Both the position numbers and the translations under genes were made by a program. A stretch of DNA of 64,000 nucleotides from Sinohyriopsis cumingii (taxonomy: Eukaryota; Mollusca; Bivalvia; Unionida; Unionidae), in the NCBI GenBank assembly GCA_028554795.2, contig CM068829.1, forward strand, positions 130,898,016 through 130,962,015, read 5' to 3'. This document shows positions 1 through 64,000 of this stretch, piece by piece. How positions within the stretch are numbered: position 1 is the first letter of the stretch; the number at the start of each line of letters is the position of its first letter. Under the pieces are notes generated by a model. The model searched no databases. It had not been told where the DNA came from and saw only the letters and a program-made list of their open reading frames with translations.

Positions 1-162
1 GTCGCCGAATTCAAAATCCTCTAAGTAAGGGTACAATTGTACAAAGTATTAAGATAATCTATGATCAAGGTGGGTTTTTCATACCTTGTACCGAAAAAGC
101 GCCACGGTTTTCGCTGATTCCTCTTGAAGAAATTCGTTAGAACATCCTTTGTGGGTAGACTC

Positions 163-285
<123 letters not shown>

Positions 286-554
286 GTCAAAGAAGGGCCC
301 GTGTCAAAGATGCTTAAAGTGGGGTCGTAAGGGCCCAACTGTATACGTAAAACATGATATTCTCACGACATGTGCTGTACCCGGCCACATTTATCTAGCG
401 GTGAATTTCTCGAAAGAGGCTCGACAAATTATTTTTTTATGTTTTCCTACTGTTGCAACAGATCCCTAGGTAGATACTTTCTAAGAGGCGTTGAAATCAA
501 ATCAAAACCCCGTAAGTAGTGATCAAATTACTACAAATTATTGATATATTATAT

Positions 555-775
555 CAGGGGTCTCAAACGAGCGGCCCGCGAAGCCGTATCCTGTGACCAG
601 CAAAATGATTAGTGTCACAAGGTGTCATGAGAGATAACAAAGGTGGTGCGGCCCTGTGACCAGCAAAATGATTAGTGTCACAAGGTGTCATGAGAGATAA
701 CAAAGGTGGTGCGGCCTTGGGTCATCAAACATCTCCTCATGCGGCCATCAGGGTGGTTAAACTTTGAGACCCCTG
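555..775. mobile_element. hAT-type MITE
   Basis: A 221-bp non-coding element begins CAGGGGTCTCAAAC and ends CTTTGAGACCCCTG, typical hAT terminal inverted repeats. It is flanked by an 8-bp target duplication with one mismatch (TATTATAT at 547-554, TATTAGAT at 776-783). Its interior holds two near-perfect copies of a roughly 63-bp block containing GTGACCAGCAAAATG (about 591-653 and 654-716). Confidence 0.8.
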
Positions 776-1650
776 TATTAGATGTACATTGAGCGTGTTT
801 TTCAAACCAGGTACTCACAGGGTGCCCCTTAATTCGTTAAATCCTCTCGAAGAAATTCGTCGTGGGTCGACGTTAACCCCTAGAAATAAAGTGTCAAAGA
901 AGGGTCCATGTAAAAAAAATCTATAAAAATCTTCTTACGGCATGCTTTGTATCCAACCTCTTTATCTAGCGGACAATTTCGTGAAATCGGTTGAACTAAT
1001 ATTCATCCGACTTCTCCTACAGTTAGAACACATATCTAGCTAGACATTCCCGAAGAGGCGTTGAAATAAATAGTCTCTAAGTCGGAGTTCAGTTAGTAAA
1101 CATATATTGATACAATTGATGCACATTCTGCGTGTTTCCCATACTTGCACCCGCAGGCTGACCCTTATATCGCCGATTCCTCTTCACGAAATTCATTAGG
1201 ACTTCCTTGGTTGGTAGACTTCATCCCTTAGAGATAAATATCAAATAAGAATCCATGTCAAAACTCTGTAAATAGGGGACGTAATGTCCCAACTGTATAC
1301 ATCAAATATAATCTTCCGACGGCATGTGTTGTACCCAAACCCCTTTATCTAGCCGACAAATTCTTTTCAAACTTTTCCTACTGTTGGAACTGAGCCCAAA
1401 CTAGATAGTTTCCAAGAAGCGATGAAATCAAAGTTCTCTAAGTCATTGTCCAGTTAGATCAAGTTATTGGTCAATTCGATCCACATTTTGCGTGTTTTTC
1501 ACAGATGGTACCCCCTAAGGCGCCCCTTATTTCGCTGTTTCGTCTCCACGAACTTCATCAGCTCTTCCTTCGTAGGTAGACTCAGTCTCCTAGAGATACA
1601 ATATCCATGGAGGGTTCATGTCAAGACTGTATAAAGAGAGGACAAATGGC

Positions 1651-1930
1651 CAATATTTCAGTCACGTTTAAGTATTTTGGTCACTGCCAGTGTTTTGCTT
1701 GGGCAATCGTGGCTGAAAAAAGCCTGGATATATTATTACCTCACAAAAACTAATTTTATTTTTTATCCCCGACAGTGAAGAATATTATTTTTTTGTTTGC
1801 GCTGATCAGAACAACGATAATATTATTTTGTTTGCTGACTCTGATCAGATTCCGATCAGCGCGATGATTCGACAGTTGTTGTTTGTGCTGACCAGAGGCA
1901 AAAAGTCACACCGAGGTTGGGTCCTTGGGG
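1651..1930. other. No gene seen
   Basis: AT-rich junction between the tandem repeat and the decayed viral element. It contains repeated CTGATCAG and TAATATTATTTTGTTTG segments but no supportable coding sequence. Confidence 0.5.
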
Positions 1931-1943
1931 GTTGGCGAAACTA

Positions 1944-2780
1944 TTATATGATTATGATAGTTTCGTCAGCAACGATAGAAGGTCTCCGGTTATTAATATG
2001 CGTCATCGTATCGGGTAAACCACCACTGACACTCCAAATATGAAATTGCAACCACGCAGTGTGATCATCCACCGCGATAATATCATTAGGACCTGTTTCG
2101 TCGTTGATAGTTTTTCTCCATGTTTCGTTGTAAAAACACTCTGGTTTAGGCCATTGAGGATTTTCAACAATATAATTACTGGCGCACTTTAATTCCGCTC
2201 CGAAATATTCGTACATGCGCCTGATATCATCGAAAGTTTCATCAACGGTGATGATTTCCTCTGGTTTTTCTAGTTGACTTGGATTATTCAATATTGTTTC
2301 GGCGCGCATCAGATCTTCGTCGTTGATCCGCGCAGTGGTTTTACTTAAATTATCCGGGGTTACACCAGGAAAATCCAACGTAGCTAGGAAGTCTGGGATA
2401 ATATTAATTGCGATGGAGTCCTCGTTGTTTTCTAATAATAATTTTTGTATTTGGTTGTTTCTGCTCGTTGCGCTGTATCGACGAAACCAAACATTAACGG
2501 TCCAAATATCATATTTTTCCCGTGCGGTGTCTCGGTCTACCGCGATAATATCTTTGCCATTAACGATAGTTTTTCTTCATGCTTCCTCGTTGATACAACC
2601 TGACCAAACCGGATAGTGTAGCATGTAATCGCCGTCGTTGTTCTGCTTAAGTGTTGCACCGAAAAATTTATATATTTTTTCGATAACACTGATAATTTCC
2701 TCGGTGGTGGGTTTCTGCTGATAACGCGCTCGTGATTGTTTCATCGCGTATAATAATACTATTTTGTCCAAATGTAACAT
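1944..2780 (-). pseudogene. Two fused copies of unknown viral paralogue family
   Basis: I do not recognise the family. Reading leftward, one unit starts near 2780, with a YKFFGATLK-like segment then a YPVW segment. It is stopped by TGA near 2578 where a Trp codon is expected from the sister copies, and continues in the same sense to an IWTV segment. A second unit follows without a gap (LDFPGVTPDNL, EYFGAELK, then FHIWSVSGG). Shared landmarks are a P-x-x-x-P-D-N-L segment, a P-x-Q-L-E-K segment, F-G-A-x-L-K, W-R-K-T-I, N-D-I-x-A-x-D and I-W-S-V. The third copy lies upstream at 2889-3730. Confidence 0.6.
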
Positions 2781-2821
2781 TAAGGCAAAAAATAATCACG
2801 CCGATGTAGGGTGTCGGGGGT

Positions 2822-2872
2822 GGATAAAGTGCACAATATTAATATTATTATAGTAATGGTACACTTTCTCCA
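2822..2872. repeat. Intergenic hairpin 1 of viral element
   Basis: An imperfect palindrome: the arm GGATAAAGTGCAC pairs with GTACACTTTCTCC around an AT-rich loop (TTAATATTATTATAG). It is followed by CAGCGGCAATAGAAGGTC. It lies just after the stop of copy 3 (2889) and before copy 2, as expected for a 3'-end or terminator-like structure on the minus strand. A near-identical hairpin is at 5915-5972. Confidence 0.75.
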
Positions 2873-2888
2873 GCGGCAATAGAAGGTC

Positions 2889-3730
2889 TCAATGATAAAA
2901 ATCACTGTTCGTTTCATTATCATATTGACTAAACCATCCATTGACACTCCAGATTTGAAATTTCACCATAGTTGTAATGGGATCTGTTGCTGTGATATCA
3001 TTTCCGCCGTTAAATCCTTGATTGTCTGTGATAGTGTTTCTCCACTGCTCGTCGCTGATAAAATCCGACTCAGGCCAGACAGGATAGGTTAGTGTATAAT
3101 CGCATGTATTTTGTCATTTGATTTCAGTGTTGCACCAAATCCTTTGTAAATCGATTTAATCTTTTCGATGATGTTCTAGGTTGTTAGGTTTTGTGACCGT
3201 ATCCTCGTCGTGGGAAATATAATATTCCAATATTTCATCAGCGTGTTATATTTTTCGAGTTGATCGGGATCGCGCAGCATTGTCTCGATGTGTGTTATGA
3301 GATCTTCGCGAGCGATAATTACTGTTATTTTACACAAATTGTCCGGGATCACATCTGGAAGTTCCAACACGATAAAGAAATCACTTATAATATCGAGTTT
3401 TTCTCGCTCAGATAGTTTATCAGATCGTAACATTTTGTTGTTTATTGCGTTACCGTGATTTAACCTATACACGACTTCATGTTGGTGTAATCGCAGTTGT
3501 GGAAGGTTTTTATAAAATTGTTCGATTTTCTTCGCGGGTAACTTGCCAATATCACAATAAAAGAAATTATCGAGGCAAGATTTCTTTGCCGCGTATGATT
3601 CTAGTTTTTGTTCAGGGTTATATCGGTAATATTTTGCCGTGTGAGTAACCCCTGGGTTGTTTTTTATTCGCGTACCGATACTTGTCTGTAAAAACTCATC
3701 AACGGTGAGATTATCCACGCTGGGGTTCAT
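2889..3730 (-). pseudogene. Third copy of unknown viral paralogue family
   Basis: This is the longest copy and has an N-terminal region (MNPSVDNLTVDEFLQ start) that the others lack here. An open frame runs to 3176 and carries the shared LELPDVIPDNL and RDPDQLEK segments. The rest of the repeat (YPVWPE, EQWRNTI, NDITATD, FQIWSVNG) continues in other frames down to a TGA at 2889, so it is frameshifted. Function unknown. Tandem amplification of one gene is common in large DNA viruses, which is the only contextual clue. Confidence 0.6.
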
Positions 3731-3752
3731 CTTTTTCTTTGCTTTCTAAACT

Positions 3753-5522
3753 TCATATTCGTTCTGGTGGTGTTTGTATGATTTCATAACCGGTATCCTT
3801 CATCATCGCGATTAATCTCGGTGTGAAGAACTTTTTCGAATTGTTTTCTTCAGCGATATCGTGCATGAAAGCAATTCCGCACGGGGTTGATAGCTCATCC
3901 GAGTTTGGAGTTCTTCGTAATTTTATCTCGTCGGTGAGTAACTTCTCGCGATCTATTATTAATATTTTAATATCAGCTCAGTTTAGTGGTAATTGATCAT
4001 GACATGATCGTGTCACGGTTGAATAGTGAATATTGCTGACACATCTGAAACAGTGAAGCGCTTGTTTTATTGCTTCGACGGATCCCAACTCGTACGATAA
4101 CACAAACAATGCAGTAAATCTCGGATCTGTTATGCTAACTCCAGCCTCAACGGTGGGATTAAAAGTAACAACATCCATATCGTTGTACGCGTGAGTGATA
4201 TCTGCTAAATCCAACCGCTTTTGCGTTGGATCAGTATCGGCGTGATAATATCGAGTCCGATAACCATGTTGTTGTGATATTTTCGCGATACCTTCCACGG
4301 AGTAATCTGTACTGGATTTGTTATGTGTGAACACGGCAACCTTTTCACCACGTGATGAAGATTCTTTTATTTTATCTAGCAAAACAAGTAAATTATCTTT
4401 GTGATAGTTTTCTATGATAAATTTTGCATCATGATCGGGTTTGTAATGGTTGAAAACAAATTTTATGTGAGGTCGGTACAATCTGAATAAATTCACATCG
4501 TTGTCGTCCGTGTCAGCATCAAGAACAATAACACATTTAGATCCACTAATCAACACTGAAAATTTACTCCAGTGTCTTTTATACGAGTTCACGTGTCAGG
4601 GATTCCTCGCACTCGATGAAGTGATTCCACCTGAACGATGAAACTACTGGGGCTACCAACACGGAACGTTATATCACCGGTGATATCCAAGTAAGATTTA
4701 ACATTGGTATCCGCGCTAATTTTCTCAGTGAGGGTTTTTCTGAAGCTGATAACTAACACGGATTCATCTTCAGGGATAGATTTCCAAGCTGCCTCGGATT
4801 TTCCCACTCCACATGCAGATCCATCAATGTAGTCGATGTTGTAAATGATTTGACATCCTGGACCAGCTTCATGTACCGGTGTTGCAGTGTAGCGATAATC
4901 AGATGTTTTTGTGGCAAATTCACCTGGATATTTTCGTTTACTTGTAGATATCAGCAGAAATTTTATATAATCAAGTTCTTTTAGCTCATCAGGTAATTTA
5001 GCAACTATCGGTGATATTCCTGTGCTGATTTCTGAAATCACCCTCGAGATTTCCTCGTTGAGAGATTTTTCTCCTCGGTTGATTATTACCCGTCTGCCCA
5101 CCATCGAGCTTGGACAAATTACAATATAACGATCCAGGTTGACCACAACAAGGCATTTGTTACATTTGACATGAACTTCTCCGTTAACAGTAATACCATG
5201 CTTTCGCTCGCAAATATTACAATAATGACCGGGTTTTGGTATGACATTGCTTTTATTGCTTTTGCTTTACTGCCCACACACACACGGATTTTTTCAACGA
5301 AGTAATGTGCATTAACGAGTAATAATCTCGTAAAATAAAATAATCGAACTTGGCGATATCTAACAATTCCTCTTTGCTGTTTTCTTCGAGTGTCGATACC
5401 GGATAAGCACAATCAGGATTATTTTCCAAATATAAATAAAATTCCTGTTCAGTGCTATTGCTACCACCGTGAAATGAACAATTTGCTGGAATTAATTCGT
5501 AAATGTGATTATCTGAGGTCAT
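3753..5522 (-). pseudogene. UL9/origin-binding-protein-like SF2 helicase, broken
   Basis: Four frame pieces (5522-5253, about 5270-5140, 5146-4589, 4592-3978), plus a 74-codon extension past an in-frame TGA at 3978, form one leftward gene. A Zn-ribbon-like C-x2-C...C-x2-C segment lies near 5170-5230. The Walker A-like ACGVGKSE motif is near 4800, followed by an S-F-R-K-T segment (motif Ia-like). The C-terminal helicase lobe shows VFTHNKSS and the TFNPTVEAGVSI segment typical of herpes origin-binding-type helicases (motifs IV-V). In those viruses this protein opens replication origins. At least two frame breaks and one stop make this copy non-functional. A primase-helicase of the same superfamily is the alternative. 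Confidence 0.65.
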
Positions 5523-5597
5523 TCTATATATAAATATAAAGACAGATTTATATTTAATTAAAAAATTGAAGAAACGTTTTGGTTATATATTTATATA

Positions 5598-5928
5598 ATG
5601 CCATTTCAATCCGGTACAAACAAGTGCAAGTGGCTTCCAGAGGGATCGACTGAACTTTGTAATCGAAGTTGTTACGGTGAATACTGCGGATAGCACAACC
5701 AATATGTGAAGAAAGGATCCACCGGACCTAAACCCTGCTTGGGATGTAAATGAGGCCTGCGCGGGAATTTATAAATCTGCCTATGTTGCGGTGGTAGCAA
5801 ATACAGATCAATGTTGATTTACTACAAAAAGCGAAACACAAAATTTTTCAAGTTGAAAGAAGGACTTCCAACCGCGGAGGAATTTTTATCAAGTCAGCGA
5901 CGAAAACACTACACCGCTGGAGAAAGTG
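5598..5928 (+). pseudogene. Cys-rich small viral-type ORF, broken
   Basis: Starting from ATG at 5598 the frame gives a Cys-rich peptide (MPFQSGTNKCKW, CNRSCYGEYC). It hits TAG near 5691, then continues with KPCLGCK, further stops, and LCCGGSKYRS followed by a KEGLPTAEEFL tail near 5860-5890. Repeated C-x(2-4)-C pairs suggest two or three zinc-binding knuckles. I do not recognise a named family. It reads rightward, head-to-head with the helicase; the AT-rich interval 5525-5597 with TATATATTTATATAATG is a plausible shared promoter. Confidence 0.5.
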
Positions 5929-5972
5929 CACAATATTAATATTATTATAGTAATTGTACACTTTCTCCAGCG
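5915..5972. repeat. Intergenic hairpin 2 of viral element
   Basis: A long palindrome: CGCTGGAGAAAGTGCACAAT pairs with ATTGTACACTTTCTCCAGCG (one mismatch near the middle), with an AT-only loop containing TAATATTATTATAGT. It is followed by ACGATAGAAGGTC. It is nearly identical to the structure at 2822-2872 and better preserved. Confidence 0.85.
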
Positions 5973-6013
5973 ACGATAGAAGGTCCGTTTGATCAATCTG
6001 AGACCTGTATCCG

Positions 6014-6160
6014 CGCTGGGAAAAGTGTCCAAAATATTAAGACATTTTCCCCAACCCGGTGATGACAGTGAAATCAGCAAAGACATCCACGCATTCAGTG
6101 AGAATATTTTTATCCAGCGTGGTGTGACAACTACTGTATACTTTCTCCAGCGACGATAGA
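6014..6160. repeat. Degraded hairpins 3 and 4 of viral element
   Basis: Position 6014-6058 holds a shortened relative (GCTGGGAAAAGTGTCC ... GACATTTTCCCCAACC). Position 6132-6160 holds only the right arm (GTATACTTTCTCCAGC) followed by GACGATAGAA. Both lie downstream of the glycoprotein-like gene, so remnants of deleted genes may have separated them. Confidence 0.55.
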
Positions 6161-6224
6161 ACGCCCAGATTGATAAAACTCTGGTGTGTGATGTCATCAA
6201 ACAACAAAAAGTCATAAATATTTT

Positions 6225-7040
6225 CTAAATCACAGCGGGGAGAATGACCGTGATGGTTACAATGACTACGCTGGGAATAAACACCACCGCGGTGTTACCA
6301 GGGCAGAATTTACTAAACTGTGGTCTGATGCTCAAGCTGGTCCCGAGATAATATTCGGAAACACACGTGATCACTGTTACCTCGCAAATCTTATTCAGGG
6401 GATACTTGAGTGTTGTCGATGATATTTCAAATGTTACATTTGTGAAATTACCGCTGTAGTGTTCCGGTTCTGTTCTGATATTTTTAATATGAGATTTGTT
6501 GAACACTTCCGTCCAAGGAAATATAGATAAATTTAATCCATGCTTGAGTTGAACATCCCAGCGCCACAACGCTACTGTTTCTTTCACACAATTCAACACA
6601 GCAATGTTACCGTGGATATTAACTGACACATTCGGAAGTTTTCCATTGTCGCGTATGAAGATATCCGATATGATGTTGTCGTACATGATCATAATGTTGG
6701 TTAACGCGTATCTATTGATATGATAAGATGTTGCGCCAAGATCGATGTGACCCGCAACAGAGTAATCTAATTTTATCGAATTAATTCCATCGTCGTCATG
6801 AGTCACGACAATTGTATCGTCACCGTAAGGAATTCTTTTTCCGTCCCGTTCAGTGTATCGTCTGACTGATAATTGTGACCGTGGATTCACATCATAAAAG
6901 TCTATTGTGCCGGAAAAATCGACCAATACTTCAGTTCCGCTAACAAAGCAGATAAACAATACAAATATTATTGCTATGTTTGCATGTAAGTAATAATAAA
7001 ATTCAAATTTATCAGCGACAAGAGCACGGGAACCTGCCAA
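6225..7040 (-). CDS. Envelope-like type I membrane protein, viral element
   Basis: A 271-codon open frame. A hydrophobic stretch near residues 22-36 (IAIIFVLFICFVSG) with a small-residue end looks like a signal peptide, so the natural start may be a later codon than the first Met. The ectodomain has several N-x-S/T sequons (NVSVN, NLSIF, NKSHI, NFTNVT) and paired Cys near the C-terminus. Residues about 250-270 are hydrophobic (VVFIPSVVIVTITVILPAVI), suiting a terminal TM anchor. No family recognised. An ectodomain/TM glycoprotein beside viral replication and packaging genes suggests an envelope or receptor-mimic role (inference). It is the best-preserved gene of this block and is divergent from the ATPase. 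Confidence 0.6.
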   Translation of the reverse strand: MAGSRALVADKFEFYYYLHANIAIIFVLFICFVSGTEVLVDFSGTIDFYDVNPRSQLSVRRYTERDGKRIPYGDDTIVVTHDDDGINSIKLDYSVAGHIDLGATSYHINRYALTNIMIMYDNIISDIFIRDNGKLPNVSVNIHGNIAVLNCVKETVALWRWDVQLKHGLNLSIFPWTEVFNKSHIKNIRTEPEHYSGNFTNVTFEISSTTLKYPLNKICEVTVITCVSEYYLGTSLSIRPQFSKFCPGNTAVVFIPSVVIVTITVILPAVI

Positions 7041-7046
7041 ACATCA

Positions 7047-7679
7047 TGCTGGGCTGCCAAATTTCCTTGACAAAGTCAGCGCGAATGATTATCATAGGTC
7101 CATCTGGGAGTGGTAAAACACACCTATTACTTAATGTGGATGAAATGGGATAAACTGTATTTGGTAGCACCGCCAGTTGATGATCAGCGGTGTTATAAAG
7201 TGTTAAAGGATTTTAATGAACGATAAAGGACGAGAATATTATCGAGTTTATTACTGATCTCGATGAAACGCCAAGTATTGATGACATTGACTGGTCTGTT
7301 AACAATTTAGTAGTGTACGATGATGTCATGCTAGATAAACAGTCAAATCCTGCTCGGATATTTTCTCGAGGAAGACATAAAAACACAGACGTGATTTATG
7401 TAACCCAGCGGTATGCACAAATCCCTATAGTGATCAGAGAGTTTTTAATATTCTTGCTGTGTTTAACGGGGTTGACATGCATAAGTTGCAAAATATTCAT
7501 CGGACCTGGTGTAACAGTGATATGGATTAAAAATTTATTTAGTCATGCTCGGGAACCCGGCGTGGTTTTATAACAATAAATTTACATGACCGCGGTCACG
7601 TTATCGAATCGGTCTTGATAAAAATTTTAATTAATAGAAGCAGAGACGGCGAAGTCTCATACTCTGCACTCGATTGGTA
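7047..7679 (+). pseudogene. Packaging-type (A32/FtsK-HerA-like) ATPase, broken
   Basis: The sequence shows a Walker A P-loop GPSGSGKT (about 7108-7131), a LYLVAPP strand, a Walker B-like VVYDDVM (about 7311-7331), and a sensor-like DVIYVTQRY segment (about 7390-7416). The frame is broken after the P-loop (TGA near 7151 and a shift near 7220-7240) and again before the C-terminus, whose last codons run to a stop at 7679. This order matches ATPases that drive genome packaging in Polintons, adintoviruses and NCLDV. It is only distantly similar to the intact ATPase at 49416-50159. Confidence 0.7.
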
Positions 7680-7799
7680 AAATCATTCGCTTCAATCATT
7701 GCGAACCTTTTTTCTCCAAATCGAGGAAGGCTTATTTTTACGAATAGAGAGTGAGTCAATTAGAGGCTGTTTGCCCTCTCTGCTGCTGTTGTTGTTGTT

Positions 7800-8255
7800 G
7801 CATGGTTTAACGCCATTTTTCAGCACACGATAGGCTATACATGGCGGCCAGTATTAATGGTGGAGGAAGAGCTACTGGCAAGCTTTCTCACATATCCACA
7901 TTGGCTGAATCCGAGACTCTAACCCACACAGACAGAGGTGAGATGGCAGTGATCCGTAACGAAGAGCGCTTTAGACCACTGGGCCACTCAGGGCCCCTGC
8001 ATACATCGTTGTTGTTGTTGTGGAGTTTAACGCCATTTTTCAGCACACGATAGGCTATGCATGGCGGCCAGTAGGTATGGTGGAGAAAGAGCCCGGGAAA
8101 ACCCCGGGAAGAACCACGACCCACGAGAAGCTACTGGCAAGCTTTCTCACATACCCACATTGGCCGAATCCTAGACTCGAACCCACGCAGAGAGAAGTGA
8201 GATGGCAGTGATCCGTAACGGAGAACGCTTTAGACCACTCGGCCACTCGCCCCCC
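7800..8255 (-). mobile_element. Two tandem tRNA-derived SINE copies
   Basis: Two copies, about 7800-8005 and 8006-8255, share a TTTAACGCCATTTTTCAGC segment, an ACGATAGGCTAT segment and a tRNA-like head on the minus strand. The head resembles tRNA-Ser: GTGGCCGAGTGGTCTAAAG as A box (near 8225-8247) and GGGTTCGAGTC as B box (near 8175-8185). The second copy carries extra sequence (AGCCCGGGAAAACCCCGG). GTTGTTGTTG separates the copies. Confidence 0.7.
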
Positions 8256-8330
8256 CCCCCCCGCATGCATCATAGCGATATGACTGAAAAATTGTTAAAG
8301 CTACGTTAAAAATCCAAATCACACACACAC
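8256..8330 (+). mobile_element. 3' tail of a second SINE family
   Basis: The segment ATAGCGATATGACTGAAAAA, then TTGTTAAAGCTACGTTAAAA and a (CA)n end, matches the 3' end of the full SINE at 28552-28881. Only the tail is present, after a C-run. Confidence 0.7.
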
Positions 8331-8736
8331 TTCTTTATTTTTTTAAATTTCAGAATTTATATTCTTTATATAGGGAATTTGTATTTACTGTGGTCTGAAT
8401 ATGAAAAGAATGAATTTGGGTCTATCAAGAATCCACCTCCCCGCCTCTTTGCTCCGTATGGGAAGGGGTAAGCGCGACTAGGTGACATTTTATCCTTGGT
8501 TTCTGTCTTGGTTAATTTAATAAGTTGCACAAACGGGCCCCATAAATTAGGTTGCTGGCCGCAGGGTCTAGGTTTCTAGACCTTTTGCACTCACAATGTT
8601 GTAATCGACAAGTAAAAATAATAAACTTAGACTCGTCCATTTAATGTCTATATACGTATAATCAAAATAGAGAACATAATTCCTTATTTTTCCTGGCAAT
8701 AAGCTCCCATTTCTCACGCTGATCATGTAGTGTAAA

Positions 8737-10240
<1,504 letters not shown>

Positions 10241-10270
10241 TATCTATCTATCGAAACTAGTATCTAACTA

Positions 10271-10311
10271 GCCTGAGCGCTTTCGACTCTTTTCGAGTCT
10301 TTATCAAAAGC
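10271..10311 (-). ncRNA. Hammerhead-ribozyme-like motif of PLE, copy 1
   Basis: On the minus strand the order fits a minimal type I hammerhead: stem I arm GCTT, a core resembling CUGAUGA (here TTGATAAA, so C3 and G8 are changed), stem II GACTC-GAAAA-GAGTC, then GAAA, palindromic stem III GCGC, UC at the cleavage position, and stem I arm AGGC. Hammerheads are known in Penelope-like elements. The core substitutions suggest it is inactive. Confidence 0.5.
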
Positions 10312-10519
10312 AAATTCCAAATATAGACAAGACAAACAAATAAAATAGAAAACGGTTATATTTGCAAAACAGCCAAGCAAAATGTTGCAAAAATAACCGT
10401 TTTAATGTTTTATTTGTTTGTTGCCAGTTTACTGCATTTATCTGAATCAATCCCTGACACATGCGATCCCTTGCTGGATCCAGTGCACTTGGAAGGATTG
10501 ATATTCGCCATATGATTTG

Positions 10520-10526
<7 letters not shown>

Positions 10527-10604
<78 letters not shown>
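10527..10604. repeat. (AT)n microsatellite
   Basis: A pure AT run at the end of one arm of the inverted segment of the Penelope-like element. The other arm also abuts an AT run (11618-11673). Confidence 0.95.
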
Positions 10605-10609
<5 letters not shown>

Positions 10610-11611
10610 ATGTATATTTGATTTAATTTATATCTGATTTAATTGTTTATAAGTTTTAAAAAAGAAATAATTTTTTTAATTTCATTATATGTCAAAATAA
10701 TATAGTTCTGTTTACTAGGAACTCGATACTTTTCAATAAAATAGTTTGACCTTGACTGTTCATTTTAGTAAACACATAAGGCTGACCTGGTTCCCGACCT
10801 TAATTCAAAATTAGTAACAACCACGTAAACATGTCATTTTTAATTTATTTTTATGGTGGGAATAATAAGGTTGTGATTGAGGCTGTACTGAATACGTGAC
10901 TCTAGGCTTGTAAATAGTTTAAGTGAAGTAAACAACTTTTTTCTCGGAGTAAAATGGTTGCTTTCATCAAGATCATACTGGGGCTACGTCATTTTTTATA
11001 TGTAAACATGATCACGTGATCCTCTATTTCGTAATTAGGCATTTCCAAAATTGCGCATTATTTAATTTTAATAGTGATGCTTAGAGAGAGAGATGTCACA
11101 GTCTGCGTTTAAAAACGCTTGATGTCATGCAGTTTCCTTCTGTTGTAGCCAGTTTTCGAGTCACATGTTAATGTTTCTTCAGATAATTTGGATTCTAAAA
11201 GATTAATTCGTTTCTCTGGAAATATGTTTTGAGTGCTCATATAGAATTCGTGAACAAAGACATTTCTTAAAAATTTTACTCGGAATTCCAAAATCGGATT
11301 TCGTCTTGTGTTTCTACAAGGAACTGTAGACCACATCACAATGCAGCATACAACATACGTCATCGCCTTCCATCTTGCATTTTTCGTCGGGACTCGAACT
11401 TGAAATCGTTAGAACATTGTATTATTAGGACTTCTAAAAAAAATTCGTGGATTATTCTTGGATTCGTATTGGATTTGATTCTTAAAACCGTAAGTTCTTA
11501 TTTTTTTCATTTGTACAGTATTTTTCCACGGAAATAAATAATTTGTTAAAGTTTTCAAAACTTGTTGTTTTCACTCTTTCTTGTGTTACTGTTACTCGAG
11601 CCCAAATACGT

Positions 11612-11617
<6 letters not shown>

Positions 11618-11673
<56 letters not shown>
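11618..11673. repeat. (AT)n microsatellite
   Basis: An AT run adjoining ATACAAATCATATGGCGAAT, the inverted counterpart of the segment before 10527. Confidence 0.95.
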
Positions 11674-11677
<4 letters not shown>

Positions 11678-11804
11678 CAAATCATATGGCGAATACAAAT
11701 CCTTTCAGGTGCACTGGATCCAGCAAGGGATAACGTGTGGCAGGAATTGATTCAGATAAATGCAATACACTGACAATGAACAGTGCGAAACTAGCAGCTA
11801 GCTA

Positions 11805-11846
11805 GCCTGAGCGCTTTGGACTCTTTAATTAGTCTTTTTGAAAGGC
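11805..11846 (-). ncRNA. Hammerhead-ribozyme-like motif of PLE, copy 2
   Basis: This is a direct repeat of the motif at 10271-10311. Stem I arms GCCT and AGGC are complementary, and the AAAGCGCTC end is conserved. The core and stem II (GACTAATTAAAGAGTC) are more degraded. Confidence 0.4.
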
Positions 11847-12159
11847 AAATACAAAACATAGACAAGACAAACAAATAAAACAGAAAAACGGTTATGTCTG
11901 CGAAACTTTACATGGCTATTTCTACAGGAATTCAACCTTTTAACTCTATTATGTGTCAACTAGTGTATTTCAGCTTGTTGCTGATACTGGAAAATATTTG
12001 TATTGACCTAGAAATTGATCAGCCATAACAACATCTGCTATTTAATGTAAATTTATTATATCCCAGATATTTCATTGTTATAGTAGTCATAAGCTATTGA
12101 GCAAATTTAGAGAATTTTTTAAAACAAAATGTGTCGGCTGCAAAAGATAATTTACTTGT

Positions 12160-12600
12160 GCATGGTTGTCTTTTCTAGTCTTCTTGGTTTGAACCGCTTG
12201 GCTTCAATGTTCTAAGGCGGCGTATCCAGTAAGAATCCTTTTCTTTCCTGGTTTGGGGACTCCAGCTGGGGTTGTGAGCAATTGCAATAAGTTTTATATC
12301 ACTGAAAGTATGGCCAAGGGAGGAGAAGTGTTCTTCTGCACAGCTTCTTTGTCATCCAATCAGATTTATGAAGGTTGATCCTTTTGTGTAGCTTTTCAGT
12401 TTCTCCAACGTACTGAAGGCTACAGATCTTACATGTGATGAGATAAATGACATTCTCTGTTTTGCACGTTTTGTTTGGACCATGTATGTTTAATTTTTCT
12501 CTAGTCACTGTGCTAGAAATTGTCCTGGTCTCTATCATGTGTTGGCAGGTTTTGCACCTTTTATCGCCACAGGGGCCATGTTGACTAGGGTGGTCTTGAT
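12160..12600 (-). pseudogene. Penelope-like GIY-YIG endonuclease fragment
   Basis: The minus strand reads a CGDKRCKTCQH Cys cluster, then CKTENVIYLITCKICSLQYV with GETE, R and H in the usual order. The YLI and YVG positions correspond to the GIY and YIG motifs. After a frame break near 12300 it continues with a GHTF...IAIAHNPSWSPQTRKEKD segment and YWIRRLRTLKP, the usual C-terminus of Penelope-like endonucleases. It nicks target DNA for reverse transcription. It is frameshifted and lacks the RT domain. Confidence 0.75.
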
Positions 12601-12639
12601 TAGTGATTGGCGTTAGCGTTTTATATCTATATACGGTAT

Positions 12640-13735
12640 GGGGATATTGTTATGTCTTAAGTCGGTTCTTGCAGTCGAAATAGGTGGGTTTTAAAACCTC
12701 TCTTCAATAAGGTCACATTGACATTGTGCCTAGGTTCAATAGGCAATTCGTTCCAGGTATCTGGGCCATGATACAAAAAAGAACGTTGTCCATACGACTT
12801 GGTTTTCATAGTGGGAATAATGAGATTACAAGTGTCAGATGAGGAGCGTAAATATCAGGAAGGGTGAGGAGGTCAGACGGATAATGTTTGAATACATGGG
12901 CGAAATCATAGAAACATAGACAACAGATTTTGTTTAATTCTGCAGCGAACGGGTACCCAGAGAAAGATAATGAGCAGTGCTAGATTCTTGATTCTCAAAG
13001 GATGCTCTGAGCAGTGATTTTGTGAACCTTTTTAAATATATGTAATTGATACTGCGACAAACCAGAAAAAAAGATAATTACAATAGTTCAGTCTAGAAAT
13101 AATAAAGAATACACAAGTGTTTTAGTTGCATCAACTGAAAGAAAACTGGTACTGGAGCTGATGCGTTTTAGCTCCAGATCTGCAGTATTGCATATGCCCA
13201 TGATATGTTGGTGTAATGAGAGAGTACTGTCGATAGTGACACCAAGGTTTCGCACTGATTTTGTGAATTAAATGTTGGCGTTGCTGGTATTTATTTTTTG
13301 AGGCAATAGATGGGAATGAGAAAGTCTTTATGTAGTTTTCAGAATGACTTCAATTTTATAATCATTCTCCTGCAGCTTTTATATGTCATCTATGATTGCA
13401 TATTAGAAATGCACCTCTATATTCCTTCATTGGTAGCATCAACTTCAGTTGGTTGGTTGAACTCGTGATTTGGTTGTCATAAGTCATTAGCGTACAGCTG
13501 GTGAGACATCGGCTGATGAACTAGGATAACTGAGAAGGGCTGAGTACAGCATGAAGAGAATGGGTCCTATACTAGAACCATGTGGTACACAAGAACAGAG
13601 ATCAACTGAACAGGAATGTATTCCATTTACAGACACAATTTTTATCCTGTCGACTAAATATAACTTGGGCCGTATAAAGGATGTATCGCGCATGCCAAAT
13701 ACATGCTGGAGACAGTAAGTAATATATCATGGTAT
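12640..13735 (-). mobile_element. LINE copy (3' RT part), truncated
   Basis: DNA-level similarity to the LINE at 19515-23060: TCTTGCAGTCGAAATA(G/A)GT, GGTTTCGCACTGA-like, ATTGTGTCTACAAATGGA-like and GAACCATGTGGTACAC segments occur in the same order. The minus-strand frame at 13487-13693 retains the region before the RT box (VPHGSSIGPILF). Many stops and indels. It is cut by a hAT-like end at 13740. Confidence 0.75.
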
Positions 13736-13739
13736 ATTG

Positions 13740-13815
13740 CAGGGGTCGGCAACCTACGGCCTGCGTAGATTTTGTGTGGCTCGCAGAGGGCAGCCAAACA
13801 TCTCGATTTTAAGTT
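13740..13815 (+). mobile_element. hAT-type element end, fragment
   Basis: CAGGGGTCGGCAACC at 13740 is a classic hAT terminal sequence. It is followed by CTACGGCCTGCGTAG and GTGTGGCTCGCAGAGG. No matching second end is evident. It sits exactly at the junction between two non-adjacent LINE segments. Confidence 0.5.
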
Positions 13816-14005
13816 TTACTCTCTAACTGGTGGCACGCATGAAGTCTGTAGATTATCATTATCAGTTCCGTGAAGAATCCAGTCTAAATGTTTATGGGTG
13901 GTGTGGCTACCGGACTCTTTGAGGTTGAAAACGTGAATGGAATCTAAACGTTTTGATTTGCATGGCTTTCCAGGACAGTTAAAGGGGACAAAAACCCCGG
14001 CCTGC
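13816..14005 (-). mobile_element. LINE endonuclease-domain fragment
   Basis: The minus strand encodes FNCPGKPCKSKRLDSIHVFN and HKHLDWILH, matching the LINE at 21880-22040 (DWILH is part of the APE-type endonuclease C-terminal region). The part between this and the RT piece is missing. Confidence 0.7.
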
Positions 14006-15850
14006 ACAATTTGATTGTAAATAGAAGGATATTTAGTAGTTTGTGTATATAATCTATCCCGACTATATTTTTTTTCATTGCATCTATTGTATTTGCACAA
14101 ACATTTCATGCAAAATATTGTCCTGTATTCCGAGATCAAACGGAAGGAACCTACTCCGAATTTGTTAGCTCCTTCCATACAAACAGGATGTGACGTCATT
14201 GAGACCATTAACGTATAATAGTTGTATTCAATTTGTGCAGCGAAGTGTCAAGTAGAAACAAGATGGTTCAATGCGCAGCTCTAAATTGTGTGAATAATAG
14301 CAATTCTGGAACAATCCTCAATTATTTTACTCTTTTTTTTTCTCTCCATCTTTGAAAAGTAAGAAATTATCTACCAAATGAAATAACATTAAAGAAATGT
14401 TTACGTTTCCAACATCAATTTATTATGCATGTTTGATTTTGTATGTAACTGCATCTGATGAATATGCATTTTCTTCCACACTTACCTTCAAGACTGTTTT
14501 CCACTCGTTATATAATAAACCATTCCTTCCCTTTCTGCATTCGTCTTGTTTGTGTAATGTCGATAATAGAAAAATAAATCACTTATAATTGAAAGTCCGT
14601 GTGTTCATATAAACTCGATACATTTCTTATAACTACACACACTGGAACACCACGATACAATTTTTTAAACAAATGTTACTGTTAACTTTCTTAATTGATA
14701 AATCTATTATACTAACATTATTCATTAATGTGGTAATTACTCTCAAACTCGGTACAATTACTGACTGATTTGGCCCATATATCTGGCTGATTCTCCAAAC
14801 TTCCAAACTGATTCGGACCATGTGAAATGTTACTCAGTTTAGTTCAGGATTTAAATGTGACATTTAAACTTGTTTTTAAAAATGATCTTCTCATTATGTC
14901 CCAAGTACGTAGAGCAGTTCAAATATGCATTTAAAGTAACAAAATCCCGTTAGTACGCGTGAACGTGGTATTGTTATATATAATAAAATAACGTAATCAT
15001 GTTTATTGTGCATCGGCAATTTAGTAGTGAATTATTTTTTAAACTTCTCGTTCAACTTTAAATAGATTGTTTTACTGAGAAATAATAAAGTTACGAACGC
15101 TGACAAAAAAGAAGAAATAAACTAAATGATGGGCGTAGTACATGATAGCTTTCAGAAACCGTCTGAATTATGTGCATTAGCCATGCTGTTGAACTCAAAA
15201 GCGACCGGATTTCCTGACTTGGCGTCAAAGGTGTTTTTCTATGGAGTTCAAGTATCATTCATCAATGGTTAGCAAATCTCAATGAAAAATCAGATTAAAT
15301 TGTTCAGTTAGAGAGATGACACTATAACCCTTTGGATTATTGACGGTCAACAAGAATTCAGTAGATTTCGGGTTATAGAGGTCCATGCCATAAAGTCTCA
15401 GAATGACTTTAGTTATTAGGTTGGAGCCCTTTCATATATAAAACTGCAGATGTCACATCATGCTTACACGTGCTCTATATTCCAATTAAAATGTATTTAA
15501 TGATTTGAAGAGCAGAGCAAAAGATATAGATACCACTTCTTTTTCGTTAAGTACAGAAAAGTTGCAAGTTCTCCCAGGGCGAGTTCTCCATAATTCATCA
15601 TCAACAATGCCAGTGTGTACGCAGTGTCTCAAATGACGTCACACCCGCTATTTTTACAGCGGGGAGGGAAGCGCGTTGTTGTATTCGAGACGGATATGGA
15701 GAGATGATCGGTTTTTCATAAATTCCTTCGTAACGAGAAAGAATAAAAAATACAAATTTTCAGCAAATGAATCTTATACATATAGCAAATTATATATGAA
15801 GAGGAATTTGAATTAAATTTTTTAAATTAATTACCGAGTTTCAATTCGCT
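14006..15850. other. No gene recognised
   Basis: AT-rich. ORFs are short and without recognisable motifs. Two TGACGTCA/GTGACGTCAT-like octamers (near 14190 and 15634) are noted without clear context. Confidence 0.5.
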
Positions 15851-16350
15851 GTGAAACTAAGGACGAAAGGGCGGATAACAGGATTTTGCCTCCCTGTTCT
15901 TTGCTGGCCGGTTTTGAAACAAAGCTACTTATTAGCTGCAACTTACATGTAAGTGGCAATAAATATAGTCGACGATCGTTTAGTCCAGTTTACAGTGTAG
16001 TATGGAGCTCCAGGGAGTGATTATTTAATGTAGTTGATGAGGGTACTTCATAGCATAAACGGGTAGAATGGTCATTATCATGTGATGGCGTTGTGTTCAA
16101 CATCAAAGGCGGTTGCATAGGTGGGGGAAAACGAATGAGAACAAAATATAACCGTTCTCGTTTCCAAAAGAAGTAGATCAAGAACAAGAAAACCAATGCA
16201 TGATTAACAGAATAACGTAGATCCATGTATATTAATAAAACGATCTTGCTATTAGCTGAGCTAATAGCAGCTTCAGAGACTGTATTTCTGATCCATTTAA
16301 TAGATGGGATTAAATTATCAACATCTTGAGTTTGGAAAATTATAATTGCA
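15850..16350 (-). mobile_element. LINE 5' region fragment
   Basis: Similar to 22560-23060: GTTCTCGTTTCCA, CCAATGCATGAT, ATGAGGGT and CATAACATAAA-like segments appear in the same order and orientation. Only the 5' end region of the LINE is present. Confidence 0.6.
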
Positions 16351-17610
16351 ACATTCATATTAAGTAATTTTGCATCGTAGTGACTGAGATTGTAAATGTA
16401 TCAGTGTTATGGGATGTGTATAAGGAGGACGAATATAATAATTAATTCATTCCTATTTCCTAGTATTGTTCTTGTTTTAATATCAGTCTGCTGGTGAATT
16501 TGATGTTATGTTTAGATTTAATTTTAGATGAATTATTTGCTTGAATTATTCAGTGTAGGTACATAGTACTCATTGACTTACGACTGAAATATATCTTTTG
16601 GCATTATTGTGAATTCATTTTAAAGAATTTTGAACGATAATATTGTGATACATCAAGACTGCGGACACTTCAGCCTTTTTAAGGAAACTGGTGTATCAGC
16701 AGATTCAAGCCCCCGAAATCACTGGGGAGCAATATTCGTTTGGACTTGTGATAGAACATTTAGGATAGATTTGGACTTAATTTATAATACTGTAAGTATT
16801 CTGTTAAACTTTCATTTTATAACTTAGAGAATTGCATTATTTGTTAATTATTTTACAAAACTTGTTGGTTTTTCTTCTTTCTTTTACTTAGTTTAAAAAC
16901 AATAGGTGAGAAAAGAAATCAGGGACTCTTAAAATAAATAAATCCTATTAAGTTTATTAACTGACACACAAATAAGAGATGACCATAATCCTTATACTGA
17001 TTTAATTCTCAGTAATAAAATCAGATATTCTTGGCCAATTTTAATTTCTTTCTTTCTCTGCATCCATAAAGTACAAAACGGTTTGGAATACAAATAACAA
17101 ATATAGTTCAGTTTTTTGCACATATTAATTCTTTAACCCCGAGTTGGATATGATGCACCACCAACAAAATGGCAATGCTGTATATTAAAACTCTTATATA
17201 TCTAACAAGCTGGGTCGTATTTTACTTTTTAAGACAAGTTTTGTTGTTTTTTGTAGATCTGAAAAACTGATATATTCAGTAACTTAGTCTTGTTGTGGTT
17301 GTGACCTGTATTTCCACTGTGGATGTACATATTCTACGTCATATATGTAAGGAGAAGTATTTCTCAGTAATGTTCAAATACGTGCTATTCTCATTGTTGT
17401 AATCACTTTCAGAATCAATATCTGTGCTGAAGCATAACTGTTACTGTTATGCTGATGACATTGAAATCTCGGTCATCCAGATTTAGGGCTGCTATCCGCT
17501 GTTTTCTAACACATATATCCAGAGCTTGTAATACTTTTTATCTTTCAGTTACCACTTGTTTATGCTCTCTGGTAGTTTAATGAGAACTACAACCTATTCC
17601 GGGGTTATTA
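16351..17610. other. No gene recognised
   Basis: AT-rich, with no domain, RNA gene or repeat that I can support. Confidence 0.5.
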
Positions 17611-17619
17611 TGTTATGTT

Positions 17620-18121
17620 GCAGGATTTTATCTTCTGGCAAATTTATTTTTATATTGTGTAATCTCCATCTAATATTTTATCCAACACAAGGTATGGCTT
17701 AGAATCTAGGTCAGTGAAGCTTTCTTGTTCTCTCAGGTTTTGGCAGTGGTACATAAAACATTACCAGATCTCCTGAAACAGTAATCTTTCTTCTTTAATG
17801 TGTAGCCTGAAGTTTGGTCTGTGTCCTTGCAAAGGCCTAATGAATGCATTGTTTCGTCTACGATGCATACTTTGAGTACGCTTTCTGCAGTGCAGTGGAT
17901 TTCTGTTTTTTCATGAAGAATTATACTATGCTTAGGTCTGCTACTGCTTTCAGATACCCAACTGGTGTGTTCATAAATACCGCAACATCATCAGCAAGCA
18001 TGTTCAAACCCCCAAACATAAATTTGTTGGAACCACGTGTTAATACGGGAGCTGTCATTTCTTTCCTTCCAAATCTTGGAATGATTTTAAATGAATAACT
18101 ATCTTCTGTGAAGCATTGCAC
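17620..18121 (-). pseudogene. Possible Ty3/gypsy integrase C-terminal remnant
   Basis: Minus-strand fragments read a SNKFMFGG segment (compare the N-x-L-M-L-G-R-E position of gypsy integrases), PVGYL, then in other frames a GDLVMFYVPLPKPERTRK segment and SKPYLVLDKILDGDYTI, which fits the GPY/F module. At least two frame breaks. No LTRs, RT or protease were seen nearby. The similarity is my recollection of the family pattern and could be fortuitous. Confidence 0.35.
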
Positions 18122-18129
18122 TGTTTCTT

Positions 18130-19510
18130 CTTTACCTTGAATTGAAACAACATTTTGCTAAATTAGGTCACATGGACAGTTTTCACCGGGCCAACATTAC
18201 TAATTTCTATACCCAATTAATAGCTTTCTTTAGCTCATACAGAAAAGACAATTTGGTGTAGTCAGCGGATATTGTATTTATCATTAATAAGTCACGATAC
18301 GCAAGAGTCAATACCATTCAGCACCACGTCCACGTTCAAAATAAGATTTATATATATCAAAGGGTAATTTCTTTGATCAGCAGATGTTTGCACTGCAATC
18401 TGAATGTTGAGGGTGAAAACGCAATTGATAATAACACATTCTTTGCGACATTCGTTACCTTGATCCTTTTGAAAAATTCAGACAAATTTGCAGACTGATC
18501 CATTATCAATAAAAAGCTACATCACTCTGACATTGATGATGCCCCTACAGATGATCAAAATACCTATGTTGCAGCAGATACTTACTTGTGTTTGACTCAT
18601 CTATGTAACTTGTGCCAAACGTTCACCCAGTATCCTGAATAAATGTTGTTTCCATAGCTCACTCTTATCTAATATGGTCTTCCTCCTCACAATAGTACGA
18701 TGCGCATATAATTTCACTTCAAGTTCTCTTCCTTTCTGCAAAAGGATATGTTATGCTAGTGCTTCCTATTATGTTGTATCCATCTCATCCAGTGTCATTC
18801 CTAACTGACCGTTCACAAATAGTTTCTCTGGCGCCCTTAGCAATGTTGAAATCGATTTCAGGGTCAAATACTGAAGACATCACATGACTGAAACATTTCT
18901 CTGCACAAGAGCTCAAGGTCTGTATCATCTACAGTTACCAAACCCTGTGGCTGGCTTGCACTTGAGGTAAGGAAGACCCTATTTATTTTGTCGTACATAA
19001 TCAAGGTGACTTTGACAGGAAGAACATTTGTTTCTGCACAATAACACTAGTTCACTGATTTCTACAATTACCAATCTCTGCGGATAGCAGGCATTTGGTG
19101 TAAGGAAGAAACCTGTAAAGTTTGAGGTCAATATGTCAATAGTCAAGGTTGCTAAAACTGTAGAATGAAAAGTAGTTTCATCACACTGACACTGCTTCTA
19201 CAGCATATATCTGGATCATAACTCATAAATGGCTTACATTTGATGCAAGGAAGAAGTATATTGATTTTCGGGTCTAAAGGTCAAAGATCAATGTGACTAA
19301 AAGTAGAAACGTGGTAACAGCAGAAAAAAAGGTATTCATAGATGACTATTAAACAATGAGAGTGCATATAATGTACCATACATGGCAATGTTGTTAAACA
19401 TGCATCGCGAGCAATTGGAATATGTTATTAAGGCTGAGATCACAAAACTTCACATGACAAACCAGATGAAACTGATCAAATCATGTGAGACAGTGTTTCC
19501 TAAACTTATA
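18130..19510. other. No gene recognised
   Basis: AT-rich. Short internal similarities (repeated AAGGAAGA and GGTCAA(T/A) segments near 18900-19300) suggest a degenerate repeat with a period near 110-120 bp. No supportable gene. Confidence 0.45.
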
Positions 19511-19514
19511 ACAC

Positions 19515-22500
19515 TTGCGTAATAATAATAATAATGAGGACTTTGTATAGCGCCGAAACTTTAGAAGCTCTAAGCGCTTTACAACATTAGACAACACATA
19601 TAACATAAAAAACATGTGATGATATTATTACAAAAAAAAAACACGAAATTAGAAAACATAAAAAACATGCTTAAAATATTTAAGGTTGGGAATATTATTA
19701 TGTCTTTAAGCTTGTTTTTGCAGTCGAAATAAGTGAGTTTTAAGAGTACTCTTGAATGGGATCACTGTGTCTTTGTGTCCAAGTTCAGTGAGCAATTCAT
19801 TCCATTTTGCTGGGCCCTGGTATGCGAGATACGATTGTCAGAAGAGGAGCGTAGGCATCTTGCTGGTGTATACACATAGGTGAGGTCGGATAGGTATGTT
19901 GGACTGGATTCCGTTAGTGAAACGTAGCACAGAGAACAAATTTTGTGTTTGATTCTGGATCTAATGGATAGCCAGTGTAGGGTACAGAGCAGCGGGGAGG
20001 TGTGCTCTGTTCGTGGTACTCTAAGTATGATCCGAGCAGCTGTGTTTTGAACTTTTTAAAGCTTCTGAAGTAGATATTGAGATGAAACAGACAGAATTGA
20101 GTTACAATTGCACAGTCTTGAAAGTACTAATGAGCACACAAGTGTTTTAGTGGCATCAACTGAAAGATATTTGCGAATGGAGCTGATGCGTCTCAGCTCA
20201 AGATATGCAGCCTTGCATATGTTCATGACATGTTGGTGCAATGTGAGAGTTCTGTCCAGAGTAACACTAGGTTACGTACTGACTGTGTGAATTTTATGTT
20301 GGTGTTACTGATATTTATTGTTTGAGGTAAAGGATGTGAATGAGAAAGTCTTTGTGTTGTAATCAGAATGGCCTCAGTTGTTTTATCATCATTCATCTGC
20401 AGCTTGTTACATGTCATCCATGATTTCACATCAGAAATGCACCTCTCTACACCTTGGATGGTAACATCAACTTCAGTTGGGTGGCTAGATTTGTATATTT
20501 GGGTGTCATCAGCGTACAATTGGTGAGACACTGGATAATGATCTATGACACTTGAGAGCGGCTGAGTGTATAGAATGAAGTGAACTGGTCCAAGAACAGA
20601 CCCCTGTGGAACACAACAACATAGATTAACTGTGATGGAGTGTATTCCATTTGTAGACACAATTTGTGTCATGTTGACCAAGTAGGACTTGAACCACAGT
20701 ATCGTGAATACCAAAAACATGATGGAGACGGTGAAGTAATATATCATGGTCTATTGTGTTAAATGCTGCAGACAAATCAAGGAGGGTGATAACTGTAATC
20801 TTTCCGCTATCCAAAACAGAGAGAATGTCATTAACCACTTTTAGAAAAGTAGTTTCAGTACTGTGGCAAAGGCGATATGCAGATTGTACATTGCTATAAA
20901 GACTGTTTGAATTCAGATGAGATACAAGTTGGGATAGAACAACCTTTTCAAAGACTTTTGATATGAATGGGAGATTAGAAACTAGGCGGTAGTTCTTTAG
21001 ATAGTTATGGTCTACTGCTGGTTTCTTCAGCAGAGGTTTTACAATGTCAATTTTGAAAAATGATGGGAATTCCCCAGATGAGAGAGAGGTATTAATAAAA
21101 TCAGTTAATGAAGGCAATACTGGATCTAAGCACTCAAGCAGCAGAGAGGATGGAATTGGTTCAAGTTCACATGACTTTGGTGCACTCTTCGTCACGATTT
21201 TACGTACTAAATCCATATAGACATGTTCAAATGCTGCTAATGGTTGCCGCTCAAATTCTGTATCCCAACTGTATGGTGACGACGAGACAACTGAAATTGT
21301 GTCTCTAATGGTTTGTACCTTGTCACGGAAGAAATTTACAAACAGGTCCGGAAGGTCGACTGGAGAGAAGGTAGTTGGAAGTGGTGTACATTTGTTCCTT
21401 GACATTAACTTGTTAGTAATCTCAAAGAGCTCTTTGCAGCTGGAACTTTCCATGATCTTAGTACTGTAATGGGCTGATTTCGCTGCATGGACTATGTTTG
21501 TGACGTTCTTCTTAGCAGTTTTATAGATTTGTTTATGAATAGTGAGTCTTGTGGAAAGCGAAAGCCTCTCAGCTTTACGGCGGTCTCATTTAGCAGTGCG
21601 AAGTGGTCCCTAACACTGCTATACCATGGAGAACACTTTTGAATTGATACTCTGCACTTGGTAGCTGGGGCATGTTTGTCGAGCAATGAACGCAGGCAGT
21701 TATCGAGTTGTTCTGCTGTAGGATGTAGGCAAGTTGTTAGGTTTGCTTGGATGTCATGCATTAGTCTGGTTCTATTTATCATACGGAGGTTTCTCTTAGT
21801 AGCAAATAAAGGTGGAGGGTTAGGGACTGATGGTGGCATATAATGCAGAGGTGATCTGATGCATGTTCGTGGGATACCAGGGAGGAACGTAGAATATTAT
21901 CATCAGGTCTATGAAGAATCCAGTCTAACATGTGACCATGTTTATGGGTGGGTTGGTTAACTGACTGTTTGAGGTTGAAAACATTAATGGAATCTGGGAG
22001 TTTTGATGTGTTTGGGTTTCCGGGACAGTCAAAGTGAAAGTTAAAATCTCCAAGAATAATCAGGTTGCCACCTATCGAATTTCCGTACTCCAGAGGATTC
22101 GGAGACTGCTCCAAAAAGAGAGATTCAGTCAGCTTTTTTCTACTAGGAGGAGGGCGGTATAGGCAGAAAAAATGGACTGACCTTTGCTCCAGTGTAAGTG
22201 TGGTTTGGACTAGTTCAAACGATGTGTGGTAGAAACTGAAAGTTGCTGTGTGGTTAAGACGTTTGATTATGGAGTTCTTTGTGATGACAACAATTACACC
22301 TCCGCGAGAGTGGCAGGAGAATGACTTGATGGAGTAACCGGTGAGTGTTAGATCCGCGCAATTGGGCTCATCGCCTGATATTTTTAGCCATGTTTCTCTC
22401 AGAAAAAAGACGTTGATATTCTGACTGTTGATAAAATTAACTATTTCTGTGTGATTAGGCATTGAATAATGCAATACGCAGAGGTATCTCTTGAATAGTT

Positions 22501-23060
22501 GACACAAAGGTTGACGATTTAATAGAGATTTGAATTAGGTTATCTAAATTAACGGTCGAATTTTTAAATTCTCGAGCCAGAAAGGGCATAATAAGGGAGA
22601 TAACTGGAATTCTTCGTCCTGTTCTACGCCAGCCAGCTTTGAAACAACGTTTCTTTTTTCGCTTCTGTTTACATTTAAGTAATGATAAATATAGTCCCGG
22701 TTCGTTTAGTCTAGAGCACAATGTAGTGCGGAGAGCCAAGGAGTTGTCATTTAAAGCAATTAATGAGGGTCTATCATAACATAAATGGGTTGACTGGCGA
22801 GTTTGTTCAGCAACAAAGGAAGTTGTAGCAGTGGAGCAAGACAGCTGAGAAAAAGTCTAATTGTTCTCGTTTCCAGAATAAGAAGATGAAGAAACACATA
22901 CGAACTGAACAGCCAATGCATGATGAACACAATAAGGTAGACGATTTCAGGCAACAAGCACATATATCATGAAAAACGGCACAAAAACAGAACAGCTGCT
23001 TCAAGCCGGTAAAGCAATTAGCGGCTATCTTGTAGCACATCCGGGACATCTCCCAGTACC
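19515..23060 (-). mobile_element. CR1/jockey-type non-LTR retrotransposon (LINE), broken
   Basis: The element runs leftward and ends in a (TAA)n-type simple tail (19521-19535). It lacks an intact frame. Endonuclease is at 21779-22507 (ETWL, GGVIVVI, LGDFNFHFD, DWILH). RT is at 20223-21453: YRLVSNLPFISKVFEKV, LLDLSAAFNTIDH, VPQGSVLGPV and YADDTQIY, the last being the catalytic YADD box. A C-terminal piece is at 20056-20241. At least four frame breaks separate these. Three other stretches of the same family lie at 12640-14005, 15850-16350 and 27540-27830. Confidence 0.85.
20223..22739 (-). pseudogene. LINE ORF2: APE endonuclease plus reverse transcriptase, frameshifted
   Basis: In order from 22739: a leader with RIALFNA; endonuclease with ETWL, GDFNFHFD (catalytic Asp region) and DWILH; a linker frame at 21492-21839; and RT motifs from 21150 to 20500 including the D-L-S-A-A-F-N-T-I-D-H palm segment and YADDT. 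These nick target DNA and copy the LINE RNA. The separate frames overlap by a few to tens of bases, as expected after single-base indels. No single polypeptide is encoded. Confidence 0.85.
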
Positions 23061-25190
23061 ATAGTGGGATTTTAGCACTAATGTTAGTGGTTTATTCATC
23101 GCCGGTTACCCCATGAAACCCTTTTGCGTACTACCGGTTGAATGAGTACGACACTTTGGGACATATTGATGTAAGAATTCAGTGTAATACAGGTAGGGGA
23201 CAATGAGCATGTAAGGAATATTGTGTAGCTTCATTCATTTAACTCGTGGAATCGAAACAAATGAAATCTTTGACTATATTTCTGAAAATAATTTTATCAT
23301 AACTTCAAGGTAAAATTCAGGTGAAAATTATTTTAATGATATTTCAGAAAGCTACAATTGTTGTCCATAACAAGGATATCTGTTCATGGAGAAACTTTTG
23401 AGACTCAGTTAACAACAAGTCATTCACTGTAACAAGGCGATGGTTTAAAGATCTCTCTACTCCAGTCTGAAAACTGACATGCAATACTTCATCTGTAAGA
23501 TCAACAGCAAAATCGTGACATGATTAATCCTCCATTGAACATTAGAATCTTAACATTTTTTTAGCTTTTGTTCTATTATATAGTAAACTTCCTAAGTATG
23601 TGACAAGAGCTGACACTGCAAGAATCTGCATTAATTATTCTCTGGGAAAACTGTACAACTCATTTCCACATTTTTATATAACAAGGTCGGTATTTATCAA
23701 GCTAAAGTTTCATGACCACATAACTTCATTATAGATGAAATTTACTGAGTGACGTGTTTTAATTCATTGCATGTTGATCTGACCTATAATATATAATTCA
23801 TATCAGCCGTTTCAAAACAATGGTTATAGCTACTCTCACTGGATGGATGGCCATATCAGCATATGGTTTTCACAAACATACTTCTCAGAATGTCTTGTTG
23901 ATCCTGAGTAAAAATAGAGCTGATCAGACATCCAATATGACCACCATTTTGGAAATTGTTATCATGTTTCCTTTTACTCAGAAAATCATATTTCAGCAGA
24001 CTACTTCTTATAGTGCCTAGTTGGCCATAAATGCAAATGATTCCAATCTGAAATACAGTATGATCACGATGGTGGCCATCGTAAAAATGTTATCGTTCCA
24101 TCTCCTGAATGGATAGTCCTATCAACATTTGGTTTTCACCAAAATATTTTGCATGCTATATAAACGGAGATGATAATGCATAGAATATGTATGCCTGGTC
24201 CTAAATGAAAATGGTGCTGTTCTTCCATCTAATATAGCATTACACGGTAGCCATCTTATTTTATTGTCCATGAATAGTAAGAATCAAGAATCAAGAATAT
24301 CAAAGATGGTTTCAGCACTGATCAGTTTAAAAGAAAAACACGGTCTTATCTTAGATCCCTGGAAATTCATTTCATCTGGTAGAGCATCGATCTCTTCGAT
24401 AGACTCTTTTAGTGACTCTTCTTTTCTTTCCTCTTGCAAAACATTTTTCCTATTAGTTTATCAATGTGCTTTCCATGATTCACTGTAGTCATTCATTCTT
24501 ATTTGTATATCCTTCTAGTATATGGTGGCGTGTTGTCTTGTGGCTTTCCTTAATGCAAAAGGAGCTTGAAAACAGGATTATCTCCTCCATTTCATTATGA
24601 TTGTCGATACATGCACATCTGTATGCTAATCATGTGAAATAGATTTCTTTTCTGCAGCTGTCTTGTGTGAGACGATTATGAATTATTTATATATGGTGAT
24701 AAGAAAACTAATTTCTGAATATTTTATTTTTAATAAATAATATATTTTTTTATGTGTATCATAAGGTGTATCTTTAATGAAAATTCTTATCTGAAACCCA
24801 CCAGGAGCTTTAGGATACTGATATACTTTTGCTAATATGTAAATCAATGACTCACTGAAAATTAGATGTTTGTGGGGCTTGTCTTTTTAATTAATTTTTA
24901 TGCCAAGATTCTGTGGACAGAATTTGAATTTACAGGAAGCATTTTTAAAACAGAATTATTTTATTTCATTCAGAAAAAGAAACAAATTCAAGTACCATAC
25001 ACCTAAGAACTACTAAAATATTGGACATTTTTGCAAACGACAAGCAGATATGTTTAACTGTTGCAAATGCTGTTTTCCATGATCAAAAGGAGAGAGAGAG
25101 AGAGAGAGAGAGAGCTCAAGTTCTCTTAAACGAGGTGCCACTCATGACGGTGAGATACGACTACATCTTGGGGAATGAGGGACGGGAATC
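23061..25190. other. No gene recognised
   Basis: AT-rich with weak internal similarity between 23820-23990 and 24060-24250 (TGGATGG(A/C)C, TCACAAA/ACCAAA). A (GA)n run is at 25088-25115. No coding feature is supportable. Confidence 0.5.
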
Positions 25191-25194
25191 GCTG

Positions 25195-25850
25195 TGAAAA
25201 AAAACAGAGTCTCCTGTTTCCTCGACGAACGACTTTATTTAAATAATTGATATATATAATACTACATTCTAGATATACATCTTATAAAACCTTTGTATTT
25301 AAATTACACGAAATACATATAAAATTACTCTTTTCCTTCGAGTTTTACCATCTTGATACATTTGTATAATTTATGCATATTAGAATATAATACTGATAGT
25401 TAAATCTCGATTAATTTTATGACAGCCAAAGAGTATGAAATTCAATAGTTGCGATTAATGCAACAATCATTTTAAAGAAATGTATTTTACTAAATTTAAA
25501 ATAGAATATTAATATGGAATAGGTTACTAGACATTGTTCTTTATTACTTAAAGAGTATTGATTTTCAGGTTAAATCTAAACATGAAGTTGATAACGAACT
25601 CGTCTTTTCCAATAATATTTACCACAAATACAAATGAATATAAATTCTTTAAAACAATTAAACATTCCATTACAATAATGATTATAATATAAAATAGAAG
25701 GAACTCAGAAAAATGTTGCAAAAATATGAACGTTACCGTTAAAATCTCAAATATTAAAAAGCGCGTATTCTTTAAAGACGTTTACTAACACTGACGATTC
25801 TTACCTGTAAGAAAAAACAGAGTCTCCTGATTCCTCGACGAACGACTGAT
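25195..25850. repeat. Direct repeat pair around 620 bp of AT-rich DNA
   Basis: A segment of about 35 bp (ACAGAGTCTCCTG, TTCCTCGACGAACGACT) occurs at 25202-25233 and 25813-25846 in the same orientation with one or two differences. The DNA between is very AT-rich and non-coding. Both could be ends of a short element, but no target duplication was identified. Confidence 0.4.
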
Positions 25851-26640
25851 TTTGCGCAATCCTGCGCTCAATTTATACGCAATATTGAACGTATGCCCAT
25901 TGCCAAATATGGACACACGTCTAGTTTTCTTGCGTTCGTTCGTCTTGAATCAGAACGAGGCTACCGCCTCCCCTCACAGAAACTGACTGTTGACTACGTT
26001 ATCAGGCAGACAATCCTGCCACATCAGCTTACTTACTCAGAGAGAATTTTTGGAATTCGCAAGTTCCGCAATCTCCACAACTTACCGAGTGTAATTTTTT
26101 GTGACTTCACGATACAAGAGAACTGTATAGTGCAAGGGAGTTTTACCTTTGTTCATAAGAGCGCAATCTTTATTAAAATAGTATATAGTTGTAAAACAGA
26201 AATAAATGAAATTAATCTCAATATATTTTAGAAGAAAATTACTTTCAATATAATTTAATGCAAAATTACTTTTAACAACACTTAGAAAACATTTCAATCT
26301 TACTACTTTTACTAAAATGTTCTGTCCTAATATGAGCCTGATTTACACATATTATTTAAGCGATCTTGCTTCTGATTGGCTGAGGTTGTTACCACACTGC
26401 CGACCATAGATCTGATATGTGTTTTATCAAACTTGAAATGTGGACTTCAATCATCAAGTTTTCAGATGAATTCGACAATAAGCAAGATCCACTTATATTA
26501 ATAAGGTAAGCTTTCACATTATTCACTCGGCTGATTGCCACTCTTTAGACTACAGTTTTAATTCAGATACGATCATACTTGACCATAGGCTTATTGTAGC
26601 AGGATCTCAGAATTTTGGTATAGAGTTTGATCCATTCACA
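25851..26640. other. No gene recognised
   Basis: One 112-codon plus-strand frame (25893-26231) has no recognisable motif and no splice or poly(A) context, so I do not call it a gene. Confidence 0.4.
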
Positions 26641-26698
<58 letters not shown>

Positions 26699-26980
26699 AT
26701 TTTTAACAAGTTTCCAGTCATATCGCTACGATGACTGCAGTGTGGCAGTTTATAGTGATGTCTAACACTAGGGCATCATGCCACAGACATGTCTCACCCA
26801 GCAACATTATCCTATCACCAGGCCTACCAGTCCTAATACTAACCTCTTAATGCTGATCGCCAGTCGAGGCAGCTATTTTTATCATTTTTACAAGTCTTTG
26901 GTATGCCTCGGACCGGATTTGAACCAGCGACCTCCCGCATCCGAGGCGGTCGCTTTAATCACTAGGCCAACGGAGCGGTC
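26641..26980 (-). mobile_element. tRNA-derived SINE with (CA)/(GA) tail
   Basis: This is a minus-strand copy of the SINE at 28552. The tRNA-like head is at 26900-26978 (GGCCTAGTGATTAAAGCG as A box, GGTTCAAATCC as B box). The body has TTAAGAGG and CACTGCAG-like segments. The 3' tail is a (CT)n(AC)n run at 26641-26692. Confidence 0.8.
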
Positions 26981-27540
26981 ACATCAGTGAGGTAATCTAT
27001 CATCTAATTGGATGAGCTTGATACATTCTATAAACTGTATTTCTGACCAAATTGTGATCAGACTTACTAAATAGGCTTATCTTATCAAGACATATGGGTG
27101 AACATTTATGGACGGATTAATAAACGGACACATATGTGGTCTGATTGAAATGGAAAACAGACAGAAAAAGACCAATTAAAAGCACATTAGACAACAGACG
27201 CTGATACTGATGGAGCAGAGGTAACTAATTCTGCATCCATTCGTTGATTTCGTTATAGAGTAAACCTGATTTGTTCAACAAATGAATTTTTAAACAAGTC
27301 GGTTCATGAACACTTATTTAAGAAACATTTCGAAGGCTCCATCGGTGTAATATTTCCACCTTTACCAAGGTTTAGTTGCCTTTTTAATTAAATGCCAATC
27401 CTTTCTCCCTCTTGCTCTCCCCTTCTCTACCGCATCCCCCCTCCGGGTCAATTTATGTTAAACCTGGACTAGAATAAAACTGACAGACAAACAATTAAGT
27501 TGAAATAAATATATGTTAAATCAGATATTAAATGAATTGC
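26981..27540. other. No gene seen
   Basis: Unremarkable AT-rich DNA between a SINE and a LINE 3' fragment. Confidence 0.5.
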
Positions 27541-27830
27541 CCACTGAACTTAGACACAAAGACATAGTGATCCCATTCAAGAGTGCTCTCAAAACTCACC
27601 TATTTCCACTGCAAGAACAAACTTAAAGACCTAATAATGTTTCCTACCTTAAATATTCTCAGTATGATTTTTTATGTTTTCTAATTTCATGGTGTTTGTT
27701 TTTGTAATCATATCATTATAAGTTTTTATCTTATAGGTGTTGTCTAATGTTGTAAAGCGCTTAGAGCTTCTAAAGATTAGGCACTATACAAAGTCCTCAT
27801 TATTATTATTATTATTATTATTATATAATT
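27540..27830 (+). mobile_element. LINE 3'-end fragment
   Basis: In reverse complement this matches 19515-19810: TTCAAGAGTGCTCTC, CACCTATTTCCACTGCAAGA, GTAAAGCGCTTAGAGCTTCT, and the terminal CAAAGTCCTCATTATTATT simple tail. This is a typical 5'-truncated insertion in the opposite orientation to the long copy. Confidence 0.8.
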
Positions 27831-27844
27831 AAATCAAATAACAT

Positions 27845-27849
<5 letters not shown>

Positions 27850-27927
<78 letters not shown>
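27850..27927. repeat. (AT)n-(AC)n microsatellite
   Basis: An AT run passing into AC repeats. Confidence 0.95.
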
Positions 27928-28551
27928 AACACATACACATACACATTATCTCAGCATGCAAAAACCAAATCAGTACATGCTAGCCCCTATTGGAACGGTT
28001 TCAAGGTCACGACTTTCAACACATTGATTCTTACCTTCTTGGAAACGGCTACTGGGTCATGACTTCATACCACTGATTGACATACCCACGCTACATTTAA
28101 TGGTCACTTATGGAAATAACGGCAACATAATAGCCAGAGGCAGAAAATGGCAAGACATAGCTTTCCGCGGATCTATATTTTTTATTTTTTATGAAAAATG
28201 TCCGCCAAAAAATTTAAATGAAATTTGAGACGTTAAATATGAGTAGTGATTTCATGTGCAATTTGATAAAATGTACAATACTACCTTTACATTTCTTCAT
28301 GACAAACAGTAAGGTAAAGAACTGACACGTACTTTAAGAAGAAAACAACAGCAACAAAAAGCACGGTAATTTCATGAATGAACAGGAAGAATAAAATCTT
28401 GTCACAGGTAACCAATAACAGCATGCATTTTTAGTCAGTGTTTTTTTCATTAACTTAATTATATTTATTTATTTATTTATTTTTCTAAAATACAGCACTC
28501 GAAATAAAAAAAGACGGTATAGAGAAGATGATCACTAGATTAGATCAACCG

Positions 28552-28881
28552 TTCCGGTGGCCTAGTGGTTAGAGCGTCCGCCTCGGATGCGGGAGGTCGT
28601 GAGTTCGATTCCTGGCTGAATCATAACAAAGAATTACAAAAAATGGTACGAACAGCTGCCTCGCTTGGCGCTCAGCATTAAGAGGTTAGTGTTAGAACTG
28701 GTCGGCCTGGTGTCAGGATAATGTGACTGGGTGTGACATCATGCTACATGTCATTGGCATGATGTCCCAGTGCTAGACATCACTATAAACTGTCACACTG
28801 CAGACATCGTAGCGATATGACTGAAAAATTGTTAAAGCTACGTTAAAAATCCAAACGACACACACACACACACACACACAA
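28552..28881 (+). mobile_element. Full-length tRNA-derived SINE
   Basis: The tRNA-like head has GTGGCCTAGTGGTTAGAGCG (A box, 28557-28576) and GAGTTCGATTCC (B box, about 28602-28613). A body of about 200 bp contains CATTAAGAGGTTAGTG, TGGCATGATGTCCCAGTGC and GTAGCGATATGACTG. The 3' end is GTTAAAGCTACGTTAAAAAT followed by (CA)n. It is a Pol III-promoted element mobilised by LINE machinery. Relatives lie at 8256, 26641 and 37215. Confidence 0.85.
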
Positions 28882-28903
28882 GATTATATCAACTATTTTA
28901 CAG

Positions 28904-29256
28904 GCTGGACTAGATAACGCCGCTGAAGCGTGGAACACGCACCGCATTCGAAGTAATCGGACTATATGACTACCTTGCGACAAGCCCGTATTGCTGCATA
29001 TATATTGCCACATCTCTATGGACTCGATAATTTAATCTGCCAGGTAGACAATTTAGATACCGATGTCTGTGAGGAAGAATGCCTAGCAAAATATGACTTG
29101 CCTTGTGACGAGGATTTATACAAGTTGTGCCTGATTCTGATGGACGAGAATGACTGGAACCAGCCAGTAGATCCGTATGAGTCTGTAAATTTGTACCAGG
29201 AACTGACAGCATGTGTAAAAAAACATTCTATAAGAACAACACCATTTATCAAATAA
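28904..29256 (+). pseudogene. Terminal exon of integrase-core-domain gene, frameshifted
   Basis: After a plausible splice acceptor (AACTATTTTACAG at 28891-28903) the sequence reads WNTHRIRSNR, then after a frame change near 28964 MTTLRQARIAAYILPHLYGL, C-EEEC, LPCDEDLYKLCLILMDEN and a final LYQELTACVKK. The order (W-N-x-H-R-I-R, P-x-L-Y-G, V/C-x-E-E-C, P-C-D-x-x-x-x-x-L-C) fits the C-terminus of invertebrate proteins carrying a retroviral-type integrase core. The TGA and frame break show it is non-functional, unless the break is a sequence error. The SINE with its CA tail lies just upstream, in the putative intron. Confidence 0.55.
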
Positions 29257-31898
29257 ATTATTTGCGGACTACAAACTTTATTCAGTCTTGTATATCCATC
29301 GTTTAGATTGCATTTTATATAGATTTATTGTACAAAGATGCACAAAGTATCTTTATATGTAGTTACGGTCCTTTAAAGGTGTCTTTGAGATAAATCTACA
29401 GCATATTTCCGTAGCAAATTCGATGTATGACAAATTGTAGATACACAATGAATCGTGTAACCCTAGTGTCCGTCGCCGTTTCGAATTACCGGTTTTCATC
29501 AGCTGATAATAGGTAGTTAAATCGACCAATAACTTACAGCTTTCTTACGCTGGAAACCTTACTTTGGATTTGTTGTGATGTTGTTTTAACGTATGTGTAT
29601 TTGTTATTTGCCTGTCACATGTGAATATATCATGTGACTATTATCACGGTTCATACAACGCTCCGAATTACAAAATGGATAGAATGAGTCCGTGTGATAT
29701 CAAGCACAAATTTAACAGACGTGTAAGCGAACAGGATAAGCAGTCTCCAGATGCAGTCAATACAGCGTTGAATAAATCTTTTCATAGCGTCGCAAGATCG
29801 CTGATTAAAACTTCATTGATGTACATATAAAGAATCAAGACCCAATGGCATATTTCCCCTCTATTAATGTTGTATTCATGCGTAATATTCTTCTTACATA
29901 TGGGGCGAGGTTAACTCAGTAGTGTAGTACAGTGCCTAACTCGTGAGTAAAGAGTCTCAAATTTGAATCTGGCCTTGGCCAGCCTAAGTCGGCTACTGCA
30001 AAACTCGTGTGCAAATGGTTTTAAATTTGAACCCAGCATGGGGTAGCCAAGATAAGCTTTTGTTGCAAGTTCTTGGTAAAGACACTTCACTATTGTCTAT
30101 ATTCTTTAAAACGGTCTATAGTGAGTAAATGGTATACAAATTTGGCAGAAATTTGTTCTTAAATATGACCTCCAGAGTAGTTGTTGTTAAAAGTAATTTC
30201 CTTTTTTTTTTTTTTTTTTTGGCTGGGGAAGGTCTCTTCTCCAAATTCAGCTCCATACGATAAACTCATGTCTTGTTCCAGTCTTTAAACCATCGCCGAA
30301 TCCGTGATAATTGCAAATCTGCCATTAGTCTTCCGCTTAAAGAATGCTCCAAAGATAATGAGCATATTTCATTTAATTCTTCCCTTCTTTATTTAGAACT
30401 AGTAAGGGACATGATAAAGGGAAAAATACCCCTGGAACTCGAAAAGGTTTGTGTAAACCACATCATTGTGAACCTGTACATTGGTCATTGAAACGATTTT
30501 GTAACAAAATGTTAATTTACACGCTCCTAGAAAAGCGCTGCAACTGTAATTACTAAAACTCAAAATCTAGATTATATACATTTCAGAATTGTAAGTTAAA
30601 TTGGCATTGGATGCATTTTCTGATAGTTGTATATATTAAAACTTAAGTTTAAAGATAAGCATATGATTATGTGAACAAATAAACAACGTCAGTGATAAAT
30701 TGCACTAAGGTGAAGCCAGTGAAAGCTTGGACAGGTTGTAAGAAATTATTTTGAAAAATTTTCTGCCGTTTCTTTTTTTATCTATAACGCTACTTTTTAA
30801 AGTTTACAAATACCTTAGAAGTTTTAAATATTTTAACAATAAACGATGATAGAATTTAAATTGTTTATTTATAGTTGTCATAATCTGTAGCTTGCGCCTC
30901 TATCAGACAATCTATGCTAAACTAGCAACATCAATTGGAAGTCGCAAAATATTTACAAATCGGCAACAAAATTGAAAAACTCGTTGCTATAAGCGACTTG
31001 AATTCTGGCGTTTGAATTGTAATTTGCAAAGTTTGTCAAAATATATTTCGAAAGTATTACAGCTCTTCATATAAATTGTGGATAATGAAATGCTCTCTTA
31101 GAGCGGCACCTCGCTTGGTACAGTATCTGACTTGTAATCCAGGGCATGCAGGCTCGATACAAGCCCAAGTCAGCCCTAGCCGGTAACTAGGGTGTATCCT
31201 TATTCCGTTTCCCCTGGTAAGATTTAATCTTAACGTGTTCATGTGAAGTAAAAAAAACTCACAAATACAAAGACGTACACAACACAAACAAATTAATGTC
31301 TTTCTGTATCCGGTTTCCATGGCATAATTATTAAGACTGCTCCTTCAGAGCGCAGTCATACAACTTGATTACGAACTCTTCATTGATAAAGACACCAAAA
31401 ACCACGCCATACCACTGGCCCATAAATAACGTGTCCTTTTAAACAAATGATATAGCTCACATAGCACAGTATTTCAAGCACTTTCCAAGGGATTTATACA
31501 TGCGTTGGTCTCGTACAAGAATCTTTCAGGCTTTAAATAGTTATGAAAAGGAAGTGGTTGTTTCAAATAGTTATGGGAGGAGGGGGGTTGCTCTATCTTG
31601 TAATAGACCCACATATCAGCTAACTCAATGACAAAATACGCAACCATTATTCCCTGGGATTTGTCCCATGATGATGTCCCAGCTGAGGAGGTCCTTGACT
31701 TTTTCTAAGAGTGTCGTTTATATCAAAACTTCTTCATTTGTGTTAAAAGAATTTTACCCATTTTAATCTTTAATTTTGTTTTCGGCGACTTTTTAAAAAA
31801 ATACTTATACTCCTAGTGCTCAGCCTTTCAGCCCAAACATGTGTAAAATATTGAAATCACTAGCTATACATGACAAAGGCAACATAACCATCCTCGTC

Positions 31899-31932
<34 letters not shown>

Positions 31933-34900
31933 TACTGTATGTTTAGCACAGTTTGTTCCAAATATTCAAGTCATTTTCTACAGTAATTCTGTTTTTAAAT
32001 TAGTTCAGCGCTATTGATACGGTCAGACAATAGATCTTCAGGCGGGCGTTCTAACAAGTGGATGAATGTAAGTTTCGCTTAATACCCAGAATCATTGGGT
32101 TACTTTATACATAAAGCCAGACAAAGCTATAAAACATATTTATTGGAATCCTTAAACATTGAGAAAAAATCAAATTTTCAAAGCAAAATATTAAAAATAA
32201 ACAAATAATTAAAATATTGTGAGAAATGAAAATGATTTTTAAGTAACTGCGATACATATTGAAAAGAGGCAATATTTATTTTATATGGATCACCAAACGG
32301 TGAATTCGAATGTCGGTAACATAGCTCGAAATGAATGACATTCCATTTTCACATTTCATAAGCACATATATTTGGCCCTTATCCACTAAAAAAAAAAATG
32401 GTTTAACAGCATGCATCCAATTTACCTGCCGAGTATGCACGATATATTCTTACAAAGCAAGAGAAGCAAAATGATGCGTTCGATTAACCAATTTGTGTGT
32501 TTGCCCTGGTGATTATTTCACCAAATAGGTCAAACTGTCAGGTAATTATATTGCAGTTTAATTCTACCTACTGTTGCTACGCACTGATAGCAGCCCTGAA
32601 ACTAGTGGTTGGGACAGTTTGGCCTATGGTGACCCATTAATTGTTATGTATAATGCTACAATTAATTTAACTCATTAACCCCGCGCGCCACGTTTACGTC
32701 TCCTGAAGTTGTGCCCTACTTCTGAGCTCTGTACCGTCAAAATCATTTCAGATATACCAAAGTGGGTAGTACGACAGAAAAGTAAAAGTAGCTCTACAAT
32801 GATACTAAATGATCTACGAACATTACAACATACGGTGGGAAAAAAACTTATTATGACACACGAGTGTTTAATGCCAGAAATGACATATTTCTGGAATCCG
32901 TGTTTGTGTCCGTTAATTTGCCTCTCTGGCCTGAGATCTTAAGGGGGCGCTCTACAGATAGCATGAACTTCTGAGCGAGTGTAGATTGTAAGGTGAAGTT
33001 GTTCACATCTGAAACATGAACAATGGAAAGAATATTGGCATATCTCTATGTTACTTACATGTATGGTGGCTGAAATTTCTTTGGATATTGTACTTCTGGA
33101 AATTGAAAATGATCGAAGCTAATTAAAATTACTGCTCCATTGTGCCAAAAAAATGAGCCTGAAGTAGTCTAAATAACATTATCTTTGGCATTTATTGAAA
33201 TAGGAAAAATGAATTTTTCCAGACTAGACAATATCAGCTTCTGAAAGAGTAATTAATGAATTACCAAATATATAAAATGTAAAAAAAAATCTGTTAATTA
33301 TGAGTTGCACATCAGTAAGGCCAAGCTGTATATTCTATAGCCCATCAATCATACACCAAAATAATGAGAATTAAAGGTTCTTATAACAGTACATAAGATA
33401 CGCAAGGTCTTTTTAAATAGTCACCATAACGAGTGAGGAAAATTGGGGAAAATATTTTTCTTTAAAAATCTAACCCTATGCAAAATATGAGACTGTAGAG
33501 CACCAAAAAGCTGACCGATCTGAACTCCAAACGTGAGCCAAAAACAACGTCGTTTTATACACCCAGGCATCCGACTAAACGAAAATCACTCGGCAGCAGA
33601 TGTATCTGATGTATTCTGCAGTAACTCCAAACACGCGTTTCTTATCCCAGTTTCAGGCGAAAATGAAAGGAATCCCCTGGGGTTAACGAGTTACGCATTG
33701 ATATTGCTGCCATTGAATAAATATGTGATTACGTCTGCTGCTATGAAAATACGGCGTTTCGATAAAACCTATTTGAGCAGTCTTACCATGTAAGACACCT
33801 ACTTAAATATTTAAATTGTTCGGGTCGACCAAAACCAACATAAATATCAGGGTAGACATCTTGCATTGTAGGACTACTATTTGAGAAGCTGAAAAAGTGA
33901 AAGATAATCAGTCGTAATTTAACAAACAACAAGAAACCAGTTGAATAAAATAACTGATAATTACAAATGATAAAATTCAGTGGGCATTTGTTGACTTGAA
34001 CTAAATCAAAATTAAGATGATTAGGTTTACATAAAGGTTCGAGACTTCCACAAATCATATGAGATCAGTCGATAAAAACATGTATGTATACTGAACCCAT
34101 GAATCAGAAACATGTCAATCTTCGACAATATGTTTATAATCATCCCACCCAAATAAATTGGTGCATCAGTGTTAGTAAAACCAGATATGTTTAAAAAGTA
34201 GTTTCCATTGATGTTTAGACTGAAAAAAGGCATGTGTATTCCATGACACAGATGATGTGATTGAAGTATTAGAAGAATTTCCAAAAAGGAAAATATCCAT
34301 CAAACAATTATGGAAACTGCCGAAAAAGTGTTGCTCCAGGAACCAATGTTTGTTGTTGACACTTGGGCACATCACCTCACGATGATGGGTTTGATATCTG
34401 CAGAGTTAGAAATAATGCACGAAAAATGCAAACCAACATCAAAAAGGGTCATCGGTATGATCAGTTTCCCTTCCAACAGTACTAAAGGTCAGAACAGTAT
34501 CAAAGTGTCTGTGTAAGTTTGTGAAGGAGCTAGAAGCAAATTCCAGGAACTCACTGATCCACTTCATACAGACATAATTATAGCTGCAGTTTTAGACCAA
34601 ACTACCAACACATGTGCCTACTCCAAAGATGTTTTGAACCTAAATTTTTGTCATGTTTGTTTTCATACTGATATGCTTTGGTTCATATTCAGGATGAACT
34701 GCTTTCATAGTTACACCGTAAATGACCTAGACATTCGCTGTATCCTTTGCCAATGATCAGAAAAACCAATATTTATGACCTGAATAATTTTGGATAAAAA
34801 GATAGCTACCTAGTGACCCATTGTTCTTTGGGCTCAGTTTGCAACTACAAATAAACATTTATTTCTCTCTTCATTTAATGGACTAGGAACTTTAGATCCC

Positions 34901-37214
34901 TGCAATGACTTCAGAAAATGTGCAAAATGTATTTTCTTATTATTAAAAATTGTTTCATGCATTTTGTATAGATATATATGTATCTATGTCAAGCTATGCA
35001 CAAGGTATTTGAGAATTGCATTTTGAAGGAGTAATATTAACTTTTTTATATTTAGTTTAGTCTCATTATTACATATTTATATTTTTCCACCGTAAATCCT
35101 AAGATATTATAACAGGAGCTGTCCATAAATTCAATCTAAAAATAACCTGTCCTCAAAATGTCTGACTTTTTGGAGATACAAAGTTCCGTTCCTAACAAAG
35201 GCAAATTTGCAACAATGTAAACTGTGGAAACATTTCTCATTACACCCTAAACTAAATAGATGTAAGGTATTCATACATTTGAACAAGTAAATAAAAGAAA
35301 GACATTTAAAACATGTATTCAAATTATTTCCTATGTATGGCAATTTCGAGTAAATCGTCTCCAAATGAGCGTTTGAATTCACATCACTCAGATTTACTCC
35401 CAAATAGAAGCACAATCCAAGCGAACAAAAACACAGATGAACTACTATCCATTATGTCAATGTCATGTATCCTTGTTTTCAAAAACTGAGAAGAAAATTA
35501 AAGACTGAGACTACACTTAACGACACTTCGTCAAGTTGGCTAAGGGGATAAATGTCATATTTATAACTCTATAAATTAGCGTTAACAATCATCTAACTAG
35601 CAGCCCAGAAGTTTATACATATTAAGCTAGAGATTTGTTAGATGTGTCAATTCCACACGAAGTAAATGTGCTGTAAGCAGGGACGGACGCGTCTTGACTC
35701 AGTTGCATGTGTGTTGCTGTTCTGTTATTGAATGTTTGGAATCATAATAAGGGATAAATATGAACTCTTTTAAATGAAAATATCGAAAGACTCCATGGAA
35801 TATCACGTTCATTTCATTTTTAGTACAGTTAAGAGAATGTGATTGCAGTTTGAAAAGTGGTCGAAATCACAGTATGATTTTGCTGTGTGTATTCAAGTTT
35901 TAGACCCCATGATATAGCTGATGTAATTAGAATTTGCATAACTAACTAAAAACGTATATTATGAATACATTCAAAATGCAAAAATTTAAGTATATTTTTG
36001 CCGTTCTTATTACAAACTAAAGAAGACATGTTTATATTTTGTCACTTGAATGCTCTTTGTAGGAACCCCAGCTATGTCATGACCTGTATGGCTTCTATCG
36101 CTAGCCTAAATCCGAAATATTGTATCAAAAAACATTAATGTGGAAAATTGCAAAGCAGCTGGTTTGTGACAGTCCATTCAACCAAGGGAGATAAGAATTC
36201 TTCGTAGCCTAAGCTTATTGGCTCTGAGGCCCTTGCTTTTCTAACAAACCCTTCAGTTGCATTTTTTCTCGAATTATTTAGTACTTTGACGTATAAAATT
36301 GTACGTCTCTGGTAGATTTGCGATAGCCCTTGACCTAAATATGCTGTGCTACTTATATATACACTACAGAGCACTAGTCATAGTCTGAAACATTCCATTT
36401 ACGAAACTTTATCAATATTTCTCCTAAATAACTGTTTTAATGATTAGAATGATACTTTCAATACTGCGTTTCTCACGTTTGTTGTCAACATCATTCGTTT
36501 GCTTCTTGGAAAATTTCAATTGTGACTCAACGAACTCGTCCACATCGTTCATGTCATCATATCTACTTTCAAATGGACGAAACAGCTTCTTTAGTTCATC
36601 CAAAAACAAATCTAATAAAGTAAAAACTAAAGCGTCTACTACATGTGTGTACATGTTTGTTTTTTTTTACAAAGTAGTTCCTAATGCACTGAACTATATT
36701 TAAACGTACGTGTTGTGTAGTATTAATATATTCAGTATCGCAAAATACTGAACGATTCTGACAATTCTCAACGTATAAAAAGTATGAAAAATGTTACAAG
36801 TCCAATACGTTGCGTAATAACAAGATAAAGTTACAATTTCAGGGAAACTAGAATATCATATAGTGTTCGTGTTATTTCGACTGCATATTACTATATATTG
36901 TCTGTATTTTAACTTGTAGGAACCATTCCCATGGTGTTCCCTATTATGTAACATTATATAATTATTAACACAAGGCATTAGTTTACAGCTCTCTAATTAG
37001 ATATAAATTGTGAGATAAGAAGCTATTCGGTAAGGATGACTGACATTTCAGAAAGATACCTTGTCGATTATTTCTTAACATTAAATAGTGTTACAGATTA
37101 ATAACTCTTCAGAGATACTGTTATGTCGTACGACCTTGACCCCCTCTTCAAGACCGCTTTTTTTCAGGTACAGGTTAAACTGCTTGCACGGGTTACGGGA
37201 CCATGCCGTGTTAG
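29257..37214. other. No gene recognised; scattered decayed repeats
   Basis: About 8 kb of AT-rich DNA. It holds a poly(T) tract at 30201-30220, a (GA)n run at 31901-31929, and many short ORFs without recognisable domains, including those at 32709-32942, 33533-33793 and 34027-34516. I cannot support any as genes. Confidence 0.45.
31101..31170 (+). mobile_element. Degenerate tRNA-like SINE head
   Basis: GCTTGGTACAGTATCTGACT followed by TGTAATCCAGGGCATGCAGG and CTCGATAC resembles the A-box, anticodon and B-box arrangement of a tRNA-Thr-like head. The B box is degraded. A similar, weaker segment lies near 29905-29975. Confidence 0.35.
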
Positions 37215-37507
37215 CAGTTAAAACAATTTTTCAGTCATATCGGTACGATGTCTGAAGTTTGGCAATTTATAGCTTTGTCAAGCATGGGGCATCATGCCGA
37301 AAACATGTAGCGTTATGTTCCGCCCAGTCGCATTATCCTGACATCAGGAAGTCCATTCCTTACACTGGCCTCTTAATGCTGAACGCCTAGCGAGGCAGCT
37401 GTAAGTACCATTTTTTAATAGTCTTTGGTATGACTCAGCCGGGGTTTGAACCCGCGATCTCCCGCATCCGAAGCGGACGCTCTATCCACTAGGCCACCGG
37501 AGCGGTA
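37215..37507 (-). mobile_element. tRNA-derived SINE
   Basis: A minus-strand copy of the SINE at 28552. The head is at 37437-37505 (GGCCTAGTGGATAGAGCG, GGGTTCAAACCC). The body has TTAAGAGGCC-like and CATGATGCCCCATGC segments. The tail TCGTACCGATATGACTGAAA ends near 37228 without a CA run. Confidence 0.8.
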
Positions 37508-39100
37508 GTTAAAGCAGTATACGATAATCTAAGTTTAATCACGCGCTAATATTAAAAACTGCACTTTTCTGCAGTGTTTTAAAGTTAATTTAGACATTTA
37601 ATTGGCACGATGTGCTGAAAGATCCCGCAGATGCAAATAATTTACAATTTTCTGCTTCTATCATATTTCATTTCCTATGTTCATTTCTCACCGTAAATCA
37701 GTAAGTATTCATTTTTTCCCCGTAAATCAATAACTCTTCTTTATTTAATCTGAATGTGAGAGACAGATTAAATGTGGTAAAATCGCTTACTAAATTCATA
37801 TGTAAATCTCAATGAGAAGATCATCTAAAATTATTCATATAGCGACGAAAATAAGGCTGTATTTTGGCGGTGCTCTGATGCAGAACAAGTCTTGCTTTGA
37901 TAATTCGTCGTGGTCATGTGACGTGAGAGAGCCGAGCAAATTATAACCGGGTTAACACCCATTTAAAAAGAAGTAAGATAGCTGAAATGGTGCCATGTTT
38001 AACAACCTGGTGGATAGGAAATCGCCACAGTTTTGTTTGGTCTCACATGTTTTCGCAAGTGTCTTTGGTTTACTAATTCTCGGTTGGAACAGACACGTTT
38101 GGACTAATCGCAAAATCAGACCCTAGTTCGTTAAGCCTTCTGTCCTCATTTATGATGATTTTACGACAACGTTATGCACTAGATAAAGCATACACGAAAG
38201 GGCATTTTTCCTAACAAAAGCCGATGTGTAAGACGATGTTCATGATGGGGAGAATTTCCTCTCATTGATGAAGTTTATGTTTAAAAATCAATATTTTATT
38301 TTGATAATGTCCTGGTGGTTCAAGATAATTTCCTCGTTTCCGAAACTCTTGCTATTTGCTTGATCAGTTATTTATTAGTCATAAGTCTCCTGTTGTCATT
38401 TGTATTCCTCACTAATTATGGATAAGCAAGGTTTCCATGATTTGTTTCATCTGAAGACACTAGCGTTAACGAGGATGTTGTTGCCTCAGAACGCATATGA
38501 GCGTTCTTACGATATGCCGTGGCTGAAATGTAGACGATATTTTGGGTACGACTTCAGTGATTGCTTCTTATATCAAGAGTGATAATGCAATAAAAAATAT
38601 GGTGACTACTAGTGTTGCTGTTGCAGGTATTCTTCCGGAAGAGAATTACTTTAATTTACCTTTGGCGGTAGTACCACATTCACCTCCTTCTCCATTATTA
38701 ATACTGTTTGATGATTCCAGACAGTGTTTTTGCGACGTCAGAACAAAGTATTTGTTGAACAACAAGAGCAACAGCATAGACGACAAGAAACAACAACAAC
38801 GAAGGAAACGAGAAATCAACAATAAGAGAAAGTGAATAGGAAAAGTTTGAACTGTGAGAAGAAGGAACAGAATGATAACAAAATGTCTGTTATAAGATAT
38901 TTTGGCACAGTTAACCAAAACTAAGAGAAATGTATGCAGACCTCTTTAATTCAACCAATGAGAACTTGACCATCACGATCCAAGTCTTCTAAATAGTCCA
39001 TGATTACATTGCATACCAATACGGAGGTGCCATCAGCAGCAGTTACTACTAGTACTACCACTGCAACAGCAGAAAGAAATCATCTTAGTCGTGGAAAACG
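37508..39100. other. Host flank left of the Polinton, no gene supported
   Basis: AT-rich. Plus-strand frames at 38400-38582, 38542-38835 and 39000-39191 have no recognised domains, and the last runs into the Polinton TIR. A Gln/Lys-rich stretch near 38780-38830 looks low-complexity. The end of this flank supplies the target duplication. Confidence 0.45.
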
Positions 39101-39106
39101 ATTAAG
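39101..39106. repeat. Left target-site duplication ATTAAG
   Basis: ATTAAG immediately precedes the left TIR. The same hexamer follows the right TIR at 59236-59241. Polinton integrases generate 6-bp duplications. Confidence 0.9.
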
Positions 39107-39434
39107 AGTAGTAAGAAGGGGCACCGTACGTACAATGGGAATTAGCATTACAGACCCCCCCTGGGCAAATCTACGTACAATGGAAATTTAACATGTCGAA
39201 AAATCGTGGGCAAATCTACGTACAAGGGGAATTAACATGGGAATAAATCGTGGGCCACTTTACGTACAAGGGGAATTTAACATGGGGAATAGAGTTTGGG
39301 CTTGTTTAGGGACAAGGGGAATTAAATATGGGATTTTTTTTTTTTTTTAAATTTTTTTTTAAAAAAAGGGGTAGGCAATTGAAAAGTCATTCTCTTTTCG
39401 AGAAATATGGCTGGCCCTGAAAAGGGCCTTTGGC
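39107..39434. repeat. Left terminal inverted repeat
   Basis: It pairs with 58905-59235. The outer 230 bp match nearly perfectly. The poly(A/T) stretch near 39337-39367 differs in length, and the inner end contains a histone-type stem-loop. Four to five iterations of a TACGTACAAGGGGAATT-like unit, about 45 bp apart, start near 39126, 39172, 39219, 39263 and 39308. Confidence 0.95.
39413..39429 (-). terminator. Histone-type 3' stem-loop SL1 (left TIR)
   Basis: The minus strand reads CCAAAGGCCCT, a T-rich loop, AGGGCC, AGCCA, then a purine-rich CTCGAAAAGAGAATG downstream element. This matches the replication-dependent histone mRNA 3' signal bound by SLBP and U7 snRNP. It lies 20-25 nt after the stop of the gene at 39453. 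The loop has one extra T relative to the right TIR copy. Confidence 0.75.
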
Positions 39435-39452
39435 TTTCTTCTGCTTCTTCTT

Positions 39453-40049
39453 CTATTTCCTCCATTTCCTCATCCATCCCCTAATCTTTCCCCAAATTCC
39501 TTTGTTCTTCCTTTTTTCTTTTTCAGGTAACCAGTCTGGGTGACCCATAGCCCTGAACTTCTCTTGTATCTTGATCCAATTGTTGTTGAGTTTGTCAAAG
39601 GCCTCTTTTTTCTTTAAGTTTTCCTTATCCTTTCGTTCTTTATTCCACTTGTCTTTGATCTTTTTCACTTCTTCCTCCATTACTTTTCTCATAAGTTGTT
39701 CCGATTTCTTAAGCTGGTCAAAACCTTTTCTGACAAAGGACCACTCTGTCCATTCCATAACGTCTTCCAAAAAGCACCTGACTTCTATTACATTATCCAT
39801 GGCTTCCTTTAAGTGACCAATCTTTACATACTCTGGATCTGTAAAGCCTCTTAGTCTTTTTACTTCTTCTTCTATCATCTCTTTCACCAGATCCATAGCT
39901 AATTTCAGCTTGGTCACTTGTCTTCTGACAAAATCTCGGGTAAGTTCATGTTTCCATTCTCGTTCAGTCCTTTCCACTGCATAAGCTCCATCCACCATCC
40001 AATACCAAATGTCTTTCAACTGGTTAAACAATTCTGTTACAGCTACCAT
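39453..40049 (-). CDS. Unknown charged helical protein, Polinton left-end gene 1
   Basis: I chose the second Met (MVAVTELFNQLKDIW) because a TATA-like CTATAAGAA lies at about 40098-40106 and would start transcription downstream of the upstream Met at 40082. The protein, about 198 residues, is helical, Lys/Glu-rich and probably coiled coil. It contains two similar segments: one with LVKEMIEEEVKRLRGF, the other with LMRKVMEEEVKKIKDKW. It ends in a strongly basic tail (KEKRKNKGIWGK). Similar L-x-x-x-x-(E/R)EE-V segments occur in the next two genes, suggesting a diverged paralogous family. It has no poly(A) signal, and a histone-type stem-loop follows the stop. Confidence 0.65.
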   Translation of the reverse strand: MVAVTELFNQLKDIWYWMVDGAYAVERTEREWKHELTRDFVRRQVTKLKLAMDLVKEMIEEEVKRLRGFTDPEYVKIGHLKEAMDNVIEVRCFLEDVMEWTEWSFVRKGFDQLKKSEQLMRKVMEEEVKKIKDKWNKERKDKENLKKKEAFDKLNNNWIKIQEKFRAMGHPDWLPEKEKRKNKGIWGKIRGWMRKWRK

Positions 40050-40081
40050 CTTCCTTGTCTTTATTCCGTAGAATGGTTCCA

Positions 40082-40195
40082 ACGACGAACGTGGTGGGTT
40101 CTTATAGTGAAAGCGCGGACGTGATGGAAAACATCCCCTAAAACATAAAATTGATCTTACCTAGATCATGACCAAGCAACGCGCGGACGTGAAGG
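40082..40195 (-). promoter_or_regulatory. Repeated promoter block A
   Basis: On the minus strand: GGTCATGATCTAGGTAAGAT, TTTTAGGGGATGTTTTCC, ATCACGTCCGCGC, TTTCACTATAAGAAC. The same order recurs at 40850-40940 and in part at 41707-41745, each just upstream of a stem-loop-ended gene. The G-A-C-G-T-G/A core resembles a CRE half-site. A second GCGCGGACGTGAAGGAAAAC copy lies at 40179-40198. Confidence 0.7.
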
Positions 40196-40444
40196 AAAAC
40201 ATCACCCTACTTTCTCATTTCATATAATAAAACCCTAACTATACTCTCCACATACGCTAAGAAACAATAAAGAAACCCATAATCTACTATTCACACAAAC
40301 TTACGTGAGCAGTTACAAACACAATCACTAACACACAAACACATACACTTGCATTATTTAAAAAAGAGTTAGTGTTTATATTCACACTACTCTACCTACA
40401 CACATTGGCAAATTGATAGTTATTTCTTTTCTAGAGTATTGGGT

Positions 40445-40460
40445 AGCCCTTAAAAGGGCT
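40445..40460 (-). terminator. Histone-type 3' stem-loop SL2
   Basis: The minus strand reads AAAACAGCCCT-TTTA-AGGGCTACCCA, then a purine-rich AGAAAAGAAATAAC element about 10 nt downstream. It has a 6-bp stem, a 4-nt loop and the ACCCA flank, as in metazoan histone mRNAs. It is about 80 nt from the stop at 40542. Confidence 0.85.
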
Positions 40461-40541
40461 GTTTTTTTGAACTCCAGATGCACCTATCTAATGATGGCAC
40501 CTTCCTGGCCTGGCGCCACACACGCATCTTCTTCCCCAGTC

Positions 40542-40796
40542 TCATTTCACCTTTCTTCTGGGGAGCGCAGAGGGAGGATGATTCGCTTCAACACCCCAAT
40601 CCTCTGTCTCGGGAATATTGTACGACATCCTCTCTCCTATTTTCTTTTCCTCCTCTTCCCTCTGTCTTCTCTCCTCCTGTTCCTTCTTTATTCTTTCCTC
40701 TTCTACTATAGCCTCCGCGGCCAGTTCATTTAACAGGCGCCTGACATATTCCAGATGTATCTGGAGTTCAAGAAGTTTGCTTATTCTGCTATTCAT
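40542..40796 (-). CDS. Unknown coiled-coil protein, Polinton left-end gene 2
   Basis: 84 residues starting at the only ATG of the frame (MNSRISKLLELQIHLEYVRR). Upstream codons lack ATG, and the TATA (CTATAAATT, 40849-40857) fits this start. The middle is an uninterrupted Glu/Lys/Arg helix (EEERIKKEQEERRQREEEEK). The N-terminal S-K-L-x-x-L...V-R-x-x-L pattern also appears in the next gene (MCSKLAKLNEAYVNLHRVRH), so they look like paralogues. Function unknown. The tandem layout with near-identical promoter blocks and 3' signals suggests co-expression. Confidence 0.65.
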   Translation of the reverse strand: MNSRISKLLELQIHLEYVRRLLNELAAEAIVEEERIKKEQEERRQREEEEKKIGERMSYNIPETEDWGVEANHPPSALPRRKVK

Positions 40797-40848
40797 TCTT
40801 GTGATGATCAATCAACAAGGGTAGCTAGACTGCCCAGCGAGTTTCAAT

Positions 40849-40940
40849 TTATAGTGAAAGCGCGGACGTGAAGGAAAACATCCCCCTAAAAACATAAAAT
40901 TGATCTTACCTAGATCATGACCAAAGAAACAACGCGCGGA
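40849..40940 (-). promoter_or_regulatory. Repeated promoter block B
   Basis: Almost identical to block A over about 85 bp. It includes the CATGATCTAGGTAAGATC segment, the GGGGATGTTTTCCTTCACGT segment, CCGCGCTTTCACTATAAATT and a further upstream GTCCGCGCGTTG. Confidence 0.75.
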
Positions 40941-41244
40941 CATAAAAGAAACACTCACTCACTTTTTATACTACCCATTCCTATTCTAAATTTTTTTTTC
41001 ATGAATCACTTCAGTAGACTATCCACATACGCAAAGCAATCCAATCTAACCCCAAATATACACCTCAAACACCAAAAAAAAAGGCATCATTTTAATCTAC
41101 TATCCATACCAACGTACGTGAGCACTTACAAACACAAACACATACCCTCACATTTTTTTTAAAAAGAGTTAGTGTTTATATTCACACTACTCTACCTACA
41201 CACATTGGCAAAGTGATGGTTATTTCTTTTCTAGAGTATTGGGT

Positions 41245-41260
41245 AGCCCTGAAAAGGGCT
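41245..41260 (-). terminator. Histone-type 3' stem-loop SL3
   Basis: The minus strand reads AAAACAGCCCT-TTTC-AGGGCTACCCA, then CTCTAGAAAAGAAATAACCA. The stem and flanks match SL2 with the canonical TTTC loop. It lies about 37 nt after the stop at 41297. Confidence 0.9.
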
Positions 41261-41296
41261 GTTTTTTTTTGTTTTTTGTTTGCTATGGCAATCTTT

Positions 41297-41425
41297 TTAG
41301 TTTCTAAGAATGCGGTGTCCTCTGAGGATAGACTTTCTGGCGATAGGTCTGCTTCTTCGGAAAGAGAAGAAGAACTCTTTGGTGTCGATACGACAATCGA
41401 CAAAGCCTCTGTCAGGTTCAGGTTG

Positions 41426-41458
<33 letters not shown>

Positions 41459-41653
41459 TCTCTGAAGTCTGTACTTCTCTGTCCATTCTTCTTTTTCCCT
41501 GTTCACTTCTTCTCTGAGGAGCTCTTCTATCAGGTCTTCAGTGACTTTTAGCATTCTCACATTCTCTGTCTCTTCTGGCTTCGGTATCAGACTGTGTCTG
41601 ACCCTATGCAAATTCACGTAGGCTTCGTTGAGCTTAGCTAGTTTGGAGCACAT
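41297..41653 (-). CDS. Unknown coiled-coil, poly-Gln protein, Polinton left-end gene 3
   Basis: About 118 residues from MCSKLAKLNEAYVNLHRVRH (the frame extends further only through a non-ATG codon). A Leu/Glu helix (LKVTEDLIEELLREEVNREK) leads into about 12 Gln, then a PEPDRGFVD segment and a basic C-terminus (RSRPIARKSILRGHR). The helix resembles those of the two genes to the left. The CAG/CTG tract is likely length-variable. Upstream is a shortened copy of the repeated promoter block (GCGCGGACGTGAAGGAAAAC at 41720-41739). The gene ends in stem-loop SL3. Confidence 0.65.
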
Positions 41654-41706
41654 CTTCGTAGGAGGATGAGTCGACAATGGATGGTTAGACTGGAAACAAC
41701 CCGGTT

Positions 41707-41745
41707 CTTAAAGTCAAAGCGCGGACGTGAAGGAAAACATCCCCA
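41707..41745 (-). promoter_or_regulatory. Repeated promoter block C (short)
   Basis: The minus strand reads GGGGATGTTTTCCTTCACGT, CCGCGCTTTGACTTTAAGAA. The TATA is degenerate, and the CATGATCTAGGTAAG half of blocks A and B is absent. Confidence 0.55.
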
Positions 41746-41872
41746 CACGGTTTTCGAGTCGCAACGTTCAGTGAGTGTCATGAGAGGGATAGTAAGAAAT
41801 GAAAGAGCATGAATCCAACATTCTTATAGCTAAACAAACCACAAAGGCATTTTTTTCAAAACACAACATTTT

Positions 41873-41961
41873 TTTATTCAATAATCACTTAACACTAACC
41901 AACAACAACTCTAACATATTTTAAACAATAATCCAACATTATAACATCAAACATTTTTATT
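41873..41961 (-). terminator. Poly(A) signals of the capsid/protease block
   Basis: AATAAA on the minus strand at 41956-41961 (next to the protease stop) and again at 41873-41878. This contrasts with the stem-loop ends of the neighbouring small genes. Confidence 0.65.
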
Positions 41962-41971
41962 CAAATACAGT

Positions 41972-42529
41972 CTACTTTAAACAGGGCTGACAACGTTGTG
42001 AATGAAATTGTGATTTCCACTGTTGGAAATTATTAGGCCATTGATGAACACTACGTTTCCTAGCTTGAGACAAAAGATAAGCATAATGGTCACAGAACCA
42101 TCGATCTACTTTCACATCGTTTCTAGAAGAAGAACGAGGATCAAAATGAGTCACTAAATGTTCTAAGGAATAGCCCAGGCTGCGATGATGCAGATACACA
42201 CAGTACTGTCCACACACCAAGGAATCTGTGCCTTGTAATTTCACATTATTGAATCGGGTGGTCTGAGCATTTCTTCTCATAAAGTCAATGATATCGTCTT
42301 CCAAAGGGGGCAATCCGTACGAATCGAAATATTCCACACATCCTTCTTGAGGAAAGTAGACGGCTACCCAGTGGGTTCCTGGGAGATGACTGTCGTCCGT
42401 GTTGATCACGTAAGCTTGATGGTCTTTAGGTTTGCGATGAGGGAGTTCATCTTTAGCACAGACGACAGGATTCCAAGAAGCCGTATACGAACTGTGGTTC
42501 AAAAGGTAATAAAGTTCCCAGGTATCCAT
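41972..42529 (-). CDS. PRO: Adenain-like cysteine protease
   Basis: A 185-residue member of the adenovirus-type (C5) maturation protease family of Polintons, cleaving capsid and core precursors during virion maturation. The catalytic set is visible: His53 in GTHWVAVYF, Asp69 in VEYFDSYG (adenain has Glu here), Gln99 in VKLQG, and Cys106 in SLVCGQYC. The Gln-Cys spacing of 7 equals that of adenain. Length is near the family norm (about 200). It starts at an ATG 24 nt after the stop of the upstream gene and is the last gene of the capsid block. No damage seen. Confidence 0.93.
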   Translation of the reverse strand: MDTWELYYLLNHSSYTASWNPVVCAKDELPHRKPKDHQAYVINTDDSHLPGTHWVAVYFPQEGCVEYFDSYGLPPLEDDIIDFMRRNAQTTRFNNVKLQGTDSLVCGQYCVYLHHRSLGYSLEHLVTHFDPRSSSRNDVKVDRWFCDHYAYLLSQARKRSVHQWPNNFQQWKSQFHSQRCQPCLK

Positions 42530-42553
42530 TTGTGTGTTTTTTTTTCTTCTTCT

Positions 42554-43039
42554 TCACAGGTAATAATACGTTGTCAATTCGATCCTGACTTTTTGCTTGA
42601 AAATGTCTGACAAATAACCGTTTCTTCGTTTCGTCTCCTCACTCTGATTCAGGAGAGCTTCGATACGATGGATCTCTTGAGTGGTTAATGGTGGACAAGA
42701 ATGTTCACGCAAGTCTTTATACCACTGGTGCAACACGTCTTCGTCCGAGATGAGACTCCAAGCTTCGTCCAGATACTCGTCCAGTTTTTCTTCTTGACTC
42801 AACATCAGGCATTTATCGTGTTGAATTTGACTGGGATGAGCGTTTTGACATCCATAGCAATTTTTCTTGATCAATTCCGTCATTTTTTCGACCAAGTGTT
42901 TGGCAAAACAGGAGACTAAATGGGCTTCTTGTTCTGGCCATCTCGACTTCATCATGATCACTTCTTCTTTTTCCAGGGTCTCCTCACATTTCATCTTTAA
43001 AGTTTCTCCACTAGGTAAAGAGGGATAACAGTCTTCCAT
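42554..43039 (-). CDS. Conserved Polinton protein of unknown function, CxxC-HPSQ-HxxC type
   Basis: 161 residues. The centre has a likely metal-binding cluster (NCYGCQNAHPSQIQHDKC: C-x2-C, His, His-x2-C) which I recall as recurrent in metazoan Polintons next to the major capsid gene. The rest is acidic and helical (EEKLDEYLDEAWSLI; a later LTTQEIHRIEALLNQ). It starts only 5 nt after the capsid stop, so the two are probably expressed together. A role in the virion or in assembly is inferred from position only. Confidence 0.7.
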   Translation of the reverse strand: MEDCYPSLPSGETLKMKCEETLEKEEVIMMKSRWPEQEAHLVSCFAKHLVEKMTELIKKNCYGCQNAHPSQIQHDKCLMLSQEEKLDEYLDEAWSLISDEDVLHQWYKDLREHSCPPLTTQEIHRIEALLNQSEETKRRNGYLSDIFKQKVRIELTTYYYL

Positions 43040-43044
43040 GGTTT

Positions 43045-44358
43045 CTAATAATCTAGAATGACTTCTCTCAAACTGTTGATTTCTATGGTATTATCGAATT
43101 CGGCATACAGGATGACGTTCACCGTTACATCAGGGTCTCGGTTTGCAAACTTAATTTCCACACGAATCTGGCCGGATTTTATAGGGTGGAAATGTCCCTC
43201 GTCGCTGCCTTGGTCAGGAGTGAAATCGAAAGCCCACAAAGCATAGCCTCCTACATAATCGTCGTACGTAATACCGTGACTGGTGTTGGTTCCTAACTGG
43301 CCGGTGGCTTCGTACAGGGACAAGTACGATCTCAAGTAATTCTTGTTCTGAAAGTCAGGCTCAAAGGGTCGGGTACACAAGGTCTTGCCATCGGGACTGA
43401 CTTCGATCTTGGACACGCCAAAGTGTTGAAAGTAGAAAGGATTTTTAGCCAAAGCTCCGTTGAAGGCTTCATTTTCGACGATACCAACGATCAAACGTTT
43501 GGGTAACTGTCCTTGGAACAGATGATCTTCGATCATGGATCGCTGTCCCTTGGGAATGGTGAAGGTTTTCACTTCCACGCGTCGGATCGGATACTTAGCG
43601 GTCGTTCTGCTCAACGTCTGACTGATGTCGTTACCCACTTTAGGTAACACTTCTACGCGTCGTACGTAGAGCCTGGCTTCCTCGATGACAGTTTTGCAAG
43701 CAGTATTACCTATCAAATGGAAAGCGGCACTGCTACGATTCAGTCTCAGGCGGACATTCACCCCGTTCAGCAAATATTTCTCTTGCAACCACATGTCCAA
43801 ATGCAAACGATCCATTAGTTCTAAACTTTGTCCGTTTTTGATTTTGTCTCTTCGTTCTACAAATCCGTCATTGTTTGGTGTTTTGGTTGCATCAGTTTCG
43901 AATGTTTCAAACTGGCCTGCTTCGTCAGCTTCCCATACCACACAGGCATTGAGATGAGTGTTCTTGGCGTCTATTCCGTACGTCAAGGGATTTTCCAGGT
44001 ACGCTCGATAAGGGCAAGTATCCATGCTGCTGCTGACCAGTTTGTTGTTCAAGTACAAGTCCACTCCGCTAAACAAGGAATGCATGAAATTGTTGACGGG
44101 AGCTATTACCTCATCGCCATCTAGGGTCGAATTGTCCTCATCGACAACTTTGACTTTCAAGTACAAGTAACTGCTATTCAGATCGATGTAATCTTCGGGC
44201 TGTCCTTTGATTTCAAACTCGATGGGAGCTGAGGCTGTCAATGAGGAGACGGGGTGAAATTCCACCCATTGGGATTCTTGCATCGTCATCATGGTGGAGG
44301 GCATGGAAAACAGATCCATTTCCGTCTTGGAACAAGCGCAAGACTCTCGGTGCATCAT
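43045..44358 (-). CDS. MCP: Major capsid protein (double jelly-roll)
   Basis: 437 residues, uninterrupted. The N-terminal part has the typical Polinton capsid signature: SQWVEFHPVSS, a PIEFEIKGQPEDYIDLNSSY strand and YLYLKVKVV, followed by NNFMHSLFSGVDLYLN. Later segments (YPIRRVEVKTFTIPKGQ, FQGQLPKRLIVGIV, YALWAFDFTPDQG, then GQIRVEIKF) fit the second barrel. This family builds pseudo-hexameric trimers of icosahedral shells. It starts at the first of two adjacent Met codons, 16 nt after the protein VI-like gene. Known as PY in early Polinton nomenclature, to my recollection. Confidence 0.92.
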   Translation of the reverse strand: MMHRESCACSKTEMDLFSMPSTMMTMQESQWVEFHPVSSLTASAPIEFEIKGQPEDYIDLNSSYLYLKVKVVDEDNSTLDGDEVIAPVNNFMHSLFSGVDLYLNNKLVSSSMDTCPYRAYLENPLTYGIDAKNTHLNACVVWEADEAGQFETFETDATKTPNNDGFVERRDKIKNGQSLELMDRLHLDMWLQEKYLLNGVNVRLRLNRSSAAFHLIGNTACKTVIEEARLYVRRVEVLPKVGNDISQTLSRTTAKYPIRRVEVKTFTIPKGQRSMIEDHLFQGQLPKRLIVGIVENEAFNGALAKNPFYFQHFGVSKIEVSPDGKTLCTRPFEPDFQNKNYLRSYLSLYEATGQLGTNTSHGITYDDYVGGYALWAFDFTPDQGSDEGHFHPIKSGQIRVEIKFANRDPDVTVNVILYAEFDNTIEINSLREVILDY

Positions 44359-44374
44359 TTTTTTGTCTCTTTTC

Positions 44375-44791
44375 TCAATAATCGAAAACGTCTAAGTCTC
44401 GAACGGTTCTTCTTTTCTTGGCCTTTCTAGCTTGAAGTCTGGTGAAAGGGTGTTTTCTTCGTCGTCTCTTTCTGCCTTGTCCTTGCTGAATGCCTGACTC
44501 GGTAGCGTGCAGGGCATTTATAGGTGTGTCTCGTCGGCCTAAAATGTCTTTGCCCGTTTGCAGCAAGACATTTTTGCCTGCCCTCATGAAGGCTTCTTTA
44601 GGGTTTTGTTTGTCGATGATGACATTTTGGAGAAATTCTTTGCCTTGCGTCAGTGCCGCATCTTTCAAGGCGTGCAATCCGCGTGTCACCATCGGTTTCA
44701 ACACCGGGGCCACCGAACGAAAGGCTGATTTCAGCATATCTCCTAAACCGTGTCCTCGCTGTCGAGCAACCCCTCGGTACACTGGATACAT
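44375..44791 (-). CDS. Protein VI-like amphipathic/basic capsid-associated protein
   Basis: 138 residues. The N-terminus has GHGLGDMLKSAFRSVAPVLK, an amphipathic helix like the membrane-lytic helix of adenovirus protein VI. A middle region (QNPKEAFMRAGKN) follows. The C-terminus is very basic (RKRRRRKHPF, RKAKKRRTVRDLDVFDY). A QQGQ-GR segment near residue 105 fits the adenain-type consensus (M/I/L/N/Q)-x-G-x-G, so the basic tail could be cleaved off by the neighbouring protease (inference). It lies between the penton-like and major capsid genes. A core (pVII/pX) function is the alternative. Confidence 0.7.
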   Translation of the reverse strand: MYPVYRGVARQRGHGLGDMLKSAFRSVAPVLKPMVTRGLHALKDAALTQGKEFLQNVIIDKQNPKEAFMRAGKNVLLQTGKDILGRRDTPINALHATESGIQQGQGRKRRRRKHPFTRLQARKAKKRRTVRDLDVFDY

Positions 44792-44832
44792 GACTTACGA
44801 GTCGTGAGAGAACCGTTTTCGAAAATGGAGTT

Positions 44833-45723
44833 TCACCGTGACTTTTCCTTTGGTGAATGAATATTTTGTCCCAAATCTCCTTTTGTAGCAATGTTGACCG
44901 TGTCCAAATAAGACTTGCTGACAGGCAAATAGTGAGGATGGACAAATTCGCGGTGGACGTGGTAAGTGTTTCCACCTTCCTCGTCAGCGTTTGTGGCAGA
45001 ATCCACTTTGAAAGGAATGACACGCAGTAACGGTACGGAGGTGTGTCCCACCACGTTGTACTCCACCACATCGGAATACACGAACATCAAATTCAGTCCT
45101 TGATTCAGTTCTACTGGGGCACGAAATAACTTGCTAAAAGACTCGTTGTCGTAAACGATGGGTAATTCGTTTTTCTTCATCATGGTCATTCTCATGTCCA
45201 TGTCTCCGCCCAACATGTCAAACAATTCAGGACAAAATAAAATGGACACGATTTTACTCCCGTCAAATTTCATCAAGAAGCGACGAGCTGCTTTGTGGTA
45301 TTCCATGGTGACACTTTTTTTGGCATCCTCCAAAGCTTTCAGAAACACGACATTAAACCTGGAGGTGATGGTGCTGACCAAATGTTGACCACTAAAATAA
45401 TAGCCTGGGGGAATGAACAAGTGATAGGTGGTGTACTTTTGATTTTGTAAACGGGTTTTCTTGTCATATTTGCCATGGTTATGCAACCACTGTTGCACTC
45501 GCTCGTCATAAACTTCCACATCAAATTTCTTTTGATTGGGAAGGACATTGAGGACTTGGGTTGGGTGAATGATTTCTACTAAAGCCACTTCCCAATGGGC
45601 TTCGTGATCTAAGGGGATGGCCTGAGGTAATTTGGCCGTGTAACAGCACAACGTGTTCTTGGGAAACACTTCCATGGAACTGTCACTGGGTAAGGTTAAG
45701 TAAAATTGGTTTTGGTGACTCAT
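44833..45723 (-). CDS. Penton-like minor capsid protein (single jelly-roll)
   Basis: 296 residues, intact. The N-terminal pattern FYLTLPSDSSMEVFPKNTLC followed by Y-T-A-K-L-P and HWEVALVEIIHPTQ is characteristic of Polinton minor capsid proteins that form the vertices. Further strands include YTTYHLFIPPGYYFSGQHL and a C-terminal VPLLRVIPF and FVHPHYLPVS. The ATG overlaps the stop of the preceding membrane-protein gene by 4 nt (ATGA), so the two are likely translated from one transcript. Confidence 0.88.
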   Translation of the reverse strand: MSHQNQFYLTLPSDSSMEVFPKNTLCCYTAKLPQAIPLDHEAHWEVALVEIIHPTQVLNVLPNQKKFDVEVYDERVQQWLHNHGKYDKKTRLQNQKYTTYHLFIPPGYYFSGQHLVSTITSRFNVVFLKALEDAKKSVTMEYHKAARRFLMKFDGSKIVSILFCPELFDMLGGDMDMRMTMMKKNELPIVYDNESFSKLFRAPVELNQGLNLMFVYSDVVEYNVVGHTSVPLLRVIPFKVDSATNADEEGGNTYHVHREFVHPHYLPVSKSYLDTVNIATKGDLGQNIHSPKEKSR

Positions 45724-46136
45724 AATTCCAGAGTTCTGTGGCTGTCCGAGGGGTTACTGGACGTCAGAGGCGTGTCTCCGCCCAACATGGGGTTCTGGTT
45801 GTGGTTGGAGTGGTGACTGGCACTGGCACTGGACACAAGGTTCCCGTGGTTCCCGTTAGAGGTGAATTTCAGGGAGGGATTGGGAAGCAGGTAACCGATG
45901 CAACTGCTCAATAAAATGGTCCACAATTGTTTGTCTCCTTGTTGCAAACTCAAATTGGCAATGGCTGCCCCGATGACACAATACACCACGAAGATTTGGC
46001 AGAAAAAGACGATTTGCGTTTTAGGCACACGTTCTCCACACCACACCCACAAGGGTTGTTTTTGTAAATCTTGCACAGAAGAACTAGGTGAGGGAGGAGT
46101 GGTCGACGTAGCTGCGTCTGCTGTGTGAAAAGGCAT
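45720..46136 (-). CDS. Polinton membrane protein, two TM helices
   Basis: About 138 residues from MPFHTADAATST (codons upstream lack ATG). A Ser/Pro-rich N-terminus precedes PLWVWCGERVPKTQIVFFCQ and a TM helix (IFVVYCVIGAAIANLSL). A short loop leads to a second hydrophobic helix (LWTILLSSCIGYLLPNPSLK). The tail is polar with N-x-S-type and His/Asn stretches. The K-T-Q-I-V-F-F-C-Q...GYLLPNP pattern recurs in Polintons as I recall. An inner-membrane or capsid-vertex role is possible but unproven. It sits between integrase and penton genes, with 4-nt-type overlaps on the left side. Confidence 0.75.
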   Translation of the reverse strand: MPFHTADAATSTTPPSPSSSVQDLQKQPLWVWCGERVPKTQIVFFCQIFVVYCVIGAAIANLSLQQGDKQLWTILLSSCIGYLLPNPSLKFTSNGNHGNLVSSASASHHSNHNQNPMLGGDTPLTSSNPSDSHRTLEL

Positions 46137-46141
46137 GATGG

Positions 46142-47252
46142 TCACTTCTTTTTATAGTCGATGACTTGCGAAGCGTCGATCCAAGAATCAAAACTGGGTG
46201 GATATCCTTTCCAACGTACTTTGACTTCTTTGACACGTCGTTTGCCCACTTTACGGGTTCTGCGTTCGAAAATGCTTTCAATGTCGTACACGTCGTCTTC
46301 TTTTTTGGTGACACGTTGTAACTCGGGCAAATAAAACGTTCCTTTGAGCACTTCTCCGTTCATGTCTTCCAATTTATAGACGCTAGGATGACGGCCATGC
46401 ACTCGTCCAGTGACACGAAACAATTCGGTCGTCCAGTTAGGTAAGTAACCTTTGTCGAAAGTGCGTTTGGTTTTGCCAATGCGCACCCAATCTCCTACGG
46501 CCAACTCTCCACTTTTCTTGGGGACAGCCCTCGTCGGGGACGTACCAAACAGACGCTCAAACACCAACACTTCGTTGTCGGGAGTCACGTCTTGCTGGGG
46601 GACCTACGATGCTTCGATGGTAAGATTGGTTGTACGCTTGCACCAGGTGCGGTAAGATGTCGATGTACTTCAGAGTGTGGTGATGCGTAAAATATTTCCA
46701 CATGCGTTCTTTCAAAGTGCGTTGAAAACGTTCCACGATGCTGGCTTTGGTTTCGGGATTCTCGGTGGTAAAAAAATGAATGTCACGTTTCTTTAATTCT
46801 TTTTGGAAAGCTTGGTTCAGAAATTCGGTGCCTTTGTCCGTTTGCCATCGAAGAGGGTGACGACCGCTTTGTTTCAACACCCGTTGCAGGGCTCGCACTA
46901 ACTCGCTGCTCGATTTGGAAGTCAAGGGCACGACCCAGGCAAATTTGGAAAAGACGTCGATGACACAAAACAAATATTTGTAGCCACGATTGTAGCTGGC
47001 CAAATGAGAGACATCGGCTAAATCGGCTTGCCATTGATGATCGATGCCTTCCACTCGGGTGCGACTTCTGGCAAACTTGCGTCGAATGGGTTTGTGTAAA
47101 GTGTAGGTAGCTTGTTCTTGTAACCATCGTTGCACTTGAGGTAAACGGAGACTTTTCAGTCGAGTTTTGGCAGCACGATACAATTTTTGAACTCCTGCGT
47201 AACCTGCAGGATGCGAGGGATTGTAGTAAATGCTGGCTAAGACTTTTTCCAT
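46142..47252 (-). CDS. INT: DDE integrase with C-terminal chromodomain, one frameshift
   Basis: A retroviral-type integrase that inserts the element and makes the 6-bp duplication. The N-terminal region has the helical H-P-A-G-Y-A-G-V segment but no clear HHCC finger at the start. The catalytic core has Asp77 (WQADLADVSHL), Asp139 (QTDKGTEFLN) and Glu174 (ASIVERFQRTLKE), about 35 residues apart. The C-terminus has a GDWVRIGK SH3-like strand and a chromodomain (YDIESIFERR, VRWKGYPPSFDSWID) likely to target chromatin. The frame changes at a G5 run (46597-46601, C5 on the coding strand) between the core and the SH3 part. A one-base indel explains it. Confidence 0.9.
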
Positions 47253-47273
47253 TTTTTTGTGTTGGTTGGAGTG

Positions 47274-47915
47274 TTAATAAGGCACCCATTCTTGGAGGAT
47301 GCTACTCTTTTTCTCCTGGGGTATTTTCTTGGATTGCAATGCTTTGCGTGTGCGACCGGCAATAGGTGTTGAAGAGGAGGATGTCTGAGCGGGGGATATC
47401 GGTTCTTGTTTCACTTCTGTCTTCACTTCTGTCTTCACTTTCTTTTTCTCTTGTGATGAAGATGGGGTGGCCATCATCTTTTTAATCCATCCAATTCTGG
47501 AGGTAGGTGGTGTTGTTAATTTGCGTACTTTTTCTGGTGGAGTTTGAAACCCTTCTTCTTCTTCTTCTTTTCCTTTTTCTGTCTTAGTCACGGGTAGTGG
47601 TGGGACTGGTACTGGTACTGGTGATGGTGCCGGACTTTTCATCAAGCTCTTAAAATCTTTCAAAGTGGGTAGAGCTGTTTCGTCTAAAGCTTTCTGGTGA
47701 AAGAGTTGCAGTCGTTGCAAGAGTTGACCGTACTTTTGCGGTTTTTCTGTTTCGGACAAATCTTGGCGATCCATCAAGGACTGCAATTCGTGTTGTAACT
47801 GGGACATCTCGCTTAAATTGGGATTGGGAGGTAAATGCGGGGTGCGTTGTTCTTGCCAACGATGGTATTCCATCCATCGTTTGTAAGGCACTAAAGCTAG
47901 TTTTCGTCCTTCCAT
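47274..47915 (-). CDS. Unknown Polinton protein with VPYKRW N-terminal motif
   Basis: 213 residues. The N-terminus RKLALVPYKRWMEYHRWQEQ resembles the (M/L)-V-P-Y-x-(K/R)-(Y/W) start of a small protein often found in Polintons and adintoviruses. Helices (QLQHELQSLMDRQ and YGQLLQRLQLFHQKALDE) follow. The C-terminal half is disordered: an acidic EKGKEEEEEGFQ stretch, Pro/Thr-rich segments, Lys-Val-Glu repeats (VKTEVKTEVKQEP, resembling a SUMOylation-type V-K-x-E) and a basic end. No enzyme motif. It lies between the pX-like gene and the integrase. Confidence 0.65.
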   Translation of the reverse strand: MEGRKLALVPYKRWMEYHRWQEQRTPHLPPNPNLSEMSQLQHELQSLMDRQDLSETEKPQKYGQLLQRLQLFHQKALDETALPTLKDFKSLMKSPAPSPVPVPVPPLPVTKTEKGKEEEEEGFQTPPEKVRKLTTPPTSRIGWIKKMMATPSSSQEKKKVKTEVKTEVKQEPISPAQTSSSSTPIAGRTRKALQSKKIPQEKKSSILQEWVPY

Positions 47916-47964
47916 GGGGTTGTCAGGGGTCGATTCTGAGATCTTGGGACTTCCGAGGGCCTTT

Positions 47965-48351
47965 TTATCTTGCTCCCACCAGTCCTCCCAACATGGTTCC
48001 CAAGACTCCTTTCAGTATGGGGCCTAACAAGAGAGGCAAAATGCCTCCACGTTGGACCAACATCTTCTTCTTTTGACGAATGGGAATTTTCTTTTGAACC
48101 ATTTGGCGAAGAACGTGACGATGTTTGCCTAAGCATTGTTTCTGGTGTTTGGACAAAGGGATCGTGCCTTTCAAGACGTTCAAACAACATTCGCACACGG
48201 TATCGATGACCTCTTTGGAGGCCGATTGAATGAGTTTTTTTCGTAGAGGTGGAGAAGCTTTGGACAGGACAGATAACATGTCCCCATGTTTGACTAAACT
48301 AGGAGGCAGTCCTTTCTTTTTCTTTCCTTGGGGTTTTCTGGAGGATGACAT
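47965..48351 (-). CDS. pX/mu-like basic protein with hydrophobic C-terminus
   Basis: 128 residues from MSSSRKPQGKKKKGL. I reject the upstream non-ATG extension because the TATA (AGTATAAAAAAGG, 48410-48420) lies immediately before it. Conserved pattern: LSKASPPLRKKLIQSA, VCECCLNVLKGTIPL, HQKQCLGKHRHVLRQM, QKKKMLVQRGGILPLLLGPI. This is a recurrent Polinton/adintovirus protein. The RGG-hydrophobic ending resembles adenovirus pX and other virion core proteins. Probably packaged with DNA or membrane-active (inference). The gene ends shortly before the VPYKRW gene. Confidence 0.75.
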   Translation of the reverse strand: MSSSRKPQGKKKKGLPPSLVKHGDMLSVLSKASPPLRKKLIQSASKEVIDTVCECCLNVLKGTIPLSKHQKQCLGKHRHVLRQMVQKKIPIRQKKKMLVQRGGILPLLLGPILKGVLGTMLGGLVGAR

Positions 48352-48409
48352 CTTTGAGTCTTCAGGAGCACCAAAAAACACTGATACCCCCGACTTGGTC
48401 ACAGGCCTT

Positions 48410-48420
48410 TTTTATACTGG
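48410..48420 (-). promoter_or_regulatory. TATA box of pX-like gene
   Basis: AGTATAAAAAAGG on the minus strand, about 60 nt before the ATG at 48351. Confidence 0.6.
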
Positions 48421-49362
48421 AACGCGTCGCCATTGATTGTCTTTACGTCGTATTAGTTTGAGGACAGGCATGACACGTCGTGCAGGGGTACGCAACGGAC
48501 TAAATCGAGTCAGTTCTTGCTTGGACAAATCCAGTAAACTTTGTAACATGCCCGATCTTTCTTGGACTTTGATTTTGGGAGAAGGTACTTTGTGAGCAGC
48601 AGCCACTGCCACTAAATTGGAGGGTCCTGCCACTGGGGAAGTTCTTTTTGGGGTCATCACCGGAGAAGTTCTTGGTGTAATCAACGTCTCCAAGTACTCT
48701 TCAGTTCTTGGTGTCATCAACGGAGAAGTGGATGAACGTGAGGATGCCGGAGACGCAGACACCGCCGTGGCAGGTCGTGGTTTGCGAGTGTAAGGTTGCG
48801 TCCTGGCCGAAGTGCCTCTCTTGCGACTAGTTTTCTTCTGTGGGCTTTTCTTTTTCTGAGGACTTTTTCTCTGTTTCTTTTTCTGGGGGCTTCTTTTCTT
48901 TTTCCGGGGTGGTGTCTGGTCAAAGGAGGGTCCCGCCACTGGAGAAGTTCTTCGTGGGGACCTGGTCTTTTTCTTTTTCTTCTTGGGGCTTCGTTGGACT
49001 TTTGTCTTGGGTATAACTTTGGGGGCATTAGGATCCCATCTTAAGAGAGAGCGAATGATGACCCCTCCTAGAGTACCGCTCCCTCCAGGTTTCAAAATGA
49101 TTTGTTTTTTGGTTTGAGTGTCAATGCGGGGATCGGCCAGTTGGACCAAAGCGACTTTGTTTCGATCGAAAAAGCGTTTGGTTTGATGAGGAATCTGAAT
49201 GATTCCTTGGAGTATTTGATGTGCCGTCACCGTGAACCATCGTAAGACTTCTTTGAGACTAGCTTCTAAGACACGAGCTCGTATTTGTGGATTTTTTTCT
49301 CGACTGATGCCATACAAGGCACGAATCAATTTGACGGGAAGATGCGACTGAAGGGACGTCAT
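48412..49362 (-). CDS. Basic virion-core-like protein with SPxK repeats
   Basis: 316 residues from MTSLQSHLPVKLIRALYG. The TATA CTATAAAAA at about 49397-49405 excludes the longer frame. The N-terminal 120 residues are folded-looking (KEVLRWFTVTAHQILQGI, DTQTKKQIILKPGGSGTLGG). The KPGGSG segment resembles the R-G-G of the next gene. Then follow more than ten S/T-P-x-K/R units (RSPKKKKKKTRSPRR, KRSPQKKKQRKSPQKK), like histone H1 and sperm histone DNA-binding tails, and Thr-Pro repeats (MTPRTEEYLETLITPRTSPV). Likely condenses viral DNA. The C-terminus overlaps the TATA of the next gene. Confidence 0.75.
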   Translation of the reverse strand: MTSLQSHLPVKLIRALYGISREKNPQIRARVLEASLKEVLRWFTVTAHQILQGIIQIPHQTKRFFDRNKVALVQLADPRIDTQTKKQIILKPGGSGTLGGVIIRSLLRWDPNAPKVIPKTKVQRSPKKKKKKTRSPRRTSPVAGPSFDQTPPRKKKRSPQKKKQRKSPQKKKSPQKKTSRKRGTSARTQPYTRKPRPATAVSASPASSRSSTSPLMTPRTEEYLETLITPRTSPVMTPKRTSPVAGPSNLVAVAAAHKVPSPKIKVQERSGMLQSLLDLSKQELTRFSPLRTPARRVMPVLKLIRRKDNQWRRVPV

Positions 49363-49394
49363 GTTCACACTGTGTGAGACAGACGAGAAAAGGT

Positions 49395-49405
49395 CTGAGG
49401 TTTTT
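49395..49405 (-). promoter_or_regulatory. TATA box of core-protein gene
   Basis: TCTATAAAAACC on the minus strand, about 35 nt before the ATG at 49362. It overlaps the end of the ATPase gene. Confidence 0.65.
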
Positions 49406-49415
49406 ATAGATTTTT

Positions 49416-50159
49416 TTATGGGGAGTGAAATGAAGTCGAGGACGGAGACGTGTACAGGACAGGCCCTCCGTCTTGGCACCAGTGGTGAAACAAGTGGGTA
49501 CGAAATCGCAAATCATCGGGGGTCGTAGGTTTCAAATCGACGAGTAAATAGGCGTGTGGCGTTTGAGTGGCATCGTCGTACGCCTGAGTCAGCCAAGGCG
49601 TTCCTAACTGTTTGGCTAAGACTTGCACTTGCGATTTATCTCGAGGGCTTTTAAACAAGACCACGTAATGCGCATTGAGACTGATGGTGCGATGGGCTTT
49701 ACTTTGTTGAAACAAATTTTGAGTGATGTAAACGACACTGGCATTACGGTGATGCCCTTTGCGCGTGAACCACAGTTTAATTTCTTCTTCGTCTTCTCCT
49801 AACATGTCGTCGAAAATGACCAAATGGGTTTGACGGGAGTCAGAGACGATGCCGTCGTCTTCTTTAGGAATGCCTTCCACAAACACGATGGAATCGCCTT
49901 GACGTTCTCGCAAGAGGCTGTACGCCGATTGCCACTCTTTGTAACACCACACGATCCGCTGAGGTGGCCGATCGATCAAATGATGTTTATGTTCGATCAA
50001 ACGTTTGACGAATTCGGTTTTGCCTGAACCGCTAGGTCCAGCAATGAGCATGTTAAAGGGATGGCGAAGATACAAAGCCTCCCAACTGGCACGATCTAAG
50101 TGTTCGTCGATGACTTTGACAGTAGAGGAAGAGGGAGCAGAGACAGCAGAGGTAGCCAT
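49416..50159 (-). CDS. ATP: FtsK/HerA (A32)-type genome packaging ATPase
   Basis: 247 residues from MATSAVSAPSSSTVK. A TATA-like GTATATAAACTC at about 50205-50215 supports this start over the longer frame. Walker A GPSGSGKT is at residues 41-48 and Walker B HLVIFDDM at 112-119. A sensor-type VVYITQNLFQQ segment follows, then NAHYVVLFKSPRDKSQV, a typical Polinton packaging ATPase pattern. It translocates DNA into the preformed capsid using ATP. The gene is intact and flanked by the core-protein gene downstream. Not closely similar to the broken ATPase at 7047. Confidence 0.93.
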   Translation of the reverse strand: MATSAVSAPSSSTVKVIDEHLDRASWEALYLRHPFNMLIAGPSGSGKTEFVKRLIEHKHHLIDRPPQRIVWCYKEWQSAYSLLRERQGDSIVFVEGIPKEDDGIVSDSRQTHLVIFDDMLGEDEEEIKLWFTRKGHHRNASVVYITQNLFQQSKAHRTISLNAHYVVLFKSPRDKSQVQVLAKQLGTPWLTQAYDDATQTPHAYLLVDLKPTTPDDLRFRTHLFHHWCQDGGPVLYTSPSSTSFHSP

Positions 50160-50228
50160 AGTGTGAGAAATGTCACTTGTGACACGAAAACAAACAAGAC
50201 AAGAGTTTATATACTTTTTCAGAACACG

Positions 50229-50234
50229 TTTATT
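50229..50234 (-). terminator. Poly(A) signal ending the accessory island
   Basis: AATAAA on the minus strand, between the ATPase promoter and the last F-box-island gene. It probably ends transcripts of the genes at 50426-52951. Confidence 0.6.
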
Positions 50235-50425
50235 GAAAGTTTCAAACATGAATACGAAAGACAAAAATACATAAAAGCCAAAGGCTTAAGTACAAGGATA
50301 AAAGGCACATGATAACCATTAACGTGGAATAAACACAAGTGTCTGTACAACATGTTTTGGGTAATGTTCTAACCAGTTCTATAGTAGGGGGTAAGGTCAC
50401 ACAAGTGTCCTCCCGAAAGGGTCTT

Positions 50426-50749
50426 TCAGGCCTGTCCACGACAGTCCCGTCCTGGGTGACGGGTTCTTCTGGCACCGTCACTAACACGGGTTGAAAAGTA
50501 ACTTTTTTCCTTGAACAACTCTCGTGCATACTGGGCCACTTCTTGGGTCCAAGCCTCAAAATCCCATTCTTTCCCGGCACGGACATCTGTCCAATGGGGA
50601 TGTAAGTCACAAGCTACACACACATCGTCATACACGTCTTGGGTAGCTAAAAGTTGACGAATCTTTTTTTCCCGTAGAGGTCGAGAAGTATCCAGATGAA
50701 ACCGCAAGGCTTTGAGCAAAAGGAGTTTTTCGTGACCATTTAAGGCCAT
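50426..50749 (-). CDS. F-box-island protein, HWTD/KEW type
   Basis: About 107 residues from MALNGHEKLLLLKALRF. The upstream extension overlaps the previous ORF. A helical N-terminus is followed by VCVACDLHPHWTDVRAGKEW. The HWTD...KEW arrangement recurs in the protein at 51321-51775 (FHWTDIDQR..., KEWFGID), linking them as a family. The C-terminus has an ELFKEKSYFSTRV segment. No enzymatic motif. Its start overlaps the stop of the upstream ORF by about 10 nt. Function unknown. Confidence 0.5.
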   Translation of the reverse strand: MALNGHEKLLLLKALRFHLDTSRPLREKKIRQLLATQDVYDDVCVACDLHPHWTDVRAGKEWDFEAWTQEVAQYARELFKEKSYFSTRVSDGARRTRHPGRDCRGQA

Positions 50750-50964
50750 TGAGGTGGTAAGTACTGATCGTAAAGAGTCCACAAAGAATCGGCTGGTAAA
50801 CGAAATCCCAGAAAACAAGTCACTAAGACACACACCACTTGTCGTCCCAAATTGAATGGATACAGTTCTTGTAATAATCGATGGTAATGATCTACGGTTT
50901 GAATATGGTCATTGAGTTCCTTCCACGGAATCTGTTCAATGACTTGTGACATAATCCGTGGCAT
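50740..50964 (-). CDS. Small ORF of F-box-like island
   Basis: 74 codons beginning MPRIMSQVIEQIPWKELNDH. The I-P-W-K-E-L segment resembles an F-box core (L-P-x-E-L), and YHRLLQELYPFNL with a hydrophobic VCVLVTCFLGFRLPA segment follows. Preceding and following ORFs overlap it, so it may instead be the middle of a longer frameshifted gene that ends at 50426. Confidence 0.45.
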   Translation of the reverse strand: MPRIMSQVIEQIPWKELNDHIQTVDHYHRLLQELYPFNLGRQVVCVLVTCFLGFRLPADSLWTLYDQYLPPQWP

Positions 50965-51073
50965 GGCAGCCTAATTTTACAGTCTCTTTGTTTCGGAAGC
51001 AATACAGCTCTCGGTAAATCCTTTCTTTCAAGTCCTCAGGCAAGCCCAAAATGTTCTCTTGTAAAGTATCCAT
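50936..51073 (-). CDS. Truncated F-box-like paralogue
   Basis: Starts MDTLQENILGLPEDLKERIY, almost the same N-terminus as the genes at 51308 and 51775. The frame ends after about 45 codons. It may continue in the frame of the ORF at 50740-50964 through a shift, which would restore a full-length family member. Confidence 0.5.
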   Translation of the reverse strand: MDTLQENILGLPEDLKERIYRELYCFRNKETVKLGCHATDYVTSH

Positions 51074-51308
51074 AAGTATATACACTGTTTTTGGAATCGT
51101 TGGGTGGTGGCCAATAGCCTCGTTTAACTTTGTGCCTGATGTAATATCCACTCATAATCAGTCTTCTTGTACTTTGGAACAGAGCATAATTTAAAAACGG
51201 TTGAATAACTTTGCGTTTGCGTTTCACTTGTAATTTGATGAGTTCTCGGTACATGTGTTCTCTCAACTCCACAGGCAAAGCACGAATGTTCTCTAGCAAA
51301 GTATCCAT
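51036..51308 (-). CDS. F-box-like protein, copy 2
   Basis: 90 residues. N-terminus MDTLLENIRALPVELREHMY then RELIKLQVKRKRKVIQPF. The L-P-x-E-L-R-E-x-(I/M)-Y-R-E-L pattern is F-box-like (a Skp1-binding helix motif). A basic segment and an Arg/Tyr-rich tail (YYIRHKVKRGYWPPP) follow. F-box proteins recruit substrates to SCF ubiquitin ligases; viruses use them to degrade host defence proteins. The similarity is short, so this is inference. Its 3' part overlaps the start of the next paralogue. Confidence 0.5.
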   Translation of the reverse strand: MDTLLENIRALPVELREHMYRELIKLQVKRKRKVIQPFLNYALFQSTRRLIMSGYYIRHKVKRGYWPPPNDSKNSVYTYGYFTREHFGLA

Positions 51309-51320
51309 GAATAGGTCATA

Positions 51321-51775
51321 CTAAATCCTCTTTGGTCTGACACAAGAAATGTACTGTTTGCACAGATATGGTTTCAATTCATTGTCGAATCTAAATCGTT
51401 TAGTTACTAATTTACACGTTACAATTCGTTCAGAAGTTTCCTCTTTCACCAAGTTGACATTGCGTACAAGATGTAGGTAATTCGTTAACTCTTCCTCTGG
51501 AATTCGATGCAGTACATTTACAATGTAGTAGATAGAACCGTCAATACCGAACCATTCCTTTTTAAAACCAGGGCTCGTTGATCAATGTCTGTCCAATGGA
51601 ACACTTTCAACTCAATCAGTCCTTGTATAGCCTGAAGGTACCAGTGGTTCAAACACCGGTGACGTAACGGATGCAATTGTTCTTTACGTTTCACTTGTAT
51701 TTTCACCAGCTCTCGGTAAATGCGTTCTCTCAACTCCACAGGCAAAGCACGAATGTTCTCTTGTAAAGTATCCAT
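51321..51775 (-). CDS. F-box-like protein, copy 1, frameshifted
   Basis: Starts MDTLQENIRALPVELRERIY at 51775 (codons before it lack ATG), with RELVKIQVKRK, then FHWTDIDQR. The first frame ends at 51518. A T5 run at 51559-51563 is where the reading passes to a second frame with KEWFGIDGSIYY, a second L-P-like helix (VLHRIPEEELTNYLHLV) and a Cys-containing end (PYLCKQYISCVRPKRI, stop at 51321). Two LP-type helices suggest an internal duplication. The shift is a one-base indel at a homopolymer. Confidence 0.55.
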
Positions 51776-51814
51776 GAACAAATTATGGTAAGTTACTTCA
51801 ATGTCTCGGTCCCA

Positions 51815-52435
51815 CTAAGGTAAGTAATGACAATTCGGTGACCATCGAGCATGTTCTACGTAGGCCGAATCTTGCGGTTCCCAGTGGTGAAGTGACACAC
51901 CGCAACTGAAGCACTTGACTTTATCTCCTTCGCCCAAGTAGAAAAATCCGGCTCTGGCTAATTCTTCGGGGGTCGGTCCTCCCAGATACTTAGGCCATTT
52001 TCCTTTGAACGATTGAAGACGATTTTCAAAGTCGCAGTATTCCGACAAACGCACAGGAAACGAATATTCGTCTTTCACAGGTTCGTTTCGATGAGGGTTG
52101 AGTGACATGGGCAGGAGTTTGCTCAGGGCTGGATGACATCCGTAGGGGGGTAGACGTGAAGGTGAACATTCCCCTTTAAAACGAAACCCAGTAAAATGTC
52201 CAAGAGGACGAGCGGCATCACTTTCGCATCCCTCAGGTTTGACACGCACAGCATCACTTTCCATGATAGGGGTCGTGAGAACAAAGTTCCCATGATGCTT
52301 TACGGCATCGCTAAGGTCACAACGTACAGCATCGTACCCATCGCAAGGCTCACAATCGCATTCCACTTCAGAAGCCTCACACTTGAATTGTGCCTTTCTA
52401 AACAACTTGTTCTGTGTTTCTCTGAAAGTATTCAT
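51815..52435 (-). CDS. BIR-domain (IAP-like) protein 1
   Basis: 206 residues with a complete C-terminal BIR domain. It has an R-L-Q-S-F...WP start, EELARAGFFYLGEGDKVKCF, Zn ligands Cys175, Cys178, His195 and Cys202 (CFSCG, then HARWSPNC), and the W-E-P-Q-D-S loop. The N-terminal 115 residues are Cys- and Asp-Ala-Val-rich repeats (SDAV/SDAA) with no RING. BIR proteins bind and inhibit caspases or IAP antagonists, so an anti-apoptotic role for the element is likely but inferred. TATA (AGTATAAAAAGG) is at about 52490-52501. The frame is intact. Confidence 0.85.
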   Translation of the reverse strand: MNTFRETQNKLFRKAQFKCEASEVECDCEPCDGYDAVRCDLSDAVKHHGNFVLTTPIMESDAVRVKPEGCESDAARPLGHFTGFRFKGECSPSRLPPYGCHPALSKLLPMSLNPHRNEPVKDEYSFPVRLSEYCDFENRLQSFKGKWPKYLGGPTPEELARAGFFYLGEGDKVKCFSCGVSLHHWEPQDSAYVEHARWSPNCHYLP

Positions 52436-52576
52436 CTTGTTCGCTCAGTCTTGGTAGTCACAATGAACTATCGATCTTGACCATAGCCCCTTTTTATACT
52501 AGTCGCAATGCAGTCTCCAGCTTGTACATCTTTCCTTTTTTACATTTTTTATGTCTTGTTCTGGAAGGTACCGTCT

Positions 52577-52951
52577 CTAAGGTACCGTCAACATTGTACC
52601 GTAGTGTGATGGGCGGAAAGGCCATAGAAAGGTAAGGGCAGTGCGGAGACCATCGAGTATGTTCCAGAATAGCTGAATCTTATAGATACATAGATCCATT
52701 CGTAACTTCACTCCGCAAGCGAAACACTGTACCTCGTTTCCCAATCCTGACTCAGGTCCCAAGTAGACAAATCCTGTTCTAGCTAAAACATGCCAAGAAG
52801 ATAATCCTTCCCTATCCGTAGGCCATTTCTGAAACGTGTCCAATCGACGGGCACAATCACAATAGTCAGGTAAGAAGACTGGAAAATGGTAGGGTTTGAA
52901 CTTGGAGTTCTCATCGGGTTTCTCACTCGATTCTTGCTGTGGCGAAGTCAT
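52577..52951 (-). pseudogene. BIR-domain (IAP-like) protein 2, broken
   Basis: Starts MTSPQQESSEKPDENSKFKP at 52951. The BIR first half is clear (R-L-D-T-F-x-K-W-P, VLARTGFVYLGPESGLGNEV, CFACGVKL). After that the expected D-S-A...H-x-R-W-S-P-x-C half (seen near 52640-52680) lies in a different frame with a stop between them. One BIR zinc half is therefore lost unless the region is misread. It is upstream of BIR protein 1 in the same orientation, and the two are diverged duplicates. Confidence 0.75.
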
Positions 52952-52974
52952 CCTTCTAGCAGGTGACTATCCTC

Positions 52975-55900
52975 TTACAACCAATGTTTTATACCAACGT
53001 GTCCATACGGTAAGGTGAAATGATTGGGAAGTCGCACTCGCTTCTGGTATGCGATTTGAAAGACTTTTTCCAAGGGCCGACTGACGATGTGGTGAGTGGG
53101 TAAACGTACGATCTTGTTCGGTTGATAGGTGGTCACTTTAAAGTTTCCATCCTCTCCCGATTGCAAGGCTTCTTTCAATACCCCAAAGTTGACCACACGA
53201 CTGGTACGATTATTCAGAGTCAGTCCTTTCACTTTGCACGTCGTGTGCACTTCTCCTTGTTCGTCCCGGTATTCGTAGCCGTAATTTTTGGGACCGCCAC
53301 TGACGAAACTTAGAATCTTGTCATCGGGATGCCCGTCTGTCCAGGCTCCTAAACGGTCTCCTTCGATGTTAGGGTGCTGTTGACTCGGGTGATGGATGTA
53401 AATGCAACTGTCCGTGTCAAAGTACAGGACACGTTCTCCTAACAGTTCTAAAGCTTCGTACAATTTTAAGCGAGCATGAGCTGTCACGTAAGCCGCAATG
53501 ATGACATTTCCAAAAGGGTCGTCTTGTACAAAATCCAGATCTTCTTCGTAATTGACCAAGATCAAATCCTCGCGAACGACGTCCACGTGTTTCATGTATT
53601 TGGTTTTGTCGTGAATCATCTGGAAGTAGCGGGAAGGTTCTGTCAAATATTCCGTCTTGGGTAAACACGGTCGTTGTGCCATTTTACCCCACAAGCAATT
53701 TAACATCACTTTGGCAAACGATCGCCTACCTTCGTTTTTCTCGATGTGGTCTAAAGAGATGCCTTCTTGTTCATAGTATTTCTCTTTGAATTGTATTTGG
53801 TCTTCGGGAGTGTGACACCAGGACGGATAGCCGCTGGCTTCTTGTTTCAGTTTCAAAAAGGCATCCACGTAGTCGGCAAAAATGCCTTTCTGAGTAGAGT
53901 CACCCTTGTGGTATTGTTGTGTCTTGGGAAAGTGGCAAATTTCGTATACTTCTAACAGTTGGTATCCCATGTCCAGAGCTTTGAACAATTCTACGCTGAC
54001 CCAGGTACCCGTCAAGGCACGTTCTTCCTGGGTGTGCTGGCAAGGTTGATCTTGGTTGCACGTTTCGGCACAAGTACGGCACAAGGGAAACATCAGTTTG
54101 CCTTGACAATGGTGAGGTAAGACGGGATGGTATAGGTTCGTGGGAGGCAAAACTTTACACTTGATCAAGCCTTCGTATTGTCGAATGTTTTTCAGGTCGA
54201 TGTGTTCCGTCAACAATTGCGGGTGCCCTACAGGAAAGCGACAATATTTGCACACGTAGGGATACAGCGAACACACGTCCAAGTATTTGATTTCTTCTCC
54301 TTTCTCTTCGTCGGCTTGGTACAGCAAACAGGTGGCATTGGTCCTTCCTCCGTACAAGCTATCACTCGGGTTCAACGGGTCCATGAACTGGTAACTTTCC
54401 ACGAGGCGTTTAAACTCGGGATCGGTTTTCATACGGTGATTGTACTCGTGTTCCCACATTTCCACCACTTGGTATCCTTGCTGTTCTAACTTTAGGAGCC
54501 GCTGACAAGTGTCCTGGTACAAGTCTTCCATGGTCCGTTGCAAAAACTGATTTTTAGTGCTACGATCAGGGTAACAGACGGGACATCCGTGAAATAAGCA
54601 ACCGTTAAACTCGTACACGATCTTGGGGTTTTCTAAGTCCCAGCCATCTACCGAATACGTTCCGATGGTCTTTTCACCCCCTCCGTTGCGGGCATGCTGA
54701 ATCCATTTGTCTTCCTTGTCGCACAAGTAATGTAACCAACGTAGGGCTTTGACCGAGTATTGACGTTTGACAAAGTTGGTCGTTTGAGGGCTGATGACAG
54801 CCACGGTGTTTTCAGGCATGAATCGTTGTCGATACACTAAGGAACACGCTTTGACAATGGTGCAAGCTTCTTTCAAAGGATCGACCCCTCCGTGTTCCAT
54901 GAACAGTTCTCGAAATTTTCCACAGCAACGCCGTAAAATGTCCACGTCGGAACGACAATACTTTAGCATTTCTTCCTGAAAGTCGAAAGGGTCGGAGGCG
55001 TGAGTCTGGTACCAAGCGTAGAAAGCTTCTTGTTGTTCGGTACGCATGTTGTCGGGGTCGTAATAGTGAGCCTCAGGCAAATGGGATAGAACGGCGTGTT
55101 GATTGGCTTCCGTATTGAAAAAGTGAGGAAAATAACCTTTAGCCATTTCTGTCATTCCAAACGTTTTAGGCATTCGACTCAAAGGCATGGCCAAGTAACT
55201 CATCGAATCTTTAAACGGCACTTGTCCCACTTGCATGAAAATGATTTTGGAAAGTGACTTTAGGACGTTCGGTGCCATGTTCTGTATAGTACCTCAAAAG
55301 AAACTGTCCATCGTATCCGGAGAAATTGTGAGCCATCACCGTGGCATGACGATGACAATCTCCGTAACGTTCGATGTCCTCTTGGCTCCACGTCTTGTCG
55401 ATGGGGTCTAAGACCCATTGGGCAAAATCGGCTAACGTGTTCGGTCCCCGAAAGATTTTTTCACGCCCTCCAGGAATCTTGCTGCAATGAGGGCAATGAC
55501 TGAAGATAGGTTCTTGAATGCACTTCTCGCACGCTCGATGAGCCACGCAGAAATTAGGGATGTGAATGCCGGTCTCATGCATGCATTCGAAATCGAAAAA
55601 GATGAAATTGCCTTTCTTCTTGTAAATGTCCTCTTTCTCTGGTGGGGGTTGGTATTTTTGCACGTAACATTGATGTTCCAAGTCCACAATGTGGTGACAA
55701 ATGTGACATTTTTTCTTTCCTCGACATACGTGTGCCTTGGCAGTATTGGTACATATGCCTTGTCCACAGGTAGGGTACAATCTCAGCAGTTGACAAACGC
55801 ATTTCTTCTGTGAACCTTGCGTTTTCAAATGTTGTTGGTAACAGGTAGGACTGACAAACGTGCGCAGACAAGTTGAACAAGGCACTGATTCTTCGCTCAG

Positions 55901-56948
55901 ACAGGGTGGAGAGGCCAAACATCCTGGGCATTTCATTCCACAATGCTTGTGTTGCTCTCGATTGTTATAACCATAATCACATTTCTCACAATAATAACTG
56001 TATCCCAGGAATCCGGTGATACTGGTAATGGTATCGAAATGGTCATCGTGATAATAAAAATGAATGTATTTTCCGTCCTTAAAATCTTGGCCTCGAAACA
56101 ACAGAGGCCCGAGCATTTCTTGAGGGTGCACTTTCAAGGTGTAGCGTGGAGCTAGGACATCTTGCAATTTTTGCATCTCAGGAATGCCACAGGGTGTGTC
56201 TTTTGACAGGCCAGCTTGTTGCAACAGGAGTTCTGCTTCGTTTCGTTGTTTGGCTCGATAGGAACGTTGAATAGTGTTCCAGGCTCTTTTCCATTCTGCC
56301 GTGTCGTTCTTGTTGGCATAGGTTCGTCCCACCACGATGGCACGGGCTAAGCACATCTGGTCATGAGGGTTGTTAATTCGGACAAGACTCGTTTTGGTGC
56401 TGCGAAGATCGTCCACCAATAAGACCTTTTTGCGTCCAGTCCCTTGAGGAAGAGAGACGTGAGCCATTTTCAGTGTGGCTTTACCATCGGTGATGTCAAA
56501 CTGGTCATTAGATTGTTGTACGTGTTGAATCAGGGGATTTCAAGCTGTCGTGATCTATGGATAGTGTCAAGCGATCGTCTTCTTTGGCTTGACATTGTCG
56601 CTTGAGTGAGGTGAGCAAAGAATCCCACATCTCGGTGATAAACCCTTCTGCTTTCTCCAATGGTACGTCAGCCTTGAAATCTTTAAAATTCACTGTGTAG
56701 GTGTAAGCCGTGGTTCTAAATTTTCTAGAGGAGCGCTTTTCCGTCTCTCGAATGGAATAGTATTTTTCAGGGTTGACTAAGGGTGACGAACTTGGTTTAG
56801 AGGGTTCGGATTCTGGTTCACTCATGTCCTCTTCAAAATCACTGGCATGAATTTGTGCCAAGATTTCAGCTTTGGTACGAGGCGATAGATCACGTTTCTG
56901 CCTCTTACTTTCTTCTTCTTTCTTCTCGAATGAATAGGATCGTTTCAT
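52975..56948 (-). CDS. POLB: Protein-primed family B DNA polymerase, two frame breaks
   Basis: The Polinton replicative polymerase, more than 1,300 codons. Pieces: N-terminal 56948-56508 (disordered Lys/Glu-rich start, YTVNFKDF, SLLTSLKRQC); 56467-55211 (LPQGTGRKK, several Cys/His zinc ribbons such as CEKCDYGYNNREQH, ExoI FFDFECMHE, ExoII AHNFSGYDGQFLLR); 55278-52975 (exonuclease III-type YCRSDVDIL; palm motif A LDVCSLYPYV; motif B KVMLNCLWGK; motif C YFDTDSCIY). The first break is at a G4 run at 56533-56536, the second at about 55245-55262. A TATA-like CTATAAATT is at about 56995-57003. Both breaks are short indels; motifs themselves are intact. Confidence 0.95.
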
Positions 56949-57082
56949 CTTGAGTGCAAAACGTCAAATGACTCAAGTTTAAACACCATAGACTAATTTA
57001 TAGTCATGGCAAACCAGCGTATATAAAAGGGCGTGCGTCTTGTCCTTTCACTATTCATTTCACTCTCAAGCCGAGCACAACG
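56949..57082. promoter_or_regulatory. Divergent promoter between PolB and zinc-knuckle gene
   Basis: For the plus-strand gene, CGTATATAAAAGGGCG (57016-57031) is a strong TATA box about 55-65 nt before ATG 57083. For PolB, GACTATAAATTAG (near 56993-57005, minus strand) serves the opposite direction. Confidence 0.75.
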
Positions 57083-57554
57083 ATGGAAGAGACTAACCAA
57101 ATCGAACGTTTCGTCAGAGCTTTGCGAGGGGTCATTAGAAAATTCTCTTCAGACCAGCCCACGGACTACTCTCCTTCCTTTAGAGATAAAAGTCAAGATA
57201 CTTGCTATATCTGTCAGAAGAAAGGGCATTGGTCTTCAGAGTATCCAGACCGTCAAAAAAGAAAAAAAAACAGAGGCTAAAAAAGACAAAAGTCAAGATA
57301 CCTGTTATTATTGTAAAGAAAAAGGACATTGGTCTCCAGATTGCCCAAAAAAGAAACAAGAGGAGTCAGAAGAAAGGAGGAATTCTTCAGAAGAAGAGAG
57401 GGATTCTTCGGAAGAAGAGAGGAATTTTTCAGAGGAAGAAAGCAGACAGGTGAAGAAAAAGAAACAGGAGAAGAAAAGAAGAAGGGAAGAAAGTGAGGAG
57501 GAAGAAGAGGAAAAGAGTGTGACGGTGAAGAAATTCAAAAAACAGAGAGACTAA
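57083..57554 (+). CDS. Two-knuckle CCHC zinc-finger protein with acidic/basic tail, frame break at A9
   Basis: Starts MEETNQIERFVRALRGVI. First knuckle CYICQKKGHWSSEYP: the last ligand Cys is replaced by Tyr. The frame then breaks at an A6-G-A9 tract (57255-57270), and a second, complete knuckle CYYCKEKGHWSPDC (C-x2-C-x4-H-x4-C) follows in the next frame. The C-terminus consists of Ser-Glu-Glu-Glu repeats and a Lys/Arg tail (KKKKQEKKRRREE) to stop 57554. CCHC knuckles bind single-stranded nucleic acid. The tract could be an indel error or a slippage site. Poly(A) signal AATAAA at 57639-57644. Confidence 0.75.
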
Positions 57555-57638
57555 ACAAGGAGGCAGAAGAAGTCAGTGAACTTTTTATTAAAGTGTTGTG
57601 TTGTGAATTGTGAATTGGATTGTAAATATTTATAAAAG

Positions 57639-57644
57639 AATAAA
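57639..57644 (+). terminator. Poly(A) signal of zinc-knuckle gene
   Basis: AATAAA about 85 nt after the stop at 57554. Confidence 0.7.
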
Positions 57645-57807
57645 TTAATGATATAAGGTAAGTGTCTTTGAGTTTTGATTTTAAAATAAGAAGCTACACT
57701 CACGCACTCATACAAAGAGACGTACTACAGGGGGTAAAATGTTTTTTTTTTTTTTTTTTTGAGTTATTGGCAAATTGAAAGGCTATCTCTTTTCGAGAAA
57801 TGTGGGT

Positions 57808-57823
57808 GGCCCTGAAAAGGGCC
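57808..57823 (-). terminator. Histone-type 3' stem-loop SL4
   Basis: The minus strand reads GAAAAAAGGCCCT-TTTC-AGGGCCACCCACA, then TTTCTCGAAAAGAGATAGCC. This is essentially a textbook histone mRNA 3' end: perfect 6-bp stem, TTTC loop, ACCCA flank and purine-rich U7-binding-like element. It lies 28 nt from the stop at 57851. Confidence 0.92.
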
Positions 57824-57850
57824 TTTTTTCTTTATGGTGTAGGGGTGAGT

Positions 57851-58036
57851 TCAAGCAATCAACTTTAACTGCCTTAAGCCTTTGCCACGGCCAAGGCCTA
57901 CTTCTGGACTGCGTAATGTTGATGATGATTGGGTTGAAATCACTAAGGGTGGTACGGTAGGCTTAGTCTCAGGGTTGACGTGTTTAGCACGGGAAGGTCG
58001 TATTCTCTTCGGTCGTAATAAAGAAGTCTGATACAT
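57851..58036 (-). CDS. C-terminal part of right-end minus-strand gene (or separate ORF)
   Basis: 61 codons, MYQTSLLRPKRIRPSRAKH start, basic N-terminal half, Thr/Ser-rich middle and a Gly-rich GLGRGKGLRQLKLIA end. Its stop is 28 nt before stem-loop SL4, the usual distance in histone mRNAs, so this frame is the likely 3' end of the transcript beginning near 58450. A splice donor (GAG|GTAAGA, intron from 58164) in the upstream coiled-coil frame and an acceptor-like TGTATCAG (near 58029) would connect them in phase. The Met may therefore not be the real start. The joining is inference. Confidence 0.5.
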   Translation of the reverse strand: MYQTSLLRPKRIRPSRAKHVNPETKPTVPPLVISTQSSSTLRSPEVGLGRGKGLRQLKLIA

Positions 58037-58095
58037 TTTGTTTCAGACTCCTTAACTCCGCTAAAATGTCCAACAGTACCGTGACCGTTTGATTT

Positions 58096-58432
58096 TCACC
58101 CTCTTGTTTCTTTGCTGTTGCTGCTACTTCTTCTTGCTGTTGTTGCTGTTGTTTTTTTTCTTACCTCTTCTTCTTGCTGCTGTTGCTGTAGGAGAAAAGC
58201 TTGCTCCGCTTCCTTTTGTCGTTGTATAAATTTCTCCAATTCTTCTTTCTGTCTGTCTAAAATTCTCCACTTGCGGTAATGAAGAAGGTAACGAAGGTTC
58301 CGGAACAAACTCTTGCGAGGTAAGAAAATTCACAAAATCCCAATTCACCTCTTCTGAAAGTAAGTCCGGGTTCCCTTGGGCGGTCTCCCCTGTTGGTGCA
58401 CCCCAATGGATCGTTTTCTGAATTTCCGTCAT
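58096..58432 (-). CDS. Right-end coiled-coil gene, frame break and possible intron
   Basis: Starts MTEIQKTIHWGAPTGETAQG at 58432, then LLSEEVNWDFVNFL. After an A4 run at 58259-58262 (T4 on the coding strand) the coding pattern passes to a second frame with a coiled coil (DRQKEELEKFIQRQKEAEQA) and poly-Gln/Glu. The latter ends in a consensus splice donor GAGGTAAGA at 58165/58164. The helix resembles the left-end coiled-coil genes. Function unknown. It is the left half of a divergent pair. Confidence 0.55.
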
Positions 58433-58439
58433 GTTGAAT

Positions 58440-58650
58440 CACTGTCGCATAGATTGACTGCACACAAGCGCTAGCGAATCTATATAGACCAACTGACGTC
58501 ACAGACTACTTTCTTCGGATTGGATGCGCGCTGACTGAATTTTGTAACGCGTGTTCGGATTGGTCAACGAACTCAATCCGTTTCAATCCTTCCTCTACCT
58601 ATAAATAAGCGCAGTTCACTGCATTGATTCACCTGTTCTCGTTGCTTCAA
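58440..58650. promoter_or_regulatory. Histone-like divergent promoter (CRE, CCAAT x2, TATA x2)
   Basis: It contains a perfect CRE TGACGTCA (58494-58501), two CCAAT boxes on the minus strand (ATTGG at 58519-58523 and 58559-58563, each in CGGATTGG), TATAAATA (58600-58607, plus strand) and TATATAGA (58481-58488, minus strand). ATGs lie at 58652 (+) and 58432 (-). Divergent CCAAT/CRE/TATA promoters are typical of paired replication-dependent histone genes. Confidence 0.75.
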
Positions 58651-58651
58651 G

Positions 58652-58885
58652 ATGTGGAACGATGTGCAATCTTCTACGCTTGTGTCTTCAATGATGTTCC
58701 GGACGGACATACCCATGTATGTCCGATCCAAGTGGACAGTTGTCCATAGGACGGACACCAGCCTGTGGATACGTAGGATTTACGTGGAGAGGCAAGGATG
58801 CCTCAAAAGAGTCCTGATTTACGGGCCAACAGTGAGACGCAGCCTAAGGACAAGAAGAAGACCAATGCGGTGCCCTTTATGTTAA
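58652..58885 (+). CDS. Unknown Arg-rich protein ended by histone stem-loop
   Basis: 77 residues, MWNDVQSSTLVSSMMFRTDI start. TATA at 58600 and a short leader support this start. The C-terminal half is basic (VRRSLRTRRRPMRCPLC); no domain recognised. The stop is 24 nt before a canonical histone stem-loop, and the gene shares the CRE/CCAAT promoter with the minus-strand coiled-coil gene. Strong basic charge and S-phase-type signals suggest a nucleic-acid-associated function (inference). Confidence 0.6.
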   Translation: MWNDVQSSTLVSSMMFRTDIPMYVRSKWTVVHRTDTSLWIRRIYVERQGCLKRVLIYGPTVRRSLRTRRRPMRCPLC

Positions 58886-58904
58886 TGGATACATTAACAT
58901 AAAC

Positions 58905-59235
58905 CCAAAGGCCCTTTTCAGGGCCAGCCATATTTCTCGAAAAGAGAATGACTTTTCAATTGCCTACACCCTTTTTTTTTTAAAAAAATTTTAAAAAATT
59001 TTTAAAAAATCCCATATTCAATTCCCCTTGTCCCTAAACAAGCCCAAACTCTATTCCCCATGTTAAATTCCCCTTGTACGTAAAGTGGCCCACGATTTAT
59101 TCCCATGTTAATTCCCCTTGTACGTAGATTTGCCCACGATTTTTCGCCATGTTAAATTTCCATTGTACGTAGATTTGCCCAGGGGGGTCTGTAATGCTAA
59201 TTCCCATTGTACGTACGGTGCCCCTACTTACTACT
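58905..59235. repeat. Right terminal inverted repeat
   Basis: Reverse complement of 39107-39434. Ends ...GTGCCCCTACTTACTACT. It carries the same repeated TACGTACAAGG-type units. The A/T-rich stretch near 58971-59012 is longer and more mixed than in the left copy. Confidence 0.95.
58910..58925 (+). terminator. Histone-type 3' stem-loop SL5 (right TIR)
   Basis: The plus strand reads CCCAAAGGCCCT-TTTC-AGGGCCAGCCA, then TATTTCTCGAAAAGAGAATG. Stem, loop and AAA 5' flank fit the histone consensus; only the ACCCA flank is AGCCA. Being inside the TIR, the same signal exists at the left end for the opposite strand. Confidence 0.9.
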
Positions 59236-59241
59236 ATTAAG
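59236..59241. repeat. Right target-site duplication ATTAAG
   Basis: Identical to 39101-39106, directly after the right TIR. Confidence 0.9.
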
Positions 59242-60631
59242 GCAGTTACAACTGACGAATCCAAGTCCTTGGATTTCAAAACCCAATGGCCACTTTCATG
59301 CCCGCCTATATATCCTAGAAAAAAAGATACTAGTCAGAGATTGACCAATGGAATTTAAAACTTAAATCCCATTCTCTCTGTCACTCTCTTTCTCGTTCGA
59401 ATTTCTTCTCAGGCATGGGGTTTTCCTCTTTTTCGTCTACTTGACTCGAATTCTTGAATTTCTTTACGAGTATGGATCCTTATTTTTGGTCTGCTGCTTC
59501 TGATGAAATCACTTTAGCCTTTTTCTCTTTTTTGTTGGGTAGATGATTCTGACTACAAATGCCCTTTTCTCGTGACATTGATAAAACAGGTACCTAACGT
59601 ATGATGTTTCTAGTTGCTTATCAACTTAACAAAGCGCACAAGCAAATTTGGCAGTTAGCCGGGGGAAAAAATTTTCTAAGGGTTGCATGCCTGGTATATA
59701 TTGACGGATATTTTCTTTATTGGTGCATTTAAGTACAGAACCATTTTTCAAAAGTCTGCGTCTTATTTTGCTGAAAATTCAATGCATAACTTAGAGTAGT
59801 GTTCGTGTTATAACATACTAAAAATGTGATACATCAAGGTGTATTATTGGAAATTCTACATGTTTTTTGTTACGTAAAAATGTATTTTGCTAGGTTGTCA
59901 TGTTACTTTTCACGTCTAAAAATGCATATATGGTATGCACTGTGTTTGTCAGTTTTATTACGGTTTTCAGTACTCAATACTTGTATCTACATTTATTTTG
60001 ATTTTACTACTTTGAATATATTCCATTAAATATTACTCACTGCAAAGTGAAGTGTCCATCAATGTCGTTTATCCTTGGGTGTTTACCAGTAAGTATATTG
60101 CCTCCAGTTTATTGCAGATCCGTCTAACTTGTATTTGTTATATTTAGTGTTTTGCTGAATAAAAGCTTTTGTGTTTGATGCAATAAAATGTTGGTTTCAG
60201 TTTGTCTTTTTTATACGCCAGATCTAATTCACAATAGCTCGAAAGTTATCTCATTTCCCTACCTACTTACCTACCTATTTACCTACCTACCCATCAATCA
60301 ATCTATCTAACTATCTATCTATCTATCTTGGTTTATTTATTTTTCATCCCCTACATTGGGATTTGATTTGCAAATTACAGCTCTTAGTATGTGGTGTTGA
60401 GTTATTATAAATTAAAGTATTCAAAAGGGCTCAAAATATCAAAGGAAATTTCTAAGGCCAATATGTTGTTACATTATTCAAGGTATGTTATTTACAGTGA
60501 TCGAATAAAAGCAATCTAAAACCAGCCATGCCTATTCCCAAGTTACGAGAAGTAGTATCTACTGATATAAGCACATAACACGAAAACATTAAATCTCCGA
60601 ACCTCAATGGTTTTGGACTTGCTTTAATTTG

Positions 60632-60778
60632 GGTACGTTTTGACTTGGTTAGGTTTTGACTTGGGTATGGGTATGTTTTGGCTTGGGTCCATTTTGACTT
60701 GGGTACGTTTTGGATTGGGTACGTTTGGACTTGGGTACGTTTTGGATTGAGTACGTTTCGGCATGAGTACGTTTTAAC
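60632..60778. repeat. Minisatellite, TTGGGTACGTTTTGGA units
   Basis: Degenerate tandem copies of a 15-16-bp unit (TTGGGTACGTTTTGAC/GGA). Confidence 0.8.
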
Positions 60779-61359
60779 CTGCTTTGTTTTTTACTTAGTC
60801 GTCAGCTTGGCTGAAATAGAAACTGCGTATGTAAAACTAGTGATGTCGCTGTCGAAATGCAACACTGATGTAAGTTTGACTAACATCTGTAATAATATTT
60901 TCTACTTGGGGTAAATATTTTATTTGTAAATAGCCAATTTTCCTTTTGAGTCGTGTTACTTTTACACATAAAATGCGGCTAGTGAAAGTAGGCTCGTCAG
61001 TAGCGAGAACATTCAGTTCGCAGTAATTTTATTCTTCAGTAAATTATGTGGCTGTCTGTATAAAGAAAATACATCACGGCACTTAAATCGTATATACAGT
61101 ATCTGAGATGAAATCGAACCGAAAATGGAAGAAAAAAAATAAAGTGGGTTTTTTGTTTACAACTACGTGACATTCCCAAAGAATAAAAGAAAAATTAAAT
61201 TAGGAAATAACCAGTAGCCACTGTTGTTGTTTGTTGTTTGTCCTCAATTCTTGACTGTAAAAATTCTTAAATAAGGGCACTTGTTCTTTTTTTGTGTGTG
61301 TGTTTATTAGAAATATGAGCATGAAATTATTACAGTCATCTGACAGTTTAATGTAGGTG

Positions 61360-61363
<4 letters not shown>

Positions 61364-61435
<72 letters not shown>

Positions 61436-61436
61436 T
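61364..61436. repeat. (AT)n microsatellite
   Basis: An AT run with a single C interruption. Confidence 0.95.
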
Positions 61437-64000
61437 GTAGAAATGAAGAACACTTCTCTTTAAAAGGTCATCAGTGTAACATAGTATCAGATTTTTGCGG
61501 TATGATGTGTTAACTCAATATAAAAAATATTGATCTGTAAATCATTGACTAGAGCCATTTTTAGAATAGCTCAAAAATGACATCATGGCCCATTTTTTTG
61601 CCAGACCTGGATATAGAAAACTAACATTACGTTAGAAAACTCAGTACCCAGAACCAAAAATTGGAAGTTCTGGGAGCAAACAAGGGCACAGACAAGCAAT
61701 ATTTTGATGTTATACACTATCAGAGGATTTGATTGGGGTCCCTTTAATAAATTCCTTATAAAATTTTATGATTTTTCCACACCACACTTGTTGCTCCATG
61801 CATATGTTACATCTACATCATATGCAGATTCACTTACTACAGAGAGTTCTGATTGATCTTGTTCTGTAGTTGTGTATTAATGATAGTGAGAATTATGGGG
61901 AGATGCGGCAATGGGACTAAATATTTTGTTTTCTTGGATAATATTGTTTCTTTCCACTATTGTCTAAATGTTTGTCGTTGGAGGAAACACATTAAAGACT
62001 ATTCTATTGGCACAATTATTATCCATCCATCCATCCATCAAGGTAGAGAAAAATGTGCATTTCTGCATCTCTTTCTTTTTGGTTGGATAATATACATCTA
62101 TTATTCTGAAGAGTGGACAATATTCACAATAAACCCAGTGTATTTTGGTATTAACATCAGGGTTGATAAACTAGCTAACTGCTGGTCATCATGTCCCTTT
62201 GATAAGCAGCATAGCCCTAATTTTTCATGATTTGTCAGTAACTGTATGTAGTGATTGAATTTAGCAATGTGTGTGCTTTGACACAGTATAGAAAGGCTGA
62301 TTACTTACAGTTTTGCCAAAATACTGTTAAATTATTTTATAATAATTTATCTTTCTCACAGCAAGCTTTAAGTGTGAAAGGTTTGAGTGCATGACTTACC
62401 AGTATATTCCTAGCAATTCAATGCCACTTTTTTTGCACATCCTCAGAATTTTATCTTCAAGCTTTAACATTTGACAGAACAATAAATAGCAAGACTTTTG
62501 ATGAATAAATTGCATTTATTGTTTGATATTTTATTCATCTTTTCAAATTAAATTTGTTTTTAAGTTTTTTTGTTTTTATAACTTTATTATTCATCTGAGG
62601 GAAAACTACTGAGATAAATAGTTTCAGAAAAGTTTGCCTGGTAAGAGCTAAGATCTGTATGACTGTTTATCAGTGTAAGAATATGATAAAAATTCAGGGT
62701 ATCTGTATTTGTGATTAGTAAAGATTATCTTGAAGTAACTTTAAGTATATTCCTGTATATGAAACCATAAATAATACATGAGAATGAAAGCAGCTATTCT
62801 GCTTGTTGAGACTCAGATTTCATTAGAGAATTCGACTTTATCAAAGATCATGTAGTGCATGATAAAAAGTTTAATTTATTATATATTCACAATAATTCTT
62901 ACACTATTATAGAAATTGTGATGGTTCAATTTCCATCTTTGGGCAGTTGTTTTCACATCCTTGTGTCCCTCATGTGGTTAATTTGCCCACCTACAGACAT
63001 CAACAAAATATGATATTTCAGAAGAAATGCTGGTCACAAAACATAACACATTTTTTTGGATCCCATTTTCAGGATTAAATGGGTCAAGGTTAGTCCAAGG
63101 TGGAAGAATAAAATGTCTCATTGTCATCAGGGATCTTGAATTTAGCTTATAATTGAGCTTCCTTAGCAACAGATGAGTGAGGTAGCCATTATATCTTGGT
63201 ATGATTTGTTTGCGAGATGAGTACATGAGTATGAAGATTTTGTATCCAGGATGAATCCCCCAGGAATTAATGTAAACGTTTAGGTAGGTGTCAAAGTTAA
63301 GACAGCCACATAGACACAGTTGAAAGATGAGAAAAACATGCAGACCCTGGCTGGATAGAGTAGTTACTGTTTGATGGATGTGACCTTCACCTGAGAGTTT
63401 TCACTGTCTTTGTGATAACTGTAATTTTTATATTTTGCAGTTGAGAAATGGACGTTGAAATCATTGGTATCATTGTGGACAGTGGTGTAGAGGGTTTGTA
63501 GATAGAAAAGCTGGATGAAATTCAGTAACTGCTGATTCAACAACTACAATGGCATCAGATTATCTGAAACATTTATCTCCAAAACAGATATGGGAAGAAG
63601 AAATCAAGCCTGCAAATATTTTGGTTGTGAAGGTATAATCCCTCTGTGATATTTTCTTGTGGAAGCATGCATAAAGGACAAGATATGGACTCCTTTCTAC
63701 TTTTTTACTATCTTTTTTCCCAACAAATAATGAAAGATTTTTCATATGAGTTACTCACTCCATCCATATCAGTTCTGACCTTTTATACAAAGGTATTGGT
63801 AAATGAGGGCCTTTGTTCAGTCATATGGTTCATTGGTGGATTTAGACAGAGATAGACCTGGCATATGTACCCTGTAAAATTTCCAGAGGTATTGGTCATG
63901 GTGGGCAATGACACAAGTTCATTGCCGATTGACCCCAACTGCATTGATGGGGCAGGCATGGTACCCACACCAACTAGCCTTTAAAATGCTCAGAATTGAC

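Follow-up and report, generated by a model that had tools for sequence, protein, structure and literature searches.

According to PMC6303110 and PMC12819152, no protein-coding mRNAs of animals other than those of histones lack a poly(A) tail, and histone hairpins have been reported in a bivalve (PMC6210712). Polinton/Maverick elements carry the end motif (AGT)2//(ACT)2, as quoted in the available portion of PMC8097293; the words stem-loop, polyadenylation and histone are absent from the main text of this study of vertebrate Mavericks. Among the best matches in the open-licence literature, no title or abstract described a Polinton or another animal transposon with 3' ends of the histone type. 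Here we analyzed a 64,000-nt stretch of DNA (the window), probably from a clam or mussel, that contains a Polinton with hairpins of the histone type behind its outermost genes.

The element is complete and spans 20,129 bp (39107..59235). It is bounded by terminal inverted repeats (TIRs) that begin with AGTAGT (left, 39107..39437; right, 58901..59235) and flanked by the 6-bp target site duplication ATTAAG (39101-39106 and 59236-59241). Profile searches identified an integrase (PF00665, rve, E = 1.4e-14), a family-B polymerase (PF03175, DNA_pol_B_2, E = 1.3e-36), the region of which is split here over two overlapping open reading frames (ORFs), and an A32-like packaging ATPase (PF04665, Pox_A32, E = 7.7e-8). 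The capsid protein gave no match to PDB sequences. Comparison of its predicted structure (pLDDT 82) with a viral library revealed 98 matches at E <= 0.001, many of them named major capsid proteins; adomavirus LO7 was among them (E = 1.1e-19), as were virophage and MELD-virus proteins, and we take the viral capsid proteins matched to be double jelly rolls. An ORF at 41972-42529, examined for an adenain-type protease, contains a CGQYC motif found by eye and had no match in Pfam or PHROG. With its TIRs, 6-bp duplication, integrase, polymerase, ATPase and capsid-type model, the element is a Polinton, as an earlier note on this DNA had called it.

The same note had described five 16-nt hairpins, in sense orientation 20-80 nt 3' of a stop codon, and had read them as carrying the full grammar of a histone mRNA 3' end. 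All five hairpins were recovered exactly, in position and in strand, with measured gaps of 24, 81, 36, 27 and 24 nt from the stop codon for units 1 to 5. The Rfam Histone3 model (RF00032) matched every one: unit 1 (39388..39433, minus strand, hairpin 39413-39428; 33.9 bits, E = 1.9e-6), unit 2 (40420..40465, minus strand, hairpin 40445-40460; 31.1 bits), unit 3 (41220..41265, minus strand, hairpin 41245-41260; 31.0 bits), unit 4 (57783..57828, minus strand, hairpin 57808-57823; 41.8 bits) and unit 5 (58905..58950, plus strand, hairpin 58910-58925; 33.9 bits). Only unit 4 exceeded the gathering cut-off of 34 bits and the other four fell slightly under it (31.0-33.9 bits, E = 1.9e-6 to 2.4e-5); E-values for all five ranged from 2.3e-9 to 2.4e-5. 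Each unit comprises a 6-bp stem, a 4-nt loop, an A-rich 5' flank, an A[CG]CCA 3' flank and a purine-rich downstream element (HDE), which reads AAAAGAG in units 1, 4 and 5 and AAAAGAA in units 2 and 3. The flank and purine element claimed earlier were present in 5/5 units; the purine element starts at +14, not at about 10 nt as had been stated. When the element was dinucleotide-shuffled 1000 times, a histone-type hairpin arose once and the combination of hairpin, flank and purine element never did (0/1000). A pattern search of both strands allowing up to 3 mismatches gave 10 hairpin matches against a shuffle mean of 1.19, and 10 were reached in 0/100 shuffles.

The five units are not independent of one another. 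One TIR sequence, present in two copies, supplies the hairpins at 39413 and 58910, which sit, with the same HDE, in the innermost part of each TIR; those at 40445 and 41245 lie within a 115-nt duplication (a 96% direct repeat), and similarity downstream of the hairpin is common to all five units. The TIR copies and the duplication mean that the five hairpins do not represent five independent origins. Covariation among them was limited to one closing-pair change, which did not exceed that seen in shuffles (83/500); the closing pair is A-U in units 2 and 3. The position of two of the five hairpins at a TIR inner edge would suit a role as DNA, as a TIR-associated origin, packaging or integration signal; however, three hairpins are internal, all five lie in sense 3' of a stop codon, and a DNA signal would not need the HDE that is found at fixed spacing in all five, so that we regard this explanation as extremely improbable.

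Each hairpin follows a gene. On the left, L1 (39453..40049, minus strand, before unit 1) encodes a basic protein of 198 aa (pI 9.6) with 4 relatives at 52-58% identity; its predicted structure was helical (pLDDT 76), and Foldseek found no match for this fold at E <= 0.001. L2 (40542..40796, minus strand, before unit 2) encodes 84 aa, and its protein was matched in 19/75 loci of the host assembly. L3 (41297..41653, minus strand, before unit 3) encodes 118 aa (pI 9.5) and has 9 relatives in the protein database at 68-80% identity, covering 54-95% of the query. On the right, R57 (57851..58432, minus strand, before unit 4) is disrupted by frame changes in the window and forms a single long open frame in 29/51 copies elsewhere; the frame stops 19-27 nt before the hairpin in 27 of these 29 open copies, and measures 182-195 aa in 27/51. 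We tried GT-AG joins in the window to reconstruct R57 as a spliced gene, and dropped this model because those 29 copies keep one uninterrupted frame. R+ (58652..58885, plus strand, before unit 5) encodes an Arg-rich protein of 77 aa (pI 11.5), and an ORF of at least 76 aa was kept in 25/34 aligned units, the window included. R+ was also considered as a structured non-coding RNA and rejected: beyond the hairpin and a few short stems, little common structure was predicted over the 34 units (alifold -23.3 kcal/mol), and the frame was kept in 25. The window sequence of R+ folds unusually well (z = -4.71). The L1 and L3 relatives, the R+ frame and the open R57 copies indicate that the hairpin genes are protein-coding as judged from sequence. 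No histone family was matched at E up to 10 by L1, L2, L3, R+ or two pieces of R57, and the five predicted proteins are not histone-like.

Poly(A) signals were surveyed across the element. The claim that its core genes use AATAAA was only partly borne out: 3/21 other ORFs (41972, 50242 and 57033+) have the signal within 100 nt of the stop codon, and most of the remaining non-hairpin ORFs are packed head to tail. For the hairpin genes, each of the five stop codons lacked both AATAAA and ATTAAA within 200 nt, in a scan whose end positions for the last two genes were displaced by 3 nt. One or the other occurs some 200-500 nt 3' of four of the five stops, a position consistent with histone-type ends in some cells only and polyadenylation elsewhere; polyadenylated forms of replication-dependent histone transcripts have been reported (PMC3661734, in excerpt). 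Against such cell-dependent ends stands the lack of either signal within 200 nt of all five stops and, after R+, within 600 nt. We consider this account unlikely, though appreciably less so than the other alternatives, and it is compatible with the explanation that we prefer, histone-type processing of the outermost genes.

To assess the hairpins beyond the window, we analyzed copies of the element in the host assembly. All 75 of the best-scoring Histone3 matches listed lay in ends of the same Polinton family, and all exceeded the cut-off. The copies were all found through the Histone3 model, so that elements lacking any signal would be missed. We considered separately the 80 non-trigger hairpins, namely those that had not brought in their locus. 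Within 2 mismatches, 79/80 were kept (58 exactly so) and followed the same genes, the stop positions being projected from where each protein match ended; AAAAGA was present at +14/15 in 74/80. The copies are related, and hairpin retention among them is thus not independent evolution. Absence of the hairpins from related elements, which the earlier note had named as counter-evidence, was not observed: they occupy the same positions in copies from the same genome. A search of the assembly for U7 snRNA gave 0 matches, and 0/14 controls were matched as well.

These copies also bear on whether the units are inert passengers, derived from one captured histone 3' end that was spread by the TIRs and local duplication and is now unused. 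The TIR copies, the duplication and the common downstream similarity set out above fit that history, at least one mispair was found in 15/80 non-trigger hairpins (at the second pair in 5 of the 15), and in L2 copies conservation of the hairpin barely surpassed that of the 3' flank at +22-60 (92% vs 91%). However, 79/80 non-trigger hairpins were kept beside proteins that had diverged to 33-97% identity to those of the window (33-80% for L2). Over 54 non-trigger copies, identity to the window was 373/378 in the HDE, compared with 831/862 for the hairpin, 418/486 for the spacer at +6-14 and 1821/1987 at +22-60. The spacer dipped (to 78-84%) in L2, in R57 and in the one L1 copy, but not in L3 (95%) or R+ (94%). 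With the hairpins so widely kept and the HDE nearly invariant, inert passage appears very improbable.

Upstream of the left genes we identified a common 29-nt motif followed by a TATA-like box, at 41716..41744 for L3 (0 mismatches), 40857..40885 for L2 (0 mismatches) and 40110..40138 for L1 (1 mismatch), all on the minus strand. Among copies with enough upstream DNA, the motif was present with up to 2 mismatches in 16/16 for L2 and 10/11 for L1; two L3 rows with impossible distances were left out of this survey. The motif holds ACGTCCGCG, which to us resembles the site of the histone H4 factor HINFP/HiNF-P; a literature search gave no confirmation of this likeness. R57 and R+ share a divergent promoter (58433..58651) with TGACGTCA, CCAAT boxes and TATA boxes in both directions. 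In 51 copies of it, TGACGTCA was present in 47, at least two CCAAT boxes in 50, TATAAATA in 49 and TATATA on the R57 strand in 44. The many genome copies raise the idea that abundant hairpins soak up SLBP or U7 snRNP like a sponge and so damp the host's histone synthesis, expression of the genes being of secondary importance. A sponge would need neither the conserved ORF to which each hairpin is tied nor the conserved promoter motifs of these genes, and we give the idea scant credence.

Other sequence sets were also searched. Capsid, polymerase and L1 queries found no relatives in IMG/VR. Bare hairpin patterns retrieved 11 and 5 stretches there, some of them duplicates, with no AAAAGA within 30 nt by eye, and the 11 stretches contained no Histone3 match at the gathering score in an Rfam scan. 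An AGCCA flank occurs in one stretch, L014. When prokaryote genomes were searched for the capsid, three Polinton loci emerged, all of them in contaminated MAG contigs; they gave no Histone3 match at E up to 1, and their element ends are uncovered or degenerate: L002 is degenerate, and L001 stops shortly past the protease gene. Truncated or degenerate in this way, the MAG loci are uninformative on the ends of intact elements.

Taken together, the signals, their positions and retention across copies, the coding genes and the promoter motifs are best explained by histone-type 3' processing of the outermost Polinton genes, to which we assign a probability of roughly 0.8 on sequence evidence. The terminal genes appear to be built like replication-dependent histone genes, as short ORFs with a TATA promoter and no apparent intron, the left three under a common 29-nt upstream motif and the right two under a divergent promoter that contains CCAAT and TGACGTCA; each ends in a hairpin of the SLBP type, followed by a downstream element of the U7 type. 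From this signal we infer that host SLBP, U7 snRNP and CPSF73 most likely cleave the transcripts a few nt 3' of the hairpin. Cleavage there would yield mRNAs without poly(A), which we propose are handled like histone mRNAs: made, exported, translated and destroyed as these are, chiefly during host DNA replication, with expression presumably coupled to S phase. The hairpins thereby suggest a tie between the terminal genes and the DNA-replication phase of the host. A signal placed on the inner side of both TIRs would allow the outward-pointing genes of either end to use a common repeat-borne 3' end, and may halt transcription ahead of the element termini. A more far-reaching proposal, which we hold tentatively and at slightly less than even odds, is that of a complete pseudo-histone regulon made up of the terminal genes and histone-type in promoter as well as 3' end. 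The genes would be brought to the histone locus body and be active in S phase only, and the left motif with ACGTCCGCG and the right pair with its CCAAT/CRE/TATA divergent promoter would be components of the regulon.

If histone-type processing is correct, the terminal genes would be an exception to the rule that animal protein-coding mRNAs without poly(A) are histone mRNAs only. The histone 3'-end pathway would then be open to takeover by a parasite and would offer a direct handle on the cell-cycle timing of Polinton gene expression. The genes could also serve as natural non-histone test cases for the effects of the hairpin and downstream element alone. Should the regulon proposal hold, a virus-like element would read the replication state of its host through the histone pathway, and an animal mobile element would possess non-polyadenylated, SLBP-controlled non-histone mRNAs.

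Compared with known systems, the element matches Polintons/Mavericks and adintoviruses in its AGTAGT TIRs, 6-bp duplication, rve, DNA_pol_B_2, A32-like ATPase and capsid model. With replication-dependent histone genes, its terminal genes have in common the hairpin consensus, the A-rich 5' flank, the ACCCA-type 3' flank and AAAAGA(A/G) at +14, together with a short ORF without apparent intron, a TATA promoter and, on the right, a divergent pair; they differ in encoding Polinton proteins without histone similarity and in residing in a mobile virus-like element. The bracovirus viral histone H4, as described in part of PMC12819152, is likewise a case of virus-derived DNA interfering with histone regulation. 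There the protein is a histone, whereas here the likeness to histones is confined to the signal for the RNA end and perhaps extends to the promoter.

Hairpins of the histone type had been reported in the earlier note at the 3' ends of small genes in a Polinton, and all five were found exact at the positions it gave. Together with a purine-rich histone downstream element (HDE), AAAAGA(A/G), they form units 1-5 at 39388-39433 (-), 40420-40465 (-), 41220-41265 (-), 57783-57828 (-) and 58905-58950 (+). The claimed histone-type grammar was present in 5/5 units, with an A-rich flank before the stem, A[CG]CCA behind it and the purine element downstream; the distance to this element required correction, as it had been put at about 10 nt and AAAAGA(A/G) begins exactly 14 nt after the hairpin in each unit. 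The Rfam Histone3 model (RF00032) matched 5/5 units, with unit 4 at 41.8 bits exceeding the cut-off of 34 and the other four scoring 31.0-33.9 bits (E 1.9e-6 to 2.4e-5) against the same cut-off. Analysis of 1000 dinucleotide shuffles of the Polinton revealed one hairpin and zero full units. The five units do not represent five independent origins, since units 1 and 5 form the inner ends of the two terminal inverted repeats (TIRs), units 2 and 3 lie within one 96% repeat, and partial downstream similarity is common to all five. Covariation of the hairpins within the window alone showed no excess over shuffles.

The element is a complete Polinton of 20,129 bp (39107-59235), with TIRs of about 330 nt each, perfect 6-bp target duplications (ATTAAG) and termini of the AGTAGT//ACTACT type, a type quoted for Mavericks in a passage of PMC8097293. 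By domain, its genes include an rve integrase, DNA_pol_B_2 polymerase, Pox_A32-type ATPase, BIR and CCHC. In the window copy the polymerase (52975-56467, -) seems broken, since two overlapping ORFs in separate frames divide this region between them. At least one BIR (inhibitor of apoptosis) ORF lies within 51815-52951, at 52577-52951 (-; E 7e-9), and the adjoining ORF at 51815-52435 (-) resembles it by eye. The capsid protein model (pLDDT 82), the fold of which we take to be a double jelly roll, gave 98 viral-library matches at E ≤ 0.001, with numerous major capsid proteins of viruses among them. Among 120 of 1171 capsid relatives listed, the animal-named ones were from bivalves and one gastropod (Littorina), and one was a bacterial MAG protein that is probably contamination; a bivalve is accordingly the probable host. 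Polinton capsid genes were also seen at three loci (L001, L002 and L003) in contigs that are filed as bacterial MAGs (Escarpia endosymbiont, Breoghania) and presumably represent contamination by animal DNA. Against the viral library, the capsid matched best to an uncharacterised protein of Cotesia sesamiae Mombasa bracovirus (34% identity, E 2e-32), which suggests a Polinton piece inside a bracovirus. Within the TIRs (39107-39330, 59011-59235) lie tandem sub-repeats about 45 nt long, and several of these contain TACGTACAA as their core. Outside the element, an array of mostly 16-nt repeats lies a short way beyond it at 60607-60801, and three tRNA-model matches of 29.5-38.2 bits, much alike in sequence (26904-26976, -; 28551-28623, +; 37431-37503, -), are probably tRNA-derived SINEs.

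As the earlier note had described, a small ORF stops shortly before each hairpin in sense orientation (5/5, 24-81 nt). The gaps were 24, 81 and 36 nt for the left-end genes L1, L2 and L3 (-, units 1-3), and 27 and 24 nt for the right-end genes R57 (-, unit 4) and R+ (+, unit 5). The products of L1 (198 aa), L3 (118 aa) and R+ (77 aa) are basic (pI 9.6, 9.5 and 11.5); that of L2 (84 aa, pI 5.8) is not. The protein database held four relatives of L1 (52-58% identity) and nine of L3 (68-80%), and no histone similarity was detected for L1, L2, L3, R57 (as two pieces) or R+ at E up to 10. R57 (57851-58432, -) is broken in the window copy and needs no intron, because 29/51 copies examined have a single long open frame; 27 of these encode 182-195 aa, and in 27/29 the stop lies 19-27 nt ahead of the hairpin. 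An R+ ORF of at least 76 aa was kept in 25/34 units, the window counted. Between the stop of R+ and its histone hairpin there is a second, AT-rich hairpin of 12 bp (58870-58905, +), with variants in other copies.

The host assembly (2.9 Gb, 1138 contigs) was searched with RF00032, revealing matches at a minimum of 75 places, every one above the cut-off; this is a lower bound, as scoring covered only 75 of 589,472 candidates. The list lacks the 41.8-bit unit of the window itself and thus says nothing on host histone genes. Of the control genomes, 1/14 gave a match, below the cut-off. Matches to the Polinton's end genes were found at 75/75 loci, with the TIR also matched in 74; right-end genes were present at 54 loci and left-end genes at 24, some loci having both. 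Loci L024 and L046, which carry one left-type and one right-type end with orientations that match, lie ~25.4 kb apart on contig C11 and are probably one longer family member.

Because loci were found through hairpins, retention was counted only for hairpins that had not themselves brought their locus in (n = 80). In this set, drawn from related copies in one genome at loci selected through the Histone3 model, 79/80 hairpins were within 2 mismatches (58 exact), so the expectation of hairpins at the same positions in related elements held for the same-genome copies. By gene, the counts were 1/1 for L1, 18/19 for L2, 9/9 for L3, 26/26 for R57 and 25/25 for R+, the sole miss being an L2 hairpin with 6 mismatches (locus L068). 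Random windows from the first 48 loci gave best matches of mostly 5-9 mismatches, with a few of 1-4. L2 proteins in the counted copies had just 33-80% identity to the window's L2. AAAAGA was found ≤30 nt from the hairpin in 74/80 (+14 in 70, +15 in 4). Identity to the window in 54 non-trigger copies from the first 48 loci was 831/862 for the hairpin, 418/486 for the spacer (+6-14), 373/378 for the HDE (98-100% gene by gene) and 1821/1987 for +22-60. A looser spacer is expected between SLBP and U7 sites; it was observed for L2 (84%), R57 (80%) and the single L1 copy (78%), and was absent in L3 (95%) and R+ (94%). The L2 hairpin was barely more conserved than +22-60 (92% vs 91%). Some copies decay, since one or more mispairs were present in 15/80 hairpins, and in 5 of these the second pair was affected. 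The closing pair was G-C in 46, A-U in 27, mispaired in 5 and G-U in 2; as the L2 and L3 units of the window close with A-U, this variation may reflect hardly more than a single event.

Taken together, the Polinton terminal genes most likely borrow the histone 3'-end pathway. SLBP would sit on the hairpin and U7 snRNP, with the U7 5' end being CUCUUU, on the AAAAGA element. The transcript would be cleaved behind ACCCA without poly(A), terminal-gene expression would be tied to S phase, and the inner-TIR position would provide outward genes at both ends with the same 3' signal. A U7 snRNA search gave no match in the host assembly, and the same search gave none in any of 14 control genomes. Polintons and histone-type 3' ends are each already known; to our knowledge there is no known case of their union. 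Among the top-ranked papers of an open-licence literature search, none was seen to describe ends of the histone type in a Polinton or another animal transposon. According to both PMC6303110 and PMC12819152, histone mRNAs are the only protein-coding mRNAs in animals that are not polyadenylated. For the bivalve Lucina pectinata, part of PMC6210712 describes histone mRNA hairpins, with purine-rich elements for some genes.

The promoters were also compared. A 29-nt motif followed by TATA-like boxes is common to L1, L2 and L3 (1, 0 and 0 mismatches) and was found within 2 mismatches in 16/16 L2 and 10/11 L1 copies with enough upstream DNA. Part of this motif is ACGTCCGCG. The window contains 4 occurrences of ACGTCCGCG, all in copies of the motif, a number reached by 0/100 shuffles; CGTCCGC was found in 10/375 control windows. 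Histone H4 genes have a HINFP/HiNF-P site that ACGTCCGCG presumably resembles. A promoter of 208-222 nt separates the divergent genes R57 and R+, and analysis of 51 copies revealed TGACGTCA in 47, at least two CCAAT in 50 and TATAAATA in 49. Histone genes, too, are commonly arranged as divergent pairs whose promoters carry CCAAT and TATA boxes.
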